The notes under the pieces are model-generated. The model was given only the letters and a program-made list of their open reading frames with translations, was not told where the DNA came from and ran no database searches. This document shows positions 1-64,000 of a stretch of DNA of 64,000 bases, one piece after another. Numbering within the stretch: the stretch's first letter is position 1; the number at the start of each line of letters is the position of its first letter. Origin of the DNA: Chelydra serpentina (lineage: Eukaryota; Chordata; Testudines; Chelydridae); the NCBI GenBank assembly GCA_037349315.1, contig JBAIAC010000018.1:372001-436000 (forward strand), read 5' to 3'. Made by a program: the position numbers and the translations under genes.

Positions 1-1990
1 CCAGTTGTGAGCCATGGACAAAAGTTTGAGAAAACTGCTTTAGTAATTAAAAGCATTAATTATAAGAGCTAATTATTATTGTTTGATGCTTTTTATCCTG
101 AGATCTCAACGTGCTTTACAAAAGGAGGTAAGTATCTTATCCTCAGTAACAGCAGATTAGTGATGGATCCAGTGATAGTTGCAATTTAGTAAACTGACAT
201 CAGAGTTAATAATTATACATCGCTACAGAGAGAAACATAATTAGGAGGAATATGGTTTATTCTGGCTGAATACCTCCATATTTGCTGAATATAATGACAC
301 AGGAATTCATTTTTCTGTTTTCAAGAAACTTAAGCAACAGAGAACAGCAATACAGAGAAATCTAATATAAAATATCTTCCTCCATCCCCCCCAGTTTCAT
401 CATGACTTTTTATTTTTAATTCTAATCAAAATGTATCTTCAGATCAAACAGGATTATTTTTATACAGAAAAGTTATGCTGCAGATGCTGGTCTAGATGTG
501 TTTTGGTTTTGTTCTCTGTCTTTACATATCATAACCTCATACCTACATCGATATTACAGGCAGTCCATGTGTCAATTTTTTATCAGCGCTTTATTGCTAT
601 TTATCTGGCTTCTCTTCAGCTCCTTTCTCTTTGCACTTCTATAAGCTACATGAACTAAATTCTGCTCTCATTCACACGGGCATAAAGCTATAAAAACTCA
701 CTGGTGTAACTGACAGCCACGCTTGGCCCATTGCGTTCAAAGTTCCTACTGATCACACTAATGGATTCACACATGATTGTTTGTTTGTGCTAACCTGTAT
801 CCCTGTCTACATTAGGGTTTATACTGCTGCCCAATGCTATAGCGTACATGTGAAACTGATAGCAATAGTCTCTGACATTTCTCTGATGCCAGTAGAATTA
901 GATCAGCCATAAATCTGTTCCTCTTTGTTTTCTCTAATATTCTTACCAATTCCCAGGCCTGCCAGTGACTATTTCAGTCCTTCAAGGCTGCTCTAATTTA
1001 TCCCATCTTGTAACAGCCCCCTCCCAACCCGGCATGCTCCCTACCCTGAGAGGGGTCAGGATTTGGCCCATGATCGCATCTTATTTTTATCTTCCAGGAA
1101 ATTCAGCAGAAACATGAGCTGTGTGCCTTAATAATTTCCCCAGCATGCTTCCTTGAACCCTGGACCCTCAGATCCAACTAAAATCATCTACAGTATAACT
1201 ATAAAATAATATAAAGTTAAAAGACAGGCTCTGAAAACGACACTCACGGTAGCTACTTATGAGGCCTGTGCCAATGGCTGCCCCGTGATAAATGTTCAAA
1301 GCAGTGCTCAAGCCATACAGCTCCTTTAAAAGGCACTGGGAGTTAACCAGTCTAATCGCAGCTCACCATGTTGAAACCGAAGGAGAAAAGGGCCTTCCGC
1401 CGAGACTTCATCGCTAGCTGCACCCATACAAATTTAGTGACTGTTAGTGTGTCCTCCAGCGGCTAGGGTCGAACACAAAGAGAGAGATGAGCTCTAAAAC
1501 ACACAGTACCCAAGCCAGGGAGAGCTATCTAGATTAGAATCAACACCTTGAATTATACCCAGCAACAAACTGAAAGCTGCTAGTGGGAATCTATGTGCAT
1601 AGACATAATATGATCCATGGACGCTGATGAGTTAACATGCTGCAACATTCTGCACTGTCTAAAATGTGAGTGGTCTTCGTGGATAGCCCTCATGTTGAGT
1701 ATACATTGCAGCAATCTAGTCTGGAGGTGACAAAACGGGTAGTGTGGACATAGGACTAGGAGTCGTGACTTGAGCATATAACCACTCTGTTCTACGTTTA
1801 CCTCATCTGTAACCTGAGGCTAATGAACATAACATTTACCTGTCTTTGCAGAATGCTTAGAGAACTACAGATGGAAAACTCCCTATATAATTATTAAAAA
1901 TTATGGACCACTTGAAAACTGTAGTGAGATCCACATAGTAAGGATACAAACCTCATAGCCAAGCGCAGAGTTAGACAAAGACAGACGTGT
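1..1990. other. intergenic, no gene recognised
   Basis: AT-rich non-coding sequence. Only short open frames without recognisable domains are present. I see no repeat family that I can name here. Confidence 0.6.
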
Positions 1991-1997
1991 GTTTACT

Positions 1998-2490
1998 TTC
2001 TGTAGCTCATATTTCATAGAGGCCAGAAGGGACTACTATGATCATCTAATCTGACTTCCTGCATAACACAGGCCATAGAGCTTCCCCAAAATGATTCCTG
2101 TTTGGCAAACAAGAGCAGACCATTTAGGAAAATATCCAACCTTCTTTTAAAAATTCTTAGTGCTGGAGAATCCACCGGAACCCTTGGTAAACTGTTTCAA
2201 TGGATCATGGTTAAACATTCACACCTTATATCCAGTCTGAATTTGTTTAGCTTCAGTTTCTAACCATTGGATCTTTGTCTGCGAGACTGACAGAATAATT
2301 TGTTCCCCATGTAGGTATTTACAGGCTGTGATGAAGTTGCTCCTGAAGTAGATTGAGCTCCTTGAGGCTCTCACTGTAAGGTGTATTTTCCAATTTTTTA
2401 ATCATGTTCATGGCTCTTCTGTGAACCCTCTCCAATTTATCAACAGCCTTCTTGATTTTTGCACACCGCAGTACAGGATTTGCCAGTTTA
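1998..2490 (-). mobile_element. CR1-like LINE 3' fragment
   Basis: Reading on the plus strand it starts with a 'tcatagaggccagaaggg' block, which resembles the reversed 3' tail of sauropsid CR1 LINEs, and continues through segments (near 2300-2460) that recur in the 38.2-38.6 kb copy, such as the 'ttccccatgtagg' block. The element therefore runs on the minus strand and is truncated at its 5' side. No reading frame is kept. Assignment to CR1 is from recalled family resemblance. Confidence 0.6.
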
Positions 2491-3147
2491 GATGACTGCC
2501 TAAGTGGTGCTGTTGCCCTTTAAAATGGCACCATGGGTAATCATATCCCCATGTCAATTAGCAGTGATTGACTAACATGGCATGTAGTCAGTGATGGAAG
2601 TGTATGGTAGCCTCCTCTACTGTTCAACATTTTCATGTATTCATAGGCATGTGTTCCCTATAATTTTGCAGGATAGAGTGCCTCTAAAATCTAAAAACAG
2701 AGCCCCCAAAGCAAAAAAAATCTGCTGCTATTCTGCAGTGTTTAAAGAGAGCCTCTGCTGCTGTAACTGACGCCTTCAAACATTTCAGGCATATTGACTT
2801 TGAATTTCTGATTTGCTCCAGTCTAACCACTCCAGTTTTAATAGAGACATCAATTGCATCTGACTCACTCCAGTGATATGACATTGATCTTTTAGCAGGC
2901 TTGTAACCCCGAGAATCGTATTAGGGAAAGCTGAACATCAGTGAAATCAGAGATTACATTTTAATCGGGTTGTAGTCAACATCATTAAAGGGAGATGACG
3001 CCACCATTAAAATCTCCTTCTACATTCTCTCTCTCTCGCAAAAGTGAATTAACAAAGCCGATCCTGATATGTGCGCGTGCACTTTGTTTCCTTGCTTCAG
3101 CTGCTAAACATCACGGATCCATTTCAAGGACTGCCATATTGCTGTCC

Positions 3148-3902
3148 TGTGGCGGGGTTCGCACTCCGTCGCCCCTCCGAGATGCAGGGGGGCTAGGAGG
3201 TACCCCGCCTGTCTAGTTCCCAGTCCGATTTTTATGCCACTCCTGGCAGCCCGTCCAGCGGGACTCAATGGCCAGAGTCCCCCTTAGTCTCTTCCCCTGA
3301 AGGGATAGCACGGCCTAGGGGCCTGGGTTACTTCAGTGTGCCTTCCCAGTCAGGTAAGGCAGTCTTGAGTTCTGAGCTTGGGGCCCATCCCCCCAAGGGC
3401 AGCGGTCCTCAGTAGGGGACCTGGGGCCCAACCCAGGGCCTTAACAGCGGGTAACCCAGCCCGCCAGGGTCAGCGGGGAATCCCACCGAAACACGCTGCC
3501 CTTACTGGGGTGGGAGGTACCACTCCCGCACCCCCCCTGGGTCACTTCCTACCGGCTCTTTTGATGCAGTAGTCCATGTGCTTTCTGAGCCCCCAGGCTC
3601 CTCAGTTCCCTGAACTTCCTGGGGTTCCAGTAGCGGCTGGCCTCCAGTCCCGGTCCTGGGCTCTTTACCTCTCCCTGGTAAGAGCGGCCCTAGCTCCTGG
3701 GCTGGAGCCTCTGCTGGGCTGGAGCCTCTGCTGGGCATCCTTCCTCCTCAGCAGCCAGCCCTGACTGAGCAGCTCTGCAGGCTTTTATACCTGGCCCCCT
3801 GCTGGAGCATGCCCAGCAGGGCCTCAGGGGCGTGGCTTCCTCTGCCAGCAGAGAAGTGTTAACTCTCTCATGGCCAGTGCGGGGCCAGTCTTCCCCGTCA
3901 CA
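3148..3902 (-). mobile_element. solo LTR with 5-bp target duplication
   Basis: A 755-bp GC-rich block begins TGTGGCGGGG and ends CCCCGTCACA, so its ends are TG...CA inverted repeats. It is flanked by identical TGTCC duplications at 3143-3147 and 3903-3907. On the minus strand a TATAAAAGC box lies at 3781-3789, which sets the orientation. No internal gag/pol sequence follows on either side, so this is a solo LTR left by recombination. A 5-bp duplication fits Ty3/gypsy-like elements or some endogenous retroviruses; which one cannot be told from the LTR alone. Confidence 0.8.
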
Positions 3903-4384
3903 TGTCCTTTCAATGGCATTACATTTTTTGGACAGCCTAATGAAATGAGCGATCCTGTTAGCAGCTCTTTGGCAGAGTTAACAAAAAAGCGGGAGAGATT
4001 TTTCACTTGCCTTTAGACCACAATGCAAAATACAACGGACACAAGAGTCTGTCAGAATCCAGCATGCCAGGATATGTTTCTAGTTACCAGAACTACCTCA
4101 GAAGCAACAGTCATTTCTTCTACTTTTTTCTGTCTACTTGCACCAAATCAGTTTCCCAGGAACCTTTTGAGTGCATGCAGCCAAGTGACATCTTCCTATG
4201 GCATGCTTTCCATGCAGCGGAGAGTCTCTAATAAAATAGCTGTTTTTATACCATTAATTATCTGTGCTGCCCACAGAGGCTTCTGTAAAATTTGGACCTA
4301 ATCCTGTTTCCATTAATGTCAATGAAAAGATTCCCATTGACTTGAATGGGAGCAGGAGCAGGCTCAAAATCTGATACAAAATAT

Positions 4385-5125
4385 TTATTCCCATTCAGAA
4401 TCCTCATGCTGAACCAGTAACCTCTCAGAGACTTGTGCCTTTGCTTAAGCCCAGGAAACTAGAGAGGCTGGGCCAGTAACTGTGTCTATGCCTTGCTTTC
4501 AACAAACAAACTAAATGGCCTGTGTCTTGGTTTTAGCACACAAGGTAGAGATGCAGAGCAAGAGATCTTCTTGCAGAAGCCTATGCCTTAAAATCATCTC
4601 TGGATGCTAAAGATGGTGAACTAATGACTCACAGAGGCTTAAGACCTGGTATCAGTCCAGCATGCTGGAGTGCTCTCAAAGGCCTATGTCTTAATATCCA
4701 CACAGCAAGCTAGAGGTTCTCCAGAGCCAGTGATGTCACAACAGCCTGCTCCGTGACATCAGCACAACAGAAGAAGGTCCTGAGTAAATCTCTCAGAGAG
4801 TCTTCTGCCTTGACACAGCCCAGCCCGCTATGGGAGGTGAGGCAGTAACCTCACAAAGGCCAGTACTTGGACATCAGCCCATGTATCTGGAAATACTGAG
4901 TTACTTACTTAGACACTTTTGTCTTCACATCAGCTCAGCAAGATGCTGATGCTTAGTCAGGATTCATAAACCCTGTACCTTGATATGATTACAGCTAAGT
5001 ACAGATACTTAACCAGCAACCTCTCTGCACTGACTCCAGGGAATAGAATGAAGCAGTGGAACCGGTAACCTCACAGAAGCCTGTGTCTTCTTCACATCAG
5101 CCCAGCACTCCAGAGTTGCTGAGCA
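4385..5125. repeat. degenerate ~60-bp tandem repeat, locus 1
   Basis: About a dozen diverged units recur every 55-70 bp. Recognisable words are 'ccagtaacctcacag', 'gcctgtgcctt', 'catcagcccagc' and 'gctagaggtgctgag'. The same repeat occurs again at 31905-32560. No conserved frame runs through it, so it looks like an old minisatellite and not coding sequence. Confidence 0.65.
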
Positions 5126-5129
5126 GATG

Positions 5130-5970
5130 TTAAAGGGGGAACGTGTGGGAATGCAGCTTCCCTCCATACTCTCTCCTGGATTTTGAGATGCTCAGCTCCC
5201 ACTCCTGCTGCCTCTTCAGTGCTGGGTGAAATGAGGATGCAGACGACAAGAGAATCTGAAGTGCAAGCAGCAGAAGGAGTTCATGCTCCATGCTCTCCCA
5301 CCAGCAGGTAGAGGAGCACAGGCTCCTGAGTGAAGAAGAAGAACTGTCCAAGATAGGATTCCCCTGTCTATCTCCTTTCTTTTACAGGAGTATTTACCAT
5401 TAGCAATTGAATCCCAGAATATTTTGCTATGTCTGACCATAAGAAACCACTATCAACAGAAGCAATGATGTAAGAAAATAATTCCAAAATTCATACCAAG
5501 TTTGTCATACTTGAATGTAAAGGGAATACCATGTAAGCGAAACTGCAGGGGGGAATTTAGGCAGGATAAACGGGGACACTGGGGTTTAATGTTGTAACTT
5601 TTTTACATGTGCTATGGGATCTTGGATGACCTGTGCTTGTGTTGTCCTATGTGCCATCATGGTCTAGTTATTAGCTGGATCCCTGAAAAAAAAAAAAAGA
5701 CCGCCATGATTTCAGTAAACAAAAGAACCATGGTGAAATCTTGGCCCCATTGAAATAAAGTGAAATTTTGTCACTGAGTCCAATGGCACAAGGATTTCAT
5801 CCATGTTCTTTATTTAAAAAAAAATAGGCAGAGGGCACAGATACTCTCCTGGTGTTGCTATTGGTGTTACCAGTTTGCTTTTCTCTCGGATGAAGAAAAA
5901 ACAGTTAACACTCATGAATGTCTTTTCAGCCTTACTTCCCGAAAAAGGACCATCCCATTCTGGGAGGAAC
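5130..5970. other. intergenic, left flank of protamine array
   Basis: Non-coding AT-rich sequence with an A13 run near 5686. Nothing else was recognised. Confidence 0.5.
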
Positions 5971-6375
5971 CACATCTCTAGGAGATGCCAGTCACCCAGC
6001 TACCATAGTATACTCTAGAATGCTATTGTATCATTCAAATAAATACAGTGGTTTCAAAACTAACTCAAGAGTTTCACCTACTCAATGGCATGAATGTAGT
6101 AAAAACAGGTTGTAAGACTCCTGATGCTTCCAAGAAATAACCAACCTCTACTGGAAAGGGTTATATAACTAATATTTCCAGAACACAAATAAGACTGCAA
6201 AATGAAATTTCAAAGTTTATTGACAGGTGGTATTGTTCAAATGGTAGCAGGCTCCTTGCATCTTGGGACGTCGTCGCGGGGTGTTGTCACTGAAGGGTGT
6301 TTTCTTTTTCCCATAGCAGATGTTGCAGAGTGGTGGGTCGATGACTTGCACAGGAGAATGGGAGAAATCAGGAAA

Positions 6376-6546
6376 TTAAAAACTACTCCTCCTTCTCCTC
6401 CTCCTCCTCCTTCGACCTCTGCGACCTCTCCTCCTTCGGCCATGGCGTCTCCTTCTCCTCCTTCTACGTCGACCCCCGCGGCCTCCCCTTCGTCGCCTTC
6501 TGCGACGGCTCCTGCTTCTGCTCCTGCTGCGTCTGTATCTTGCCAT
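6376..6546 (-). CDS. PRM1: protamine, copy 1 (type I, 56 aa)
   Basis: Encodes a sperm nuclear basic protein that would replace histones or transition proteins and neutralise DNA phosphate in condensing spermatid chromatin. The start MARYRR followed by an SRSRSRS stretch (S7, S9, S11, S13) matches protamine P1 and avian galline; the SR-repeat is the family's usual kinase target. 38 of 56 residues are Arg, in blocks broken by GG at 21-22, GG at 24-25, and HG at 35-36; the tail is SSF. There is no Cys, so no disulfide cross-linking as in placental mammals. The frame is uninterrupted and no intron is needed. The minus-strand TATATAAA lies at 6665-6672 and AATAAA at 6216-6221, giving a predicted mRNA of about 440 nt. 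It is the last, most 3' copy of the array. The gene name rests on similarity, not on synteny. Confidence 0.9.
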   Translation of the reverse strand: MARYRRSRSRSRSRRRRRRRGGRGGRRRRRRRRRHGRRRRGRRGRRRRRRRRRSSF

Positions 6547-6664
6547 TTACAGAGAAGATTTTGGCTTTCAAGATCTCTGCAGCGGGAGCACCACCTCCGT
6601 AGGAGGCGGCCAACCTGTCTGGTGGGATTTCCTTAGCTTGTGAGTTCAGCTGGCAGCTCTGGCC

Positions 6665-6960
6665 TTTATATAGAGGGGCTGATAATTGTGACAAAAACCA
6701 ACCAAGTCACTCACCTGTGATAAACTATAATAGGCTCGTTCATATATGGGCATCAGTTTTACTGTAGACCAAAGTGTCCATATAAGGGGAAAAAAAAGCT
6801 AATGTGACCATATATGTCCACTAAATACCACTATCAACTAAAATGACTATATAAGGAAAAAGCCACATGTTTTGACCCTATATGGCCATAAAATGGCTCT
6901 CTTTGTTGAAATGACCATATAAGAAAAAACCTGAAGTATGGATAACAAGCAACTATATCT
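6665..6960 (-). promoter_or_regulatory. protamine copy 1 promoter with CArG-like cluster
   Basis: TATATAAA at 6665-6672 sits 126 nt upstream of the ATG. Upstream of it lie repeated CC(A/T)6GG-like words: 6741-6750, a perfect CCATATAAGG at 6778-6787, 6808-6817, 6847-6856, 6877-6885 and 6915-6924. The same cluster recurs in all copies. A perfect CRE (TGACGTCA) is not seen here. SRF binding is only an inference from the motif. Confidence 0.7.
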
Positions 6961-7313
6961 TTTAAAGTGACCACATGAAGGAAATTAAATAGCCTTTAAT
7001 ATAACTTTTATTAAAATTTGAATATGTGCATTAGTCTTAATATTTGAGCCATTCATCAAAGTCCCAAGTCTGGTGGAATGATAAATGCTTCATCAATCTT
7101 CAAAAGAGGGGGACCACTATTCATTCCAAATATTAAATGAAAAATATCTATAAGACTCTCTAAAGAGCATAGGCATTTAGGATCATTTTAAAACTGAGTA
7201 TCCCTTACTGTAAGTGAGATTGGGGGGAAAAATCTGTAGGAGGGAACAGAACACACTTGTGCAGAATAACTGCAAGAATTGCGTGTGTGTTGATTGGATT
7301 TCTTGATGGGCTT

Positions 7314-7487
7314 CATAGAATATCAGGGTTGGAAGGGACCTTAGGAGGTCATCTAGTCCAACCCCCTGCTTAAAGCACGACCAATCCCCAATTTTTGCCC
7401 CAGATCCCTAAATGGCCCCCTCAAGGATTGAACTCACAACCCTGGGTTTAGCAAGCCAATGCTCAAACCACTGAACTATCCCTCCCC
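7314..7487 (-). mobile_element. tRNA-derived SINE with CR1-like tail (tortoise Pol III/SINE type)
   Basis: On the minus strand the element starts GGGGAGGGATAGTTCAGTGG, carrying an A-box-like TAGTTCAGTGG, then a B-box-like GAGTTCAATCC, and ends with a CR1-type tail containing 'ggttggactagatgacctcc' and 'attctatg'. This build (tRNA head, CR1 tail) is known from cryptodiran turtles. The same position in the other spacers (e.g. near 12630) is uninterrupted, so this is a younger insertion. Confidence 0.85.
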
Positions 7488-8289
7488 GCATGTTGCAGTG
7501 GGAGAAAGAATATTCTGGATCCTGAATGTTTACAAAGCAGGGATAGCTCACTTTACCATTAGGGAGAATGCTTTTGAAAAATCTCTCCGCAATTACCATG
7601 ACCTCTCTTTGCAGCGAAAAGAGAGGAGAATTAAAAGTAAATGAAGTCAAATGAAAAGAAACATGGTAAATATTCAGGTCATTTTGGTAGGGACGAATAT
7701 TTTTGAGTTCGGTTCCAAAAGGGATTATTTTAAACACAGATATCTCAAAACTGCACAATCCACTTATAAAACTGTCAATAACATTTCTACTGGGAAGAGC
7801 AATCACGAAACACACTCCCTAGTTAATACAGATTTATGTTTTCCAGGTTTTCCTAGACAAGTAATCTTTCCCCTCATGAAAATTTTGCTCCGTTAGAGGA
7901 CCTGGGAATGACTGTCTGTCTTTATCATAGATGTAACAGATTTACCCCTGACAATATAGCTGCTCTAAGAGACAGTCTACATGGGAACACTCCATGGGGG
8001 GCAGGGTAAAGTAAAATTCAAAAAAATCCAGGATCATCAAGAGTTTTGAATATTAATCCACCATTATGTTTGTATGCTGATGAAAAGAGGATTGTAACAT
8101 TCATTTCTCTAGAGAGAAATTCCCATCTGCAACCACTATAATGGTGTGGATTTGTTTGTTTCACATCAATAATTATATGTTTCTCCAAATAAGTAAAATA
8201 TCTAATATTTGTATGTTAAAGTAGCTTGATCCTTTTCATAAAATAAGTAATTAATCATAATTAATGTTAGCGGAATCTAGAATTGTTCG

Positions 8290-8950
8290 ATATTTGATGG
8301 AAAGATGATTGTTTTAACCAGCTTCAAAAGAGGGACCATGTTTTATTCCAATTATTAAATAAAAATATCTTTAAGGATCTCTAAAGCATTGGCTTTTAGG
8401 ATCATTTTTAAAGCCTCAAATCCTTAGTGTGCATGAGCTTGGAGGTTGGGGAGATGGGGACTCTCTCAGCGGGAAAAGAACACACCATGGAAAATAACTG
8501 CAAGAATTGTGTGTGTGCTCTGATCTGATTTCTTAATAGTCTTCTTGTATTGCAGAGGGATAAGGAGTGTTTTGGACCCTGAATGCTTACAAAAGAGGGA
8601 TAATTTTCTTTTAACTTTGGGAGGATGCTTTTGAAAAATCACCTGTTCCTTTTATGACTATGACATCTCTTTTCAGAGGAAAGAGGAGAATGAAAGGTGA
8701 GTAAGATCTAATCAAAATCCACACAGACAGAATCCAGCCATGATTTTAGGGACAAATCTTTCTTGGTTAAATTCCAAAATGGATGACTTTTAACACGTAT
8801 CTCAAAATTGCACAATCTATGTCCTTAAAACAATGAAGAATGTTTCTACTGAGAAGAATAATCTCAAAACATACTCGCAAATTATTCTGGATTTGGATTT
8901 TCCATGTTTTCCAAACCATGTGTCTTTCCCCTCAAGAATATTTTTCCTTG
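8290..8950. repeat. internal diverged duplicate of 7020-7900
   Basis: The words 'cttcaaaagagg', 'ttaggatcattttt', 'gagggataa' and 'tgcttttgaaaaatc' occur in the same order as in 7100-7900, with many differences and without the SINE. No gene lies between the two copies. It looks like the distal upstream region of a lost array unit. Confidence 0.6.
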
Positions 8951-10024
8951 GTACGGGTGCATAGGAATGAATGGCTTTCCTTATTGGCAATGTTGTTGTA
9001 GCCATGGTGGTCCCAAAAAATTAGAGCGACAAGTGTTTGAGCTACACAGAGCTCCTCTTCAGTTCATAAGCGTTTGTCTCTTTCACCAACGGAAGTTGGT
9101 CCACTAAAAGATATTATCTCACTCACCTTGTCTTTTCTTATGACACATACAAGTTTCATACCTCTAGCACACTAAGGAAAGATTTTCAAAGTGGAGAGTT
9201 TGTTTTTAGCAGGGATTAGGAAAATCGAATCTCACACTGGTTTAATTTATGTCAGCGGGACAGATTCTCCCACTGTTTATACAATGGTGTCATTCCACTG
9301 ACCTCATTACAGTTACACCTAATACAGATATGGTAATTTTCTAACACAACAGTGGTGGGATCCTATTTTAGACCTCCTTATGTGGGATAAAAATGAATTG
9401 ATCACTGGACTAGAAATTGGGGGTCACTTAGGGACCAGGGATTATGACCTGATCCTTCCTTGTCAATATGAGAAACTGAGGACAGTTCCAATTAGTAAAA
9501 AAGATATACATACTGTTTCAAAGGGGCTAATGGATAGATGCTTCAATATTGTTAATGGTGATGAAGAAAAAAGCAGAGATGTTCAATCGATATTTCTGTT
9601 CAGTATTTGGAAAGAAATCAGGTAATGAACTACTTTACCATCCCCCCATAGTCACTAACAGAGAGGGGGAAATCATCTACTGGTGCTAAATATTTTTAAC
9701 TCGTCAGGCCCAGATAACGAACTCAGAAGTCCTAAATGAGCTGGTTGAGGAAAGATCTCTAGTCCACTGATATTACATTTTAATATAGCTTGGAACACAC
9801 AGGGAAATTCCAGATTAAGTGTTCTGATATTGTACCATTATTCACAAAAGACGAGCTGTATAAACTGGGTAACAGTAGGCTGCTTAGCCTGAAATCAGAA
9901 CTGGGCAAATGACCAGAAAAACTGATATGAGATTCAATCAGTAAAGAGCTAAATGTTGGGAATATTGTTCTCATCAGTCAACAACACAAGTTTTCTTTTC
10001 TCCCAGATACAGAAAAAAAAAGCA

Positions 10025-10195
10025 GTGAGATATATATATATATAGTCTTTTGTATGGTGAAAAAAATTTCCCTGGAACCTCACCCCCTCATTTACATTAA
10101 TTCTTATGGGGAAATGGAATTAATTTAACATCGTTTCACTTAAAGTCGCATTTTTCAGGAACATAACTACAATGTGAACTGAGTTACTGTACTAC
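10025..10195. mobile_element. short insertion in spacer A, possible MITE
   Basis: This block replaces sequence found at 21560-21720 in the other type A spacer. It includes an AT-run and the segment 'ttcttatggggaaatgg...gcatttttcaggaacataac', which resembles a short interspersed repeat. Ends and class are unclear. Confidence 0.35.
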
Positions 10196-11031
10196 GTCAT
10201 TCAGATGAATACAATGGTTTCAGAACTAACTGCAGGGTTCTTTACTGGAGGCAAATATCTAGGAATAAGTGGTCAATATTCATCTGGGCAAAAGGTCTTA
10301 ACCACAAGGGACACAAGGTTCCACAGTTAGACCGAAGGCTAATAGATTGAAGTAGCAATATGAGATGGGAAAATATTTAAGGTGTTAGTCTCAGCCTGAA
10401 GAATTTGTCGGGATGTGCACCAAAATGACAGGTAGGTAAAGGAATGAATATCAGTGAAAATATAATTCTGTTCTAAAATCAGAACAGACCAGAAGTATGT
10501 TGCAGCACTGTTCAAATTCCCCTCCCTGAAGGAATGGAATGAACAATAGTGAAATTATACCATAATAAAATCACAAATGCTTTCCCCTGGAACAGGGCAG
10601 CCTATTTCACCTGGGGGCTCAGAGATGTGTGAAAAAATATGATCGAAGATGGAGAAATTTCCATATAAAAAGATGAAAAAATTGGGATGGTTTATAAAGA
10701 AAAAAAACCAGATTCACAAGAGTGCAAACTAGAGAAAAAAGTAGGGATGGATGTAGTAAAAAGGATGTGAGAAGCCTGATGCGTCCAGGAAACACCAGCT
10801 TCTGAGAGGGTGTAGCCTAGATGTCTTGCTCCTACCTGTTTCCTATCCCACAAAGGGCTTGGAGTCCTTCTATGGTAAATCACCTTGTGCAATTTACAGT
10901 GTTCTTTTCCACCACCTTTACAGGCCATGCAGCCTCATCCTAACAGTAACACGGACACCTCAGTCCTCAGACAAGCAGGGGAGAGGTCTGTCATGATTCT
11001 GACTCTACAAGCGTACCAGACAGACGCGCTA

Positions 11032-11207
11032 GGGTGACCAGATGTCCCGATAAAATCAGGACTGTCCCGATTTTTCATCTTTTGTCCCGTGTGCCGACTG
11101 ATGCTTGGTACGACTTTGGTCCCGATTTCCGGTCTTCTTCCGGTTTTTTTTGATCAACAACTTCGGGCGGGAAGTCCCGATTTTCGGGTCTTCTCATCTG
11201 GTCACGC
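11032..11207. mobile_element. TA-flanked MITE (Tc1/mariner-like)
   Basis: Ends GGGTGACCAGATG and CATCTGGTCACGC are near-perfect inverted repeats flanked by TA on both sides (11030-11031, 11208-11209). A second member of the family is at 57412-57616. The matching site in the other type A spacer (about 22512) is empty. Confidence 0.7.
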
Positions 11208-11685
11208 TAAGACAGGCCAGCCTTGATCTCACCCCTCTCACTCTCTTCCTCCCCTTCACTTCCTTGTGTCTTTTGTACCATCTGGGCTAATGAGTTAATT
11301 AGCCTTTTAACCCTCTCAGGCCCATCCCAATCTATCACCTGAGTGCAGTTCCCATAGTCAGGTGTGCTCAGGACAACTAACTGGAGCCTTAGTGATCATA
11401 CTGGGGATTCAGCTGCTCTCACAGAGGATTAGGAAGAAACTGCACCCTGTCTAAAATACAACCCCTATTTTCTAAATACAGCCAAAACACAAGGACCCAA
11501 TGAGACTGCAAATGAAATTTCAAAGTTTATTGACAGGTGGTATTGTTCAAATGGTAGCAGGCTCCTTGCATCTTGGGATGTCATCGTGGGGTGTTATCAC
11601 TGAAGGGCTGTTTTTTTTTGCCATAGGAGATATTGCAGACTGGTGGGTCGATGACTTTCACAGGAGAATGGGAGAAATCAGGAAA

Positions 11686-11856
11686 TTAAAAACTACTCCT
11701 CCTTCTCCTCCTCCTCCTCCTTCGACCTCTGCGACCTCTCCTCCTTCGGCCATGGCGTCTCCTTCTCCTCCTTCTACGTCGACCCCCGCGGCCTCCCCTT
11801 CGTCGCCTTCTGCGACGGCTCCTGCTTCTGCTCCTGCTGCGTCTGTATCTTGCCAT
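11686..11856 (-). CDS. PRM1: protamine, copy 2 (type I, 56 aa)
   Basis: The coding sequence is identical, base for base, to copy 1 as read by eye, so it makes the same 56-residue arginine-rich sperm protein (MARYRR start, SR-repeat to S13, two GG breaks, HG at 35-36, SSF end, no Cys). The 5' leader differs slightly: a CCGGAA just before the ATG puts G at -3, a better initiation context than the T of the other copies. TATATAAA is at 11975-11982 and AATAAA at 11526-11531. Its 3' UTR shows a few differences (for example GATGTCATCGTGGGG near 11577). Spacer A lies 3' of it and spacer B 5'. Identity of the CDS while spacers differ points to selection or gene conversion. Confidence 0.9.
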   Translation of the reverse strand: MARYRRSRSRSRSRRRRRRRGGRGGRRRRRRRRRHGRRRRGRRGRRRRRRRRRSSF

Positions 11857-11974
11857 TTCCGGAGAAGATTTTGGCTTTCAAGATCTCTGCAGCAGGAGCA
11901 CCACCTCCGTAGGAGGCAGCCAACCTGTCTGGTGGGATTTCCTTAGCTTGTGAGTTCAGCTGGCAGCTCTGGCC

Positions 11975-12270
11975 TTTATATAGAGGGGCTGATAATTGTG
12001 ACGAAAACCAACCAGGTCACTCACCTGTGATGAACTATCATAGGCTTGTTCACATATGGGCATCAATTTTACTGTATAGCAAAGCGTCCATATAAGGGAA
12101 AAAAAAGGTAATGTGACCTTGTATGTCCGCTAAATACTACTATCAACTGAAATGGCTATATAAGGAAAAAGCCACATGTTTTGACCCTATATGGCCATAA
12201 AATGACTCTCTTTGTTGAAATGACCATATAAGTAAAAAACCTGAAGTATGGATAGCAAGCAACTATATCT
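11975..12270 (-). promoter_or_regulatory. protamine copy 2 promoter
   Basis: TATATAAA at 11975-11982, 126 nt before the ATG, followed upstream by the same set of CATATA/CTATATAAGG/CCTATATGG words as copy 1, including CCATATAAGG near 12089. Confidence 0.65.
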
Positions 12271-13117
12271 TTTAAAGTGACCACATTACGGAAATTAAAT
12301 TGACTTTAATATAACTTTTATTAAAATAAGTGATCAATGCTCATGTGAATTACTCTTAATATAAGAGCCATTCATCGAAGTCCCAAGTCTGGAGGCATGA
12401 TAAATGCTTTATCAATCTTCAAAAGAGGGTGACCACTATTAAATCCAAATATTAAATGAAAAGTATCTTTAAGACTCCCTAAAGAGAATAGGGATTCCGG
12501 ATCATTTTAAAACTGAGTATCCCTTACTGTAAGTGAGATTGGGGGGAAAAAATCTGTAGAAGGGAAGAGAACACACTGGTGCAGAATAACTGCTAGAATT
12601 TCATGTGTGTTGATCTGATTTCTTGATGGCTTCTCATGTTGCAGAGGGAGAAAGAATATTCTGGATCCTGAATGTTTACAAAGCAGGGATAGCTCACTTT
12701 AACTTTAGGGAGAATACTTTTGAAAAATTTCTCCGCAATGACCAGGACCTGTCTTTGCAGTGGAAAGAGAAGAGAATTAAAAGTAAATAAAGTCCAATTA
12801 AAAGAAACATGGTAAATATTCAGGTAATTTTGCTAGGGACAAATATTTTTGAGTTGGGTTCCAAAAGGGATTATTTTAAACACAGATATCTCAAAACTGC
12901 ACAATCCTTTTATAAAACTGTCAATAACATTTCTACTGGGAAGAGCAATCACTAAATACACTCCCCAGTTAATACCGAAGAATGTTTTCCAGGTTTTCCT
13001 AGACAAGTAATGTTTCCCCTCACGAAAATTTTGCTCCGTTAGAGGACCTGGGAATGACTGTCTGACTTTATAACAGATGCAACAGATTTACCCCTGAAAA
13101 TATTATAACTGCTCTAA

Positions 13118-13395
13118 GAGATAGTCTACATGGGAACACTCCAGAAAGATATTCCAAATTAACTGAAGGTGTGTATGTAATGTGGATTAATTAAACTGCA
13201 TTGCTTTCAGAATTAGAGTTGCTTTATTCTGTTTAGCTTATTTTAGTTTAGCTCAACCGAATTAAGGACAGCCACTTTAATTCTGAATGAGAGTATCCAC
13301 ACAGGAATTTAATGCAATTTAACTAATCCTCTTTAAAGTAATACTTGTAGTTAATTCAGATTAATTTTTCTGAGTGTTCCTGTGTAGACAAGTCC
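13118..13395. mobile_element. Harbinger-type MITE in spacer B
   Basis: Inverted ends GAGATAGTCTACATGGGAACACTC-like (left) and the complement of GGACTTGTCTACACAGGAAC (right) are flanked by TAA on both sides (13115-13117, 13396-13398). It occurs at the same place in the other type B spacers; in spacer A only its left end remains (about 7967-8000). So it was present before the A/B split. Confidence 0.7.
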
Positions 13396-14556
13396 TAAAT
13401 TTCTAACAGCATGAGAGGTGTACCACAACTCAGAGACAAATGCTGAAGACATTTCAGTTGCTAGGCCTCGTAAGGCACTAGCCCTAGTTGGTTCCGCTAA
13501 CAGCTTTAATGCATGGCTAAAGTGAAGAGGTATTTTTCTAGAGCGGACAAAAAAGGGAAGAGTTGCAAATACCCCAAGTACTGTGGCTTAAACAGTTACA
13601 ACTCCGGAGAAACAAGAGCAGTTCTTATTTGGGCCGTTGGTTGGGAGTGGGGTGGAAGAAGTGGCAATCTAGGGTCTTCGGGCCGAGACACTGCTGTATA
13701 GTCTAGTCCAGTCTCTTATTCCAAGCAAACAGGAGTTTACAGGTTTGTAGTTAGTGCTATCTCTCACTGGAGTCTGTCGGCAAGGGTTTCCTGCTCAGTC
13801 GCTGTTCCTTCCACACCCACAGACCAACGCCCAGCTGCAATCTCCGTCAGCCACACCCTATTCCATATGCAGTTCCTCAGCTTCTGATTATGCCTGCCCT
13901 AGACACAGTTCCCTGGGGATTTCTCCATGGATCCAGCTTCTCAGACGCTCCTGGTTTCCAAGCCACCCCCAGAAGAACTAGGGTCCTGGTTTTGGGTCTT
14001 TCCTTCTACCTGGCCAGGGGAAGGGGATGTACCGTGAGCAAAAGGAGAATGGAAATGGTATATTCTTCCATACCAGGTGCATTACTTCCTTAGCACCATA
14101 AAGAAAGGTTTCAATGTGGAGGTTTTTTGTGTGTGGGTTAGTTTGTTTTCATCAGGGATATGGAAAAATCTAATCTCACACTGCTTTACATGAGGAATAA
14201 CACAAATCTATGGACCTGATTCTGATCTCACGCTGTTCATACAGTGGTGTCATTCCATTACCTGAGTGTCATTACCCCTAACTTATAGATGTTAATTTTC
14301 TAACACAAAAGGTATTTCACCCAACGTGAGGTAACTAGTTTAGGCTTCAGTATGATGGGGGCGGGGGGGAGAGGAACTGATCACTGGAATGGAAATTGGT
14401 AGAATCTTCATGGCGCAGTCTCAACCAGAAATAAACATACATGGCCCGTGATGGACGTGGCCAGGCCTAGTTTGAGTGAGTGGGTGCTGTGACCTTGTGC
14501 TCCGGGTCATACTGCCACTCTCTCAAATTTGTCTCGCTGTCCTTCCGTCACCACAG

Positions 14557-14663
14557 GGGGGCAGCTGGAGGAAAACTGTGTGCTGTGACCTCATGGACCA
14601 ATTCACGATGCCTGGAATGGGGAGTCGGGCACAGACCTGAAGAAGAGGAGCTGCTGCTGTGGG
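14557..14663 (+). other. exon-like block with splice-site consensus, function unknown
   Basis: A 107-nt stretch preceded by a pyrimidine-rich run ending CACCACAG and followed by GGTGAGT is repeated at 18529-18635 and 26140-26246. The same length and both splice-like sites are kept, and a remnant is present near 28830-28860. Frames through it differ in where they stop and no start codon or domain is evident. It could be a non-coding exon, a relic exon carried into the array, or chance. Confidence 0.25.
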
Positions 14664-15706
14664 GTGAGTTCACCTTTCAACCACCCCCTATGATTTTCCC
14701 TCCACACCAGGACAGTGAGCGATGTGGAAACTTCCCACAACCCACTGGTCACAACCCACTGGTTGGGAAACAAATTGCGTTAGAGGATATTTTTGTGGGT
14801 GTGTCAAAAAATACGGACTTACCCAGCCAGCAATGTAAACAGTTACATTATTGTGTCATTCAAATAATTAAAGGAGGTTCAGAACTAATCGCTACATGCT
14901 TGGTCCAGCACATACTTTTCTGCAGGGAAACAGCTCGGCATAAAATTGGTCATTTTTCATATCTTGGCAAGGCCATATAGTCCACAGTAAGGCTATAGGC
15001 TCATAGATTAACCTGAAAATATGGATATGTTGGAGCATGTATATAGGCTGTTTGTCAGGATTTGCAGCAAAACTGATAGGTGAGAGAAGAAATGGGATAT
15101 TACTGAAAATATAATGCCCATTATAAAATCAGACGACACTAGAAAAATGTTGTAGCAGTGTTCCAAAAAATCTCAAGAAGAATGGAATGGATAATACCGA
15201 AAATAAGCCATCTTCAAATCATAAGACTGTCTAAGAACAGTGTTCTCATTCTGGGCAGCTTATCTCATTTGGATTTAAGAGATGGCTTAAAACAAATGAT
15301 CAAAGGCAGAGAAACTTTCATATGAAAAACAAACAAACTTGGGACTGTTTATTGAGGAAAAAAGAAGTACATGAATGATAGTGTAGAAGGTAGTAAAAAG
15401 GATGTAAGAATCCTGATCCTTCCAGGAAATTACCAAGCTCTGACTGAGACAGCTAGGAAAAAACTGTAAACAGTCATAAATACACCCAATATTCCCAAAC
15501 CTATGCAAAGACCCAATGAGACTGCAAAATGAAATTTCAAAGTTTATTGACAGGTGGTATTGTTCAAATGGTAGCAGGCTCCTTGCATCTTGGGACGTCA
15601 TCGCGGGGTGTTGTCACTGAAGGGTGTTTTCTTTTTGCCATAGCAGATGTTGCAGAGTGTTGGGTCAATGACTTGCACACACAGGAGAATGGGAGAAATC
15701 AGGAAA

Positions 15707-15880
15707 TTAAAAACTACTCCTCCTTCTCCTCCTCCTCCTTCGACCTCTCCCTCTACGACCTCTCCTCCTTCGGCCATGGCGTCTCCTTCTCCTCCTTCTA
15801 TGTCGACCTCCGCGGCCTCCCCTTCGTCGCCTTCTACGACGGCTCCTGCTTCTGCTCCTGCTGCGTCTGTATCTTGCCAT
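15707..15880 (-). CDS. PRM1: protamine, copy 3 (type II, 57 aa)
   Basis: A sperm nuclear DNA-condensing protein as in copy 1, but of the second sequence type. Relative to type I it has His in place of Arg at 27 and an extra Arg-Gly near residues 43-46 (RGRG), giving 57 residues with 37 Arg. The SR-repeat (S7, S9, S11, S13), the HG at 35-36 and the SSF tail are kept, and Cys is absent. One Arg codon in the N-terminal block is CGT instead of CGC (silent). TATATAAA is at 15998-16005, 125 nt from the ATG because the leader lacks one T (near 15891), and AATAAA is at 15543-15548. The 3' UTR has a small CA insertion near 15676. Spacers on both sides are type B. Confidence 0.9.
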   Translation of the reverse strand: MARYRRSRSRSRSRRRRRRRGGRGGRHRRRRRRRHGRRRRGRRGRGRRRRRRRRSSF

Positions 15881-15997
15881 TTACGGAGAAGATTTGGCTT
15901 TCAAGATCTCTGCAGCGGGAGCACCACCTCCGTAGGAGGCGGCCAACCTGCCTGGTGGGATTTCCTTAGCTTGTGAGTTCAGCTGGCAGCTCTGGCC

Positions 15998-16290
15998 TTT
16001 ATATAGAAAGGCTGATAATTGTGACAAAATCCAACCAGGTCACTCACCTGTGATGAACTATAATAGGATCGTTCATATATGGGCATCAGTTTTACTGTAT
16101 AGCAAAGCGTCCATATAAGGGCGGAAAAAAGCTAATGTGAGCATGTATGTCCGCTAAATACCACTATCAGTTGAAATGACCGAATAAGGAAAAAGCCACA
16201 TGTTTTGACCATATAAGGCCATAAAATGGCTCTCTGTTGAAATGACCATATAAGTAAAAAGCCTGAAGTATGGATAGCAAGCAACTATAT
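15998..16290 (-). promoter_or_regulatory. protamine copy 3 promoter
   Basis: TATATAAA at 15998-16005 followed by 'aaagg' changes relative to the other copies. The upstream CArG-like cluster is present, including CCATATAAGG near 16111 and CCATATAAGG near 16219. Confidence 0.65.
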
Positions 16291-16329
16291 CTTTTAAAGT
16301 GACCACATTACGGAAATTAAATTGACTTA

Positions 16330-19300
16330 ATATAACTTTTATTAAAATAAGTGATCAATGCTCATGTGAATTAGTCTTAATATTGGAGTCATTCATCAAA
16401 GTCCCAAGTCTGGCGCAATGATAAATGCTTTATCAATCTTCAAAAGAGGGATACCACTATTCATTCCAAATATTAAATGAAAAGTATCTTTAAGACTCTC
16501 TAAAAAGCATAGGCATTTAGGATCATTTTTAAAACTGAGTATCCCTTACTTGTAAGTGAGATTCGGGGGGCGGGGATCTTTAGGAGGGAACAGAACACAC
16601 TGGTGCAGAATAACTGCAAGAATTGCATGTGTGTTGATCTGATTTCTTGATGGGCTTCTCATGTTGCAGAGGGAGAAAGAATATTCTGGATCCTGAATGT
16701 TTACAAAGGAGGGATAGCTCACTTTATCATTAGGGAGAATGCTTTTTAAAACTCTCTCCGTAATGACCAGGACCTCTCTTTGCAGTGGAAAGAGAGGAGA
16801 ATTAAAAGTAAATAAAGTCCAATTAAAAGAAACATGGTAAATATTCAGGTAATTTTGCTAGTGAGAAATATTTTTGAGTTGTGTTCCAAAAGGGATTATT
16901 TTAAACACAGATATCTCAAAACTGCACAATCCATTTATAAAACTGTCAATAACATTTCTACTGGGAAGAGCAATCACTAAATATCCTTCCTAGTTAATAC
17001 AGGCTTATGTTTTCCAGGTTTTCCTAGACAACTAATCTTTCCCCTTGCGAAAATTTTGCTCCATTAGAGGACTTGGGAAGGACTGTCTGTCTTTATCACA
17101 GATGCAACAGATTTACCCCTGAAAATATTATAACTGCTCTAGGAGACAGTCTACATGGGAACACTCCAGAAAGATATTCCAAATTAACTGAAGGTGTAAA
17201 TGTAAAGTGGATCGTTAAACCGCATAACTTTCAGAATTAGAGTGGGTTTATTCTGTTTAGCTTATTTTAGTTTAACTAAACCGAATTAAGGACAGCCACT
17301 TTAATTCTGAATGAGAGTGTCCACACAGGAATTTAATGAAATTTAACTAATCCTGTTTAAATTAATACTTGTAGTGAATTCAGATTAATTTTCCTGAGTG
17401 TTCCTGTGTAGAGAAGTCCTGAATTTCTAGCAGCATGAGAGGTGTACCACAACTCCGAGACAAACGCTGAAGACATTTCAGCTGCTAGGCCTCGTAAGGC
17501 ACTAGCCCTAGTTGGTTCCCCTAACAGCTTTAATGCATGGCTCTGGAGAAATAATATAAGTTCTTATTTGGGCCCCTGGTTGGCAGTGGGGTGGAAGAAG
17601 TGGCAATCTAAAGAGGATTAAAGTTCTTCGGGCCTAGACACTGCTGTATAGTCTAGTCCAGTCTCTTATTCCAAGCAAACAGGAGTTTACAGGTTTGTAG
17701 TTAGTGCTATCTCTCACTGGAGTCTGTCGGCAAGGGTTTCCTGCTCAGTCGCTGTTGCTTCCACACCCACAGACCAACTCCCAGCTGCAATCTCCATCAG
17801 CCACACCCTATTCCATATGCAGTTCCCCAGCTTCTGATGCTGCCTGCCCTAGACACAGTTCCCTGGGGATTTCTCCATGGATCCAGCTTCTCAGATGCTC
17901 CTGGTTTCCAAGCCACAGCTGTTCCCTCCACCTCCACAAGAGCTAGGGTCCTGGTTTAGGGTCTTTCTTCTACCTGGCCAGGGGAAGGGGATGTACCATG
18001 AGCAAAAGGAGAATGGAAACGGTACTTTCTTCCATACCAGGTGCATCACACCTTAGCACCATAAAGAAAGGTTTCAATGTGGAGGTTTTTTGTGTGTGGG
18101 TTAGTTTGTTTTCATCAGGGATTTGGCAAAATCTAATCTCACACTGCTTTAAACGAGGAATAACACAAATCTATGGACCTGATTCTGATCTCACGCTGCT
18201 CATACAGCGGTGTCATTCTATTACGTGAGTGTCATTACTCCTATCTTATAGATGTTAATTTTCTAACACAAAAGATATTTCACCCAATGTGAGGTAACTA
18301 GTTTAGGCTTCAGTATGATGGGGGAGTGGGGGAGAGGAACTGATCACTGGAATGGAAATTGGCAGTTGCTTAGAATCTTCATGGCGCAGTCTCAACCAGA
18401 AATAAACATACATGGCCCATGATGGAGGGTGGCCAGGCCTAGTTTGAGTGAGTGGGTGCTGTGACCTTGTGCTCCGGGTCATATTGCCACTCTCTCAAAT
18501 TTGTCTCGCTGTCCTTCCGTCACCACAGGGGGGCAGCTGGAGGAAAACTGTGTGCTGTGACCTCATGGACCAATTCACGATGCCTGGAATGGGGAGTTGG
18601 GCGCAGCCCTGCAGAGGAGGAGCTGCTGCTGTGGGGTGAGTTCGCTTTTCAACCACCCCCTATGATTTTCCCTCCACACCAGGTCCATGAGCCATGTGGA
18701 AACTTCCCACCACCCACTGGTCACAACCCACTGGTTGGGAAACAAATTGCGTTAGAGGATATTTTTGTGGGTGTGTCAAAAAATATGGATTTACCCAGCC
18801 AGCAATGTAAACAGTTACATTATTGTGTCCTCCAAATAATTAATGGAGGTTCAGAACTAATCGCTACATGCTTGGTCCAGGACATACTCTTCTGCAGGCA
18901 AACAGCTAGGCATAAAATTGGTCATTTTTCATGTCTTGTCAAGGCCATATAGTCCATAGTAAGGTCATAGGCCCATAGATTGACCTGATATAGGCTGTTT
19001 GTCAGTGTTTGCAGCAAAACTGATAGGTGAGAAATGGAATGGGATATGACTGAAAATATAATGCCCATTATAAAATCAGACGACACTAGAAAAATGTTGC
19101 AGCACTCTTCCAAAAAAATCTCAAGAACAACGGAATGGATAATACCGAAAATATGCCATCATCAAATCATAAGACTGTCCTAACAAAAGTGTTCACATTC
19201 TGGGCAACTTATTTCATCTGGGTTTGAGAGATGGCTTAAAACAAATGATCAAAGGCAGATAAACTTCCATATGAAAAACAAACAAATTTGGGACTGTTTA

Positions 19301-19460
19301 TTGAGGAAAAAATAAGTACATGACTGATAGTGTAATAGGGAGTAAAAAGGCTGTAAGAATCCTGATCTTTCCAGGAAATAACTAACCTCTGACGGCGGCG
19401 CCTAGGAAGAAACCTTAAATTGTGATATATACACCCAATATTTCCAAACCTATGCAAAGA
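16330..19460. repeat. array spacer type B, second copy
   Basis: Co-linear with 12310-15510. It holds a Harbinger-type MITE at 17143-17419, the conserved block near 17650-18060 and the exon-like block at 18529-18635. Small deletions relative to the first copy occur, for example near 17540. Confidence 0.7.
17143..17419. mobile_element. Harbinger-type MITE, spacer B copy 2
   Basis: Orthologous position and ends to 13118-13395; the left TAA is now TAG. Confidence 0.65.
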
Positions 19461-19651
19461 CCCAATGAGACTGCAAAATGAAATTTCAAAGTTTATTGAC
19501 AGGTGGTATTGTTCAAATGGTAGCAGGCTCCTTGCATCTTGGGACGTCATCGCGGGGTGTTGTCACTGAAGGGTGTTTTCTTTTTGCCATAGCAGATGTT
19601 GCAGAGTGGTGGGTCGATGACTTGCACAGGAGAATGGGAGAAATCAGGAAA

Positions 19652-19825
19652 TTAAAAACTACTCCTCCTTCTCCTCCTCCTCCTTCGACCTCTCCCTCTA
19701 CGACCTCTCCTCCTTCGGCCATGGCGTCTCCTTCTCCTCCTTCTATGTCGACCTCCGCGGCCTCCCCTTCGTCGCCTTCTGCGACGGCTCCTGCTTCTGC
19801 TCCTGATGCGTCTGTATCTTGCCAT
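19652..19825 (-). CDS. PRM1: protamine, copy 4 (type II, 57 aa, S7I)
   Basis: Type II protamine (His27, extra Arg-Gly, 57 residues, 37 Arg, no Cys, SSF tail). It differs from all other copies at codon 7: ATC instead of AGC, so Ile replaces the first serine of the SR-repeat and leaves S9, S11 and S13. In the family these serines are phosphorylated before deposition on DNA, so one target is lost. The frame, TATATAAA (19944-19951) and AATAAA (19492-19497) are otherwise intact, and there is no sign of pseudogene decay. Spacer B lies 3' and spacer A 5'. A sequencing or assembly error at this single base cannot be excluded. Confidence 0.88.
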   Translation of the reverse strand: MARYRRIRSRSRSRRRRRRRGGRGGRHRRRRRRRHGRRRRGRRGRGRRRRRRRRSSF

Positions 19826-19943
19826 TTACAGAGACGATTTTGGCTTTCAAGATCTCTGCAGCGGGAGCACCACCTCCGTAGGAGGCGGCCAACCTGCCTG
19901 GTGGGATTTCCTTAGCTTGTGAGTTCAGCTGGCAGCTCTGGCC

Positions 19944-20245
19944 TTTATATAGAGGGGCTGATAATTGTGACAAAAACCAACCAGGTCACTCACCTGTGAT
20001 GAACTATAATAGGCTCGTTCACATATGGGCATCAATTTTACTGTATAGCAAAGTGTCCTTATAAGGGAAAAATTAAAGCTAATGTGAGCATGTATGTCCA
20101 CTAAATACCACTATCCTTTGAAATGACTGTATAAGGAAAAAGCCACACGTTTTGACCCTATATGGCCATAAAATGGCTCTCTTTGTTGTAATGACCATAT
20201 AAGTAAAAAACCTGAAGTATGGATAGCAAGCAACTATATCTTTTA
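19944..20245 (-). promoter_or_regulatory. protamine copy 4 promoter
   Basis: TATATAAA at 19944-19951, 126 nt before the ATG. The CArG-like cluster is present, but the perfect CCATATAAGG of copy 1 is here CCTTATAAGG (near 20057), which still fits CC(A/T)6GG. Confidence 0.65.
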
Positions 20246-20249
20246 AAAT

Positions 20250-22800
20250 GACCACATAATGGAAATTAAATTGACTTTAATATAACTTTTATTAAAATAA
20301 GTGATGAATGCTCATGTGAATTAGTGTTAATATTAGAGCCATTCATCAAAGTCCCAAGTCTGGTGCAATGATAAATGCTTTATCAATCTTCAAAAGCTGT
20401 ACTGAGAAGAATGATCTTAAAACATACTCGCAAATTATTCTGGATTTGGATTTTCCATGTTTTCCAAACCATGTGTCTTTCCCCTCAAGAATATTTTTCC
20501 TTGGTACGGGTGCATAGGAATGAATGGATTTCCTTATTGGCAATGTTGTTGTAGCCATAGTGGTCCCAAAAAATTAGAGTGACAAGTGTTTGAGCTACAC
20601 AGAGCTCCTCTTTAGTTCATAAGCTTTTGTCTCTTTCACCAACGGAAGTTGGTCCACTAAAAGATATTATCTCACTCACCTTGTCGTTTCTTATGACACA
20701 TACAAGTTTCATACCTCTAGCACACTAAGGAAAGATTTTCAAAGTGGAGAGTTTGTTTTTAGCAGGGATTAGGAAAATCTAATCTCACACTGGTTTAATT
20801 TATATCAGCGGGACGGATACTCCCACTGTTTATACAATGGTGTCATTCCACTGACCTCATTACAGTTACACCTAATACAGATATGGTAATTTTCTAACAC
20901 AACAGTGGTGGGATCCTATTTTAGACCTCCTTATGTGGGATAAAAATGAATTGATCACTGGACTAGAAATTGGGGGTCACTTAGGGACCAGGGATTATGA
21001 CCTGGTCCTTGTTAATATGAGAAACTGAGGACAGTCACAATTAGTAAAAAAGATATACATGCTATTTCAAAGGGGCTATTGGATAGATACGCAATATTGT
21101 TAATGGTGATGAAGAAAAAAGCAGAGGTGTTCAATTGATATTTCTGTTCAGTATTTGGAAAGAAATCATGTAATGAACTACTTTACCATCCCTCCATAGT
21201 CACTAACAGAGGGGGGGAAATCATTTACTAGTGCTAAATATTTTTAACTGGGCACGCCCAGATAACTTGAACTCAGAAGTCCTAAATGAGCTGGTTGAGG
21301 AAAGATCTCTAATCCACTGATATTAAATTTTAATATAGTTTGGAACACACAGGGAAATTCCAGATTAAGTGTTCTGATATTGTACCATTATTCACAAAAG
21401 ATGAGCTGTATAAACTGGGTAACAGTAGGCTGCTTAGCCTGAAATCAGAACTGGGCAAATGAACAGAAAAACTGATATGAGATTCAATCAGTAAAGAGCT
21501 AAATGTTGGGAATATTATTCTCATCAGTCAACAACACAAGTTTTCTTGTCTCCCATATACAGAAAAAAAAGAGAGCAGGTGACACCGATGAGCTTCTCCT
21601 ATTTGAGACTCTCTGAACCAGGTTGTTCAATCTCAGAGGAGCCAAAACCCTTAGGGAATGTCCGTGGGTGTGCCAAGAAATACCCACTCACCCAGCCAGC
21701 TGTAAACTGTTCCACTACTACGTCATTCAGGTGAATACAATGGTTTTAGAACTAACTGCAGGGTTCTTTACTGGAGGCAAATATCTAGGAATAAGTGGTC
21801 AATATTCATCTTGGCAAAAGGTCTTAACCACAAGGTTCCATAGTTAGACTGAAGGCTAAGAGATTGAAGTAGCAATATGAGATGGGAAAATATTTAAGGT
21901 GTTAGTCTCAGCCTGAAGAATTTGTCAGGATGTGCAACAAAATAACAGGTAAGTAAAGGAATGAATATCAGTGAAAATATAATGCTGTTCTAAAATCAGA
22001 ACAGACCAGAAATATGTTGCAGCACTGTTCAAATTCCCCTCCTTGAAGCAATGGAATGGACTATATTAAAATATGCCATAATAAAAATCACAAATGCTTT
22101 CCCCTGGAACAGGGCAGCCTATCCCATCTGGGGGCTCAGAGATGTGTGAAAAAATAGGATCAAACTTGGAGAAATTTCCATATGTAAAGATGAAAAAATT
22201 GGGATGGTTTATAATGAAAAGAAAACCAGATACACAAGAGTGCAAACTAGAGAAAAAAGTAGGGATGAATGTAGAAAAAAGGATGTGAGAAGCCTGATGA
22301 GAGGGTGTAGCCTAGTGGTCTTTCTCCTACCTGCTTCTTATCCCACAAAGGGCTTGGAGTCCTTCTTCTGGTAAATCACCTTGTGCAATTTACAGTGTTC
22401 TTTTCCACCACCTTTACAGGCTATGCAGCCTCATCCCAACAGTAACACGGACACCTCAGTCCTCAGACAAGCAGGGGAGAGGTCTCTTATGGCTGTGACT
22501 CTACAAGCGTGCCAGCCAGCCTGCCTATCTGCCTTGGTCTCACCCCACTCACTCTCTTCCTCCCCTTCACTTCCTTCCTTGTGTCTTTTGTACAATCTGG
22601 GCTAATGAGTTAATTAGACTTTTAACTCTCTCAGGCCCCTCCCAACCTATCACCTGAGTGCAGTTCCCATAGTCAGGTGCGCTCAGAGCAACTAACTGGA
22701 GCCTCACTGATCATAGTGCGGGTTCATCTGCTCTCACGGAGGATTAGGAAGAAACTGCACCCTGTCTAAAATACAACCCCTATTTTCTAAATACAGCCAA
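20250..22800. repeat. array spacer type A, second copy (internally deleted)
   Basis: Matches 8840-11480 of the first type A spacer. Near 20396 the sequence jumps from the equivalent of about 7115 to about 8842, a deletion of roughly 1.7 kb. It lacks the SINE and the TA-flanked MITE of the first copy. No gene was recognised. Confidence 0.7.
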
Positions 22801-23000
22801 AACACAAGGACCCAATGAGACTGCAAATGAAATTTCAAAGTTTATTGACAGGTGGTATTGTTCAAATGGTAGCAGGCTCCTTGCATCTTGGGATGTCATC
22901 GCGGGGTGTTGTCACTGAAGGGTGTTTTCTTTTTGCCATAGCAGATGTTGCAGAGTGGTGGGTCGATGACTTGCACAGGAGAATGGGAGAAATCAGGAAA

Positions 23001-23168
23001 TTAAAAACTACTCCTCCTTCTCCTCCTCCTCCTTCGACCTCTACGACCTCTCCTCCTTCGGCCATGGTGTCTCCTCCTCCTCCTTCTACGTCGACCCCCG
23101 CGGCCTCCCCTTCGTCGCCTTCTGCGACGGCTCCTGCTTCTGCTCCTGCTGCGTCTGTATCTTGCCAT
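23001..23168 (-). CDS. PRM1: protamine, copy 5 (type I, 55 aa)
   Basis: Type I sperm protamine with Arg at 27 and no extra Arg-Gly. It is the shortest copy: one AGG codon is missing from the last arginine run, leaving 55 residues with 36 Arg. Codon 34 is CAC, so His-His-Gly replaces Arg-His-Gly at 34-36. The SR-repeat is complete and Cys absent. TATATAAA is at 23287-23294, 126 nt before the ATG, and AATAAA at 22841-22846. Spacer A lies 3' of it, as for copy 2, and the sequence 3' of the AATAAA (22740-22840) closely matches that of copy 2, so the two share a recent origin. Confidence 0.9.
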   Translation of the reverse strand: MARYRRSRSRSRSRRRRRRRGGRGGRRRRRRRRHHGRRRRGRRGRRRRRRRRSSF

Positions 23169-23286
23169 TTACGGAGAAGATTTTGGCTTTCAAGATCTCT
23201 GCAGCGGGAGCACCACCTCCGTAGGAGGCAGCCAACCTGTCTGGTGGGATTTCCTTAGCTTGTGAGTTCAGCTGGCAGCTCTGGCC

Positions 23287-23590
23287 TTTATATAGAGGGG
23301 CTGATAATTGTGACAAAAACCAACCAGGTCACTCACCTGTGATGAACTATAATAGGCTCGTTCACATAAGGGCATCAATTTTACTGTGTAGCAAAGTGTC
23401 CATATAAGGGGGGGGAAAAAGCTAATGTGACCATTTATGTCCACTAAATACCACTATCAATTGAAATGACTATACAAGGAAAAAGCCACATGTTTTGACC
23501 CTATATGGCCATAAAATGACTCTCTTTGTTGAAATGACCATATAAGTAAAAAGCCTGAAGTATGGATAGCAAGCAACGATATCTTTTAAA
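23287..23590 (-). promoter_or_regulatory. protamine copy 5 promoter
   Basis: TATATAAA at 23287-23294; upstream CCATATAAGG near 23400 followed by an expanded G run; the other CArG-like words are kept. Confidence 0.65.
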
Positions 23591-24422
23591 GTGACCATAT
23601 AACAGAAATTAAATAGACTTTAATATAACTTTTATTAAAATAAGTGATCAATGCTCATGTGAATTAATCCTAATATTGGAGTCATTCATCAAAGTCCCAA
23701 GTCTGGAGGCATGATAAATGCTTTATCAATCTTCAAAAGAGGGAGACCACTATTAATTCCAAATATTATATGAAAAATATCTTTAAGACTCTCTAAAGAG
23801 CATAGGCATTTAGGATCATTTTTAAAACTAAGTATCCTGTACTGCAAGTGAGATTGGGGGAAAAAATCTGTAGGCGGGAACAGAACACTCTTGTGCAGAA
23901 TAACTGCAAGAATTGCTTGTGTGTTGATCTGATTTCTTGATGGGGTTCTCAGGTTGCAGAGGGAGAAAGAATATTCTGGATCCTGAATGTTTAGAAAGCA
24001 GGGATAGCTCTATTTACCTTTAGGGAGAATGCTTTTGAAAAATCTCTCCGCAACGACTATGATGTCTCTTTGCAGCGGAAAGAGAGGAAAATTAAAAGTA
24101 ATTAAAGTCCAATTAAAAGAAACATGGTAAATATTCAGGTAATTTTGCTAGGGACAAATATTTTTGAGTTCGGTTCCAAAAGGGATAATTTTAAACACAG
24201 ATATCTCAAAACTGCACAATCCATTTATAAAACTGTCAATAACATTTCTAGTGGGAAGAGCAATCACTAAACACACTCCTTAGTTAATACAGATTTATGT
24301 TTTCCTAGACAAGTAATCTTTCCGCTCATGAACATTTTGTTCAGTTAGAGGACTTGGGAATGACTGTCTGTCTTTATCACAGATGCAACAGATTTACCCT
24401 GAAAATATTATAGCTGCTCTAA

Positions 24423-24700
24423 GAGACAGTCTTCATGGGAACACTCCAGAAAGATATTCCAAATTAACTGAAGGTGTGAATGTAAAGTGGATTAGTTATA
24501 CTGCATTGCTTTCAGAATTAAAGTGGCTTTATTCCGTTTAGCTTATTTTAGTTTAGCTAAACCGAATTAAGGACAGCCTCTTTAATTCTGAATAAGAGTA
24601 TCCACACAGGAATTTAATGCAATTTAACTAAACCTCTTTAAAGTAATACTTGTAGTTAATTCCGATTAATTTTCTTGGGTGTTCCTGTGAAGACAAGTCC
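24423..24700. mobile_element. Harbinger-type MITE, spacer B copy 3
   Basis: Same ends and position as 13118-13395, with TAA on both sides. Confidence 0.65.
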
Positions 24701-24930
24701 TAAATTTCTAACAGCATGAGAGGTGTACCACAACTCAGAGACAAACGCTGAAAACATTTCAGTTGCTAGGCCTGGTAAGGCACTAGCCCTAGTTGGTTCC
24801 CCTAACAGCTTTAATGCATGGCTAAAGTGAAGAGGTATTTTTCTAGAGCTGACAAAAAAGGGAAGGGTTGCAAATACCCCAAGTACTGTGGCTTAAACAG
24901 TTACAATTCTGGAGAAACAAGAGCAGTTTT

Positions 24931-25190
24931 TATTAGGATTAATTCACATGAGCATTGATCACTTATTTTAATAAAAGTTATATTAAAGTTTTTTAATTTC
25001 CATCATGTGGTAACTTTAAAAGATATAGTGGGTTGCTATCCATACTTCAGCATTTTTACTTATATGGTCATTTCAATAAAGAGAGCCATTTTGTGGCCAT
25101 ATAGGGTCAAAATGTGTGGCTTTTTCCTCATACAGTCATTTCAATTGATAGTGGTATTTAGCGGACATACATGGTCAAATTAGCTTATTT
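24931..25190 (+). repeat. inverted copy of protamine upstream region
   Basis: About 260 bp match, in reverse complement, the upstream region of copy 6 (about 27690-27950). Variants shared only with that copy, such as the complement of 'caacccactatatc' and 'ttaccacatgatgg', show the relation. It lies at a point where the other B spacers read straight from 'gagcagttcttat' into 'ttgggcc'. It carries CArG-like words but no TATA box or coding part. Confidence 0.85.
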
Positions 25191-27259
25191 TTTGGGCCCC
25201 TGGTTGGCAGTGGGGTGGAAGAAGTGGCAATCTAATAGAGGATTAAGATTATTCGGGCCTAGACACTGCTGTATAGTCTAGTCCAGTCTCTTATTCCAAG
25301 CAAACAGGAGTTTACAGGTTTGTAGTTAGTGGTGTCTCTCACTGGAGTCTGTCGGCAAGGGTTTCCTGCTCAGTCGCTGTTCCTTCCACACCCACAGACC
25401 AACGCCCAGCTGCAATCTCCGTCAGCCAAACCCTATTCCATATGCAGTTCCTCAGCTTCTGATTATGCCTGCCCTAGACACAGTTCCCTGGGGATTTCTC
25501 CATGGATCCAGCTTCTCAGACGCTCCTGGTTTCCAAGCCACCCCCAGAAGAGCTAGGGTCCTGGTTTAGGGTCTTTCCTTCTACCTGGCCAGGGGAAGGG
25601 GATGTACCGTGAGCAAAAGGAGAATGGAAATCGTAGTTTCTTCCATATCAGGTGCATTACACCCTTAGCACCAAAAGGAAAGTTTTCAAAGTGGAGGTTT
25701 TTTGTGTGTGGGTTAGTTTGTTTTCATCAGGGATTTGGCAAAATCTAATCTCACACTGCTTTACATGAGGAATAACACAAGTCCATGGACCTGATTCTGA
25801 TCTCATGCTGTCCATACAGCGGTTTCATTGCATTACCTGAGTGTCGTTACCCCTATCTTATAGATGTTAATTTTCTAACACAAAAGGTATTTCACCCAAC
25901 GTGAGGTAACTAGTTTAGGCTTCAGTATGATGGGGGAGTGGGGGAGAGGAACTGATCACTGGAATGGAAATTGGCAGTTGCTTAGAATCTTCATGGCACA
26001 GTCTCAACCAGAAATAAACATACATGGCCCATGATGGACGTGGCCAGGCCTAGTTTGAGTGAGTGGGTGCTGTGACCTTGTGCTCCGGGTCATACTGCCA
26101 CTCTCTCAAATTTGCCTCGCTGTCCTTCCGTCACCGCAGAGGGGCAGCTGGAGGAAAACTGTGTGCTGTGACCTCATGGACCAATTCACGATGCCTGGAA
26201 TGGGGAGTCGGGCGCAGACCTGAAGAAGAGGAGCTCCTGCTGTGGGGTGAGTTCGCTTTTCAACCCCCCCCTATGATTTTCCCTCCACACCAGGACAGTG
26301 AGCGATGTGGAAACTTCCCACAACCCACTGGTTGGGAAACACGTTGCTTTAGAGGATATTTTTGTGGGTGTGTCAAAAAATACGGACTTACCCAGCCAGT
26401 AATGTAAACAGTTACATTATTGTGTCATTCAAACAATTACAGAAGTTTCAGAACTAATGGCTACATGCTTGGTCCAGCACATACTTTTCTGCAGGCAAAC
26501 AGCTAGGCATAAAATTGGTAATTTTTCAAATCTTGGAAAAGCCATATGGTCCAAAGTAAGGCTGTAGATTGACCTGAAAATATGCATATGTTGGAGAATG
26601 TATATAGGCTGTTTGTCAGGATTTGCAAGAAACCTGATAGTTGTGAGAAGGAATGGGATATTATTGAAAATATAATGGCCATTATAAAATGAGAAGGAAC
26701 TAGAAAAATGTTGCAGCACTGTTCCAAAAAATCTCAAAAAGAACGGAATGGATAATATCAAAAATATGCCATCATCAAATCATAAGACTAAGAACAGTGT
26801 TCACATTCTGGGCAACTTCTCTTATCTGGGTTTCAGAGATGGCTAAAAACTAATGATCAAAGGCAGAGAAACGTCCATATGAAAAAGAAAAAAGATTGAG
26901 ACTATCGATTGAGGAAAAGAGAAGTACATGAATGATAGTGTAGAAGGTAGTAAAAAGGATGTAAGAATCCTGATCCTTCCAGGAAATAACTAACCTCTGA
27001 CTGAGACGGCTAGGAAGAAACTGTAAACAGTCATAAATACACCCAATATTTCCAAACCTATGCAAAGACCCAATGAGACTGCAAAATGAAATTTCAAAGT
27101 TTATTGACAGGTGGTATTGTTCAAATGGTAGCAGGCTCCTTGCATCTTGGGACGTCATCGCGGGGTGTTGTCACTGAAGGGTGTTTTCTTTTTGCCATAG
27201 CAGATGTTGCAGAGTGGTGGGTCGATGACTTGCACAGGAGAATGGGAGAAATCAGGAAA

Positions 27260-27433
27260 TTAAAAACTACTCCTCCTTCTCCTCCTCCTCCTTCGACCTC
27301 TCCCTCTACGACCTCTCCTCCTTCGGCCATGGCGTCTCCTTCTCCTCCTTCTATGTCGACCTCCGCGGCCTCCCCTTCGTCGCCTTCTGCGACGGCTCCT
27401 GCTTCTGCTCCTGCTGCGTCTGTATCTTGCCAT
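27260..27433 (-). CDS. PRM1: protamine, copy 6 (type II, 57 aa)
   Basis: Type II sperm protamine with His27, the RGRG insertion, 57 residues, 37 Arg and no Cys. The predicted protein is identical to that of copy 3; the DNA differs by a silent CGC/CGT change in the N-terminal arginine block. The SR-repeat with four serines is intact. TATATAAA is at 27552-27559, 126 nt before the ATG, and AATAAA at 27100-27105. It is the first intact copy at the right, that is, the 5'-most in the direction of transcription. Two dead promoter relics follow upstream. Confidence 0.9.
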   Translation of the reverse strand: MARYRRSRSRSRSRRRRRRRGGRGGRHRRRRRRRHGRRRRGRRGRGRRRRRRRRSSF

Positions 27434-27551
27434 TTACGGAGAAGATTTTGGCTTTCAAGATCTCTGCAGCGGGAGCACCACCTCCGTAGGAGGCAGCCAA
27501 CCTGTCTGGTGGGATTTCCTTAGCTTGTGAGTTCAGCTGGCAGCTCTGGCC

Positions 27552-27865
27552 TTTATATAGAGGGGCTGATAATTGTGACAAAAGCCAACCAGGTCACTCA
27601 CCTGTGATGAACTATAATAGGGCATCAAAATAGTTCACATAAGGGCATCAATTTTACTGTATAGCAAAGTGTCCATATAAGGAAAAAAAAAAGCTAATGT
27701 GACCATGTATGTCCACTAAATACCACTATCAATTGAAATGACTATAGAAGGAAAAAGCCACACATTTTGACCCTATATGGCCATAAAATGGCTCACTTTG
27801 TTGAAATGACCATACAAGTAAAAATGCTGAAGTATGGATAGCAACCCACTATATCTTTTAAAGTT
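27552..27865 (-). promoter_or_regulatory. protamine copy 6 promoter
   Basis: TATATAAA at 27552-27559. A short partial duplication near 27618-27650 repeats 'gggcatcaa'. CCATATAAGG near 27672 and the rest of the cluster are present. Confidence 0.65.
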
Positions 27866-27899
27866 ACCACATGATGGAAATTAAAAATACTTTAATATA

Positions 27900-29150
27900 A
27901 CTTTTATTAAAATAAGTGATCAATGCTCATGTGAATTAATCCTAATATTGGAGTCATTCATCAAAGTCCCAAGACTGGTCGAATGATACATGCTTTATCA
28001 ATCTCCAGTGGAGGGGTCCACTATTAATTCCAAATATTAAATGAAAAATATCTTTAAGACTCTCTAAAGAGCATAGGCTTTTAGGACCATTTTTAAAACT
28101 AAGTATTCCCTTACTGTAAGTGAGATTGGGGGGAAAAATCTGTAGGAGGGAACAGAACACACTTGTGCAGAATAATTGCAAGAATTGCCTGTGTGTTGAT
28201 CTGATTTCTTGATGGGCTTCTCATGTTGCAGAGGGAGAAAGAATATTCTGGATCCTGAATGTTTACAAAGGAGGGATAGCTCACTTTATCATTAGGGAGA
28301 ATGCTTTTTAAAACTCTCTCCGTAATGACCAGGACCTCTCTTTGCAGTGGAAAGAGAGGAGAATTAAAAGTAAATAAAGTCCAATTAAAAGAAACATGGT
28401 AAATATTCAGGTAATTTTGCTAGTGAGAAATATTTTTGAGTTGGGTTCCAAAAGGGATTAATTTAAACACAGATATCTCAAAACTGCACAATCCATTTAT
28501 AAAACTGTCAATAACATTTCTACTGGGAAGAGCAATCACTAAATACACTTCCTGGTTAATACAGATTTATGTTTTCCAGGTTTTCCTAGACAAGTAATCT
28601 GTCCCCTCACAAAAATTTTGCTCCGTTAGAGGACCTGGGAATGGACTGTCTGTCTTTATCACAGATGCAACATATTCACCCTTGAAAATATTATAGCTGC
28701 TCTGAGAGACAGTCTACATGGCAACACTCCAGAAAGATATTCCAAATTAACTGAAGGTGTGAATGTAAAGTGGATTAGTTAAACTGCATTGCTTTCAGAA
28801 TTAGAGTGGCTTTAATCAGTTTAGCTTATCTGCAGAAGAGGAGCTGCTGCTGTGGGGTGAGTTCTCTTTTCACTCACACACACACCCACACACACACACA
28901 CACACCCCTAGACTTCCTACAACCCACTGGTCACAACCCACTGTTTGGGAAACACATTGCTTTAGAGGATGTTTTTGTGGGTTTGAAAAAATACTGACTT
29001 ACCCAGCCAGTAACGTAAACAGTTACATTATTATGTCATTCAAATAATTACAGAAGGTTCAGAACTAATCGCTACATGCTTGGTCCAGCACATACATATC
29101 TGCAGGCAAACAGTTAGGAATAAAATTGGTAATTTTTTGTATCTTGGCAT
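27900..29150. repeat. truncated type B spacer
   Basis: Follows other B spacers to about 28828, inside the MITE, then jumps to sequence equivalent to about 14640, a deletion of about 1.4 kb. A CA-rich microsatellite lies at 28871-28907. Confidence 0.65.
28871..28907. repeat. (CA)n microsatellite
   Basis: Nearly pure CA dinucleotides interrupted by CCC. Confidence 0.9.
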
Positions 29151-29154
29151 GGAT

Positions 29155-29500
29155 ATTGGCTGTCAAGATCTCTGCAGTGAGAGCACCACCTCTGTCGGAG
29201 GCAGCCAACCTGTCTGCTGGGATTTCCTTAGCTTGTGGGTTGAACTGGTAGCTCTGGCCATCATATAGAGGGGCTGATAACTGTGACAGAAACCAGCCAG
29301 GTCACTCACCTGTGATGACCAACAATGGGCTTGTCCATATATGGAAAACACCAGCTGTCCTGATCATGCTATTAAATAGCACTTTCCATTGAAATGACTA
29401 TATAAGGACAAAGCCATAAGTTTTGACCCTATAGGGACATAACATGGTGTTTTGTTGAAATGACAGTATAACAACAAAAACACCCTGAAGTTTGGAGGAT
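29155..29500 (-). pseudogene. protamine relic 7: leader and promoter only
   Basis: From 29155 the sequence matches the 5' leader and promoter of the intact copies ('tcaagatctctgcag', 'ccaacctgtctg', 'tttccttagcttgtg', 'gaggggctgataa'). The coding part and 3' UTR are missing: at about 29155 it is joined directly to spacer sequence equivalent to about 14965. The TATA position reads CATCATATAG on the plus strand, so TATATAAA is lost. Diverged CArG-like words continue to about 29490. This is a dead copy. Confidence 0.8.
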
Positions 29501-29613
29501 GCACCGAAACGTGAAACTATGGAATTGTTTGTCTCTACATTACCCTTGCCTTGTTGGATTAATTTTTAAAATGTTTGGGTGATTTTATTTAAACTGTGGA
29601 TCTATTCTGGCTA

Positions 29614-29792
29614 CCTGTCTTTGGTGGAATTTCCTGAGCTTGTTAGTTGAGCTGGCATGCTGAGCGTTATATAGAAAGGCTGATAAGTATGACCCACATT
29701 GCTGTATTATTCAGCTATGATAAACTAGAATTTAGCAATATATGGCCATCAAATTTACTGTATAGCAAAGTGTCCATGTAAGGGAAAAAATA
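29614..29792 (-). pseudogene. protamine relic 8: older promoter fragment
   Basis: More diverged match to the same leader and promoter ('cctgtct..ggtggaatttcct', 'gcttgttagttgagctggca', 'atatagaaaggctgataa', 'tactgtatagcaaagtgtccat'). The minus strand keeps TATATAAC at the TATA position. No coding sequence is attached. Confidence 0.7.
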
Positions 29793-29799
29793 GATTTTT

Positions 29800-31900
29800 C
29801 CCCTTTTATAAATACTTTGGAAGTTAATTTATGTAGGTCACCCTTATAAGAGGGGAAAGCAGTGACCAGTTGATATCATATTGATATTATCTCTTCACTA
29901 CATAATGGCAACACACATCATGACACCCAACCATCAGAAATGAAAAGCTGCCCTTCCTAATTTATTCTACTTTGATTACTAACCATGTGTGCATTAAGTC
30001 CAGGGGAAGGCACTAACTCAGTCCTAATTTTGTCTTCTTGATTTTGAACATTTAGGTACCTAAAATGGTTGTTTTTAATATCACGTGAAATGTTTTGCAT
30101 CCAGCGTCGTTTTATTGCAAAGTGTCAACAAGTAACTTATGGCCTCACAAGCTTTCACAGTTGTTTCCTGAGGGCAATTGAAACAGTATGCGATTTACAA
30201 GTTAAAATAGATGGCTGTTTTATGCCGTGTGTAACTTTTTCCTGCAGCAAATGAATAACTTCAATATTGTTGTCAAATGCACACTGTAATATGTTGGGGT
30301 TATAAAATAATTAAATGTTGAAATGTTGTGATCTGTGTGTGTCTTTGAGAGGACTAAAGATATTTGTGAAAAAATTGTCAGAAGCTTAAAACCAAACCCA
30401 TGATTTGAATACAGTGGGTCAAATTCCCCTTTCCATTTCAGGCAAGCAGGAATGTAACCCATTACATTTCTAGTAAAAAGGAAGGTACTTTTACCATTAG
30501 AACGAACAGTCTTTCAATAGCAGCCATTACAATTTGAAAATAATAGGCTTGATTCTCCATTCATACCAGTTTTATATCACTATAATTCTATAAACTCTTA
30601 TGGAGCTAACAACTCCCAATTGACACTGGTATAACTGAGAGGATAATCAAGCCAATCCTTTTGCACTGGAAATGTCTAAATTAAATATGTTATAGACTTC
30701 TCCACTTAATATTCTACAAAATCTTCTTGGCTTTTTCCCTCTTCTCAGTCACCTGTGTAATGCGTACCATTAGTCATGCACTCACACTTGCCTTTAGGGA
30801 AATAGTCTTCTCAAGAGCCAAATTAATGAAACTGGCAGCAAAAGGACAACTATATTGCCAGCGCTCCTGTCGTGCCTTTATTACAGCTGACCAGGCAAGC
30901 CTCAGAATAAGGAACCTCTCAATAGAATCTTAGTACTGTGTGTTCCATTTGGACAAGGTGGTCTTTCAAACTGATGTGGCTTCCACCCCCAAAGTACCCC
31001 ATCTTCCATAAATCCCAAGGTAGCCCTGCTGTCCTTGTGCTTATCCAAAGCATTCACAGTCAAAGAAGAGACTGTAGAACTTGCTGGATGTTCACTGGCC
31101 CTCAAAATATAGACAGATTACACTCAGTTCCTCAGGAAATCCTAGGCCCTTTCATGTTTTTCCACTCATGTATGGAAGCTGAGAAAGCTTGCAAATCATC
31201 TATCTCATGATGCATTAGATGGAACATCTTGGGGGCACAAAGCAAAAAAACCTTACCTCTTCATTAAACGTCAGGGTCCTAAGTGAGGGATGACAACATA
31301 TATTTTGGAGGGCTAGTATGCACAAATTGACCTAGTCACTGACCGTTTTAATCACAAGAAGCAAACATAGGCTCTAAATAACAGATCCACCTCAATAACC
31401 AAACAGGCCACTGTAGAAGGAACTGTTTGGAGATCAATAAATGGCTATGTGAGAAGAAAGTCATTAAGAGGCAAAATATTTCTCTCCTATGTCATAGGAT
31501 CAGGTCATCTCCCCCAACCTCCATCCTAGATATCATTGTGTACGTGCTTCATTAATTGGCTGTTTCCGTTGGTGGCGGCTCAGTTTGGTTGATATGTTTT
31601 ATTTATTTTCACACCTCTCTCCGCCTTCCTTCTGTTTTCCCACATTCCCTACACCCCCTGACCCCCAGTCTGTTTCCTCCTGCCCAGGTTTTCCTGCTTC
31701 TTCATAGTTTCCTGTCCAACTTCCAAACAACAGAGCCACATTACAGTCACATTATCTGATGGCAGCCCAGGTTCCATTTCTTCAGGAAAAAGATGGGAGT
31801 CATCAGTCAACTTTACTGCACAAATCCTCTTTCTCCACATTGTTTCTCTGGCTTTCATTGAAAAAATCAAACAGTGCAGTATAAAGCACGTGGGTTACAC
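29800..31900. other. intergenic, no gene recognised
   Basis: Non-coding sequence right of the array. Open frames are short and unlike known domains. Confidence 0.5.
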
Positions 31901-31904
31901 TTTA

Positions 31905-32560
31905 ACTTCAGACCAACAAGCCAAAGCTGATGAGCCAGTAACCTCACAAAGGCCCGCACTAGAGACCTCACAAAAAGCCGGAGGCTTAACATCAGCCCAG
32001 AGAGCCTGAGGCGCTGATCTAGCAAACCTTACAAAGACTTGCGCTTTGACAAGAGCCAGTATCCTCACAGAAGCCTGACCTTTGACATTACCCCAGCAAG
32101 GTAGAGGTACTGTACCAGAGACCTGAGGCCTGTGTCCAGACATCATCCTAGGAAGATGGAGGTGCCCAGCTAGTATCCTGATAAAATCCCACTGGAAGTC
32201 CTGTAGCAGGAACTCTGTGTCAGTGCTTTGCCTATTACCAACCCAGCATGTCATATGTGCTAAACCAGTGACCTTCTAGCAGCCCATTCTTCCAGTATGC
32301 TACATCTGAGGAACAAGTGACCTCGTAGAGGCCTGTACTTGGACACAAGCCCAGAAACCTAGAGGTGCTGAACCACTAACTACATAAAGGCTTGTTGCCT
32401 TGGCGCCAGGCATCCTTCTAGAATGTGTTCAGATCTGACTTTATCCCAGCAAACTAAAGGTCCTGAGCTGGTAACCCTCCAAGGCGTGTGCATTTATATC
32501 ACTGCAGCATGCTGTAATTGATGAGCTAGTGACCTCACAGAGGCCCTTGCACTGAATTCA
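31905..32560. repeat. degenerate ~60-bp tandem repeat, locus 2
   Basis: Same repeat family as 4385-5125: 'gagccagtaacctcacaaaggcc', 'catcagcccag', 'tagaggtgctgaacc' recur every 55-70 bp, about ten diverged units. A 119-residue minus-strand frame crosses it by chance. Confidence 0.65.
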
Positions 32561-34497
32561 GACCGTGGTTATCAGATGCTCTTCTGGAATGATACAATAG
32601 AGATTTAAGAAGAGCTGAGGAGCTGGCCTTCCGCAGTTATAAAAACTCAGGACCTATTTATTTGGAATGACTACAACACTTGGAATGTATTAAAAATCAA
32701 TAATAATTCTGTTTTAACATGTAGTGGCAAATGAGACATACAGCTTGTCTCAGTTGGCCATCTTCACAGATTAAGTATATATAATCCAAGCCTTTGTTTG
32801 TTTTGACCACAATACCTTTCAATTGGAAATTCTATCTATCCAATTACTGAAGCTTGCAGCAACTGAATAGATTTATGAACTAGCAGTTACATTTTTAATT
32901 ATAACCTGCATTTTGAAAACTTTAGCCCTCAGTCTCTCAGGATGCTGTGTTGTGTAAAGCTGCACAAGCTGACTGGAATCCATCATTTAACCAAATGATA
33001 CCATCTTGAACAATAAATACATGCCTTCACTTGACAGAAACACTTTTCCAATTTGCATTACTGAGCGTTTTGCTACAACAAATGTACAGACAGAAATGGC
33101 ATTTTGTTAAATACAGTTGCCTGGGCAAGTGTGACACATACTGAATAAAACAACATGAAAGTAGGGTGGATATTTTTTTTGACAGATAAACTTTAAATTC
33201 TGCCTCCGTTACTTCTAAAATTACAGTCGGTCTTAAGGTAGAGAAAATAAATACAAAAAAATAACTCTCACAACTAAAGAGAGTACTGTCAATTTAAGGG
33301 GAGTAAAATTTTAATAAAGGTTTCCCAACTCACATTAAAAGATGAAGATGCCAGCGTACATGCAATTGTTTTACTAAACAGCCATTTCAGTAATTTAGTT
33401 TATTTTCAGGAGTACATCACAGCTATCAATGTTATTGGGCCAACAAGTTGTTGAATAATGCAAGTATTGTACATTTGTAATGCATATATTGGGCCATATT
33501 GAATGAAATGAAGTTGTTTGTAAGTGTTTTAGAATACGTTTTATCTCAGAATATTTTATATGATTCATTTAATAAGAATATAAAAATTCTACGAGCAGGG
33601 AATGCTATTTAGTGCAACATGCTTGTCTCTAGTTTAGCTCATATTCAGTGGACAATGTTAAGGTAAAAATCACATTTCAAAAAGCAAACAGATATAATTA
33701 TCTCTGTTACTAACTGCACTTTAAATTATTACAACTGAAAATCAAGGCACAGATTTTTACAGATATGCAGAAATGGAAGTGCAATCACTATGCTCATAGA
33801 ACAGGTCGTTTTTGCCCATCTCCTGATTTGCACGTGCTCTCCTGGTTACTGTGCATGCAAATTACATATAAGTATTTTTATGCACACAGTTCTGTGCTAA
33901 GGTTCACTTTTCACTAATTATGCTTTTTCTTTATTTTTTGTATTTGGCTGATTGGGCAATAAAAATGGACCAGTTAATTTCAATATTGTTTATACTTACT
34001 TTCTGGTTAGTTTCAATTCCAATTTCTATCATACCAGCACAAATCAATTTTATGTTACAATCCTCCAAACCCTTACACACTTCAGTAGTCCCACTAAAGA
34101 CAGTAAAATGGATATATTCATGTGCATAAAGTCACTTGTGTGTATAAATGTTTATTTCAAGGCACTGTTTTGCAAACACTTTAGGAGGATGTTTATTTGC
34201 TTTTTCTAGGAAATTGTTTCCATTTGCTTTACAGGAAAACAAACAATTTTTACTAGAATTAGGTTATGTAAAGGCTTGTTTCTGCAGAACTTAAATTGAG
34301 AGACAAATTTGATCCAAGTGTGTCCTTTTCAGCCCAGTTTCCTGCTTGTTCACTATACCCCTCAATATCTTACTCCATAAAATAAACCTCTTGAGCCCAT
34401 TCCACTCTTTACTCCAACTGCTTTTCCCAATAATTTATTTTATAATTTTAATCTCCCTTTGGGTGAAGTAGGTCTGCCTAAATACTTTACAGAGTAG
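32560..34497. other. intergenic, no gene recognised
   Basis: Strongly AT-rich, no supported feature. Confidence 0.5.
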
Positions 34498-34558
34498 CAG
34501 CCATGTTAGTCTGTGTCAGCAAAAAGAACAGGAGTACTTGTGGCACCTTAGAGACTAA

Positions 34559-35373
34559 GGCCTTGGCTACACTTGCAGATGTACAGCGCTGTGAGTTAAA
34601 CCCGTCTTCGTACAGCTGAGTAGGGAAAGCGCTGCAGCCTGTCCACACTGGCAGCTGCCAGCGCAGTAAGGTGGCTACATTTGAGGCATTTGCAGCTGTA
34701 TTGGGAGCGGTGCATTATGGGCATTCAAGTGGCTGCAACGTGCTTTTCAAATGGGGGAGGGGGTGAGGGGGACTTTGACAGGGAGCGTGTTGGGAGAGAG
34801 AGTGGGTTTTTGGAATCTCCACAGAGTGTCAGCTCATTATCTCCTAAGTTTACACACCTCCACATCCCCTGCCTCTCTCTCAATCACTGAAAGCAAACAG
34901 CAGGGGCTTTGTTTGTTTTTAAAGAGCAGATAAAAGAGAACTTGGGGAAACGGAGCCCCCCCCCCCCCCCGTTCTTCTCCTCTCCCCCCACCCCCCCGCC
35001 GTCTCTGTCCAAGGCAACTTTGCTGCCGGCATTCCTAACGGAGCCCGCTCTCCCCCCCCCCCCCCGCCTGCAAACAGTAGCTGTGTTTGTAAAGCAGCTC
35101 CAGACGGAGCTCTGAACTCCAACCCGGAAGTGCCGTTTCAAAACAAAGGGAGCTTCCGGAGGTCAGTAACTGCGGAGTTCCTCGGCTACTTTGAAGGACC
35201 AGCGTTCCACCCACTTCGCAACAGTAGCTATTCCTCTCGGGGAGGTGGAGTACATGCAGCGCTGTATCTGAGGAGATACACCGTTGCACGTGCCTTGCAA
35301 GTGTAGCCAGTTAGTGAGTTACAGCGCTGCAGGCAGTTTTATTGCGCTGTAACTCGTAAGTGTAGCCAAGGCC
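34559..35373 (+). mobile_element. ~815-bp non-autonomous element, TIR GGCCTTGGCTACACTT
   Basis: Begins GGCCTTGGCTACACTTGC and ends with the complement (AAGTGTAGCCAAGGCC). The flanks are TAA and TCA, a near match to a 3-bp target duplication. It interrupts another repeat ('acttgtggcaccttagagacta', 34527-34558). It contains two poly-C tracts (34957-34972, 35053-35066). Relatives are at 54484-55153 and 58730-59433. No transposase frame is present. Confidence 0.7.
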
Positions 35374-35735
35374 TCAAATCCAGTATCTCTGTTCAGTCTA
35401 TGATTTTCAGTGTCTGGCAGAGTTATGAATTTAAGATCCCAGGGTCATCTGTTGTTAGTATTGTGCAGGTTACCTTCGAGGATGAGGTCTGATAGGTCAG
35501 ATTTAGAGTGCATTTAAAAAGAAGGATGTTTTTATATGTCCTTAAAAGGGCGTAAAAGGGAGGACTTTATACTGTCAATGCACAAAATTGTTAATGTAAG
35601 AGATATGGTAAGGGGTAAGTGAACACATGAAGTCAGGTTTACCATTGATAACTCAAATCCTAAAATTAATCCTTGATGAATTCTAGATAGAGCCGGGAAA
35701 ACTAGTGGTAGGAACACAGGAATAAATAAGGTATT

Positions 35736-35994
35736 TAGCAAAAAGAACAGGAGTACTTGTGGCATCTTTTTCCACTGCTTGCATCCGAAGAAGTGGGTTT
35801 TCACCCACGAAAGCTTATGCTCCAATACCTCTGTTAGTCTATAAGGTGCCACAGGATCCTTTGTTGCGTCTGTGGCACCTTAGAGACTAACAAATTTATT
35901 TGAGCATAAGCTTTCGTGGGCTACAGTCCGCTTCATCAGATGCATTCTATGCACTGTAGCCCACGAAAGCTTATGCTCAAATAAATTGATTTAT
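35736..35994. repeat. interspersed foldback repeat ('acgaaagcttatgctcaaataaa' family)
   Basis: Contains 'cacgaaagcttatgct' and its complement several times, with 'gtggcaccttagagactaac'. The two halves at 35872-35990 can pair. Common in turtle and crocodilian DNA to my knowledge; class not resolved. Confidence 0.6.
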
Positions 35995-35999
35995 TATAA

Positions 36000-38214
36000 C
36001 AGTCTGTAACCCTCTAACCACCTTTTTTGTCCTATGACAGCGGAGGTGTTAACGGTCCACTTACCTTGAATGGTCCCTTAGAATATGTGCTAACTACCTA
36101 TGCTAAACAACCTGTTCCTCTTTGCATTTAGCTGTGATGCTGAGAGTACTTTTCCCAGACCTGAAGAACAGCTCTGTGTGACTCAAAAGCTTGTCTCCCT
36201 CACCAGCAGAAGTTGGTCCAATAAAAGATATTACCTCACCTGCATTGTCTCTGGGAAAACAAAGGCTTTATCAAACAATGTGCTGGTGCAGTATAAACAA
36301 TTGAAGCTATGGCATTGTTATTTGTTTAGGCACAGAGACAGATCCTCAGCTGGTGTTAACAGGCATAGCTCCTTAATTTATACCAGCTGACGATCTGGCC
36401 TGTCGTATTGCCTACTTGGTTATTACTGGTCAGGAGTTTTCAAAGTTGCTCACCATCATTGGCCTAACTTTGTTCCTTCTGAAGTCACCTACCATTGAAA
36501 AAGCCCACAATACATAATCAGCTAGCTTTTTCTTTAACCTAGGACACATGATGTTGCATTTTAAAATGAAGGTATTGAGAACTATAAGTAGAATTTTCAG
36601 ACCATAATGTTTCGTTTTAAGAAGCATTTTAACCACTGTTCTGCTTCTAAAGCTTTATCGAGTTTTAAAATATTTATTGCATCTCATCGTCATCAACATT
36701 ATTGTTTGCTGACTCTGGCAACAACAATAAAAGGGAAGGCCTAGGAGACAAAGGTGTTTGGACCTGGCATGTCTATTTAATCCTGCTCCACCTCCAAAAA
36801 AAAACAAAAAAAAAAACCCTAACAAAAACAAACAAAGGCTTAAATAAAATGCAGAAATTGGGTTTGTTAGCACAGCCTGCCTCCTTCCCTTTCTTTCTCT
36901 GCCTGTGGAAAGGGCAGGGTTTATACAACCCTTTTTTATCATCCTAAACTCCAGTTTAAAACTGCACCATGCCCTCCCTGTGGACTACAGCGGCAAAGTG
37001 GTGAAGTGAGAATATGCTAGGGCCAGAGTTCAGAGGTTGATGGACATAAATCACCCTCTGATAGGTGCGAGTTTCCTTGGAACAATGTGTTAGGTGCCCA
37101 GGTACCATGGGGATGGGCACAGTGTAAAAACCTTAAATGGAAAAAAAATACATTCCCAATGTATTGGGTGGTACCAGCCAGTCTCTCACTCTCCTGGTTC
37201 GGAGAGAGAGAGGCTGGAACCCCCAGGAACCTGACTGATTCCTTCACACCTGGCAGGAGAAGGGAGTTCCTGCTCATGGAGCTCTATCTTCTGGCCCTAA
37301 AGCTGGGGTCAGCAGCAGAATGATCTTCGTAAACCCTGGACTACTTCCCCAAGACTGCGGCCTCGCCCTTACTAACCTCATCCCTGAGTGGAACAGGTTC
37401 GTGCTGACCCCATATGGTTTCCCTCACCAGTCTTTCAGTCCTCATACAAGTCCTATTACGCTGACAAAGCAGTAGCTGGACAATATCGTCTCTTGCTTTT
37501 CCTATTCAGCCAGCATTTTCTTTTACTTAAGCTTCAAATGCCCATTACAATTTACATCTGTGTATTCAGTTGTCTTTTTTATTCGGATGGCTAAACTATG
37601 ATTGTTTCAGAGATGCTATCTTGGAGGTTGTTCCTGCTGATTCTGTTACTGACAGTCATTCACAATCACATCCTCTCTTTAATGTATTCCTCTATTTAGG
37701 GTAACTAGCATTGTTAAGGATCATCAGTTGACTGATATGATCATTTCATCCATTTCCTCTCTTTTGTAAAAGGCCAGTATTTTTATTAGCATCACAGCAG
37801 CTTGCTTGCCAGTGGGAAGTCACTTCTCTGGGGTTCATTGTTTTGGTCTGTTTACCCTATGATCTCTGCAGCGCCTTTATTTTGCTGTGATCAAGGCCTC
37901 TACCGGCCCAAATCTCTCCACTGATTTTTAATAAAAATAAACCGTAGCTAAATAGCCATTCTGTTGAACGTTTTCTGTGCCTGCAATTATCCAGATTGAT
38001 CCATCTTCTCTGCCAGCACCTCAAAACTTCCATTCTAGACCCCTTTAAATCTGGGTGCTTTCTGAAACTCAGCCAGGTATATGCACCACTAAATAAATAA
38101 CATGTGCATCAAAATTATTCTCTTTGCTGCCTTTGAAACCTAGCTTCACTCCTTTCTCCTCAAGACCATATCTTCCCTGGATTTATGACTCTGATATCTT
38201 GGTTCTCCTCATAG
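36000..38214. other. intergenic, no gene recognised
   Basis: Includes an A-rich run at 36797-36819. Nothing else supported. Confidence 0.5.
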
Positions 38215-38620
38215 ACCCATTCATAGATTTTAGGGCCAGAAGGGTCTGTTGTGATAATTTAGTCTGTCCTCCTGTATAACACAAGGAAAAAAACCTCACA
38301 CGGTAATTTCTGCTTCAAACCCATAACTTCTAGTTGAAGTATGGCAGAATTTTTAGAAAGATCTTGACTTTAAAATGTCAAATGATAGCGAGGCCACCGT
38401 ATCCTTAGATAAGTTGTTCTAGCCATTATTTACCCTTCCTGTTGAAAATGTGTTGCTTATTTCTAGTCTTAATTTGTCTAGCTTCAGCTTCCAACCACTG
38501 GATCACATGACGCTGGTTTCTGTTAAAGAGCTGACTATCAGAGATCAATTCCCCATGTAGGGACTTGTAGATCATGACCAAGTCACCACTGAAACTTCTC
38601 TTGGTTCAACCACATAGATT
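38215..38620 (-). mobile_element. CR1-like LINE 3' fragment
   Basis: Starts with 'tcatagattttagggccagaaggg', like 1998, and shares the 'gtctagcttcag..tccaaccactggatc' and 'ttccccatgtaggga' segments in the same order. Diverged, no frame. Confidence 0.6.
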
Positions 38621-41600
38621 GGTTAAACCACATACTTGCAAACAGCAATTGCAAAGATTTCAGTAATGTTATCATAGAACTCCCTATCAAGTGTGGGAAA
38701 TGCAGCAAGTGACACAGTAACATCAATTAGGCAAAGGGCAAATTTGTAAATATTTTAATTTCAACCACTATTTCTTGAGGGTCACTCGAGTGCTTCCTCC
38801 CTTGTTCTCCCTGAGGACATGCCCAGGGTCCTGTGCTTGGTTTTTCTCTTTACACGTTGCCAGAAAACATTATCCACTCCAACAGTTTCAGCGAGCAAAT
38901 GACTCAAAAATCCGCCTCTCCCCCCTCTCCTATCACACATCTCTGTCATCTCCTGGGTAACCCAGTGTGCTCTCAAACTCAACTCAACATGTCAATAGCT
39001 GAAGTTAGGGTTTTGGAAGAAAAATCAGATCTCCTCCCACTCATATTCAGGCTCCTGTCAAATCCTGACGTTTCTTCTACAGCACTTAAATCCATTCCTC
39101 CCCTTCTTCCCAACATCTTGGACATCTCTTGTTTTAGTAACTATACACCGAATGCTTCACATAGCACCACCCACACTAGCACGTTTGCTCTCATTTCCTC
39201 TTACAGCCCCTCATATTTTGCCCAATCCTTTCTCTTTAGTTCTCCATTTAGCTCTTGATTCACATCTTTGGGCCTTTTTCATGGTGTTCCTTACACTTGA
39301 AACAGCTTCCCTCCTCTTACACATCAAGGACAAAAATCATCCTTATGCAGAGGGACAGTCCAGGGCCTATGCACGCCTCAAAGCCAGCTTAAGTGCTATT
39401 TTGAGAACTTAATCACTTGGGACTTACATGGTGGATAGGTCTTGTGTTGGTCCTCCACAGAAGGGTGAATTTCACCTGCCCATCCTCATTCACATCCTAA
39501 CTTAAAACATACAGATGCTCTGGTTAATGCACTTCCAGTCTAGATCTCTGTTTTCAGTTGCTCATGCAGTTTTTTCAGCAACAAAGTAACCACTGTGGGT
39601 TTAAACTTTTCATGCGTAGCTGAAGACAGCCATGAACTCCCCTTATTGGGTTATGTGAATGGATATTATAGATAAACTCCAGCAATTGTTACATAGTTTA
39701 GCTTTTTACATATAGTAAATTCTGTTAGTTGAAGCCTTTAATGTTTGTGCTAAGTTTTCCTTACATGAAGCCCTCAGATCACATCAGAAATGATGGTGTG
39801 TACATTTATTTTTTTGTTAGCTAGTAGTAGTATTTTTCTCTCACACACACAGTTTTATAAGGCTAATTTACCACCACCCAATAGATTCCAGGGATGTGGA
39901 TGCAGTATAAAAACCTAACTAAAACGGAGCAAGACACATAACATAGGGATACCAGGAAAAGAATGGTAACAGGACAACTGACTGGCAATAGAGCATTGTA
40001 ACAGATCATTCAAGTTATCTTCCTTCTCTTTAATTGAGAAAATTCATCATAATGACATGCACAGACAAAAGGAGATCAATAGTTTCTGTCTGATTTTTGA
40101 ATTCAGATGAACAGACTATAGAGGTTGTGTTAGGAACAGAGCCAAAGCTAGTAAGTTACACATAAATTAGTGTTGTTATATGACATGCACATTTTCATTC
40201 AAGGGAGAGAAAGCCTGTAGATGTAACATTATTTATGCACTTTCTTTCTCCTGCATTCTGTATTGTATGAACACTCTGAACTGGTTTATTCCAAAGCAAA
40301 ATATTTTCACTAATGACAGACAGGTCTCCTCCACCAATATCTGCCAACACGAAAGACTTGAACTTAAAGGCTGTGCGCAGCTTTATTTTTACCATTTCTA
40401 GAAAGGATTAGGTATTTTGCTATTCCCATGCTGGCTCTGGTGCATCTCAAAAGTGAACTGCCAATTAATTACTTCCGAGCACTCTGGAGAAATTCACTCA
40501 AACACAAAGTGCAAGCATTTTTTCCTGAGCTAAAAATACTTAAGCGTCCTGTGTTTTTAGCTTGTTTGGAAGCAGTCAATTGTCCTATATACTGAAAATA
40601 TTGACAGGTTGTTTTGTAATGTCCACTTTTAAAACATGAACTGGAAATTGAATGGCATAGACACCTCAAAAGGAAGACTATGACTCCCTATGGGTAGCAA
40701 TAATAATTTTGCTTCGTACTTACATAACATTTTCCAAGCTGAAAGCAGTTTGCAGACATGTGGTAACTAATACTCACTAGACCCCTTAGGAAGTAGATAG
40801 ACAACAGTACGTGGACAGAATTTAGGTCAATATAGTGGTGTTGAAATCTTTGCACTGAAATTCCTCTTTCAAATTGTTCAGGGATAGACATTTAAAAGAT
40901 GTCAGTTCATTATGCCTGGTTGCTGTGTGTTTTGGTCACATGACTTCACAGAATCTAACGATGTTCCATGTTTTCAAAAGATGTAATCAGCATGAAGGGA
41001 GTAATGCAATTTGGGCAACTAATTCTATTGTGTACTGGGCATTTCTTACATACCCAGTCATTCAGGGTTTTGACTTCTGAAACAGACTTTGATGAGGCCT
41101 ATAGCTTGTTCATGAACCAAAACTCCCATAATTCTCTATTGTCATGCTAAGAAGTGAAAAATACGAGCTTGGTAAACTCACTAATAGTGATAGTGACCTT
41201 TAACATAGTGCCTGCTTTTTCAGCCGAGCAAACAATGTTTTAACCACAGTAAGTAGGAATACCTAGAATATACCAGCAACAAAAATAATGAGTAAGCAGC
41301 AGATGTTAATTACAGAGTTAGGAAATTTATGAAATAAGACAAAGTCTGGAAATATACTAACATAAGATATATTTGGAGGAGAAAAGAGGAACTGCTAGGA
41401 GTCAAAACTGTAAACCTCCTCTTCCCCCAAGAATTTAGGTGACAGGCTGAAAGCAGGCAGATAGAACAGGGAAGGCTGAGACCAGACTTGCTGCCACTGC
41501 AGGGATCAGTTCTAATGGATTTGATCTCGCAACGTATATCTTTTCTGTTAGTTAGTGCTAACAATTGCTTAGTAGACTTAGTCAAGCAGAGTTATCTGGG

Positions 41601-41640
41601 GCCTTTTTAATTGTTGAATATATTGAAACCCATAAATTGT
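38620..41640. other. intergenic, no gene recognised
   Basis: A 141-residue frame near 38833 lacks any known domain and looks accidental. No other feature. Confidence 0.45.
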
Positions 41641-41677
41641 ATATTGATTTTTGATTACAGATTACAAGGGCTACTCC

Positions 41678-41896
41678 CAGTGGCATAGCCAGATTTAGAG
41701 CACAGGGGGAGCGGAGCTAAAAAAAGGCACCGGGAGCAAAAAGCGTCGGGAGCAAAAAAAGGCGCCAGGAGCAAAAAAAAAAGCTCCTCTCTGGCTGCAG
41801 CATAGGAGCAAAAGGCGTCGAAGCACAAAAAAGGCACCGCTTCTGCTCAGTGGGGGAGTGGCTGCTCCCTCTGCTCCCTGCCTGGCTACACTACTG
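41678..41896. mobile_element. hAT-type MITE with perfect 8-bp duplication
   Basis: Ends CAGTGGCATAGCCAG and CTGGCTACACTACTG are inverted repeats, flanked by identical GCTACTCC at 41670-41677 and 41897-41904. Confidence 0.85.
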
Positions 41897-42150
41897 GCTA
41901 CTCCAACAGGAGAGGGACCTGGGCCTCATTGTAAATAGCTCAATGAAGACCACTGGTCAATGTGCAGCTGCAGTTAAAAAAAACCCACCCAAACATTTAG
42001 ATGCAATAAAGATACTAGGTTACATAAGAAATGGGATGATGACTATTATAATGCCTTTTATATAAACCAATGGTGTGGCCTTATCTGGTTACCCCATCAT
42101 GAAATGATATTGCTGGAATAGAGGGGGTTCGGAAAAGAGAGATGAGACTG
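41897..42150 (+). pseudogene. CR1 LINE ORF2 fragment, broken
   Basis: Translation on the plus strand gives ERDLGLIVNSSMKT, then CAAAVKK and LGYIRNG, the C-terminal part of CR1 reverse transcriptase ORF2. An insertion disrupts the frame after AAAVKK and a stop follows at about 42063. Fossil fragment only. Confidence 0.75.
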
Positions 42151-42636
42151 AGCAAGGATACTCATTTGCCTACGAGTACCTAAGAGTATCTCAATACACT
42201 GAGCAGAGGCTGGGCCAATTGCCCTCAGGGGGTGTGAACAAGTGTGAGTGAACAATCAGGCCTATTGTATATAGAAAGGTATTTTTAAGATATGCAGATA
42301 AATTCCATGGAAGGGGCATGTGGGTAACAGAGGAGATGTATGACTAAAGTTGCCCACTATGAAGCTGGCATTCCTAAGGCAGTGCTGCCATCTGGCAACA
42401 AATCGAAAAGGGTAGGTGTGTTTGTGTGTGCACTGAGCTCCCTCCTGCACTGTGCTTGGAAACAGAAGGAGAAAAACTGACATTGCTCTTTTGACTAGAT
42501 GACAGCACATTCTGAGTTAGGATGAGAACCTACTTTGTATAGTTCTTTTCAAAGCAATTCTCTTTTAGAATGTGCAGATTTTCAAAATAGGTAAGAAACA
42601 TTTTTTTAAAGCCAGCATGTACCTTTTCTTCTGAAT

Positions 42637-42685
42637 GAGAGAGAGAGAGAGAGAAAGAAGTGTGTGTGTGTGTGTGTGTGTGAGA
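42637..42685. repeat. (GA)n(TG)n microsatellite
   Basis: GA repeats followed by about twelve TG repeats. Confidence 0.9.
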
Positions 42686-42966
42686 ATTAGACAGAGGAAA
42701 GAAAATCTTAAGTTTTAAAGGATCCTGATTTTACATGGGAAGTAGAATTTTCTGTATAAAATATATAAAAACCGTATACCAAATGTAACTAGAGGATGAA
42801 TGAGAATGTAGTTAAGGTACTGGCCTGGTACTTAGAAGATCTGGGTTAAATTCCTGATTCTGTCAGTCTTGTAAAAGTCGCAATTTCTTTTTGCCTTATT
42901 TCTTTGTCTGTAAATGGGATACCAATGTTTCCTTTCTCCTATTTTTATCTGTCCTGTCTATTAATA

Positions 42967-43070
42967 TCATAGAATCATAGAATATCAGGGTTGGAAGGGA
43001 CCTTAGGAGGTCATCTAGTCCAACCCCCTGCTCAAAGCAGGACCAATCCCCAATCCCTCCCCCAATATCA
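42967..43070 (-). mobile_element. CR1/SINE tail
   Basis: Repeats 'atcatagaatcatagaatatcagg' then 'ttggaagggacc..aggaggtcatctagtcc', the same tail as the SINE at 7314. No tRNA head follows, so it is a truncated copy. Confidence 0.75.
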
Positions 43071-45355
43071 GAGACTCTTTTGGAAAGGGAACATCTCTTA
43101 CTCCGTTTGTTCTTTCAGTGTCTGGCACCCTGGGGCCCTAATTTTGGTTGCAGTCTTTAAACATAAACCTAGTGGTTTTATTCACTTGTTGGGGCAGGGA
43201 TCATCTTTTCAGAGTGAGAGTGAGAGTGAGAGTGTGAACACCTAGCACAGTGAGCCCCCAATCCTTAGTGGGATCCTCTAGGTGCTACTGCAATATGAAC
43301 GAATAAAATAAAATATATCTTAGTTGTATTTATTAAAATATTTGTATACTAGGGCCTGGATTTACTGAAATAGTCAGTAGGGGCATTAACAATGTGTTAA
43401 ATCTTAATCTCTTCACACTACAGCATCTCAGTGCTTACCTCTGCATGCGACTGTTAAGCATTTCAATTACTGAATATTTTTAACAAAGTTGATATAATGC
43501 ATCTAAACTCCAGATGATAAATTGGTCAAGAATGAAGTATTCCTCTTGGTTTTTCTTACAATCCACATCTTGGGTTACAGTGACGGGGATTACTATTAAT
43601 TGCTGCCTCTCTCTCTCCCCTTCCTTCTCCCACACCATAAACATATATTCATACATTACACATATGCACATATCTAATGGTATCTAAACATATATACCGA
43701 CACATTTATTGGGCCACCTTTTGAAAGAAGCCTCAACACAGAAACACATTAGATGAGCAATTGTCTCTCTAATTGGCATGCACAATTACAGTGACTTTAT
43801 GTACTATGATCCTGCAAGGTAAGGAGCACTGATCCAACAAAGTGCTTAAGCATGTGCTTAATTTTATGCATGAGTAGTTGAACTGAAGCCAATGGGACCA
43901 GGCCCAGATTAACCATGTGCGCTTGGTACACTTGCACAGGGTTCATATCGTATTGGGGGAAAATCACACACACAAAACCTACTCAGGGCCAGGAAGGGGG
44001 CAGAGTGTTGCATGGGAGGGGTCCTACAGCTGCCCTGCATGCTGTGGCAAGAGCCAATGGGCCGGAGTGGGGAGCTGGGCCAGCCCCATGAGACAGTAGC
44101 TGCTGCAGGGTAAGCAGGAGGCAGGTTCCCTCTCCGACCCTCCCCAAGCCAGGGCCTTCCATACTGCACAGGGCCCCAAAATTCTTTAATATGGCACTGA
44201 ATGGCACTACTCCCACAGTCACATTCTCAAAGTCAAGAATGTGATTCAGTGCTTTGCTGTCCTGAGGCCAGAATACTCACCACTTTTCAGAACTGAGCCT
44301 AACTTGGTTTGCAGGACTTTGCACATAGAAGAACTTGTACAGAATAACTGGTATTTCCTTGCCAACTTCTTTGATAGGATGACCCTACGGGCCCATCTGA
44401 CTTGTGGATGCAATCAGATAGCTAGACATCTAGGATGGGATTTTCAGAAGTGCTCAGCACTGGCCTAACTCAGATCCCATGGAAATCAGTTTGCCCATTC
44501 AGAGCAGAGTCACCCCTAAATGACATCCCTACTCAGTTGCAGGTACAAAATTTGAGGCTGTTTAGTTAGCAGAGAAGTCTGTTTGCCATTGTATTGTCGG
44601 TCTGTTTTACCCTAGCATAAGGAGTTAAAACCACTATACTTCCGTGTTGTATTCATTAAAAAATATCCTGTCCCATGGCAATACAGAAGACTAGACAAAG
44701 ACAATGCATGCGTCTTGCCTTTAAGACCAATAGGAATACACAGCCATGATTAATGACAGAAGACAATTCCCCAAGTGTTTTAGTTCATGGCGTTTTAAAA
44801 AGGACGGAATTTAGGCTTGTGAAAATGAAGCCACAGCTTGGCTGGTGTTAAGGGAGTTCAGAGCCCAGAAATCAAAATTTAATAATGTGTAGTCCATAAA
44901 AACACTTTGCTAAAACTATGACTAGCTACACATTTCTATTGCAACACTGCTTTCTAAGGAGACATTTTGCCTAATTATATTTAACTGTGAAGGCAATAGC
45001 GTCTGATGAAGGTGCCTAAGAATTCTAAAATGAGTTGCATAATGCAAAGACAAAATCAGTTGCAGGATAATGTTAGTCAACATCAGAAGTGTTCCAGGGA
45101 GTGGCTGGAAAATAAAAATAAAACAACCCAGCAATCGCACACACACAGCATATACATTAGTGATTATGTAGGCACTCGTCCTACAATGTGGGATAACACT
45201 CAACCAATTTTACCGCTTTAGTTCCAACATCTGGGTTTAGAGTATTGTACCAGCAGCTGTAGCTTGGTTTGAGTTTTGTCAATGTAAACCAACTTGATAG
45301 CAAAAAGAAAGCATTCATAAATTACTGATGTTTTAGTGCCGCACATCCACCATGT
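43070..45355. other. intergenic, no gene recognised
   Basis: Contains a GC-rich repeat-like block at about 43896-44200 whose class I cannot name, and a short (GAGAGT)n run near 43212-43233. Confidence 0.45.
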
Positions 45356-45535
45356 TTCAGAGGGATAGCCGTGTTCGTTGTTTTTGCTGACACGGACTAG
45401 GAGTCCTTGTGGCACCTTAGAGATGAACAAATTTATTTGGGCATAAGCTTTTGCGGGCTAGCCCATGAAAGCTTATACCCAAATAAATTTGATAGTCTCT
45501 AAGGGGCCACTAGGACTCCTCATTGTTTTTACAGC
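45356..45535. repeat. foldback repeat, same family as 35736
   Basis: Left half '..ggcaccttagagatgaacaaatttatttgggcataagc' pairs with right half 'gcttatacccaaataaatttgatagtctctaagg'. Outer parts 'ggagtccttgtgg' and 'ccactaggactcc' also pair. Confidence 0.65.
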
Positions 45536-45711
45536 CACCATGGTTCAGGAGCAGGAGTCACGACTGTATTTCTAACATGGGGTTGATTGTACAACATTAC
45601 AAGCCGTTGTCTAAGTGCATATTGTAGGCCTGATTTTCAGCCTTGCTCCATTGGCTTGTTACTCTGACTGATGCCAGCTGACTATTTGGCCCTTTGTATG
45701 CAAGGTGAAGG

Positions 45712-45934
45712 CAGGAGCGGCTCTAACAATTTTGCTGCCCCAAGCAGTTGCCGCCGAATTGCTGCGGCGGCGGCCGAGAATGGGGCGGCAGTCCAAGTCC
45801 CGCGGTGGCAATTCGGCGGCGAGAAGAGCGGTGGACCTGCCACTGAATTGCTACCGCGGGACTCGGACTGCCGCCCCATTCTCAATGCCGCCCCAAGCAC
45901 CAGCTTGGAAAGTTGGTGCCTGGAGCCAGCCCTG
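45712..45934. mobile_element. hAT-type MITE with perfect 8-bp duplication
   Basis: Ends CAGGAGCGGCTCTAAC and AGCCAGCCCTG, flanked by identical GGTGAAGG (45704-45711, 45935-45942). The interior is GC-rich and largely palindromic ('ccgcggtggcaattc' against 'gaattgctaccgcgg'). Confidence 0.85.
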
Positions 45935-46349
45935 GGTGAAGGTGATCACGGATGCCATACTTGCAGCAGAGTCACTGGGAATCAGCTGGCCCTGTTTTTG
46001 TTTGGCTATCACACACTGAAATAATCCTTAAAAATCATAACACAGCTCCAACTCATGGTGTTAGCAAGAGGTCCAAGGGAAGGTAACAGAGAGACAAGCA
46101 AGTAAGGGATATACACAGACACTCTTTTGAACATTAGTGGTGTTATTTAAATTAATATAGATGCTTTCATTTTAAAGTACCTTAAACTTGGAACCAAACA
46201 GTTTTTACATGACACTGAGGTGTAGAGATGTATGAAATGCATTATGCATGAGGTGAGGATAGGTTATCATTTAGCTTTATTAAGGATAGCACCTTTCACC
46301 CAAAAAGATCCAAATGCACTTTAAAGGCAATGGGCCATATTTAGACTTA

Positions 46350-46469
46350 GGCCCCAATCCTATACTAAGAACCATGAAGCACCTCCCTACCCTGAAGGCT
46401 GCCTGGAAGCCCCTTTGACCCCCCCCAGTGGGGGTTTGTCTGCACAGTTCTCAGTGGAGAATTGGGGCC
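46350..46469. mobile_element. 120-bp MITE with TTA duplication
   Basis: Ends GGCCCCAATCC and GAATTGGGGCC flanked by TTA at 46347-46349 and 46470-46472. Probably Harbinger-type by duplication length. Confidence 0.65.
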
Positions 46470-46983
46470 TTAATGTATATAGTGATGTAAATTAGATGTT
46501 GGTAACTGGGTATGTGAGTCCCAAGAAATCAAGCTAGAAGAACAAACACTGAAGTAGCTAGAAGAGGTGCAAGTGTGTTCTATTTGGATTCTCTTAGGCC
46601 AGGTCTACACTAGGACTTTATGTCGAATTTATCAGCGTTAACTCGATGTAATCCCTCACCCATCCACATTAGGAAGCAGTTTATTTCGACAGTAAGGGCT
46701 CCTTGAATCGATTTCGGTACTCCACCCTGACGAGGGGAGTAGCGCCAAATTCGAAATGGGCATGTCGAATGCGAGGTACTGTGGACGGAATTCGACGCTG
46801 ATAGCTCTGGGAGCTATCCCACAGTGCACCACTCGGTGGACGCTCAGGGCAGTATTTTGTACTCGGATGCTCTGACCTGCCACTCAGAGAAATCCCCACG
46901 AAAATTTGAATGCTTTTTCCTCTGTGGCCATTTTGAATCCCATTTCCTCTTTGGACATTGTGGCGAGCTCAGCAGCACTGGCA

Positions 46984-49684
46984 ATGATGCAGAGCTCTAC
47001 AGCGGTGGTTTCGATGCCATCGGTGAATAGAAAGAGAGCTCCAACATGGAGTGATCGTGAGGTTTTGGATCTCATCGCTGTGTGGGGCGATGAATCAATC
47101 CTAGCCGAGCTCCGTTCAAAAAGACGGAATGCCAAAATTTACGAGAAGATTTCCCAGGCTATGACGGAGAGAGGGTACAGCCGGGATGCTACGCAGTGCC
47201 GCGTCAAAATCAAGGAGCTACGTCAGGCGTACCAAAAGACCAAAGAGTCCAACGGACGCTCCGGCTCAGCGCCTCAGACTTGCAGATTTTACGAGGCACT
47301 GCACGCCATGCTCGGTGGTGCGGCAACAACTACCCCGCCAGTATCCGTGGACACCGATGACGGGGTCCATTCTACGGACATATCGGAGGAGGTTTTCGCT
47401 GACGGCGAAGAAGAGGAAGGAGGGCAGGGGGACGAAGCGATCGAAAGTGGTCACCCTGGAGATTTCCCCGACAGCCAGGAACTATTCCTCACCCTGACTG
47501 CGCTGCCCTTCGAACACTCCCAAGCCAGCATTCCTGACCAGGAATCAGGAGAGGGATCATCAGGTCAGTGTGTTAGACATTTATTTTCAATACAATAGTT
47601 ATGGTGTGATAGCGCTCTGTAACTGTGGCTTCATTGGCCTTATGCGCTTCAGCTTTGAGTTGCTTTCCCGTGCAACTATTCGAAAAGTCTGTCAATATGT
47701 ATGGGGATAGAGGTGTAATCACCAGCAGAGATCTCAGAGAAACTGTCTTGCAGGTACAGCGATAGTTTGTTTAGCACGTTCACTGGGAGAGCTGCCTTAT
47801 TGTCTCCTCCATGGTAGGATACTTTCCCGCGCCATGCAAGCAGCAGGTACTCTGGTATCATTGCCTTGCATAGCATGGCAGCATACGGCCCCGGGGTTTG
47901 CTTGCATTGACGCAGCATGCAGATTTTCTCTGTCTCCGTAATCCTCAGCAGAGTGATATCAGTCATGGGGTCCTGGTTCGAATGAGTGGTATAATTAGTA
48001 TACTGCATGCTTCCTTTTCCCCTTACAGACAGACACCCGGCTGTTTACGGTAACGCGTGGTGGTAGTGTGTCGGGAGCAAAACCAGTACCACATATCGGT
48101 GCGCGGGTAGGGACAGTCCCAGGGAGCGGCAACGCTAAACCGGGGATAGGATAGGCGAGCCCTTCACGCTGAGCGGTACGCGGGCATTTTAGATTCCCTG
48201 GAGCAGCCATGCGGAGGGGGGGGGAAGGGTAGGCGAGCCGTTCACGCTGAGCGGTTCGCGGGCATTTTAGGTTCCCTGGAGCAGCCACGCGGAGGGCGGG
48301 GAAGGTTAGGCGAGCCGTTCATGCTGGGCGGTTCGCGGGCATTTTTGGTTCCCTGGAGCAGCCACGCGGAGGGGGGGGGGGAAGGGTAGGCGAGCCGTTC
48401 ACGCTGAGCGGTTCGCGGGCATTTTAGGTTCCCTGGAGCAGCCACGCGGAGGGGGGGGAAGGGTAGGCGAGCCGTTCATGCTGGGCGGTTCGCGGGCATT
48501 TTTGGTTCCCTGGAGCGGCAACGCGGAGGGGGGGGAAGGGTAGGCGAGCCGTTCACGCTGAGCGGTTCGCAGGCATTTTTGGTTCCCTGGAGCGGCAACG
48601 CGGAGGGGGGGGAAGGGTAGGCGAGCCGTTCACGCTGAGCGGTTCGCGGGCATTTTTGGTTCCCTGGAGCAGCCACGTGGAGGGGGGGGGAAGGGTAGGC
48701 GAGCCGTTCACGCTGAGCGGTTCGCGGGCATTTTAGATTCCCTGGAGCAGCCACGCGGAGGGGGGGAAGGGTAGGCGAGCCGTTCATGCTGGGCGGTTCG
48801 CGGGCATTTTTGGTTCCCTGGAGCGGCAACGCGGACTGGGGGGTGGTCTAGGACAGCCGCCGTAGATTATCGGTTTGGCCAGCAGCATTTCCTGCCCGCC
48901 GCCAGGAACACTGAGGGAGACATGGGAGTAGAGCACTGCTGTGAAGCAATCTCGCAGCAGTCCTAAGTCAGCACCTTACCATGGTTTTCAGAGAGGTGAT
49001 TTTCTGTGTACGGCAAGGCTTCTGGGATCCGTATACCGGGACCCCAGACACTCATTCAGCCTTAAGGCATAGTATTTGACCTTGTAGTACGTGTACATGT
49101 GATAGGCACTGTCTTTGGTCCTATTCACGGTGAAAGAGTATGGTCATTGTTCTTGAAAAAGTATCATTCAGAGGAATTCACTCCCTTTCATTTATCCCAC
49201 AGCTGTGAGTGTCTCCCACCCAACCCGTGCTTCTCCCACCCACGGCCTAGTCCAGATAAGGCGGCGCAAAAAGAGAACCAGGGACGACATGTTCTCAGAA
49301 TTAATGATGCTGTCACAGAGGGAGGCGGCACACCGCAGAGAGGAGTTTGCACGGTACGAGCGAGCAGCCAGGGAACGGGAGCAGAGGGCTGAAGCGCGCG
49401 AGGACAGGTGGCAGCAGGAGGATCAGCAGGCGACCCAAACAATGCTGGGAATCATGAGGGAGCAAACAGACACGCTCCGGCGCCTAGTGGATGTTCTCCA
49501 GGACAGGAGACATGAGGAAAGAGCACCTCTGTATGTTCTTTCAAGCCGCCCTCCCCCACCACCAAGTCCAGTGGCTTCCTCCCCAAAAGTCACTAGGACA
49601 AGGGGAGCCAGGGTGCGTGGAAATACTCAATCCACCCCTGCAGACCGCTGCAGTAGTAGAAGGCTGTCATTCCCTAAACCTTAG
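46984..49684 (+). CDS. Harbinger Myb/SANT-like DNA-binding protein, two exons
   Basis: Accessory protein that in this superfamily binds the subterminal DNA and brings the transposase to the nucleus. Exon 1 is 46984-47563 and exon 2 is 49203-49684. The donor after 47563 (CAG|GTCAGT) and acceptor before 49203 (TTTATCCCACAG) join in frame, giving 353 residues. The upstream frame opens at 46906 with TTG only, so I chose the tandem ATGATG at 46984/46987. A trihelix/Myb-like domain spans about residues 19-110 (W22, W34 and helices through the YQKTKE region), followed by an acidic stretch. Exon 2 gives a basic RRRKKR motif, then a long charged coiled coil and a Pro/Ser tail. AATAAA follows at 49763-49768. 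The splice is predicted, not observed. Confidence 0.8.
48150..48838. repeat. GC-rich minisatellite, nine 76-80 bp units
   Basis: Units begin AGGCGAGCC at 48153, 48231, 48308, 48388, 48465, 48542, 48619, 48697 and 48773. Each contains 'gagcggttcgcgggcattt' and 'ttccctggagc', and a G8-G12 run that accounts for most of the length change. It lies in the intron of the Myb-like gene inside the transposon. Confidence 0.95.
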
Positions 49685-50455
49685 ACTTTTCCCTCCTCTC
49701 CATCCAGCAGCACCCCTGAGCACCTCCCTTCCCAGGTCCCATGTTAAGTTATTGTTCTGTTGAATAAATCTGGTTTTTTGGTTCACCAATGTTTCCCTGA
49801 GTGTTTTAAATGGGACCGTTTGTTTGTCTGGGTAGTGGTTAACATGTTTTGTAAGTGCAGATAGTGGGAGCAGAAACGAGGGTGCACACAGGGTAACTGC
49901 TGAAGTGACAAGCACAGTACACATTGCATGCATTAAGCACACCTGTCCTTCGTTGTGCAGGTTTATACGTTGTAAACCTGGGGATTGGGGGTTTGGTGGT
50001 GCACTTTATGTTTGGGGAGGGTGCTCGCTGATCTTTTGCGGCTGACAGTAGCCTGCTGGATAGATCAATGCACCGTGGGATCCGTAGGCGATAGTCACAA
50101 CGTAAAAGGCACATAGACAACACCACACACACATGGGATTAGGAGAGGTTGATTGTCCCTTTAAGCAAGCGGAACACCTCTTGGCACTGCGCTTTGGGCA
50201 GGGTAAAGAGCTTCCCCTTTGAAGGGAAGTGTCCCCCAACCAAACCGCCCCCCAACTGCCGTATGCCTCCACGGTGATAATCATTACCCAATAAGAAGTA
50301 CAGGAAAAGGTTCACACAAAAAAATCTTTCCTTTACTGTGACTTTACAGCGTTGAACCAAGGAGGGGGAAGGGGGTTGGTAATGGGAGGATGGGCAACGG
50401 GACATGTGTAAAGGGACAGGGGAAGGTCCAGTATCTGTTTACGGAAGTGTAGCAG

Positions 50456-51739
50456 TCAATGGTTAACCCGCTCTGTCTGGAAGCGAGCTTTCAAAGCTTC
50501 CCGGATGCGCACCGCCTCCCGCTGTGATCTTCGAATGGCTCTGGTGTCTGGCTGAGCGTAATCTGCTGCTAGTCGATTTGCCTCAACCTCCCAGCCCTGC
50601 ATAAATGTCTCCCCCTTGATCTCACAGAGATTGTGGAGCACACAGCACGCTGCAATCACAATGGGGATATTTTTAGGGCTGAGGTCGCAGCGAGTAAGTA
50701 AGCTTCGCCATCTTGCCTTGAGACGGCCAAAGGCACACTCCATCACCATTCTGCACTTGCTCAGACGGTAATTAAAGAGCTCCTTTTCAGTGTCCAGGGC
50801 TCCCGTGTATGGCTTCATGAGCCATGGCATTAGCGGGTAGGCAGGGTCCCCCAGGATCACTGTTGGCATCTCCACATCGCCAACAGTGATTTTGTGGTCG
50901 GGGAAATAAACCCCCTGTTGCAGGCGTCTAAACAGACCAGAGTTTTTGAAAACACGAGCATCATGAACCTTGCCTGGCCAGCCAACATTGATGTTCGTAA
51001 AACGTCCTTTGTGGTCCACTAGTGCTTGCAGAACCATAGAAAAATAGCCCTTTCGGTTAATATACTGGCCGCCCTGGTGCTCCGGTCCAAGGATAGGGAT
51101 GTGTGTCCCATCTATGGCCCCACCGCAGTTTGGGAATCCCATTGCAGCGAAGCCATCTATGATCCCCTGCACGTCTCCCAGGGTCACTACTTTCTGGAAC
51201 AGCAGGTCAACGATTGCACGGGCTACCTGCATCACAGCAACCCCCACGGTAGACTTGCCCACTCCAAATTGGTTCGCTACTGACCGGTAGCTGTCAGGGG
51301 TTGCAAGCTTCCACAGGGCTATGGCCACTCGCTTCTGGACACTGAGGGCAGCTCGCATCCGGGTGTCCTGGCGCTTCAGGGCAGGGGACAGCAACTCACA
51401 AAGTTCCATAAAAGTGCACTTACGCATCCGAAAGTTTCGCAGCCACTGGGACTCATCCCATACCTGCAGCACTATGCGGTCCCACCAGTCAGTGCTTGTT
51501 TCCCTTGCCCAGCATCGCCGTTCCACGGGATCAACATGACCCATTGCCACCATGATGTCTAGGGGCCGGGGTCCAGCGCTTTGCAAGAGATCAATGCCCC
51601 TGTCAGAGTTTAAGTACTCCCGGAGATTACGTTGTCTCCTCTCCCGATTTCTCTGCATCAGAGTCTGGAAAAGGTGCGCTATAAGGCGCGAGTTGTTGGC
51701 TACGGACAGGACAGCTGCGATAATCGCGGAGGGCTCCAT
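50456..51739 (-). CDS. Harbinger DDE transposase (HARBI1-like, 427 aa)
   Basis: Catalyses cut-and-paste movement of the element. I start at the ATG at 51739 (MEPSAII); the frame extends two codons upstream but from GTG. The DDE_Tnp_4 triad is visible: D210 in GAIDGTHIP, D298 in ILGDPAYPL, and E334 in VMECAFGRLK. A helix-turn-helix-like segment (YRSVANQFGVGKSTVG) lies at about 151-167 and the family's HDARVF motif at about 259-264. A basic region near 30-41 (RNRERRQR) could serve nuclear import. The frame has no stops or shifts and the length suits an active family member. The gene lies tail to tail with the Myb-like gene; about 770 bp separate the two stop codons. Confidence 0.92.
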   Translation of the reverse strand: MEPSAIIAAVLSVANNSRLIAHLFQTLMQRNRERRQRNLREYLNSDRGIDLLQSAGPRPLDIMVAMGHVDPVERRCWARETSTDWWDRIVLQVWDESQWLRNFRMRKCTFMELCELLSPALKRQDTRMRAALSVQKRVAIALWKLATPDSYRSVANQFGVGKSTVGVAVMQVARAIVDLLFQKVVTLGDVQGIIDGFAAMGFPNCGGAIDGTHIPILGPEHQGGQYINRKGYFSMVLQALVDHKGRFTNINVGWPGKVHDARVFKNSGLFRRLQQGVYFPDHKITVGDVEMPTVILGDPAYPLMPWLMKPYTGALDTEKELFNYRLSKCRMVMECAFGRLKARWRSLLTRCDLSPKNIPIVIAACCVLHNLCEIKGETFMQGWEVEANRLAADYAQPDTRAIRRSQREAVRIREALKARFQTERVNH

Positions 51740-52121
51740 GCTCACTGTCCAGTGGCGTCCGAGCTATCAGCCACAGGAAAAGGGCGCGAATTCATTCCCC
51801 GCTGGCGCTTTCACGTTGGGAAGGCGGAAGTGTGGGTCGAGTGACGAAATTTACGTATACCGACCCTTGACACAATTTCGTTCCCACAAGGCACTGGGGG
51901 GCTACACCCAGAATTCCAGTGGGCAGGCGGGACTGCGGGAACTGTGGGATAGCTACCCACAGTGCACCGCTTGCAATGTCGACGCTTGCCCCCCTACTGT
52001 GGACTCAGACATTCGAAAAAAGATCCCTGGTGTGGATTTGAACAATCGACCTGGAAATATCGGGTTCACAAGTTCGGTTTCACAGAAATCGAACTAGTAC
52101 CGTAGTGTAGACATACCCTTA

Positions 52122-53450
52122 GACTCACCTTTGAATTTAGTGCTATATTATTGTCTATTGGGCCAGCCCCTCTGTTTCACATAGCTACTCTGATGTATAC
52201 TGACTCACAATCTGGTCACAAAGTTCCATCACTTCCCACTGATGCAGCCAGTTCTGGTGTGGAATGTGGCAGATGTCGTGCACTAGCAACATGACAAACT
52301 GTTCATAGGGGAAAGTGCCTCTTATTCAAAGAGGTAATGAAAAGAAACATAAAAATAGTGCAGAGTACTGTAGTGATGTACATTAAGGAGCAGTCCCTCG
52401 TTTTCTGCACTGATTCTCCCAGTAGTGTTAAATGGTGAACTTGCTAACAGTTTGCGAACAATGGAATTGCTTCAAGTTTTTCAGAGGTTAATCCGGTTTA
52501 CCCCTTTACTTCTTGTTTGTTCCCAGACACTATGGATGAAATTCAGACATGATAGAACACACCTGGCTTCAGAGAAGTTGAATGTTCCTTACAATTGGGC
52601 TCATGTTGTTCCTATATTCCAAGTTTCCTCTTTCCTGTTCAAATCAGAGTTATTGTCCTGGCTTTCAGTTCAGTTCTGTGACAACAATTGCTGCATAAAA
52701 TGCTTTCATTGTCCATTTGTGATGGCTGACCTTCCTCTTCCTTTGGCACGAGTCTTCAGATTATAGCATATTCTTTCAGAGCTGAATTAATTTCAATACA
52801 CAAGACTAGAGCAGACTGGAACACGCATTCTTTCTATTAAGCCTTTCTTTGTAGACTGCAACTTGTATTATGAGGCATTAATTTAAGTGCTTTGAACAAT
52901 TCATTACTGAAACAGGAGGCCATTGCCAAGTTGTTCTCATAGCTAACATATTTTCTACTACTATAGTTCACTATGGCTATTGGCCAAGTAAGGGACTAGT
53001 CAGTGTGAGTAAGGGGCAGAATATGGTTCCTAAGTATTTACCAATGACTGGTGGATAGATTATTACTTGGACTACAGAAACAGAAATCAGGGCCCCACTG
53101 TGTTAGACTACATATGTACACCTTTGCGAGGGGCATCTTAGTTTGCTTCACTGTTTGATTATGCCCTAGCTCTGCTTCCTCGCTAAGCCACACAAGGCTG
53201 GGAGAAAGGATCTCTATTTATGACCAAGTGCCCCACAGCACATCCACATAGGGGCCTGGCAGCATCTTGCACTGAGTTATTTTCTCTTTAGAAATTAATT
53301 CTATTTTTATCCCAGCATTGGAAAGGGGACGGAGGAAGAGAAGTCTACAATGGAATTTGTTTATTTCACAAACAGTCTAGTTTACTGCCATAACTTTCAG
53401 AGTTTGTGTCACACACTCATAGAGGGCAAATGATGGTAGAGATTAAAGAT
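52122..53450. other. intergenic, no gene recognised
   Basis: AT-rich, no supported feature. Confidence 0.5.
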
Positions 53451-53458
53451 TTCACACA

Positions 53459-53731
53459 CAGGGCTGGCCTTACCATGAGGCAAACTGAGGCGGCCACCTC
53501 AGGTGCCAGATTGTGGGGAGGGGGTGCCACTAGGACCCAGAGTGTAGAAAATTGTGTTTGCTGCTGGTGCATATGTATTGTCTCTGCTCTAGGTGCATGG
53601 AGATGGTGGAGTGCTGTGCTGGAGGAAGGAGTGCACAAGAGACCTTTCAAAGTTTTGGCCCAAGCGAGGGGGCATGGGGGCGTCATTTGAACTCCCCGAC
53701 TCAGATGCCAAAATGTTGTGGGCCGGCCCTA
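53459..53731. mobile_element. hAT-type MITE
   Basis: Ends CAGGGCTGGCC and GGCCGGCCCTA, flanked by TTCACACA (53451-53458) and TTCACATA (53732-53739), 7 of 8 matching. Confidence 0.8.
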
Positions 53732-54483
53732 TTCACATAAGAACATTTCCGAAAACGTGGTAAGTGCATTCCATCAGTAATGCCCCCCACCCATCCCAGA
53801 TCTTAGAACTTATGGAGATAAATGTCTTGCTTGACTTGAAATGGGGCATCAATTTTTTAAAAAGAACAGGTGATTATTTGGCTTATAAACAACAACCCCA
53901 TAACATGCCACATGAAATAACTCCAAACCACGGGCACTATTTGATTAGGATTACTTTAACAACTCTAAAGGCCACTTTCCTTTACAATCAGCTGTTTTTT
54001 TCTCCTCTCTTGCTGTATTGGCTTCAATGGTTAGAGAGTGCTTCCTTACACTGCAGGCAATTATTCCATGCTCACACCAATAATAGCTTTTCTTCACAAT
54101 CACATGTTCTACATGCGCACACACTCAGCTTCCACAGATGAGGAAGAGAAAAAAGAGAGAGTGCAAGCAGTCACCATTCAGATGCTGATATTTTCCAATG
54201 GTTATCAGCAGTGGTTAAGGTAGATTAAAGCAGCAGGTGGGAGCTTTACTCACCAGCCAAGGAGAAGGAAGAGGATCTGTGCTTTCCTAACACCTTCCTC
54301 CCCTTACTTAACTCCCTGTTACCACAGAGTGGTACCATAGACACCACAGCTTCACCCTGAGCTTGGAATAGGAAATAACTGTGCCATCTCTGTACCAGTT
54401 ACCAACTTTTATTTGATTTATATAGGGCTTGGCTGAACTTGCACTTTATACTGCAATAAAGCCTCCTAGAGCACTCTACCTTA

Positions 54484-55153
54484 CTCCCCGTCCACACTGG
54501 CAAGTCACGTAGAGCGCTCTGACTCCCTGGCTAGAGTGCTCCTGGTACTCCACCTCCACGAGAGGGATAATGGCTGTTGCATATTAGCTGAGATGCCCCA
54601 GGGCCAGTGTGAACAAGGAGTTAAGTTACTGCGCTCTGACTGACCTCCGGAAACATCCCATAATCCCATTAAGCCAAATGGCCTCTCTTCTCTTTGTTGT
54701 GAAATCGGCTGAGGAATGCGGAAGTGCCGTTTCAAAGCTCCGTTTCAAACAGCCACCGTTTATCTGCTCCTGGCTGCTTATCTGCAACAGTAAATGTTTG
54801 CCGTGAGTGAGTGAGTGAGTGAGGGAGGGACGAGGGGGGTCTGAACTTACAAGGTAACGTGCTGACACACTATCAGCACTCCAAAAAACCCACTCTCTCT
54901 CTCTCTCCCCCCAACATGCACACAACACACTTCATCCCACCCCTCTCATTTGAAAAGCACGTTGCAGCCACTTGAATGCTGGGATAGCTGCCCATAATTC
55001 ACCGCTCCCAATGCAGCTGCAAGTACTGCAAATGTGGCCACACCAGTGCGCTTGTAGCTGTCACTGTGGACAGACTGCAGCACTTTCCCTACTGCGCTCT
55101 CCGAAGGCTGGTTTAACCCAAAGCGCTCTACAGCTGCAAGTGTAGCCATAGCC
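54484..55153 (-). mobile_element. non-autonomous element, TTA duplication (relative of 34559)
   Basis: Read on the minus strand it starts GGCTATGGCTACACTTGCAG, and TTA flanks both sides (54481-54483, 55154-55156). The interior shares 'aatgctgggatagctgcccataattcacc' and 'agcagataa'-type segments with 58730-59433 and 34559-35373. A (GTGA)n run lies at 54803-54820. Confidence 0.75.
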
Positions 55154-55275
55154 TTACTTAGTTCATGTTATACCGATACAAAAAGCACCAAATCTCAGGC
55201 TGGCTGCACTTCTGAGTGAGATCCTCAGATGGTCCTATTTGGAGGTAGGTCGATTTAAACCAGCTCAAGTCTCTG

Positions 55276-55627
55276 GGCCCAGATCCCCACAGTGACTTAG
55301 GTGTTACACACCTAACAGATCAGGCCCCGCAGGTGAGAGAGGCATTGCTCCACCTATTGTCAGCTGGTGTAATGACCACGCTGGGGCTTAGGTTTGACAC
55401 AGACATCCAGATGCCTGCGAGGCAGCAGAGTGCATGCTCAGAGAGGCAGAAATGGGGGCACTTAGGAGACTCTTACAGCAAAAATGTAGCCGCCAAGTGC
55501 ATTTAGGCACCTACAGCGTTATGTGGCAGCTGCACGCGTGGGGTGGTGGTGATGGTGGTGTTGTAGATCACAATGGTGCCTAAATCTGGGCTGTGGGTGC
55601 TTAAGTCCCTTTGTGGATCTGGGCCTT
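55276..55627. mobile_element. MITE with ends GGGCCCAGATCC
   Basis: Left GGGCCCAGATCCCCACAGTGAC and right GTGGATCTGGGCC are inverted repeats; TAGGTG/CACCTA-like words recur inside. Target duplication not resolved. Confidence 0.55.
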
Positions 55628-56866
55628 GGTCCAAAGTCTATATAAAAGGTAACAAACCCTGTCACATATCCTAACCACCATGGCAGCAAAACAAATCTAC
55701 TGATATAAAATGATTCTAACCCCCTCAGAGACCCAACCTTCTCCACCATCCTACATTCCAGCCTTCCTCTTCTCCTCTTCTCACAACAAATGTAATATGA
55801 TGTAACCATACACACAAGGGTCCAAATACCCATGTTTACAAACTATTTACAACAGGCAAGGCCTAGCTACACATACACACTGCTGCTCTGGCAGGGTTCT
55901 GGTGGCTCCTGGAACACAGAAGACAGTAAGAGCCACAAGAGGACTCTCAAACTATTTGTGCCTGTGCAGATGCTGCAGGTCAACAAATTGGTGGCAATTT
56001 TGGAACAAGGGAGGAGAGAATGAATTCAAAAGATGAGGGTTGGTCATTGAGAATATCTTTCCAAAGTGACTCCAAATTGAGTGGCTCTGCTGATTACAGC
56101 AACAGCACCACCACACGGGAGGAGAGGATGTCTTCCAAATGCTGATTCACTCATAGTGGGTTTTTTTTTTGTTTTTTGTGTGCAACATTCAAGTCATTCC
56201 TGTACGGATAGAAACAGCTAAACTGTTTAAGACTCTGAGCCTGAAAACACACAAATGCTTAACTTTACTTCTATGCATAAATGTTTCCAGGATAGGGCTA
56301 CTTGTGTGTGCTTTAACAAGTCTAGAGTATTCGGGGGACTACGTCAATCAGTTTCTATATTATAGATTTTTAATTTTCTCTGCATTATGCTGTGAATTAC
56401 ATTGTTTTAATAGATTTTAAGGCTAGTGGGACCATTAGATCACCCAGTTTGAACGCCACTATTATTGCTTAATCATTAAAATATAAGGGAAAAGAAAAAT
56501 GCTAAATATTTTCCCGTTCATTTGCTTTTGTTTTCAAACAGCTAAAAATGCTAGTTAATTCTATTCTGCCCTATTTTATTCAGACAATAACATGCCAATC
56601 AGAGTGATGGCTGAGCATCTAATTGGGCTAGAGTTTAGAGCATAGTAGCACAGAAACATTCTTACACTGATGCTAGGAAATAGTTCAGAGTAAAAGCAAA
56701 GTTATTTGGAAGTTTTAAAATGTAGTAACAATAGTAAAATCATAGAGGAATCATTTGAATTGAAAAGATATTTGAATTTTCAGAGGCTTTTTTTTACTGG
56801 GATGAATACTTCACTTGTTTATAGTTTGTTTTATTTCAGAGCCTCTGTGAAAGGGCTTAGTCAAAA

Positions 56867-57011
56867 CCAATGTTCCCTCTAATTTTTGACAGGCTGTGTG
56901 CGCAAAAAATGTCTTCTGTGCAAATTGTTGTGCGCGCAGTGTTTCGCCGTCTGCGCAGGGTTTAGGATCTGTGTGTGCACGCACACACGCACAGCTTAGA
57001 GGGAACAGTGG
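56867..57011. mobile_element. palindromic MITE (TGTTCCCTCTAA ends)
   Basis: CCAATGTTCCCTCTAA at the left pairs with TTAGAGGGAACAGTGG at the right; the interior is rich in TGTGCGC/GCGCACA. hAT-like ends; duplication unclear. Confidence 0.65.
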
Positions 57012-57411
57012 AAAACTTGTAAAGATATAACATAGGACAAATACTCTTTCAGTGTGCAATAGCAAACATGTAGGCAGTATAAACTCTGAAATTGGATGAA
57101 CTTGCTATTTTGTTTGTTGCTTGTGAATAATGGAAAACAACAGGAGCATTGTTGGCTCTTCAGGCATGAAAAAGAATCCGGTATTAGTTCATACTCAGCC
57201 TGAACACATGCTAGGTGAGAGGCAGAATGAAGGCAACTCCAGCAGGATCTCCATATGTATTCTAGCTAGAAGTCTTGATATCGATGAGTTAATGGCTGCA
57301 GGGAGTGACTGGGTCGGGACCACTTCCTATGTAGAAATTTTCTAAAAAGTCTTTACTTGTGTAAAGAAGATCTATGGGATTTAGGATGGTAAAAATATTC
57401 CTCCACATATA

Positions 57412-57616
57412 TGGTGACCAAATGTCCCGATTTTTGATCATTTGTCCCACGTCCCGACCGATGGTCGGTCGGGATGCCTTTTGTCCCGATTTTCAGTCTT
57501 CTTCCGTTTTTTTTTTCCCTTCAACAATTTCCGGTGGCAGAGGCTCTTCCTTTTTTTTTGCTTGACAACTTCTGTGTGGGAAGTCCCAATTTTCGGGTCT
57601 TCTCATCTGATCACCC
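57412..57616. mobile_element. TA-flanked MITE, same family as 11032
   Basis: TGGTGACCAAATGTCCCGA left, TCTCATCTGATCACCC right, TA at 57410-57411 and 57617-57618. Confidence 0.7.
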
Positions 57617-58729
57617 TATCCACATATTATATTAGATGTTTCAGTTTCTTCTGTTGAGCGAGGGCTTCAGAGGCCTGAAACTTGCTGAAATTATATTAGA
57701 AATGTTCAAAATGAACGGATATTTCTTCCGAAGATAAAAAGATATGCTACCCAGCTATGTGCACATTAGTGGTATATAGGGCAGTAACAAACAATGAACC
57801 AGTTCATTTTTCCTTGTTATGTCACACACATAACCCAGAATCAAAAAGCCGTGGCATGTGAAAATGATGGGCTGGTTATTCTCTATACCTTTCATGGTTT
57901 TGTACAGCTCAGTCCTGTTTATGGGCATTTCTGGTTTCTTCTGTCTTTATCCAGTCTAGTCTTAGACATTTTTAATCTTTCCTTGTATGGTCCTCTCCCC
58001 ATACTTCTTTCTGACAATTTTTCTAGCTCTTCTTTCTATTCACTATTTATGCTGTCTTGAGAGCTGATGTTTTCAATGATTATATACAACTCAGCTGTCT
58101 GTTTGTTGTTTCTATATGTGAGATTATTCTGTTTCCCTTTCCCTCATGCTATAAAAACAAACAAACAAAAAGTTTGCCGAGTTCTGTTCCTCCCTGTCTT
58201 TGCTCAGTCAGATTAGTTTGGAATAGCATTACTTCCAGAATTAATAGGCACTCTGTCTGCTAATAAAGTGTTTCAAAATTAGTTAATAAGTAAAACAAAA
58301 AGCAGCCCAACCTGTGCAGATGGTTCACATGTATAAGCAAGCTATAGCTATCCTTACAGATGTGTTCATCAGCGGCACACTATACATCTGGTTGTGTTAC
58401 CTACTACCAGTGCTCCATCTTCCTGGAAAATTAAACTAACGGCTAGGAAGCCAGCTGAGGTTATCTGAGGCTGGGTAATAGGATTGTAGATGACAGAAGT
58501 GGTTTCAAAGAGTGCACTTCAGTCCAGTTAATTCACTTCAAGGGGAAAAAAAATAGTCTTTTCTCGTCACACATGTTACCACCACTTAGCTTTCCCTGCC
58601 CTTTCCCACAAGAAAAATCTTTGGATTAAATTAAAACGGAATGCTAACTAACAGACAGCCCTTAGATTTTTGCAGTACAGTCAGAGAGCTGCTACATTAT
58701 GGACCCATACAAAAATCCACCCCCTCTCC

Positions 58730-59433
58730 TGCAGTTGTAGAGCACTGGGAGTTAAACCAGCCTTCGTGGACTGCAGCAGGTGGAAGCGCACTGGCATGGC
58801 CACATTAGCAGCTCTTGCAATGCCACAGAGAGCAGTGCATTGTGGTAGCTATCCCAGTGTGCAAGTGGCTGCAATGTGCTTTTCAAAGGCGGGGGCTGGG
58901 CTGGAGTGTGACAGTGAGTGTGTTGTGTATATGTGGGGGGTGAGAGAGTGGGTTTTTGGGGTGCTGAGAGTGTGTCAGCATGCTGTCTTGTAAATTCAGA
59001 CAGCAGCAGACATCCCTTCCCCCGGCCTCTCTCTCTCTCACTCACTCAAAGCAAGCAGCATTCCTCGGGTAATGGTTGCTTTGTCCCGGAGCAGATAAGC
59101 ATGCCGACTGTCAGAAACGGAGCTTTGAAAGGGGATATCTTCATCCCTACAGCTGAGTTCAAAACAATGACAAGAGTGGCCACTTGACTTAAGGGGAGTA
59201 TGGGACATTTCTGGAGGCTAATCACAGAATAATGCCACACCTCATCCACACTGACACCCGGGTGTTTCAGCTGAGGCGCAGCAAGCTTTATGCTTCTTGT
59301 GGAGGTGGATTACCAGGAGCTCTCCAGCTGCAGAGTCCAGGCACTCTACATGCCTTGCCACTGTGGACAGGTCGGGGGTTAGGGCAGCCGGGGCTGCTTT
59401 AATGCACTCTAACTCTCAAGTGTAGCCAAGCCC
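58730..59433 (+). mobile_element. 5'-truncated relative of the 34559 element
   Basis: From 'gttgtagagcactgggagttaa' to AAGTGTAGCCAAGCCC it follows 34559-35373 in order, including 'gtggctgcaa(c/t)gtgcttttcaaa' and 'gagagtgggtttttgg'. The left inverted repeat is missing. Confidence 0.7.
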
Positions 59434-59690
59434 TCAGCTGCTAACAGAAGATAATTAGATTCCAACTATCATGTATAGTTTTCACCTGCAAATTCTTTGA
59501 TGTTACAAGTTTGTCTACTTTAGTTTGTTCTGATTCTCCACCTACTGACAGTTGAGAAGCAATGCTTCCTCTAGAGGAATAAATCCTTTCCTACTGTTCT
59601 GGAAGCTTTGCCTCAACTAGCATTAGACTATCTGCCAAAAAAAGTACATTCCTTATGCTAACTATATGGAGTGGAAGGCTGAATGGGGCT

Positions 59691-60597
59691 TGTGATAAAT
59701 GAAAGGGTGGGGATAGCTCCCTTTTGTGGACACCCAGCCAGCCAGCTATGGAATCCCTCTTGATTGCTGTTCTCTATTTGCTTTACCTGTAAAGGGTTAA
59801 CAAGCCCACAGGTAAAAAGAAAAGGAGTGGGCACCTGACCAAGAGAGACAATGGAAGGGCTATAACGTTTTAAAAATGGGAAAAAAAATTCCCTTTGTAT
59901 GTGTATTGTTGTTCTCCAGGGAACAGGGAGCAGTTATGCTGTGAGAAGCTTTAAGCCAGGTATGAAAAACCATCAGATCATACCTAAAGATTGCTTATCT
60001 GAAATCCCAGAAATGTAAGTAAATTAGGGAATGTCTAGGAAAACATGATTAGGGATATTTCTTTTATTTTTTATTGGCTTGTGGACTCCTCTGTGCTAAC
60101 CCCAAATGCTTTTTATTTTGCTTGTAACTTTTAAGCTGGACCTCAAGAAGGTTATTCTTGATGTTTACATTTTGTAAGTGGGTTTTTTAAATGGAGCAAA
60201 AGCCTAAGTTCCAGATGTATTTTTTTTCTTTTTGTTTTTAATAAAATTTACCTTTTTTAAGAACAGAATTTGATTTTTGGTGTCCTAAGGGATTTGTGCA
60301 CATGTTGTTTAATTAGCTGGTGACTACACCTGATTTCCTCTCAGCTCTTCCCCGGAGGGGTCGGGGGTGAAAGGGCTTGAGGGTACCCCACAGGGAGGAA
60401 TTCCCAAATGCTCCTTCCTGGGTCCAAAGGGGTTTTTTCACTTGGGTGGTGGCAGCATCTACCCATCCAAGGTCAGAGAGAAGCTATAACCATGGGAGTT
60501 TAATACAAGCCTGGAGTGGCCAGTATTAATTTTTAGAATCCTTGTGGGCCCCCACCTTCTGCACTCAAAGTGCCAGAATGGGGAATCAGCCTTGACA
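59691..60597 (+). mobile_element. solo LTR with 5-bp target duplication
   Basis: 907 bp, TGTGATAAAT...CTTGACA, flanked by GGGCT on both sides (59686-59690, 60598-60602). AATAAA at 60240-60245 supports plus orientation. No internal retroelement genes are present. It is unrelated in sequence to the LTR at 3148. Confidence 0.8.
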
Positions 60598-60602
60598 GGG
60601 CT

Positions 60603-61916
60603 GATCCTATTTGGTTCATGCTTTGGGATACTGTCTATGCACCCTGTTACACTCTTCACGATTTTATGGTTGCACCCATAACAATCTTTCCTATGGTTAT
60701 GTTTCCCCAGACACAAAGAGTAAACAAATACACTCATTCTAAAAGTACTTACATTTAGATGGAGAGAACAGCAAAACAGAAGAAAAGTGATATCTGTACT
60801 GAGCTGTGAGAACATGACAGCCACACTCTACGTGGGGAGAGACTGCTGCCATGTTTAAAGGTGCGGTAGACAAAAGGAGCGGCAATGTCATACCTACATA
60901 CATTTAACCTCTTAGGGATGGTTCTTCCTACCACATCCAGCATTCGTGGGGCTTCTCATATCACATCTACCTGGGGCAGTAAAAAGTTATAATGGGCTAT
61001 CAGGGAAAAAGGCCTGCCCCTCTCCAAGTTCCTGCCAGACAGGTCTTCCTCTCTGACCTTACCAGCGGTGATCAAGCATTCCATATTAGCCTTTAAACTT
61101 TTCATTAAATATATCCTCTTTGCATGTCCAAGTGGTTGGATACCACACTGGAAAAGCAACCAGGAAGCTTTCCCCTCTAGGAGTTAAAGTCTTGTAAGCT
61201 CCCTGTACCGCTGTGTTTCTACCTCTCCACAGAGATCGTGTATGGAGCTCCCTGGCCCCACTTCAGCTTGCCTGAGCCATGGTGGCTCAGGCTGCAAATC
61301 AGCCAAGCAGTGGAAAGGAACACTCCTTCCAGCCAGGCTGTAAAGGGATGGGAAGCAGACTGTTGACATCCTCCTAGTATTGAATTAAAAGGACTCACAA
61401 GTGGACTGGGAATCTTCCATCTGTTTCAAATCTCCTATGGAGGGAGTGGCATAAAAACAATGTAGGATTGGGCAGGCCCCAAGGTGGGAGGGGGTGGGGT
61501 AAGAGGCAGCAGCCATCTTTTAGAGCTGTTTACATATATCAGTCACATCCATCTACTTCAAGGCCCAGATTTTTAAAGTCACCTAAGGGATTTGGCTCCC
61601 CAGTTGGGAACTGGGAGTCAAACTGTTAGGCAGCTTTGATATTCTGAAGGGAAGGATGGTCCAGAGCTTTGGGCACCGCATCACTGGCACTAGTAGTAAA
61701 CTATATATTCCAAACATGGTTTGAATGTCTTCCATGTCTCTGACAAAACGTCCTTCAGATGGGATGACCTCACTGAAGTCTTTTCACCAAGCTTTTTTCC
61801 CACCCAACATGTCTTCTGTCACATCACAGAGTAAATAACCAGTTAGTGTAAAATTTTCAAAAAGTGCCTCAGTGACTTAACATCCTAAGTTCCATTTTCA
61901 AAAACATGTAAGTCAC
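60603..61916. other. intergenic, no gene recognised
   Basis: No supported feature. Confidence 0.5.
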
Positions 61917-61919
61917 TAA

Positions 61920-62188
61920 GGGTACGTCTATACTTACCCGTTGCGTCGGAGGAGTCCAATCGATCATCTGGGATAAATCGAACCAGGAAGTGCTCCCCCG
62001 TCGACGCTGGTAATCCTGCTCTGCGAACGGAGCAGGCGGAGTCGACGGGGGAGCCTGCGCGCCGCGTGTGGACCACAGGTAAGTTCGAACTAAGAGACTT
62101 CGACTTCAGCTACGTTATTAACATAGCTGAAGTTGCGTATCTTAGTTCGACGGGGGGGGGGGGGGGGGGCGTTAGTGTAGACCTAGCC
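61920..62188. mobile_element. Harbinger-type MITE with TAA duplication
   Basis: Ends GGGTACGTCTATACTT and the complement of GGCTAGGTCTACACTA, flanked by TAA (61917-61919, 62189-62191). The ends resemble those of the complete element at 46597-52118. The interior has 'cccccgtcgac' against 'gtcgacggggg' and a G run of about 18 at 62152-62169. Confidence 0.8.
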
Positions 62189-62790
62189 TAAGAGGAGCCT
62201 AAGTCCTATTGACAGCCAGTGGGATTTAGGCTCCTCTTAGTGATGTATATGATGTTGAAAATTTTACCCTTAGTCTCTGTGAAGTACAATTTTGCTATGT
62301 CAGCTATTCCACCACTAGGTGTCCTCTGTCAATCACACTATCAGTTGAATAGAGGATTACATTATCATCTCATTCTTTACAGTTCTGAGCAACAGCTAGA
62401 CACAGCTGTACAATTTTTTATATTCAGTCTTTGAAAAAGAAAATGAGAATCCAAATTACCAGTAGTAAATGACTTAATGATTACATTATAGCAGCAAGAC
62501 TCATTGGTCTATAACTACCCAGAATCAGAGACATGGTTTCTCATCCCATTAAAATTTGTCTTAAAAAAATGCACCTATTTCCCCAGAATAGCCTCTAATT
62601 GCTTATTGTGCAAGCCTGATGAGTTTGCTTTTGAAACTTTGCCTGGTAGGCCATTATCAGGAGACTAATAAAAAAAAAAAAAAGATTTTCTAGTCTCAAT
62701 TCTAAATGTTTTTCTATTTGGTCTGCTCTGGTTTTTCACATGTTTTCCATTCTATTCTTCCAGCAAAACCCAATTACTGTTAAAGTAAAG

Positions 62791-63066
62791 TCATAGAGTT
62801 TAAGGCCAGAAGAGACGACCAAAGCATCTAGCCTGACTTCCTGTACATCACAGACCCAATGGCAGGGAATTGACTATGGAAAAATATACTCAGATAATCC
62901 CAGCAAGTAACCCAGACACCCTGCTGCAAAGGAAAGTAAAAAACAAAACAAACCTACACACACTCCCCCAATGTCTCTGCCAACCTGACCTGGGAAAAAA
63001 ATTCCTTTTTGACCTCACATATGGGGATCAGTTAGACCCTGATCTTGTCTTATGGAGCGTTAGTCC
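62791..63066 (-). mobile_element. CR1-like interspersed fragment
   Basis: Begins 'tcatagagtttaaggccagaag' like 1998 and 38215, then continues into 'ccaacctgacctgggaaaaaaattcc' and 'ggatcagttagaccctga'. Confidence 0.55.
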
Positions 63067-63139
63067 ACAGGAGGGGTGTAAATTCTAGTGTGCACTGACA
63101 TGTTACACATTAACTGTCCCGTGTAGACTCTGCTGACAT

Positions 63140-63623
63140 CAGGGCCGGTGCAAGGAAGTTTCGTGCCCTAGGCGAAACTTCCTTGCACCCGCCCCCCGCG
63201 GCAGCCAGCTAACGCCACCCTCCCCCCCACAGTAGGCGGCTCCCCATCCCCGCCCCGGCTTCCCCCCCCCGCCCCTGCGGGTCGCAGCAGCTTCCCACCT
63301 GCCGGCCGTGGCAGCCCAGCCCCCCGCCCGTGGCAGCCAGCTCCCCACCCCCCGCAGCGGCTAGCCCCCCGCCCGCAGGCTGCAGCAGCATCCCCCTCGC
63401 CCGTGGCGAGCCTCCCCCTGTCTCCCAGTTCCATGCTCAGCCGGTGAGCCGCCCCCTGAGTTGGGAGGCAGAACTCAGGAGGCAGCTGCGGCGAGCCGCC
63501 CCTTGCCTCCCGGCTCCACGCTCAGCGGCTGAGTGTGGAGCCGGGAGGCAGCCGCCCGCTGCCCCCCAAATACTGGTGCACTAGGTGACCGCCTAGGGTC
63601 GCCTAGTGCAAGTGCCAGCCCTG
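63140..63623. mobile_element. hAT-type MITE, 484 bp
   Basis: Ends CAGGGCCGGTGCAAGG and the complement of CAGGGCTGGCACTTGC, flanked by GCTGACAT and GCTGACAC (7 of 8). The interior is C-rich, which produces spurious Gly/Ala frames on the minus strand. Confidence 0.85.
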
Positions 63624-64000
63624 GCTGACACGCACCAAAAGTTCCCTGGTGTGTGCCAATGTGGTCCTGTTTCAAACTGTACCACATCAACTCACACTAG
63701 AGAACTTTCCGTGCATGCTAGTGTGCAACCCACAAGTACACACCAGAATGTATATCCCTCTAGTGCAGACTAATGCATCACGCAGACAAGCCCTGAGAAA
63801 GGCAGGGACATGTGAAGGAGAAAAGGAAATGTACTGAATACCAAAACATTGATTGTAGCAGAGCCATTGACAAGGAAATAGTGGAGAGGACTACATGAAT
63901 TAAGCCTTTCAGTAGAATTATTTTAGACACAACAGACAGGGGGAAATGAGAGTGTGTGTAAGAGAGAACTGAAGAGTAAAATGGGAAATATGGAATAAAA

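Follow-up and report, generated by a model that had tools for sequence, protein, structure and literature searches.

The question raised by this locus is whether the window, a stretch of 64,000 nucleotides of Chelydra serpentina DNA, carries a family of intact protamine genes, and how such genes relate to those of other vertebrates. Reading of the open frames gave six intact tandem protamine frames of 55–57 codons on the minus strand, here A–F (Table 1), as described in the initial annotation. Each predicted protein begins with MARYRR, carries an SRSRSRS-type stretch after its MARYR start (IRSRSRS in copy D) and is more than half arginine (36–38 Arg per 55–57 residues, or 65–68%), and all six coding frames are uninterrupted and without an intron. 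Among frames of at least 20 residues, each taken to begin at the first ATG that follows a stop, no other in the window exceeded 40% arginine, and 40 first-order Markov shuffles of the window produced no frame of at least 50 residues with at least 40% arginine. When the genome was searched at the protein level, matches fell at exactly six places, all of them A–F (seven candidates, all seven scored). Since every product is shorter than 60 residues and a plus-strand antisense frame of 144–148 residues overlaps each gene, the warning that a 60-residue cutoff misses all six holds. These antisense frames were set aside as AGG/AGA-rich by-products (one was tested, with no Pfam match), as was an alternative frame running from within the coding region into the 3′UTR, which is shortened in B and C (one tested, likewise with no Pfam match).

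Table 1. Features of the protamine array, in positions of the window.
Feature	Position	Strand	Details
Protamine gene A	6376-6546	-	56 aa, 38 Arg/56; open frame and genome search match
Protamine gene B	11686-11856	-	56 aa; coding DNA equal to A (0/171 differences)
Protamine gene C	15707-15880	-	57 aa; protein identical to F
Protamine gene D	19652-19825	-	57 aa; Ser7 to Ile in SR stretch
Protamine gene E	23001-23168	-	55 aa
Protamine gene F	27260-27433	-	57 aa; protein identical to C
TATA box of A	6664-6672	-	TATATAAAG
TATA box of B	11974-11982	-	TATATAAAG
TATA box of C	15997-16005	-	TATATAAAG
TATA box of D	19943-19951	-	TATATAAAG
TATA box of E	23286-23294	-	TATATAAAG
TATA box of F	27551-27559	-	TATATAAAG
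Poly(A) signal of A	6216-6221	-	AATAAA
Poly(A) signal of B	11526-11531	-	AATAAA
Poly(A) signal of C	15543-15548	-	AATAAA
Poly(A) signal of D	19492-19497	-	AATAAA
Poly(A) signal of E	22841-22846	-	AATAAA
Poly(A) signal of F	27100-27105	-	AATAAA
Relic 1	29152-29344	-	promoter and 5′UTR, 87.6% identity; no coding or 3′UTR match
Relic 2, more diverged	29613-29793	-	promoter and 5′UTR, 74.3% identity
Block with genes A, B, C	6188-17265	.	self-similarity of the window
Block with genes D, E, F	17541-28829	.	self-similarity of the window
Older, more diverged array-unit fragment	8295-8944	.	72-75% identity to unit region upstream of genes
Gene-upstream fragment, inverted, lying between units E and F	24931-25193	.	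matches the upstream sequence of five copies in reverse, at 89-96% identity

Control elements flank each frame at nearly invariant distances. The TATA box TATATAAAG lies 126 bp before the ATG in five copies and 125 bp before it in C, and AATAAA follows 154 bp past the stop, except in C (158 bp, owing to a 4-bp insertion); the fixed spacing claimed earlier was thus recovered in six of six copies, with C off by 1 bp and 4 bp. From 25 bp after the TATA start to the protamine ATG, no upstream ATG occurs in any copy. A complete single-exon frame sits between TATA and AATAAA in all six, in the manner of an avian-type intronless gene, and the element spacing suggests that the untranslated regions of A–F are free of introns as well.

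Chicken, human and salmonid protamine sequences served for comparison. Chicken has two near-identical protamine genes of intronless organisation. The turtle copies share with chicken galline the MARYRRSR start (8/8) and 12 of 14 N-terminal residues, a resemblance that shuffling equalled 0 and 1 times in 5000, and both are short, intronless, arginine-rich and cysteine-free; the two chicken genes encode several tyrosines, whereas the six turtle copies encode one tyrosine, glycine and histidine breaks and longer arginine runs. Human PRM1 is likewise similar in its MARYR start, SR-type N terminus, arginine blocks and 11 of the first 14 residues (equalled by 3 and 4 of 5000 shuffles), but mammalian PRM1 has cysteines and one intron, of which the turtle genes have neither, and occupies another address. 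Salmonid protamine families are also multicopy, short, intronless and arginine-rich but are without the MARYRR start, and the match of salmine to the turtle protein was no better than composition provides (882 and 556 of 5000 shuffles equal). Reptile protamines reportedly described at the protein level by Hunt et al. in 1996 are, judging by the title, probably of the same class and perhaps turtle-derived. The identification of the frames as protamines, in six intact copies, is supported.

Database searches returned little. Pfam, including Protamine_P1 (PF00260), matched 0 of 6 proteins, and the PF00260 profile found no match over the genome, nor did it match any control. With the turtle protamine as query, none of 990 candidates in a protein library search matched at E 10 and a PDB search gave 0 matches; Rfam gave 0 matches in the window at gathering thresholds. 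Chicken protamine, run as a control query, likewise matched none of 170 candidates, so the negative protein searches carry little weight.

Self-similarity of the window divides the array into an A–C block and a D–F block. Regions 8847-10020 and 10190-11023 match 20400-21570 and 21716-22519 (96% and 90%), 11220-13629 matches 22531-24934 at 93%, and 13622-17265 matches 25185-28829, also at 93%, while the D unit consists of C-type gene-side sequence (17541-20396) joined to A-type upstream sequence (20400-22519). This block similarity within the array points to growth via unequal crossing-over of multi-gene blocks. The relics proposed in the initial annotation are real, two being present in the 264 kb read around the array, but each comprises promoter and 5′UTR only; both sit at the upstream end of the array.

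Conservation among the copies is centred on the genes. Between copies, the upstream flank next to the gene shows a mean difference of 8.7% (7–11% across all 15 pairs), as compared to approximately 3% for promoter, coding region and 3′UTR; in promoter plus coding sequence 20 of 331 ungapped columns are variable, versus 75 of 373 in the flank (Fisher p = 3.3e-8). Because of this contrast, the six copies are taken as old paralogues rather than assembly duplicates, and the protamine gene body is constrained or converted. Placement of alleles or repeated contig pieces in tandem is a concern with a tandem repeat region such as this one, and the initial annotation had named such an artefact as what would overturn its reading. 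An excerpt of the painted turtle paper (PMC4054807) gives a discrepancy of 3e-3 as no more than heterozygosity predicts; flank differences of 7–11% in all 15 pairs, far above heterozygosity, are about thirty times that figure. The array units moreover are unequal in length and composition, and the contig that carries them spans 36.8 Mb; an assembly artefact is considered very improbable. Still less credence is given to the frames being low-complexity GA-rich repeats rather than genes, an idea that would accommodate the AGG/AGA-rich coding strand and the failure of composition-corrected searches to return anything. Against it stand the use of five kinds of arginine codon in A–F, the promoter and poly(A) signal at set positions, the conservation of the region while the flank drifts, and the absence of such frames from the shuffles.

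The locus is best explained, with high probability, as a family of turtle protamine genes in tandem, with six intact single-exon copies, transcribed in spermatids, packing sperm DNA and built by unequal crossing-over. A TATA promoter of its own would most likely drive transcription of each copy in spermatids, giving an mRNA of approximately 0.45 kb, and the polyarginine product of 55–57 residues would replace histones and neutralise the DNA of the sperm nucleus, its N-terminal SR repeat presumably being phosphorylated at first and dephosphorylated later. Several near-identical copies, presumably with contributions from all six, would jointly supply one protein type. Multi-gene blocks would have multiplied by unequal crossing-over, with purifying selection and/or gene conversion keeping the gene body nearly uniform and with the loss of copies at the upstream end reflecting birth and death. 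The change of Ser7 to Ile within the SR stretch of copy D is an observation counting against this explanation.

A dosage advantage of six copies, as the initial annotation suggested, may exist, and selection for it is plausible but unproven. Silent sites and UTRs are conserved to the same degree as the protein across A–F, and the pattern is therefore no specific sign of selection on protein or dosage; constraint or conversion of the gene body fits dosage and equally plain concerted evolution. That the protein comes from one or two copies and the others are tolerated duplicates homogenised by gene conversion, with no dosage advantage, is a serious possibility, albeit below an even chance. Conversion would give both the conserved silent sites and UTRs and the identical coding sequences of A and B despite upstream flanks differing at 33 of 376 sites, and the two relics indicate that copies can be lost; however, frame, TATA box and poly(A) signal are kept in six of six copies despite the flank divergence, and the relics are confined to one array end. 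Amplification through genetic conflict, in which sperm nuclear basic proteins would act as drivers or suppressors, appears improbable. It has a precedent proposed in Drosophila, where an excerpt of PMC9917458 places 16 of 20 such amplifications on sex chromosomes and reads them as conflict, but those amplifications are mostly younger than 10 million years, whereas the turtle copies are old and their protein is nearly uniform, and the same excerpt holds drive to be less likely where expression is post-meiotic, the mammalian situation.

The mammalian protamine cluster sits in the SOCS1-CLEC16A region, the PRM1 cluster adjoining SOCS1, and the PRM1 coding region has one intron. Clustered with PRM1 in mammals are PRM2, PRM3 and TNP2, according to an excerpt of PMC9917458. 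The turtle array (contig C18) has alcohol dehydrogenase (ADH) exons on one side and the final exons of alpha-synuclein (SNCA) on the other, and SOCS1 of the same genome is on a different contig, at C43:14269150-14269770, with FPL (CLEC16A-type) exons at C43:14557039-14559126. Human SOCS1, SNN, DEXI and LITAF as queries gave no match at E 0.01 in the 264 kb around the array, and the 50 kb analysed next to SOCS1 contained no strongly arginine-rich frame. RMI2-like matches beside SOCS1 were discarded, being weak (best E 0.01 with low-complexity filter and composition correction off) and gone with filters on. This SOCS1 is 97% identical to a 14-member cluster named from Platysternon megacephalum, with identities elsewhere of 89% (tuatara), 87% (the side-necked turtle Pelusios), 87% (Chinese alligator) and 85% (zebra finch), which supports the turtle origin of the array. 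The turtle array is at a chromosomal address other than that of mammalian PRM1/PRM2, an addition to the initial annotation, and shows neither mark of positional orthology with the mammalian cluster, a place beside SOCS1/CLEC16A or a coding intron. Tentatively, turtle (perhaps all sauropsid) protamines may not be positional orthologues of PRM1/PRM2; an intronless founder gene, retroposed or of independent origin, would have been established between ADH and SNCA and have expanded in turtles into the six genes, an old array under concerted evolution, and the SOCS1 locus would retain no protamine. In the literature on turtle, reptile, bird and vertebrate protamine genes none of the best-ranked titles reports the array, and no paper was found that combines protamine with the synteny of alpha-synuclein and alcohol dehydrogenase.

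Protamines evolve fast, and sequences of such low complexity are a weak guide to whether the genes of birds and reptiles and those of mammals go back to one ancestral locus. Genes of this kind are missed by a 60-residue cut-off or by composition-corrected searches. With the turtle array at a defined address, from ADH to SNCA, and no strongly arginine-rich frame in the 50 kb beside SOCS1, the question of a shared locus becomes directly checkable in other genomes. The array also shows that protamine genes can be multicopy in an amniote.

Frame listing down to 40 residues contained the six minus-strand protamine frames of the initial annotation (copies A–F, 55–57 codons each), and arginine contents above 40% were confined to them in a six-frame scan of the 64-kb window (frames of at least 20 residues, each taken to begin at the first ATG that follows a stop codon). 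No frame of at least 50 residues with 40% arginine arose in 40 first-order Markov shuffles of the window. The predicted proteins contain 36–38 arginines, one tyrosine, and one or two histidines, with neither cysteine nor lysine; A is identical to B and C to F, D has Ile where F has Ser7, and the protein of E is one residue shorter than that of A. An alternative minus-strand frame running from an internal ATG of the protamine coding region into the 3′UTR (59–69 amino acids in five of six copies, shorter in B) is probably a by-product of repetitive codons. Judged from its MARYRRSRSRSRS start and composition, the predicted product is an amniote arginine-rich protamine. For two copies, 0 and 1 of 5000 shuffles reached the score of the alignment to galline, 3 and 4 that to human PRM1, and 882 and 556 that to a salmine. 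Library and profile searches returned no match, but galline was likewise missed by the protein library. A MARYR start tends to be found in mammalian protamines, according to one study (PMC7126135).

Control signals had been described at set distances, and their positions agree across A–F with 1-bp and 4-bp shifts in C. The TATA element TATATAAAG starts at −126 relative to the ATG in every copy but C, where it starts at −125. AATAAA follows the stop codon by 154 bp, again except in C, where the distance is 158 bp and a 4-bp insertion is present. From 25 bp past the TATA start to the protamine ATG, all six copies are free of any other ATG. BLAST of promoter, coding, and 3′UTR pieces against 264 kb (E 1e-4) returned the six genes and two remnants; the relics claimed are two promoter and 5′UTR pieces at the upstream end of the array, neither with a coding or 3′UTR match in that search. 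By eye, the likeness of remnant 1 to the gene ends a few codons past the ATG. The array is real, of a known kind, and was well described; the present analysis adds an age for the copies, gene-centered conservation, support for a turtle origin, and a chromosomal location that differs from the mammalian one.

A whole-assembly search with copy A (2.28 Gb, 806 contigs; window at C18:372001–436000) gave six matches, all of them A–F (7 of 7 candidates scored). Among the best 120 of 268 matches, the SOCS1 protein of this genome was 97% identical over its full length to a 14-sequence cluster named from Platysternon megacephalum, followed by tuatara (89%), the side-necked turtle Pelusios castaneus (87%), Chinese alligator (87%), and zebra finch (85%); the genome is that of a turtle, and the 97% versus 87% suggests hard-necked (cryptodiran) affinity.

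In self-BLAST, array units were mostly 90–96% alike, with older pieces near 72–75%, and the sequence indicates that A–F are not alleles. The upstream flank (−560 to −165) differed by 7.0–10.6% across 15 pairs, and its tree had short inner branches with weak support (0.50–0.87). Farther upstream, 10 of 15 pairs aligned (91–95%) and five pairs involving D gave no alignment; downstream, four aligned at 88–91%, six at 66–75%, and five involving A not at all. If rates between 0.4 and 1.2e-9 per site per year are assumed for trial, the mean upstream difference of 8.7% corresponds to roughly 40 to 115 million years; past conversion would push the true ages higher. Mean differences were 2.8% for promoter and 5′UTR, 3.0% for coding region, and 3.2% for 3′UTR. 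Among ungapped columns, 20 of 331 are variable in promoter plus coding region; the upstream flank has 75 of 373 (Fisher p = 3.3e-8). Adding the 3′UTR gives 35 of 492 versus the same flank (p = 1.6e-8). A and B share one coding sequence, yet 33 of 376 sites differ between their upstream flanks; the probability of zero change over 171 sites at 8.7% is ∼2e-7. Silent sites and UTRs are conserved as well, so that selection and conversion are indistinguishable from these comparisons.

Self-BLAST also revealed a block structure. Upstream of A, 8847–10020 and 10190–11023 match 20400–21570 and 21716–22519 beside D (96% and 90%); the B unit (11220–13629) matches the E unit (22531–24934; 93%), and 13622–17265 with C matches 25185–28829 with F (93%). 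On its gene side (17541–20396), D matches 13602–16446 of the C unit (92%) and its other side is A-like, so D joins C-type and A-type sequence. Unequal crossing-over would convert an A-B-C-like block into A-B-C-D-E-F, with a D junction as expected. A diverged fragment, an inverted fragment, and the two remnants attest to earlier turnover.

Positions of array genes, fragments, and neighboring elements (window coordinates unless a contig is named; C18 carries the array, C43 SOCS1)
Feature	Position	Strand	Remark
Protamine A	6376–6546	minus	open frame
Protamine B	11686–11856	minus	open frame
Protamine C	15707–15880	minus	open frame
Protamine D	19652–19825	minus	open frame
Protamine E	23001–23168	minus	open frame
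Protamine F	27260–27433	minus	open frame
Alternative frame, five copies	6237–6443, 15598–15777, 19513–19722, 22862–23065, 27121–27330	minus	
Remnant 1	29152–29344		promoter + 5′UTR, 87.6% identity
Remnant 2	29613–29793		promoter + 5′UTR, 74.3% identity
Diverged array fragment	8295–8944		
Inverted fragment of gene-upstream sequence	24931–25193		96% identity to 27684–27947
Myb/SANT-like frame	46906–47598	plus	E 2.4e-22
DDE_Tnp_4 transposase frame	50456–51745	minus	E 1.3e-36
Alpha-synuclein, one of last two exons	C18:515541–515452	minus	E 5e-8
Alpha-synuclein, other of last two exons	C18:513206–513117	minus	weak, E 0.05, but EEYQDYEPEA present
SOCS1	C43:14269150–14269770	plus	
FPL (CLEC16A-type) exons	C43:14557039–14559126	minus	

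Mammalian PRM1 adjoins SOCS1 and CLEC16A, and human ADH and SNCA lie on another chromosome. In the 264 kb around the array, human SOCS1, SNN, DEXI, and LITAF gave no match at E 0.01. Nine plus-strand matches to human ADH1B occur at C18:300.5–342.1 kb (E 1.2e-4 or better, best 1.9e-27; in-frame stops in two of nine), and alpha-synuclein exons lie on the same contig; EIF4E and H2AZ1, further markers of the human ADH–SNCA region, had no convincing match. SOCS1 and the CLEC16A-type exons are on C43, oriented relative to each other as in human. A strict scan (20-residue stretches with at least 10 Arg+Lys, of which at least seven Arg) of 40 kb beside SOCS1 on the mammalian PRM side and 10 kb on the other found no strongly arginine-rich stretch, and recovered copies A and B in the window as control; a looser scan of the same 50 kb gave one unremarkable stretch. 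C43 may still carry a diverged protamine gene, or one farther from SOCS1. The array is not the positional orthologue of the mammalian protamine cluster.

The array lies at 378–402 kb of the 36.8-Mb contig, which starts with GC-rich satellite (29- and 116-bp periods; no TTAGGG in 1–10 kb). Of the stretches sampled (1–10000, 100001–105000, and 200001–205000), the same motif fills 100–105 kb and part of 200–205 kb, and by eye a long frame at 283–290 kb (282850–290316) has satellite-like content. Few genes may lie between the contig start and the array, and unequal exchange would be unsurprising so near a contig end. Harbinger-type transposon genes occupy 46906–51745, with a tandem repeat of ∼77 bp spacing (48123–48843) between their two frames; by eye, related pairs occur in both flanks, and retroelement gene pieces (polymerase and integrase-like) to the left of the array.

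Six similar copies could serve the amount of protein supplied, and small changes in human protamine dosage are associated with infertility, as PMC10120018 reports. Neutral concerted evolution accounts for the pattern equally well. Conflict-driven amplification, as described for Drosophila in PMC9917458, is less likely because the array encodes uniform proteins and its copies are old.

Protamines in general are loaded in phosphorylated form and bind tightly once dephosphorylated, and the SR repeat here would follow the same course; lacking cysteine, the array protamines would have no disulphide locking. All or most copies are most likely expressed in spermatids, where together they would provide a single, highly charged replacement for histones.
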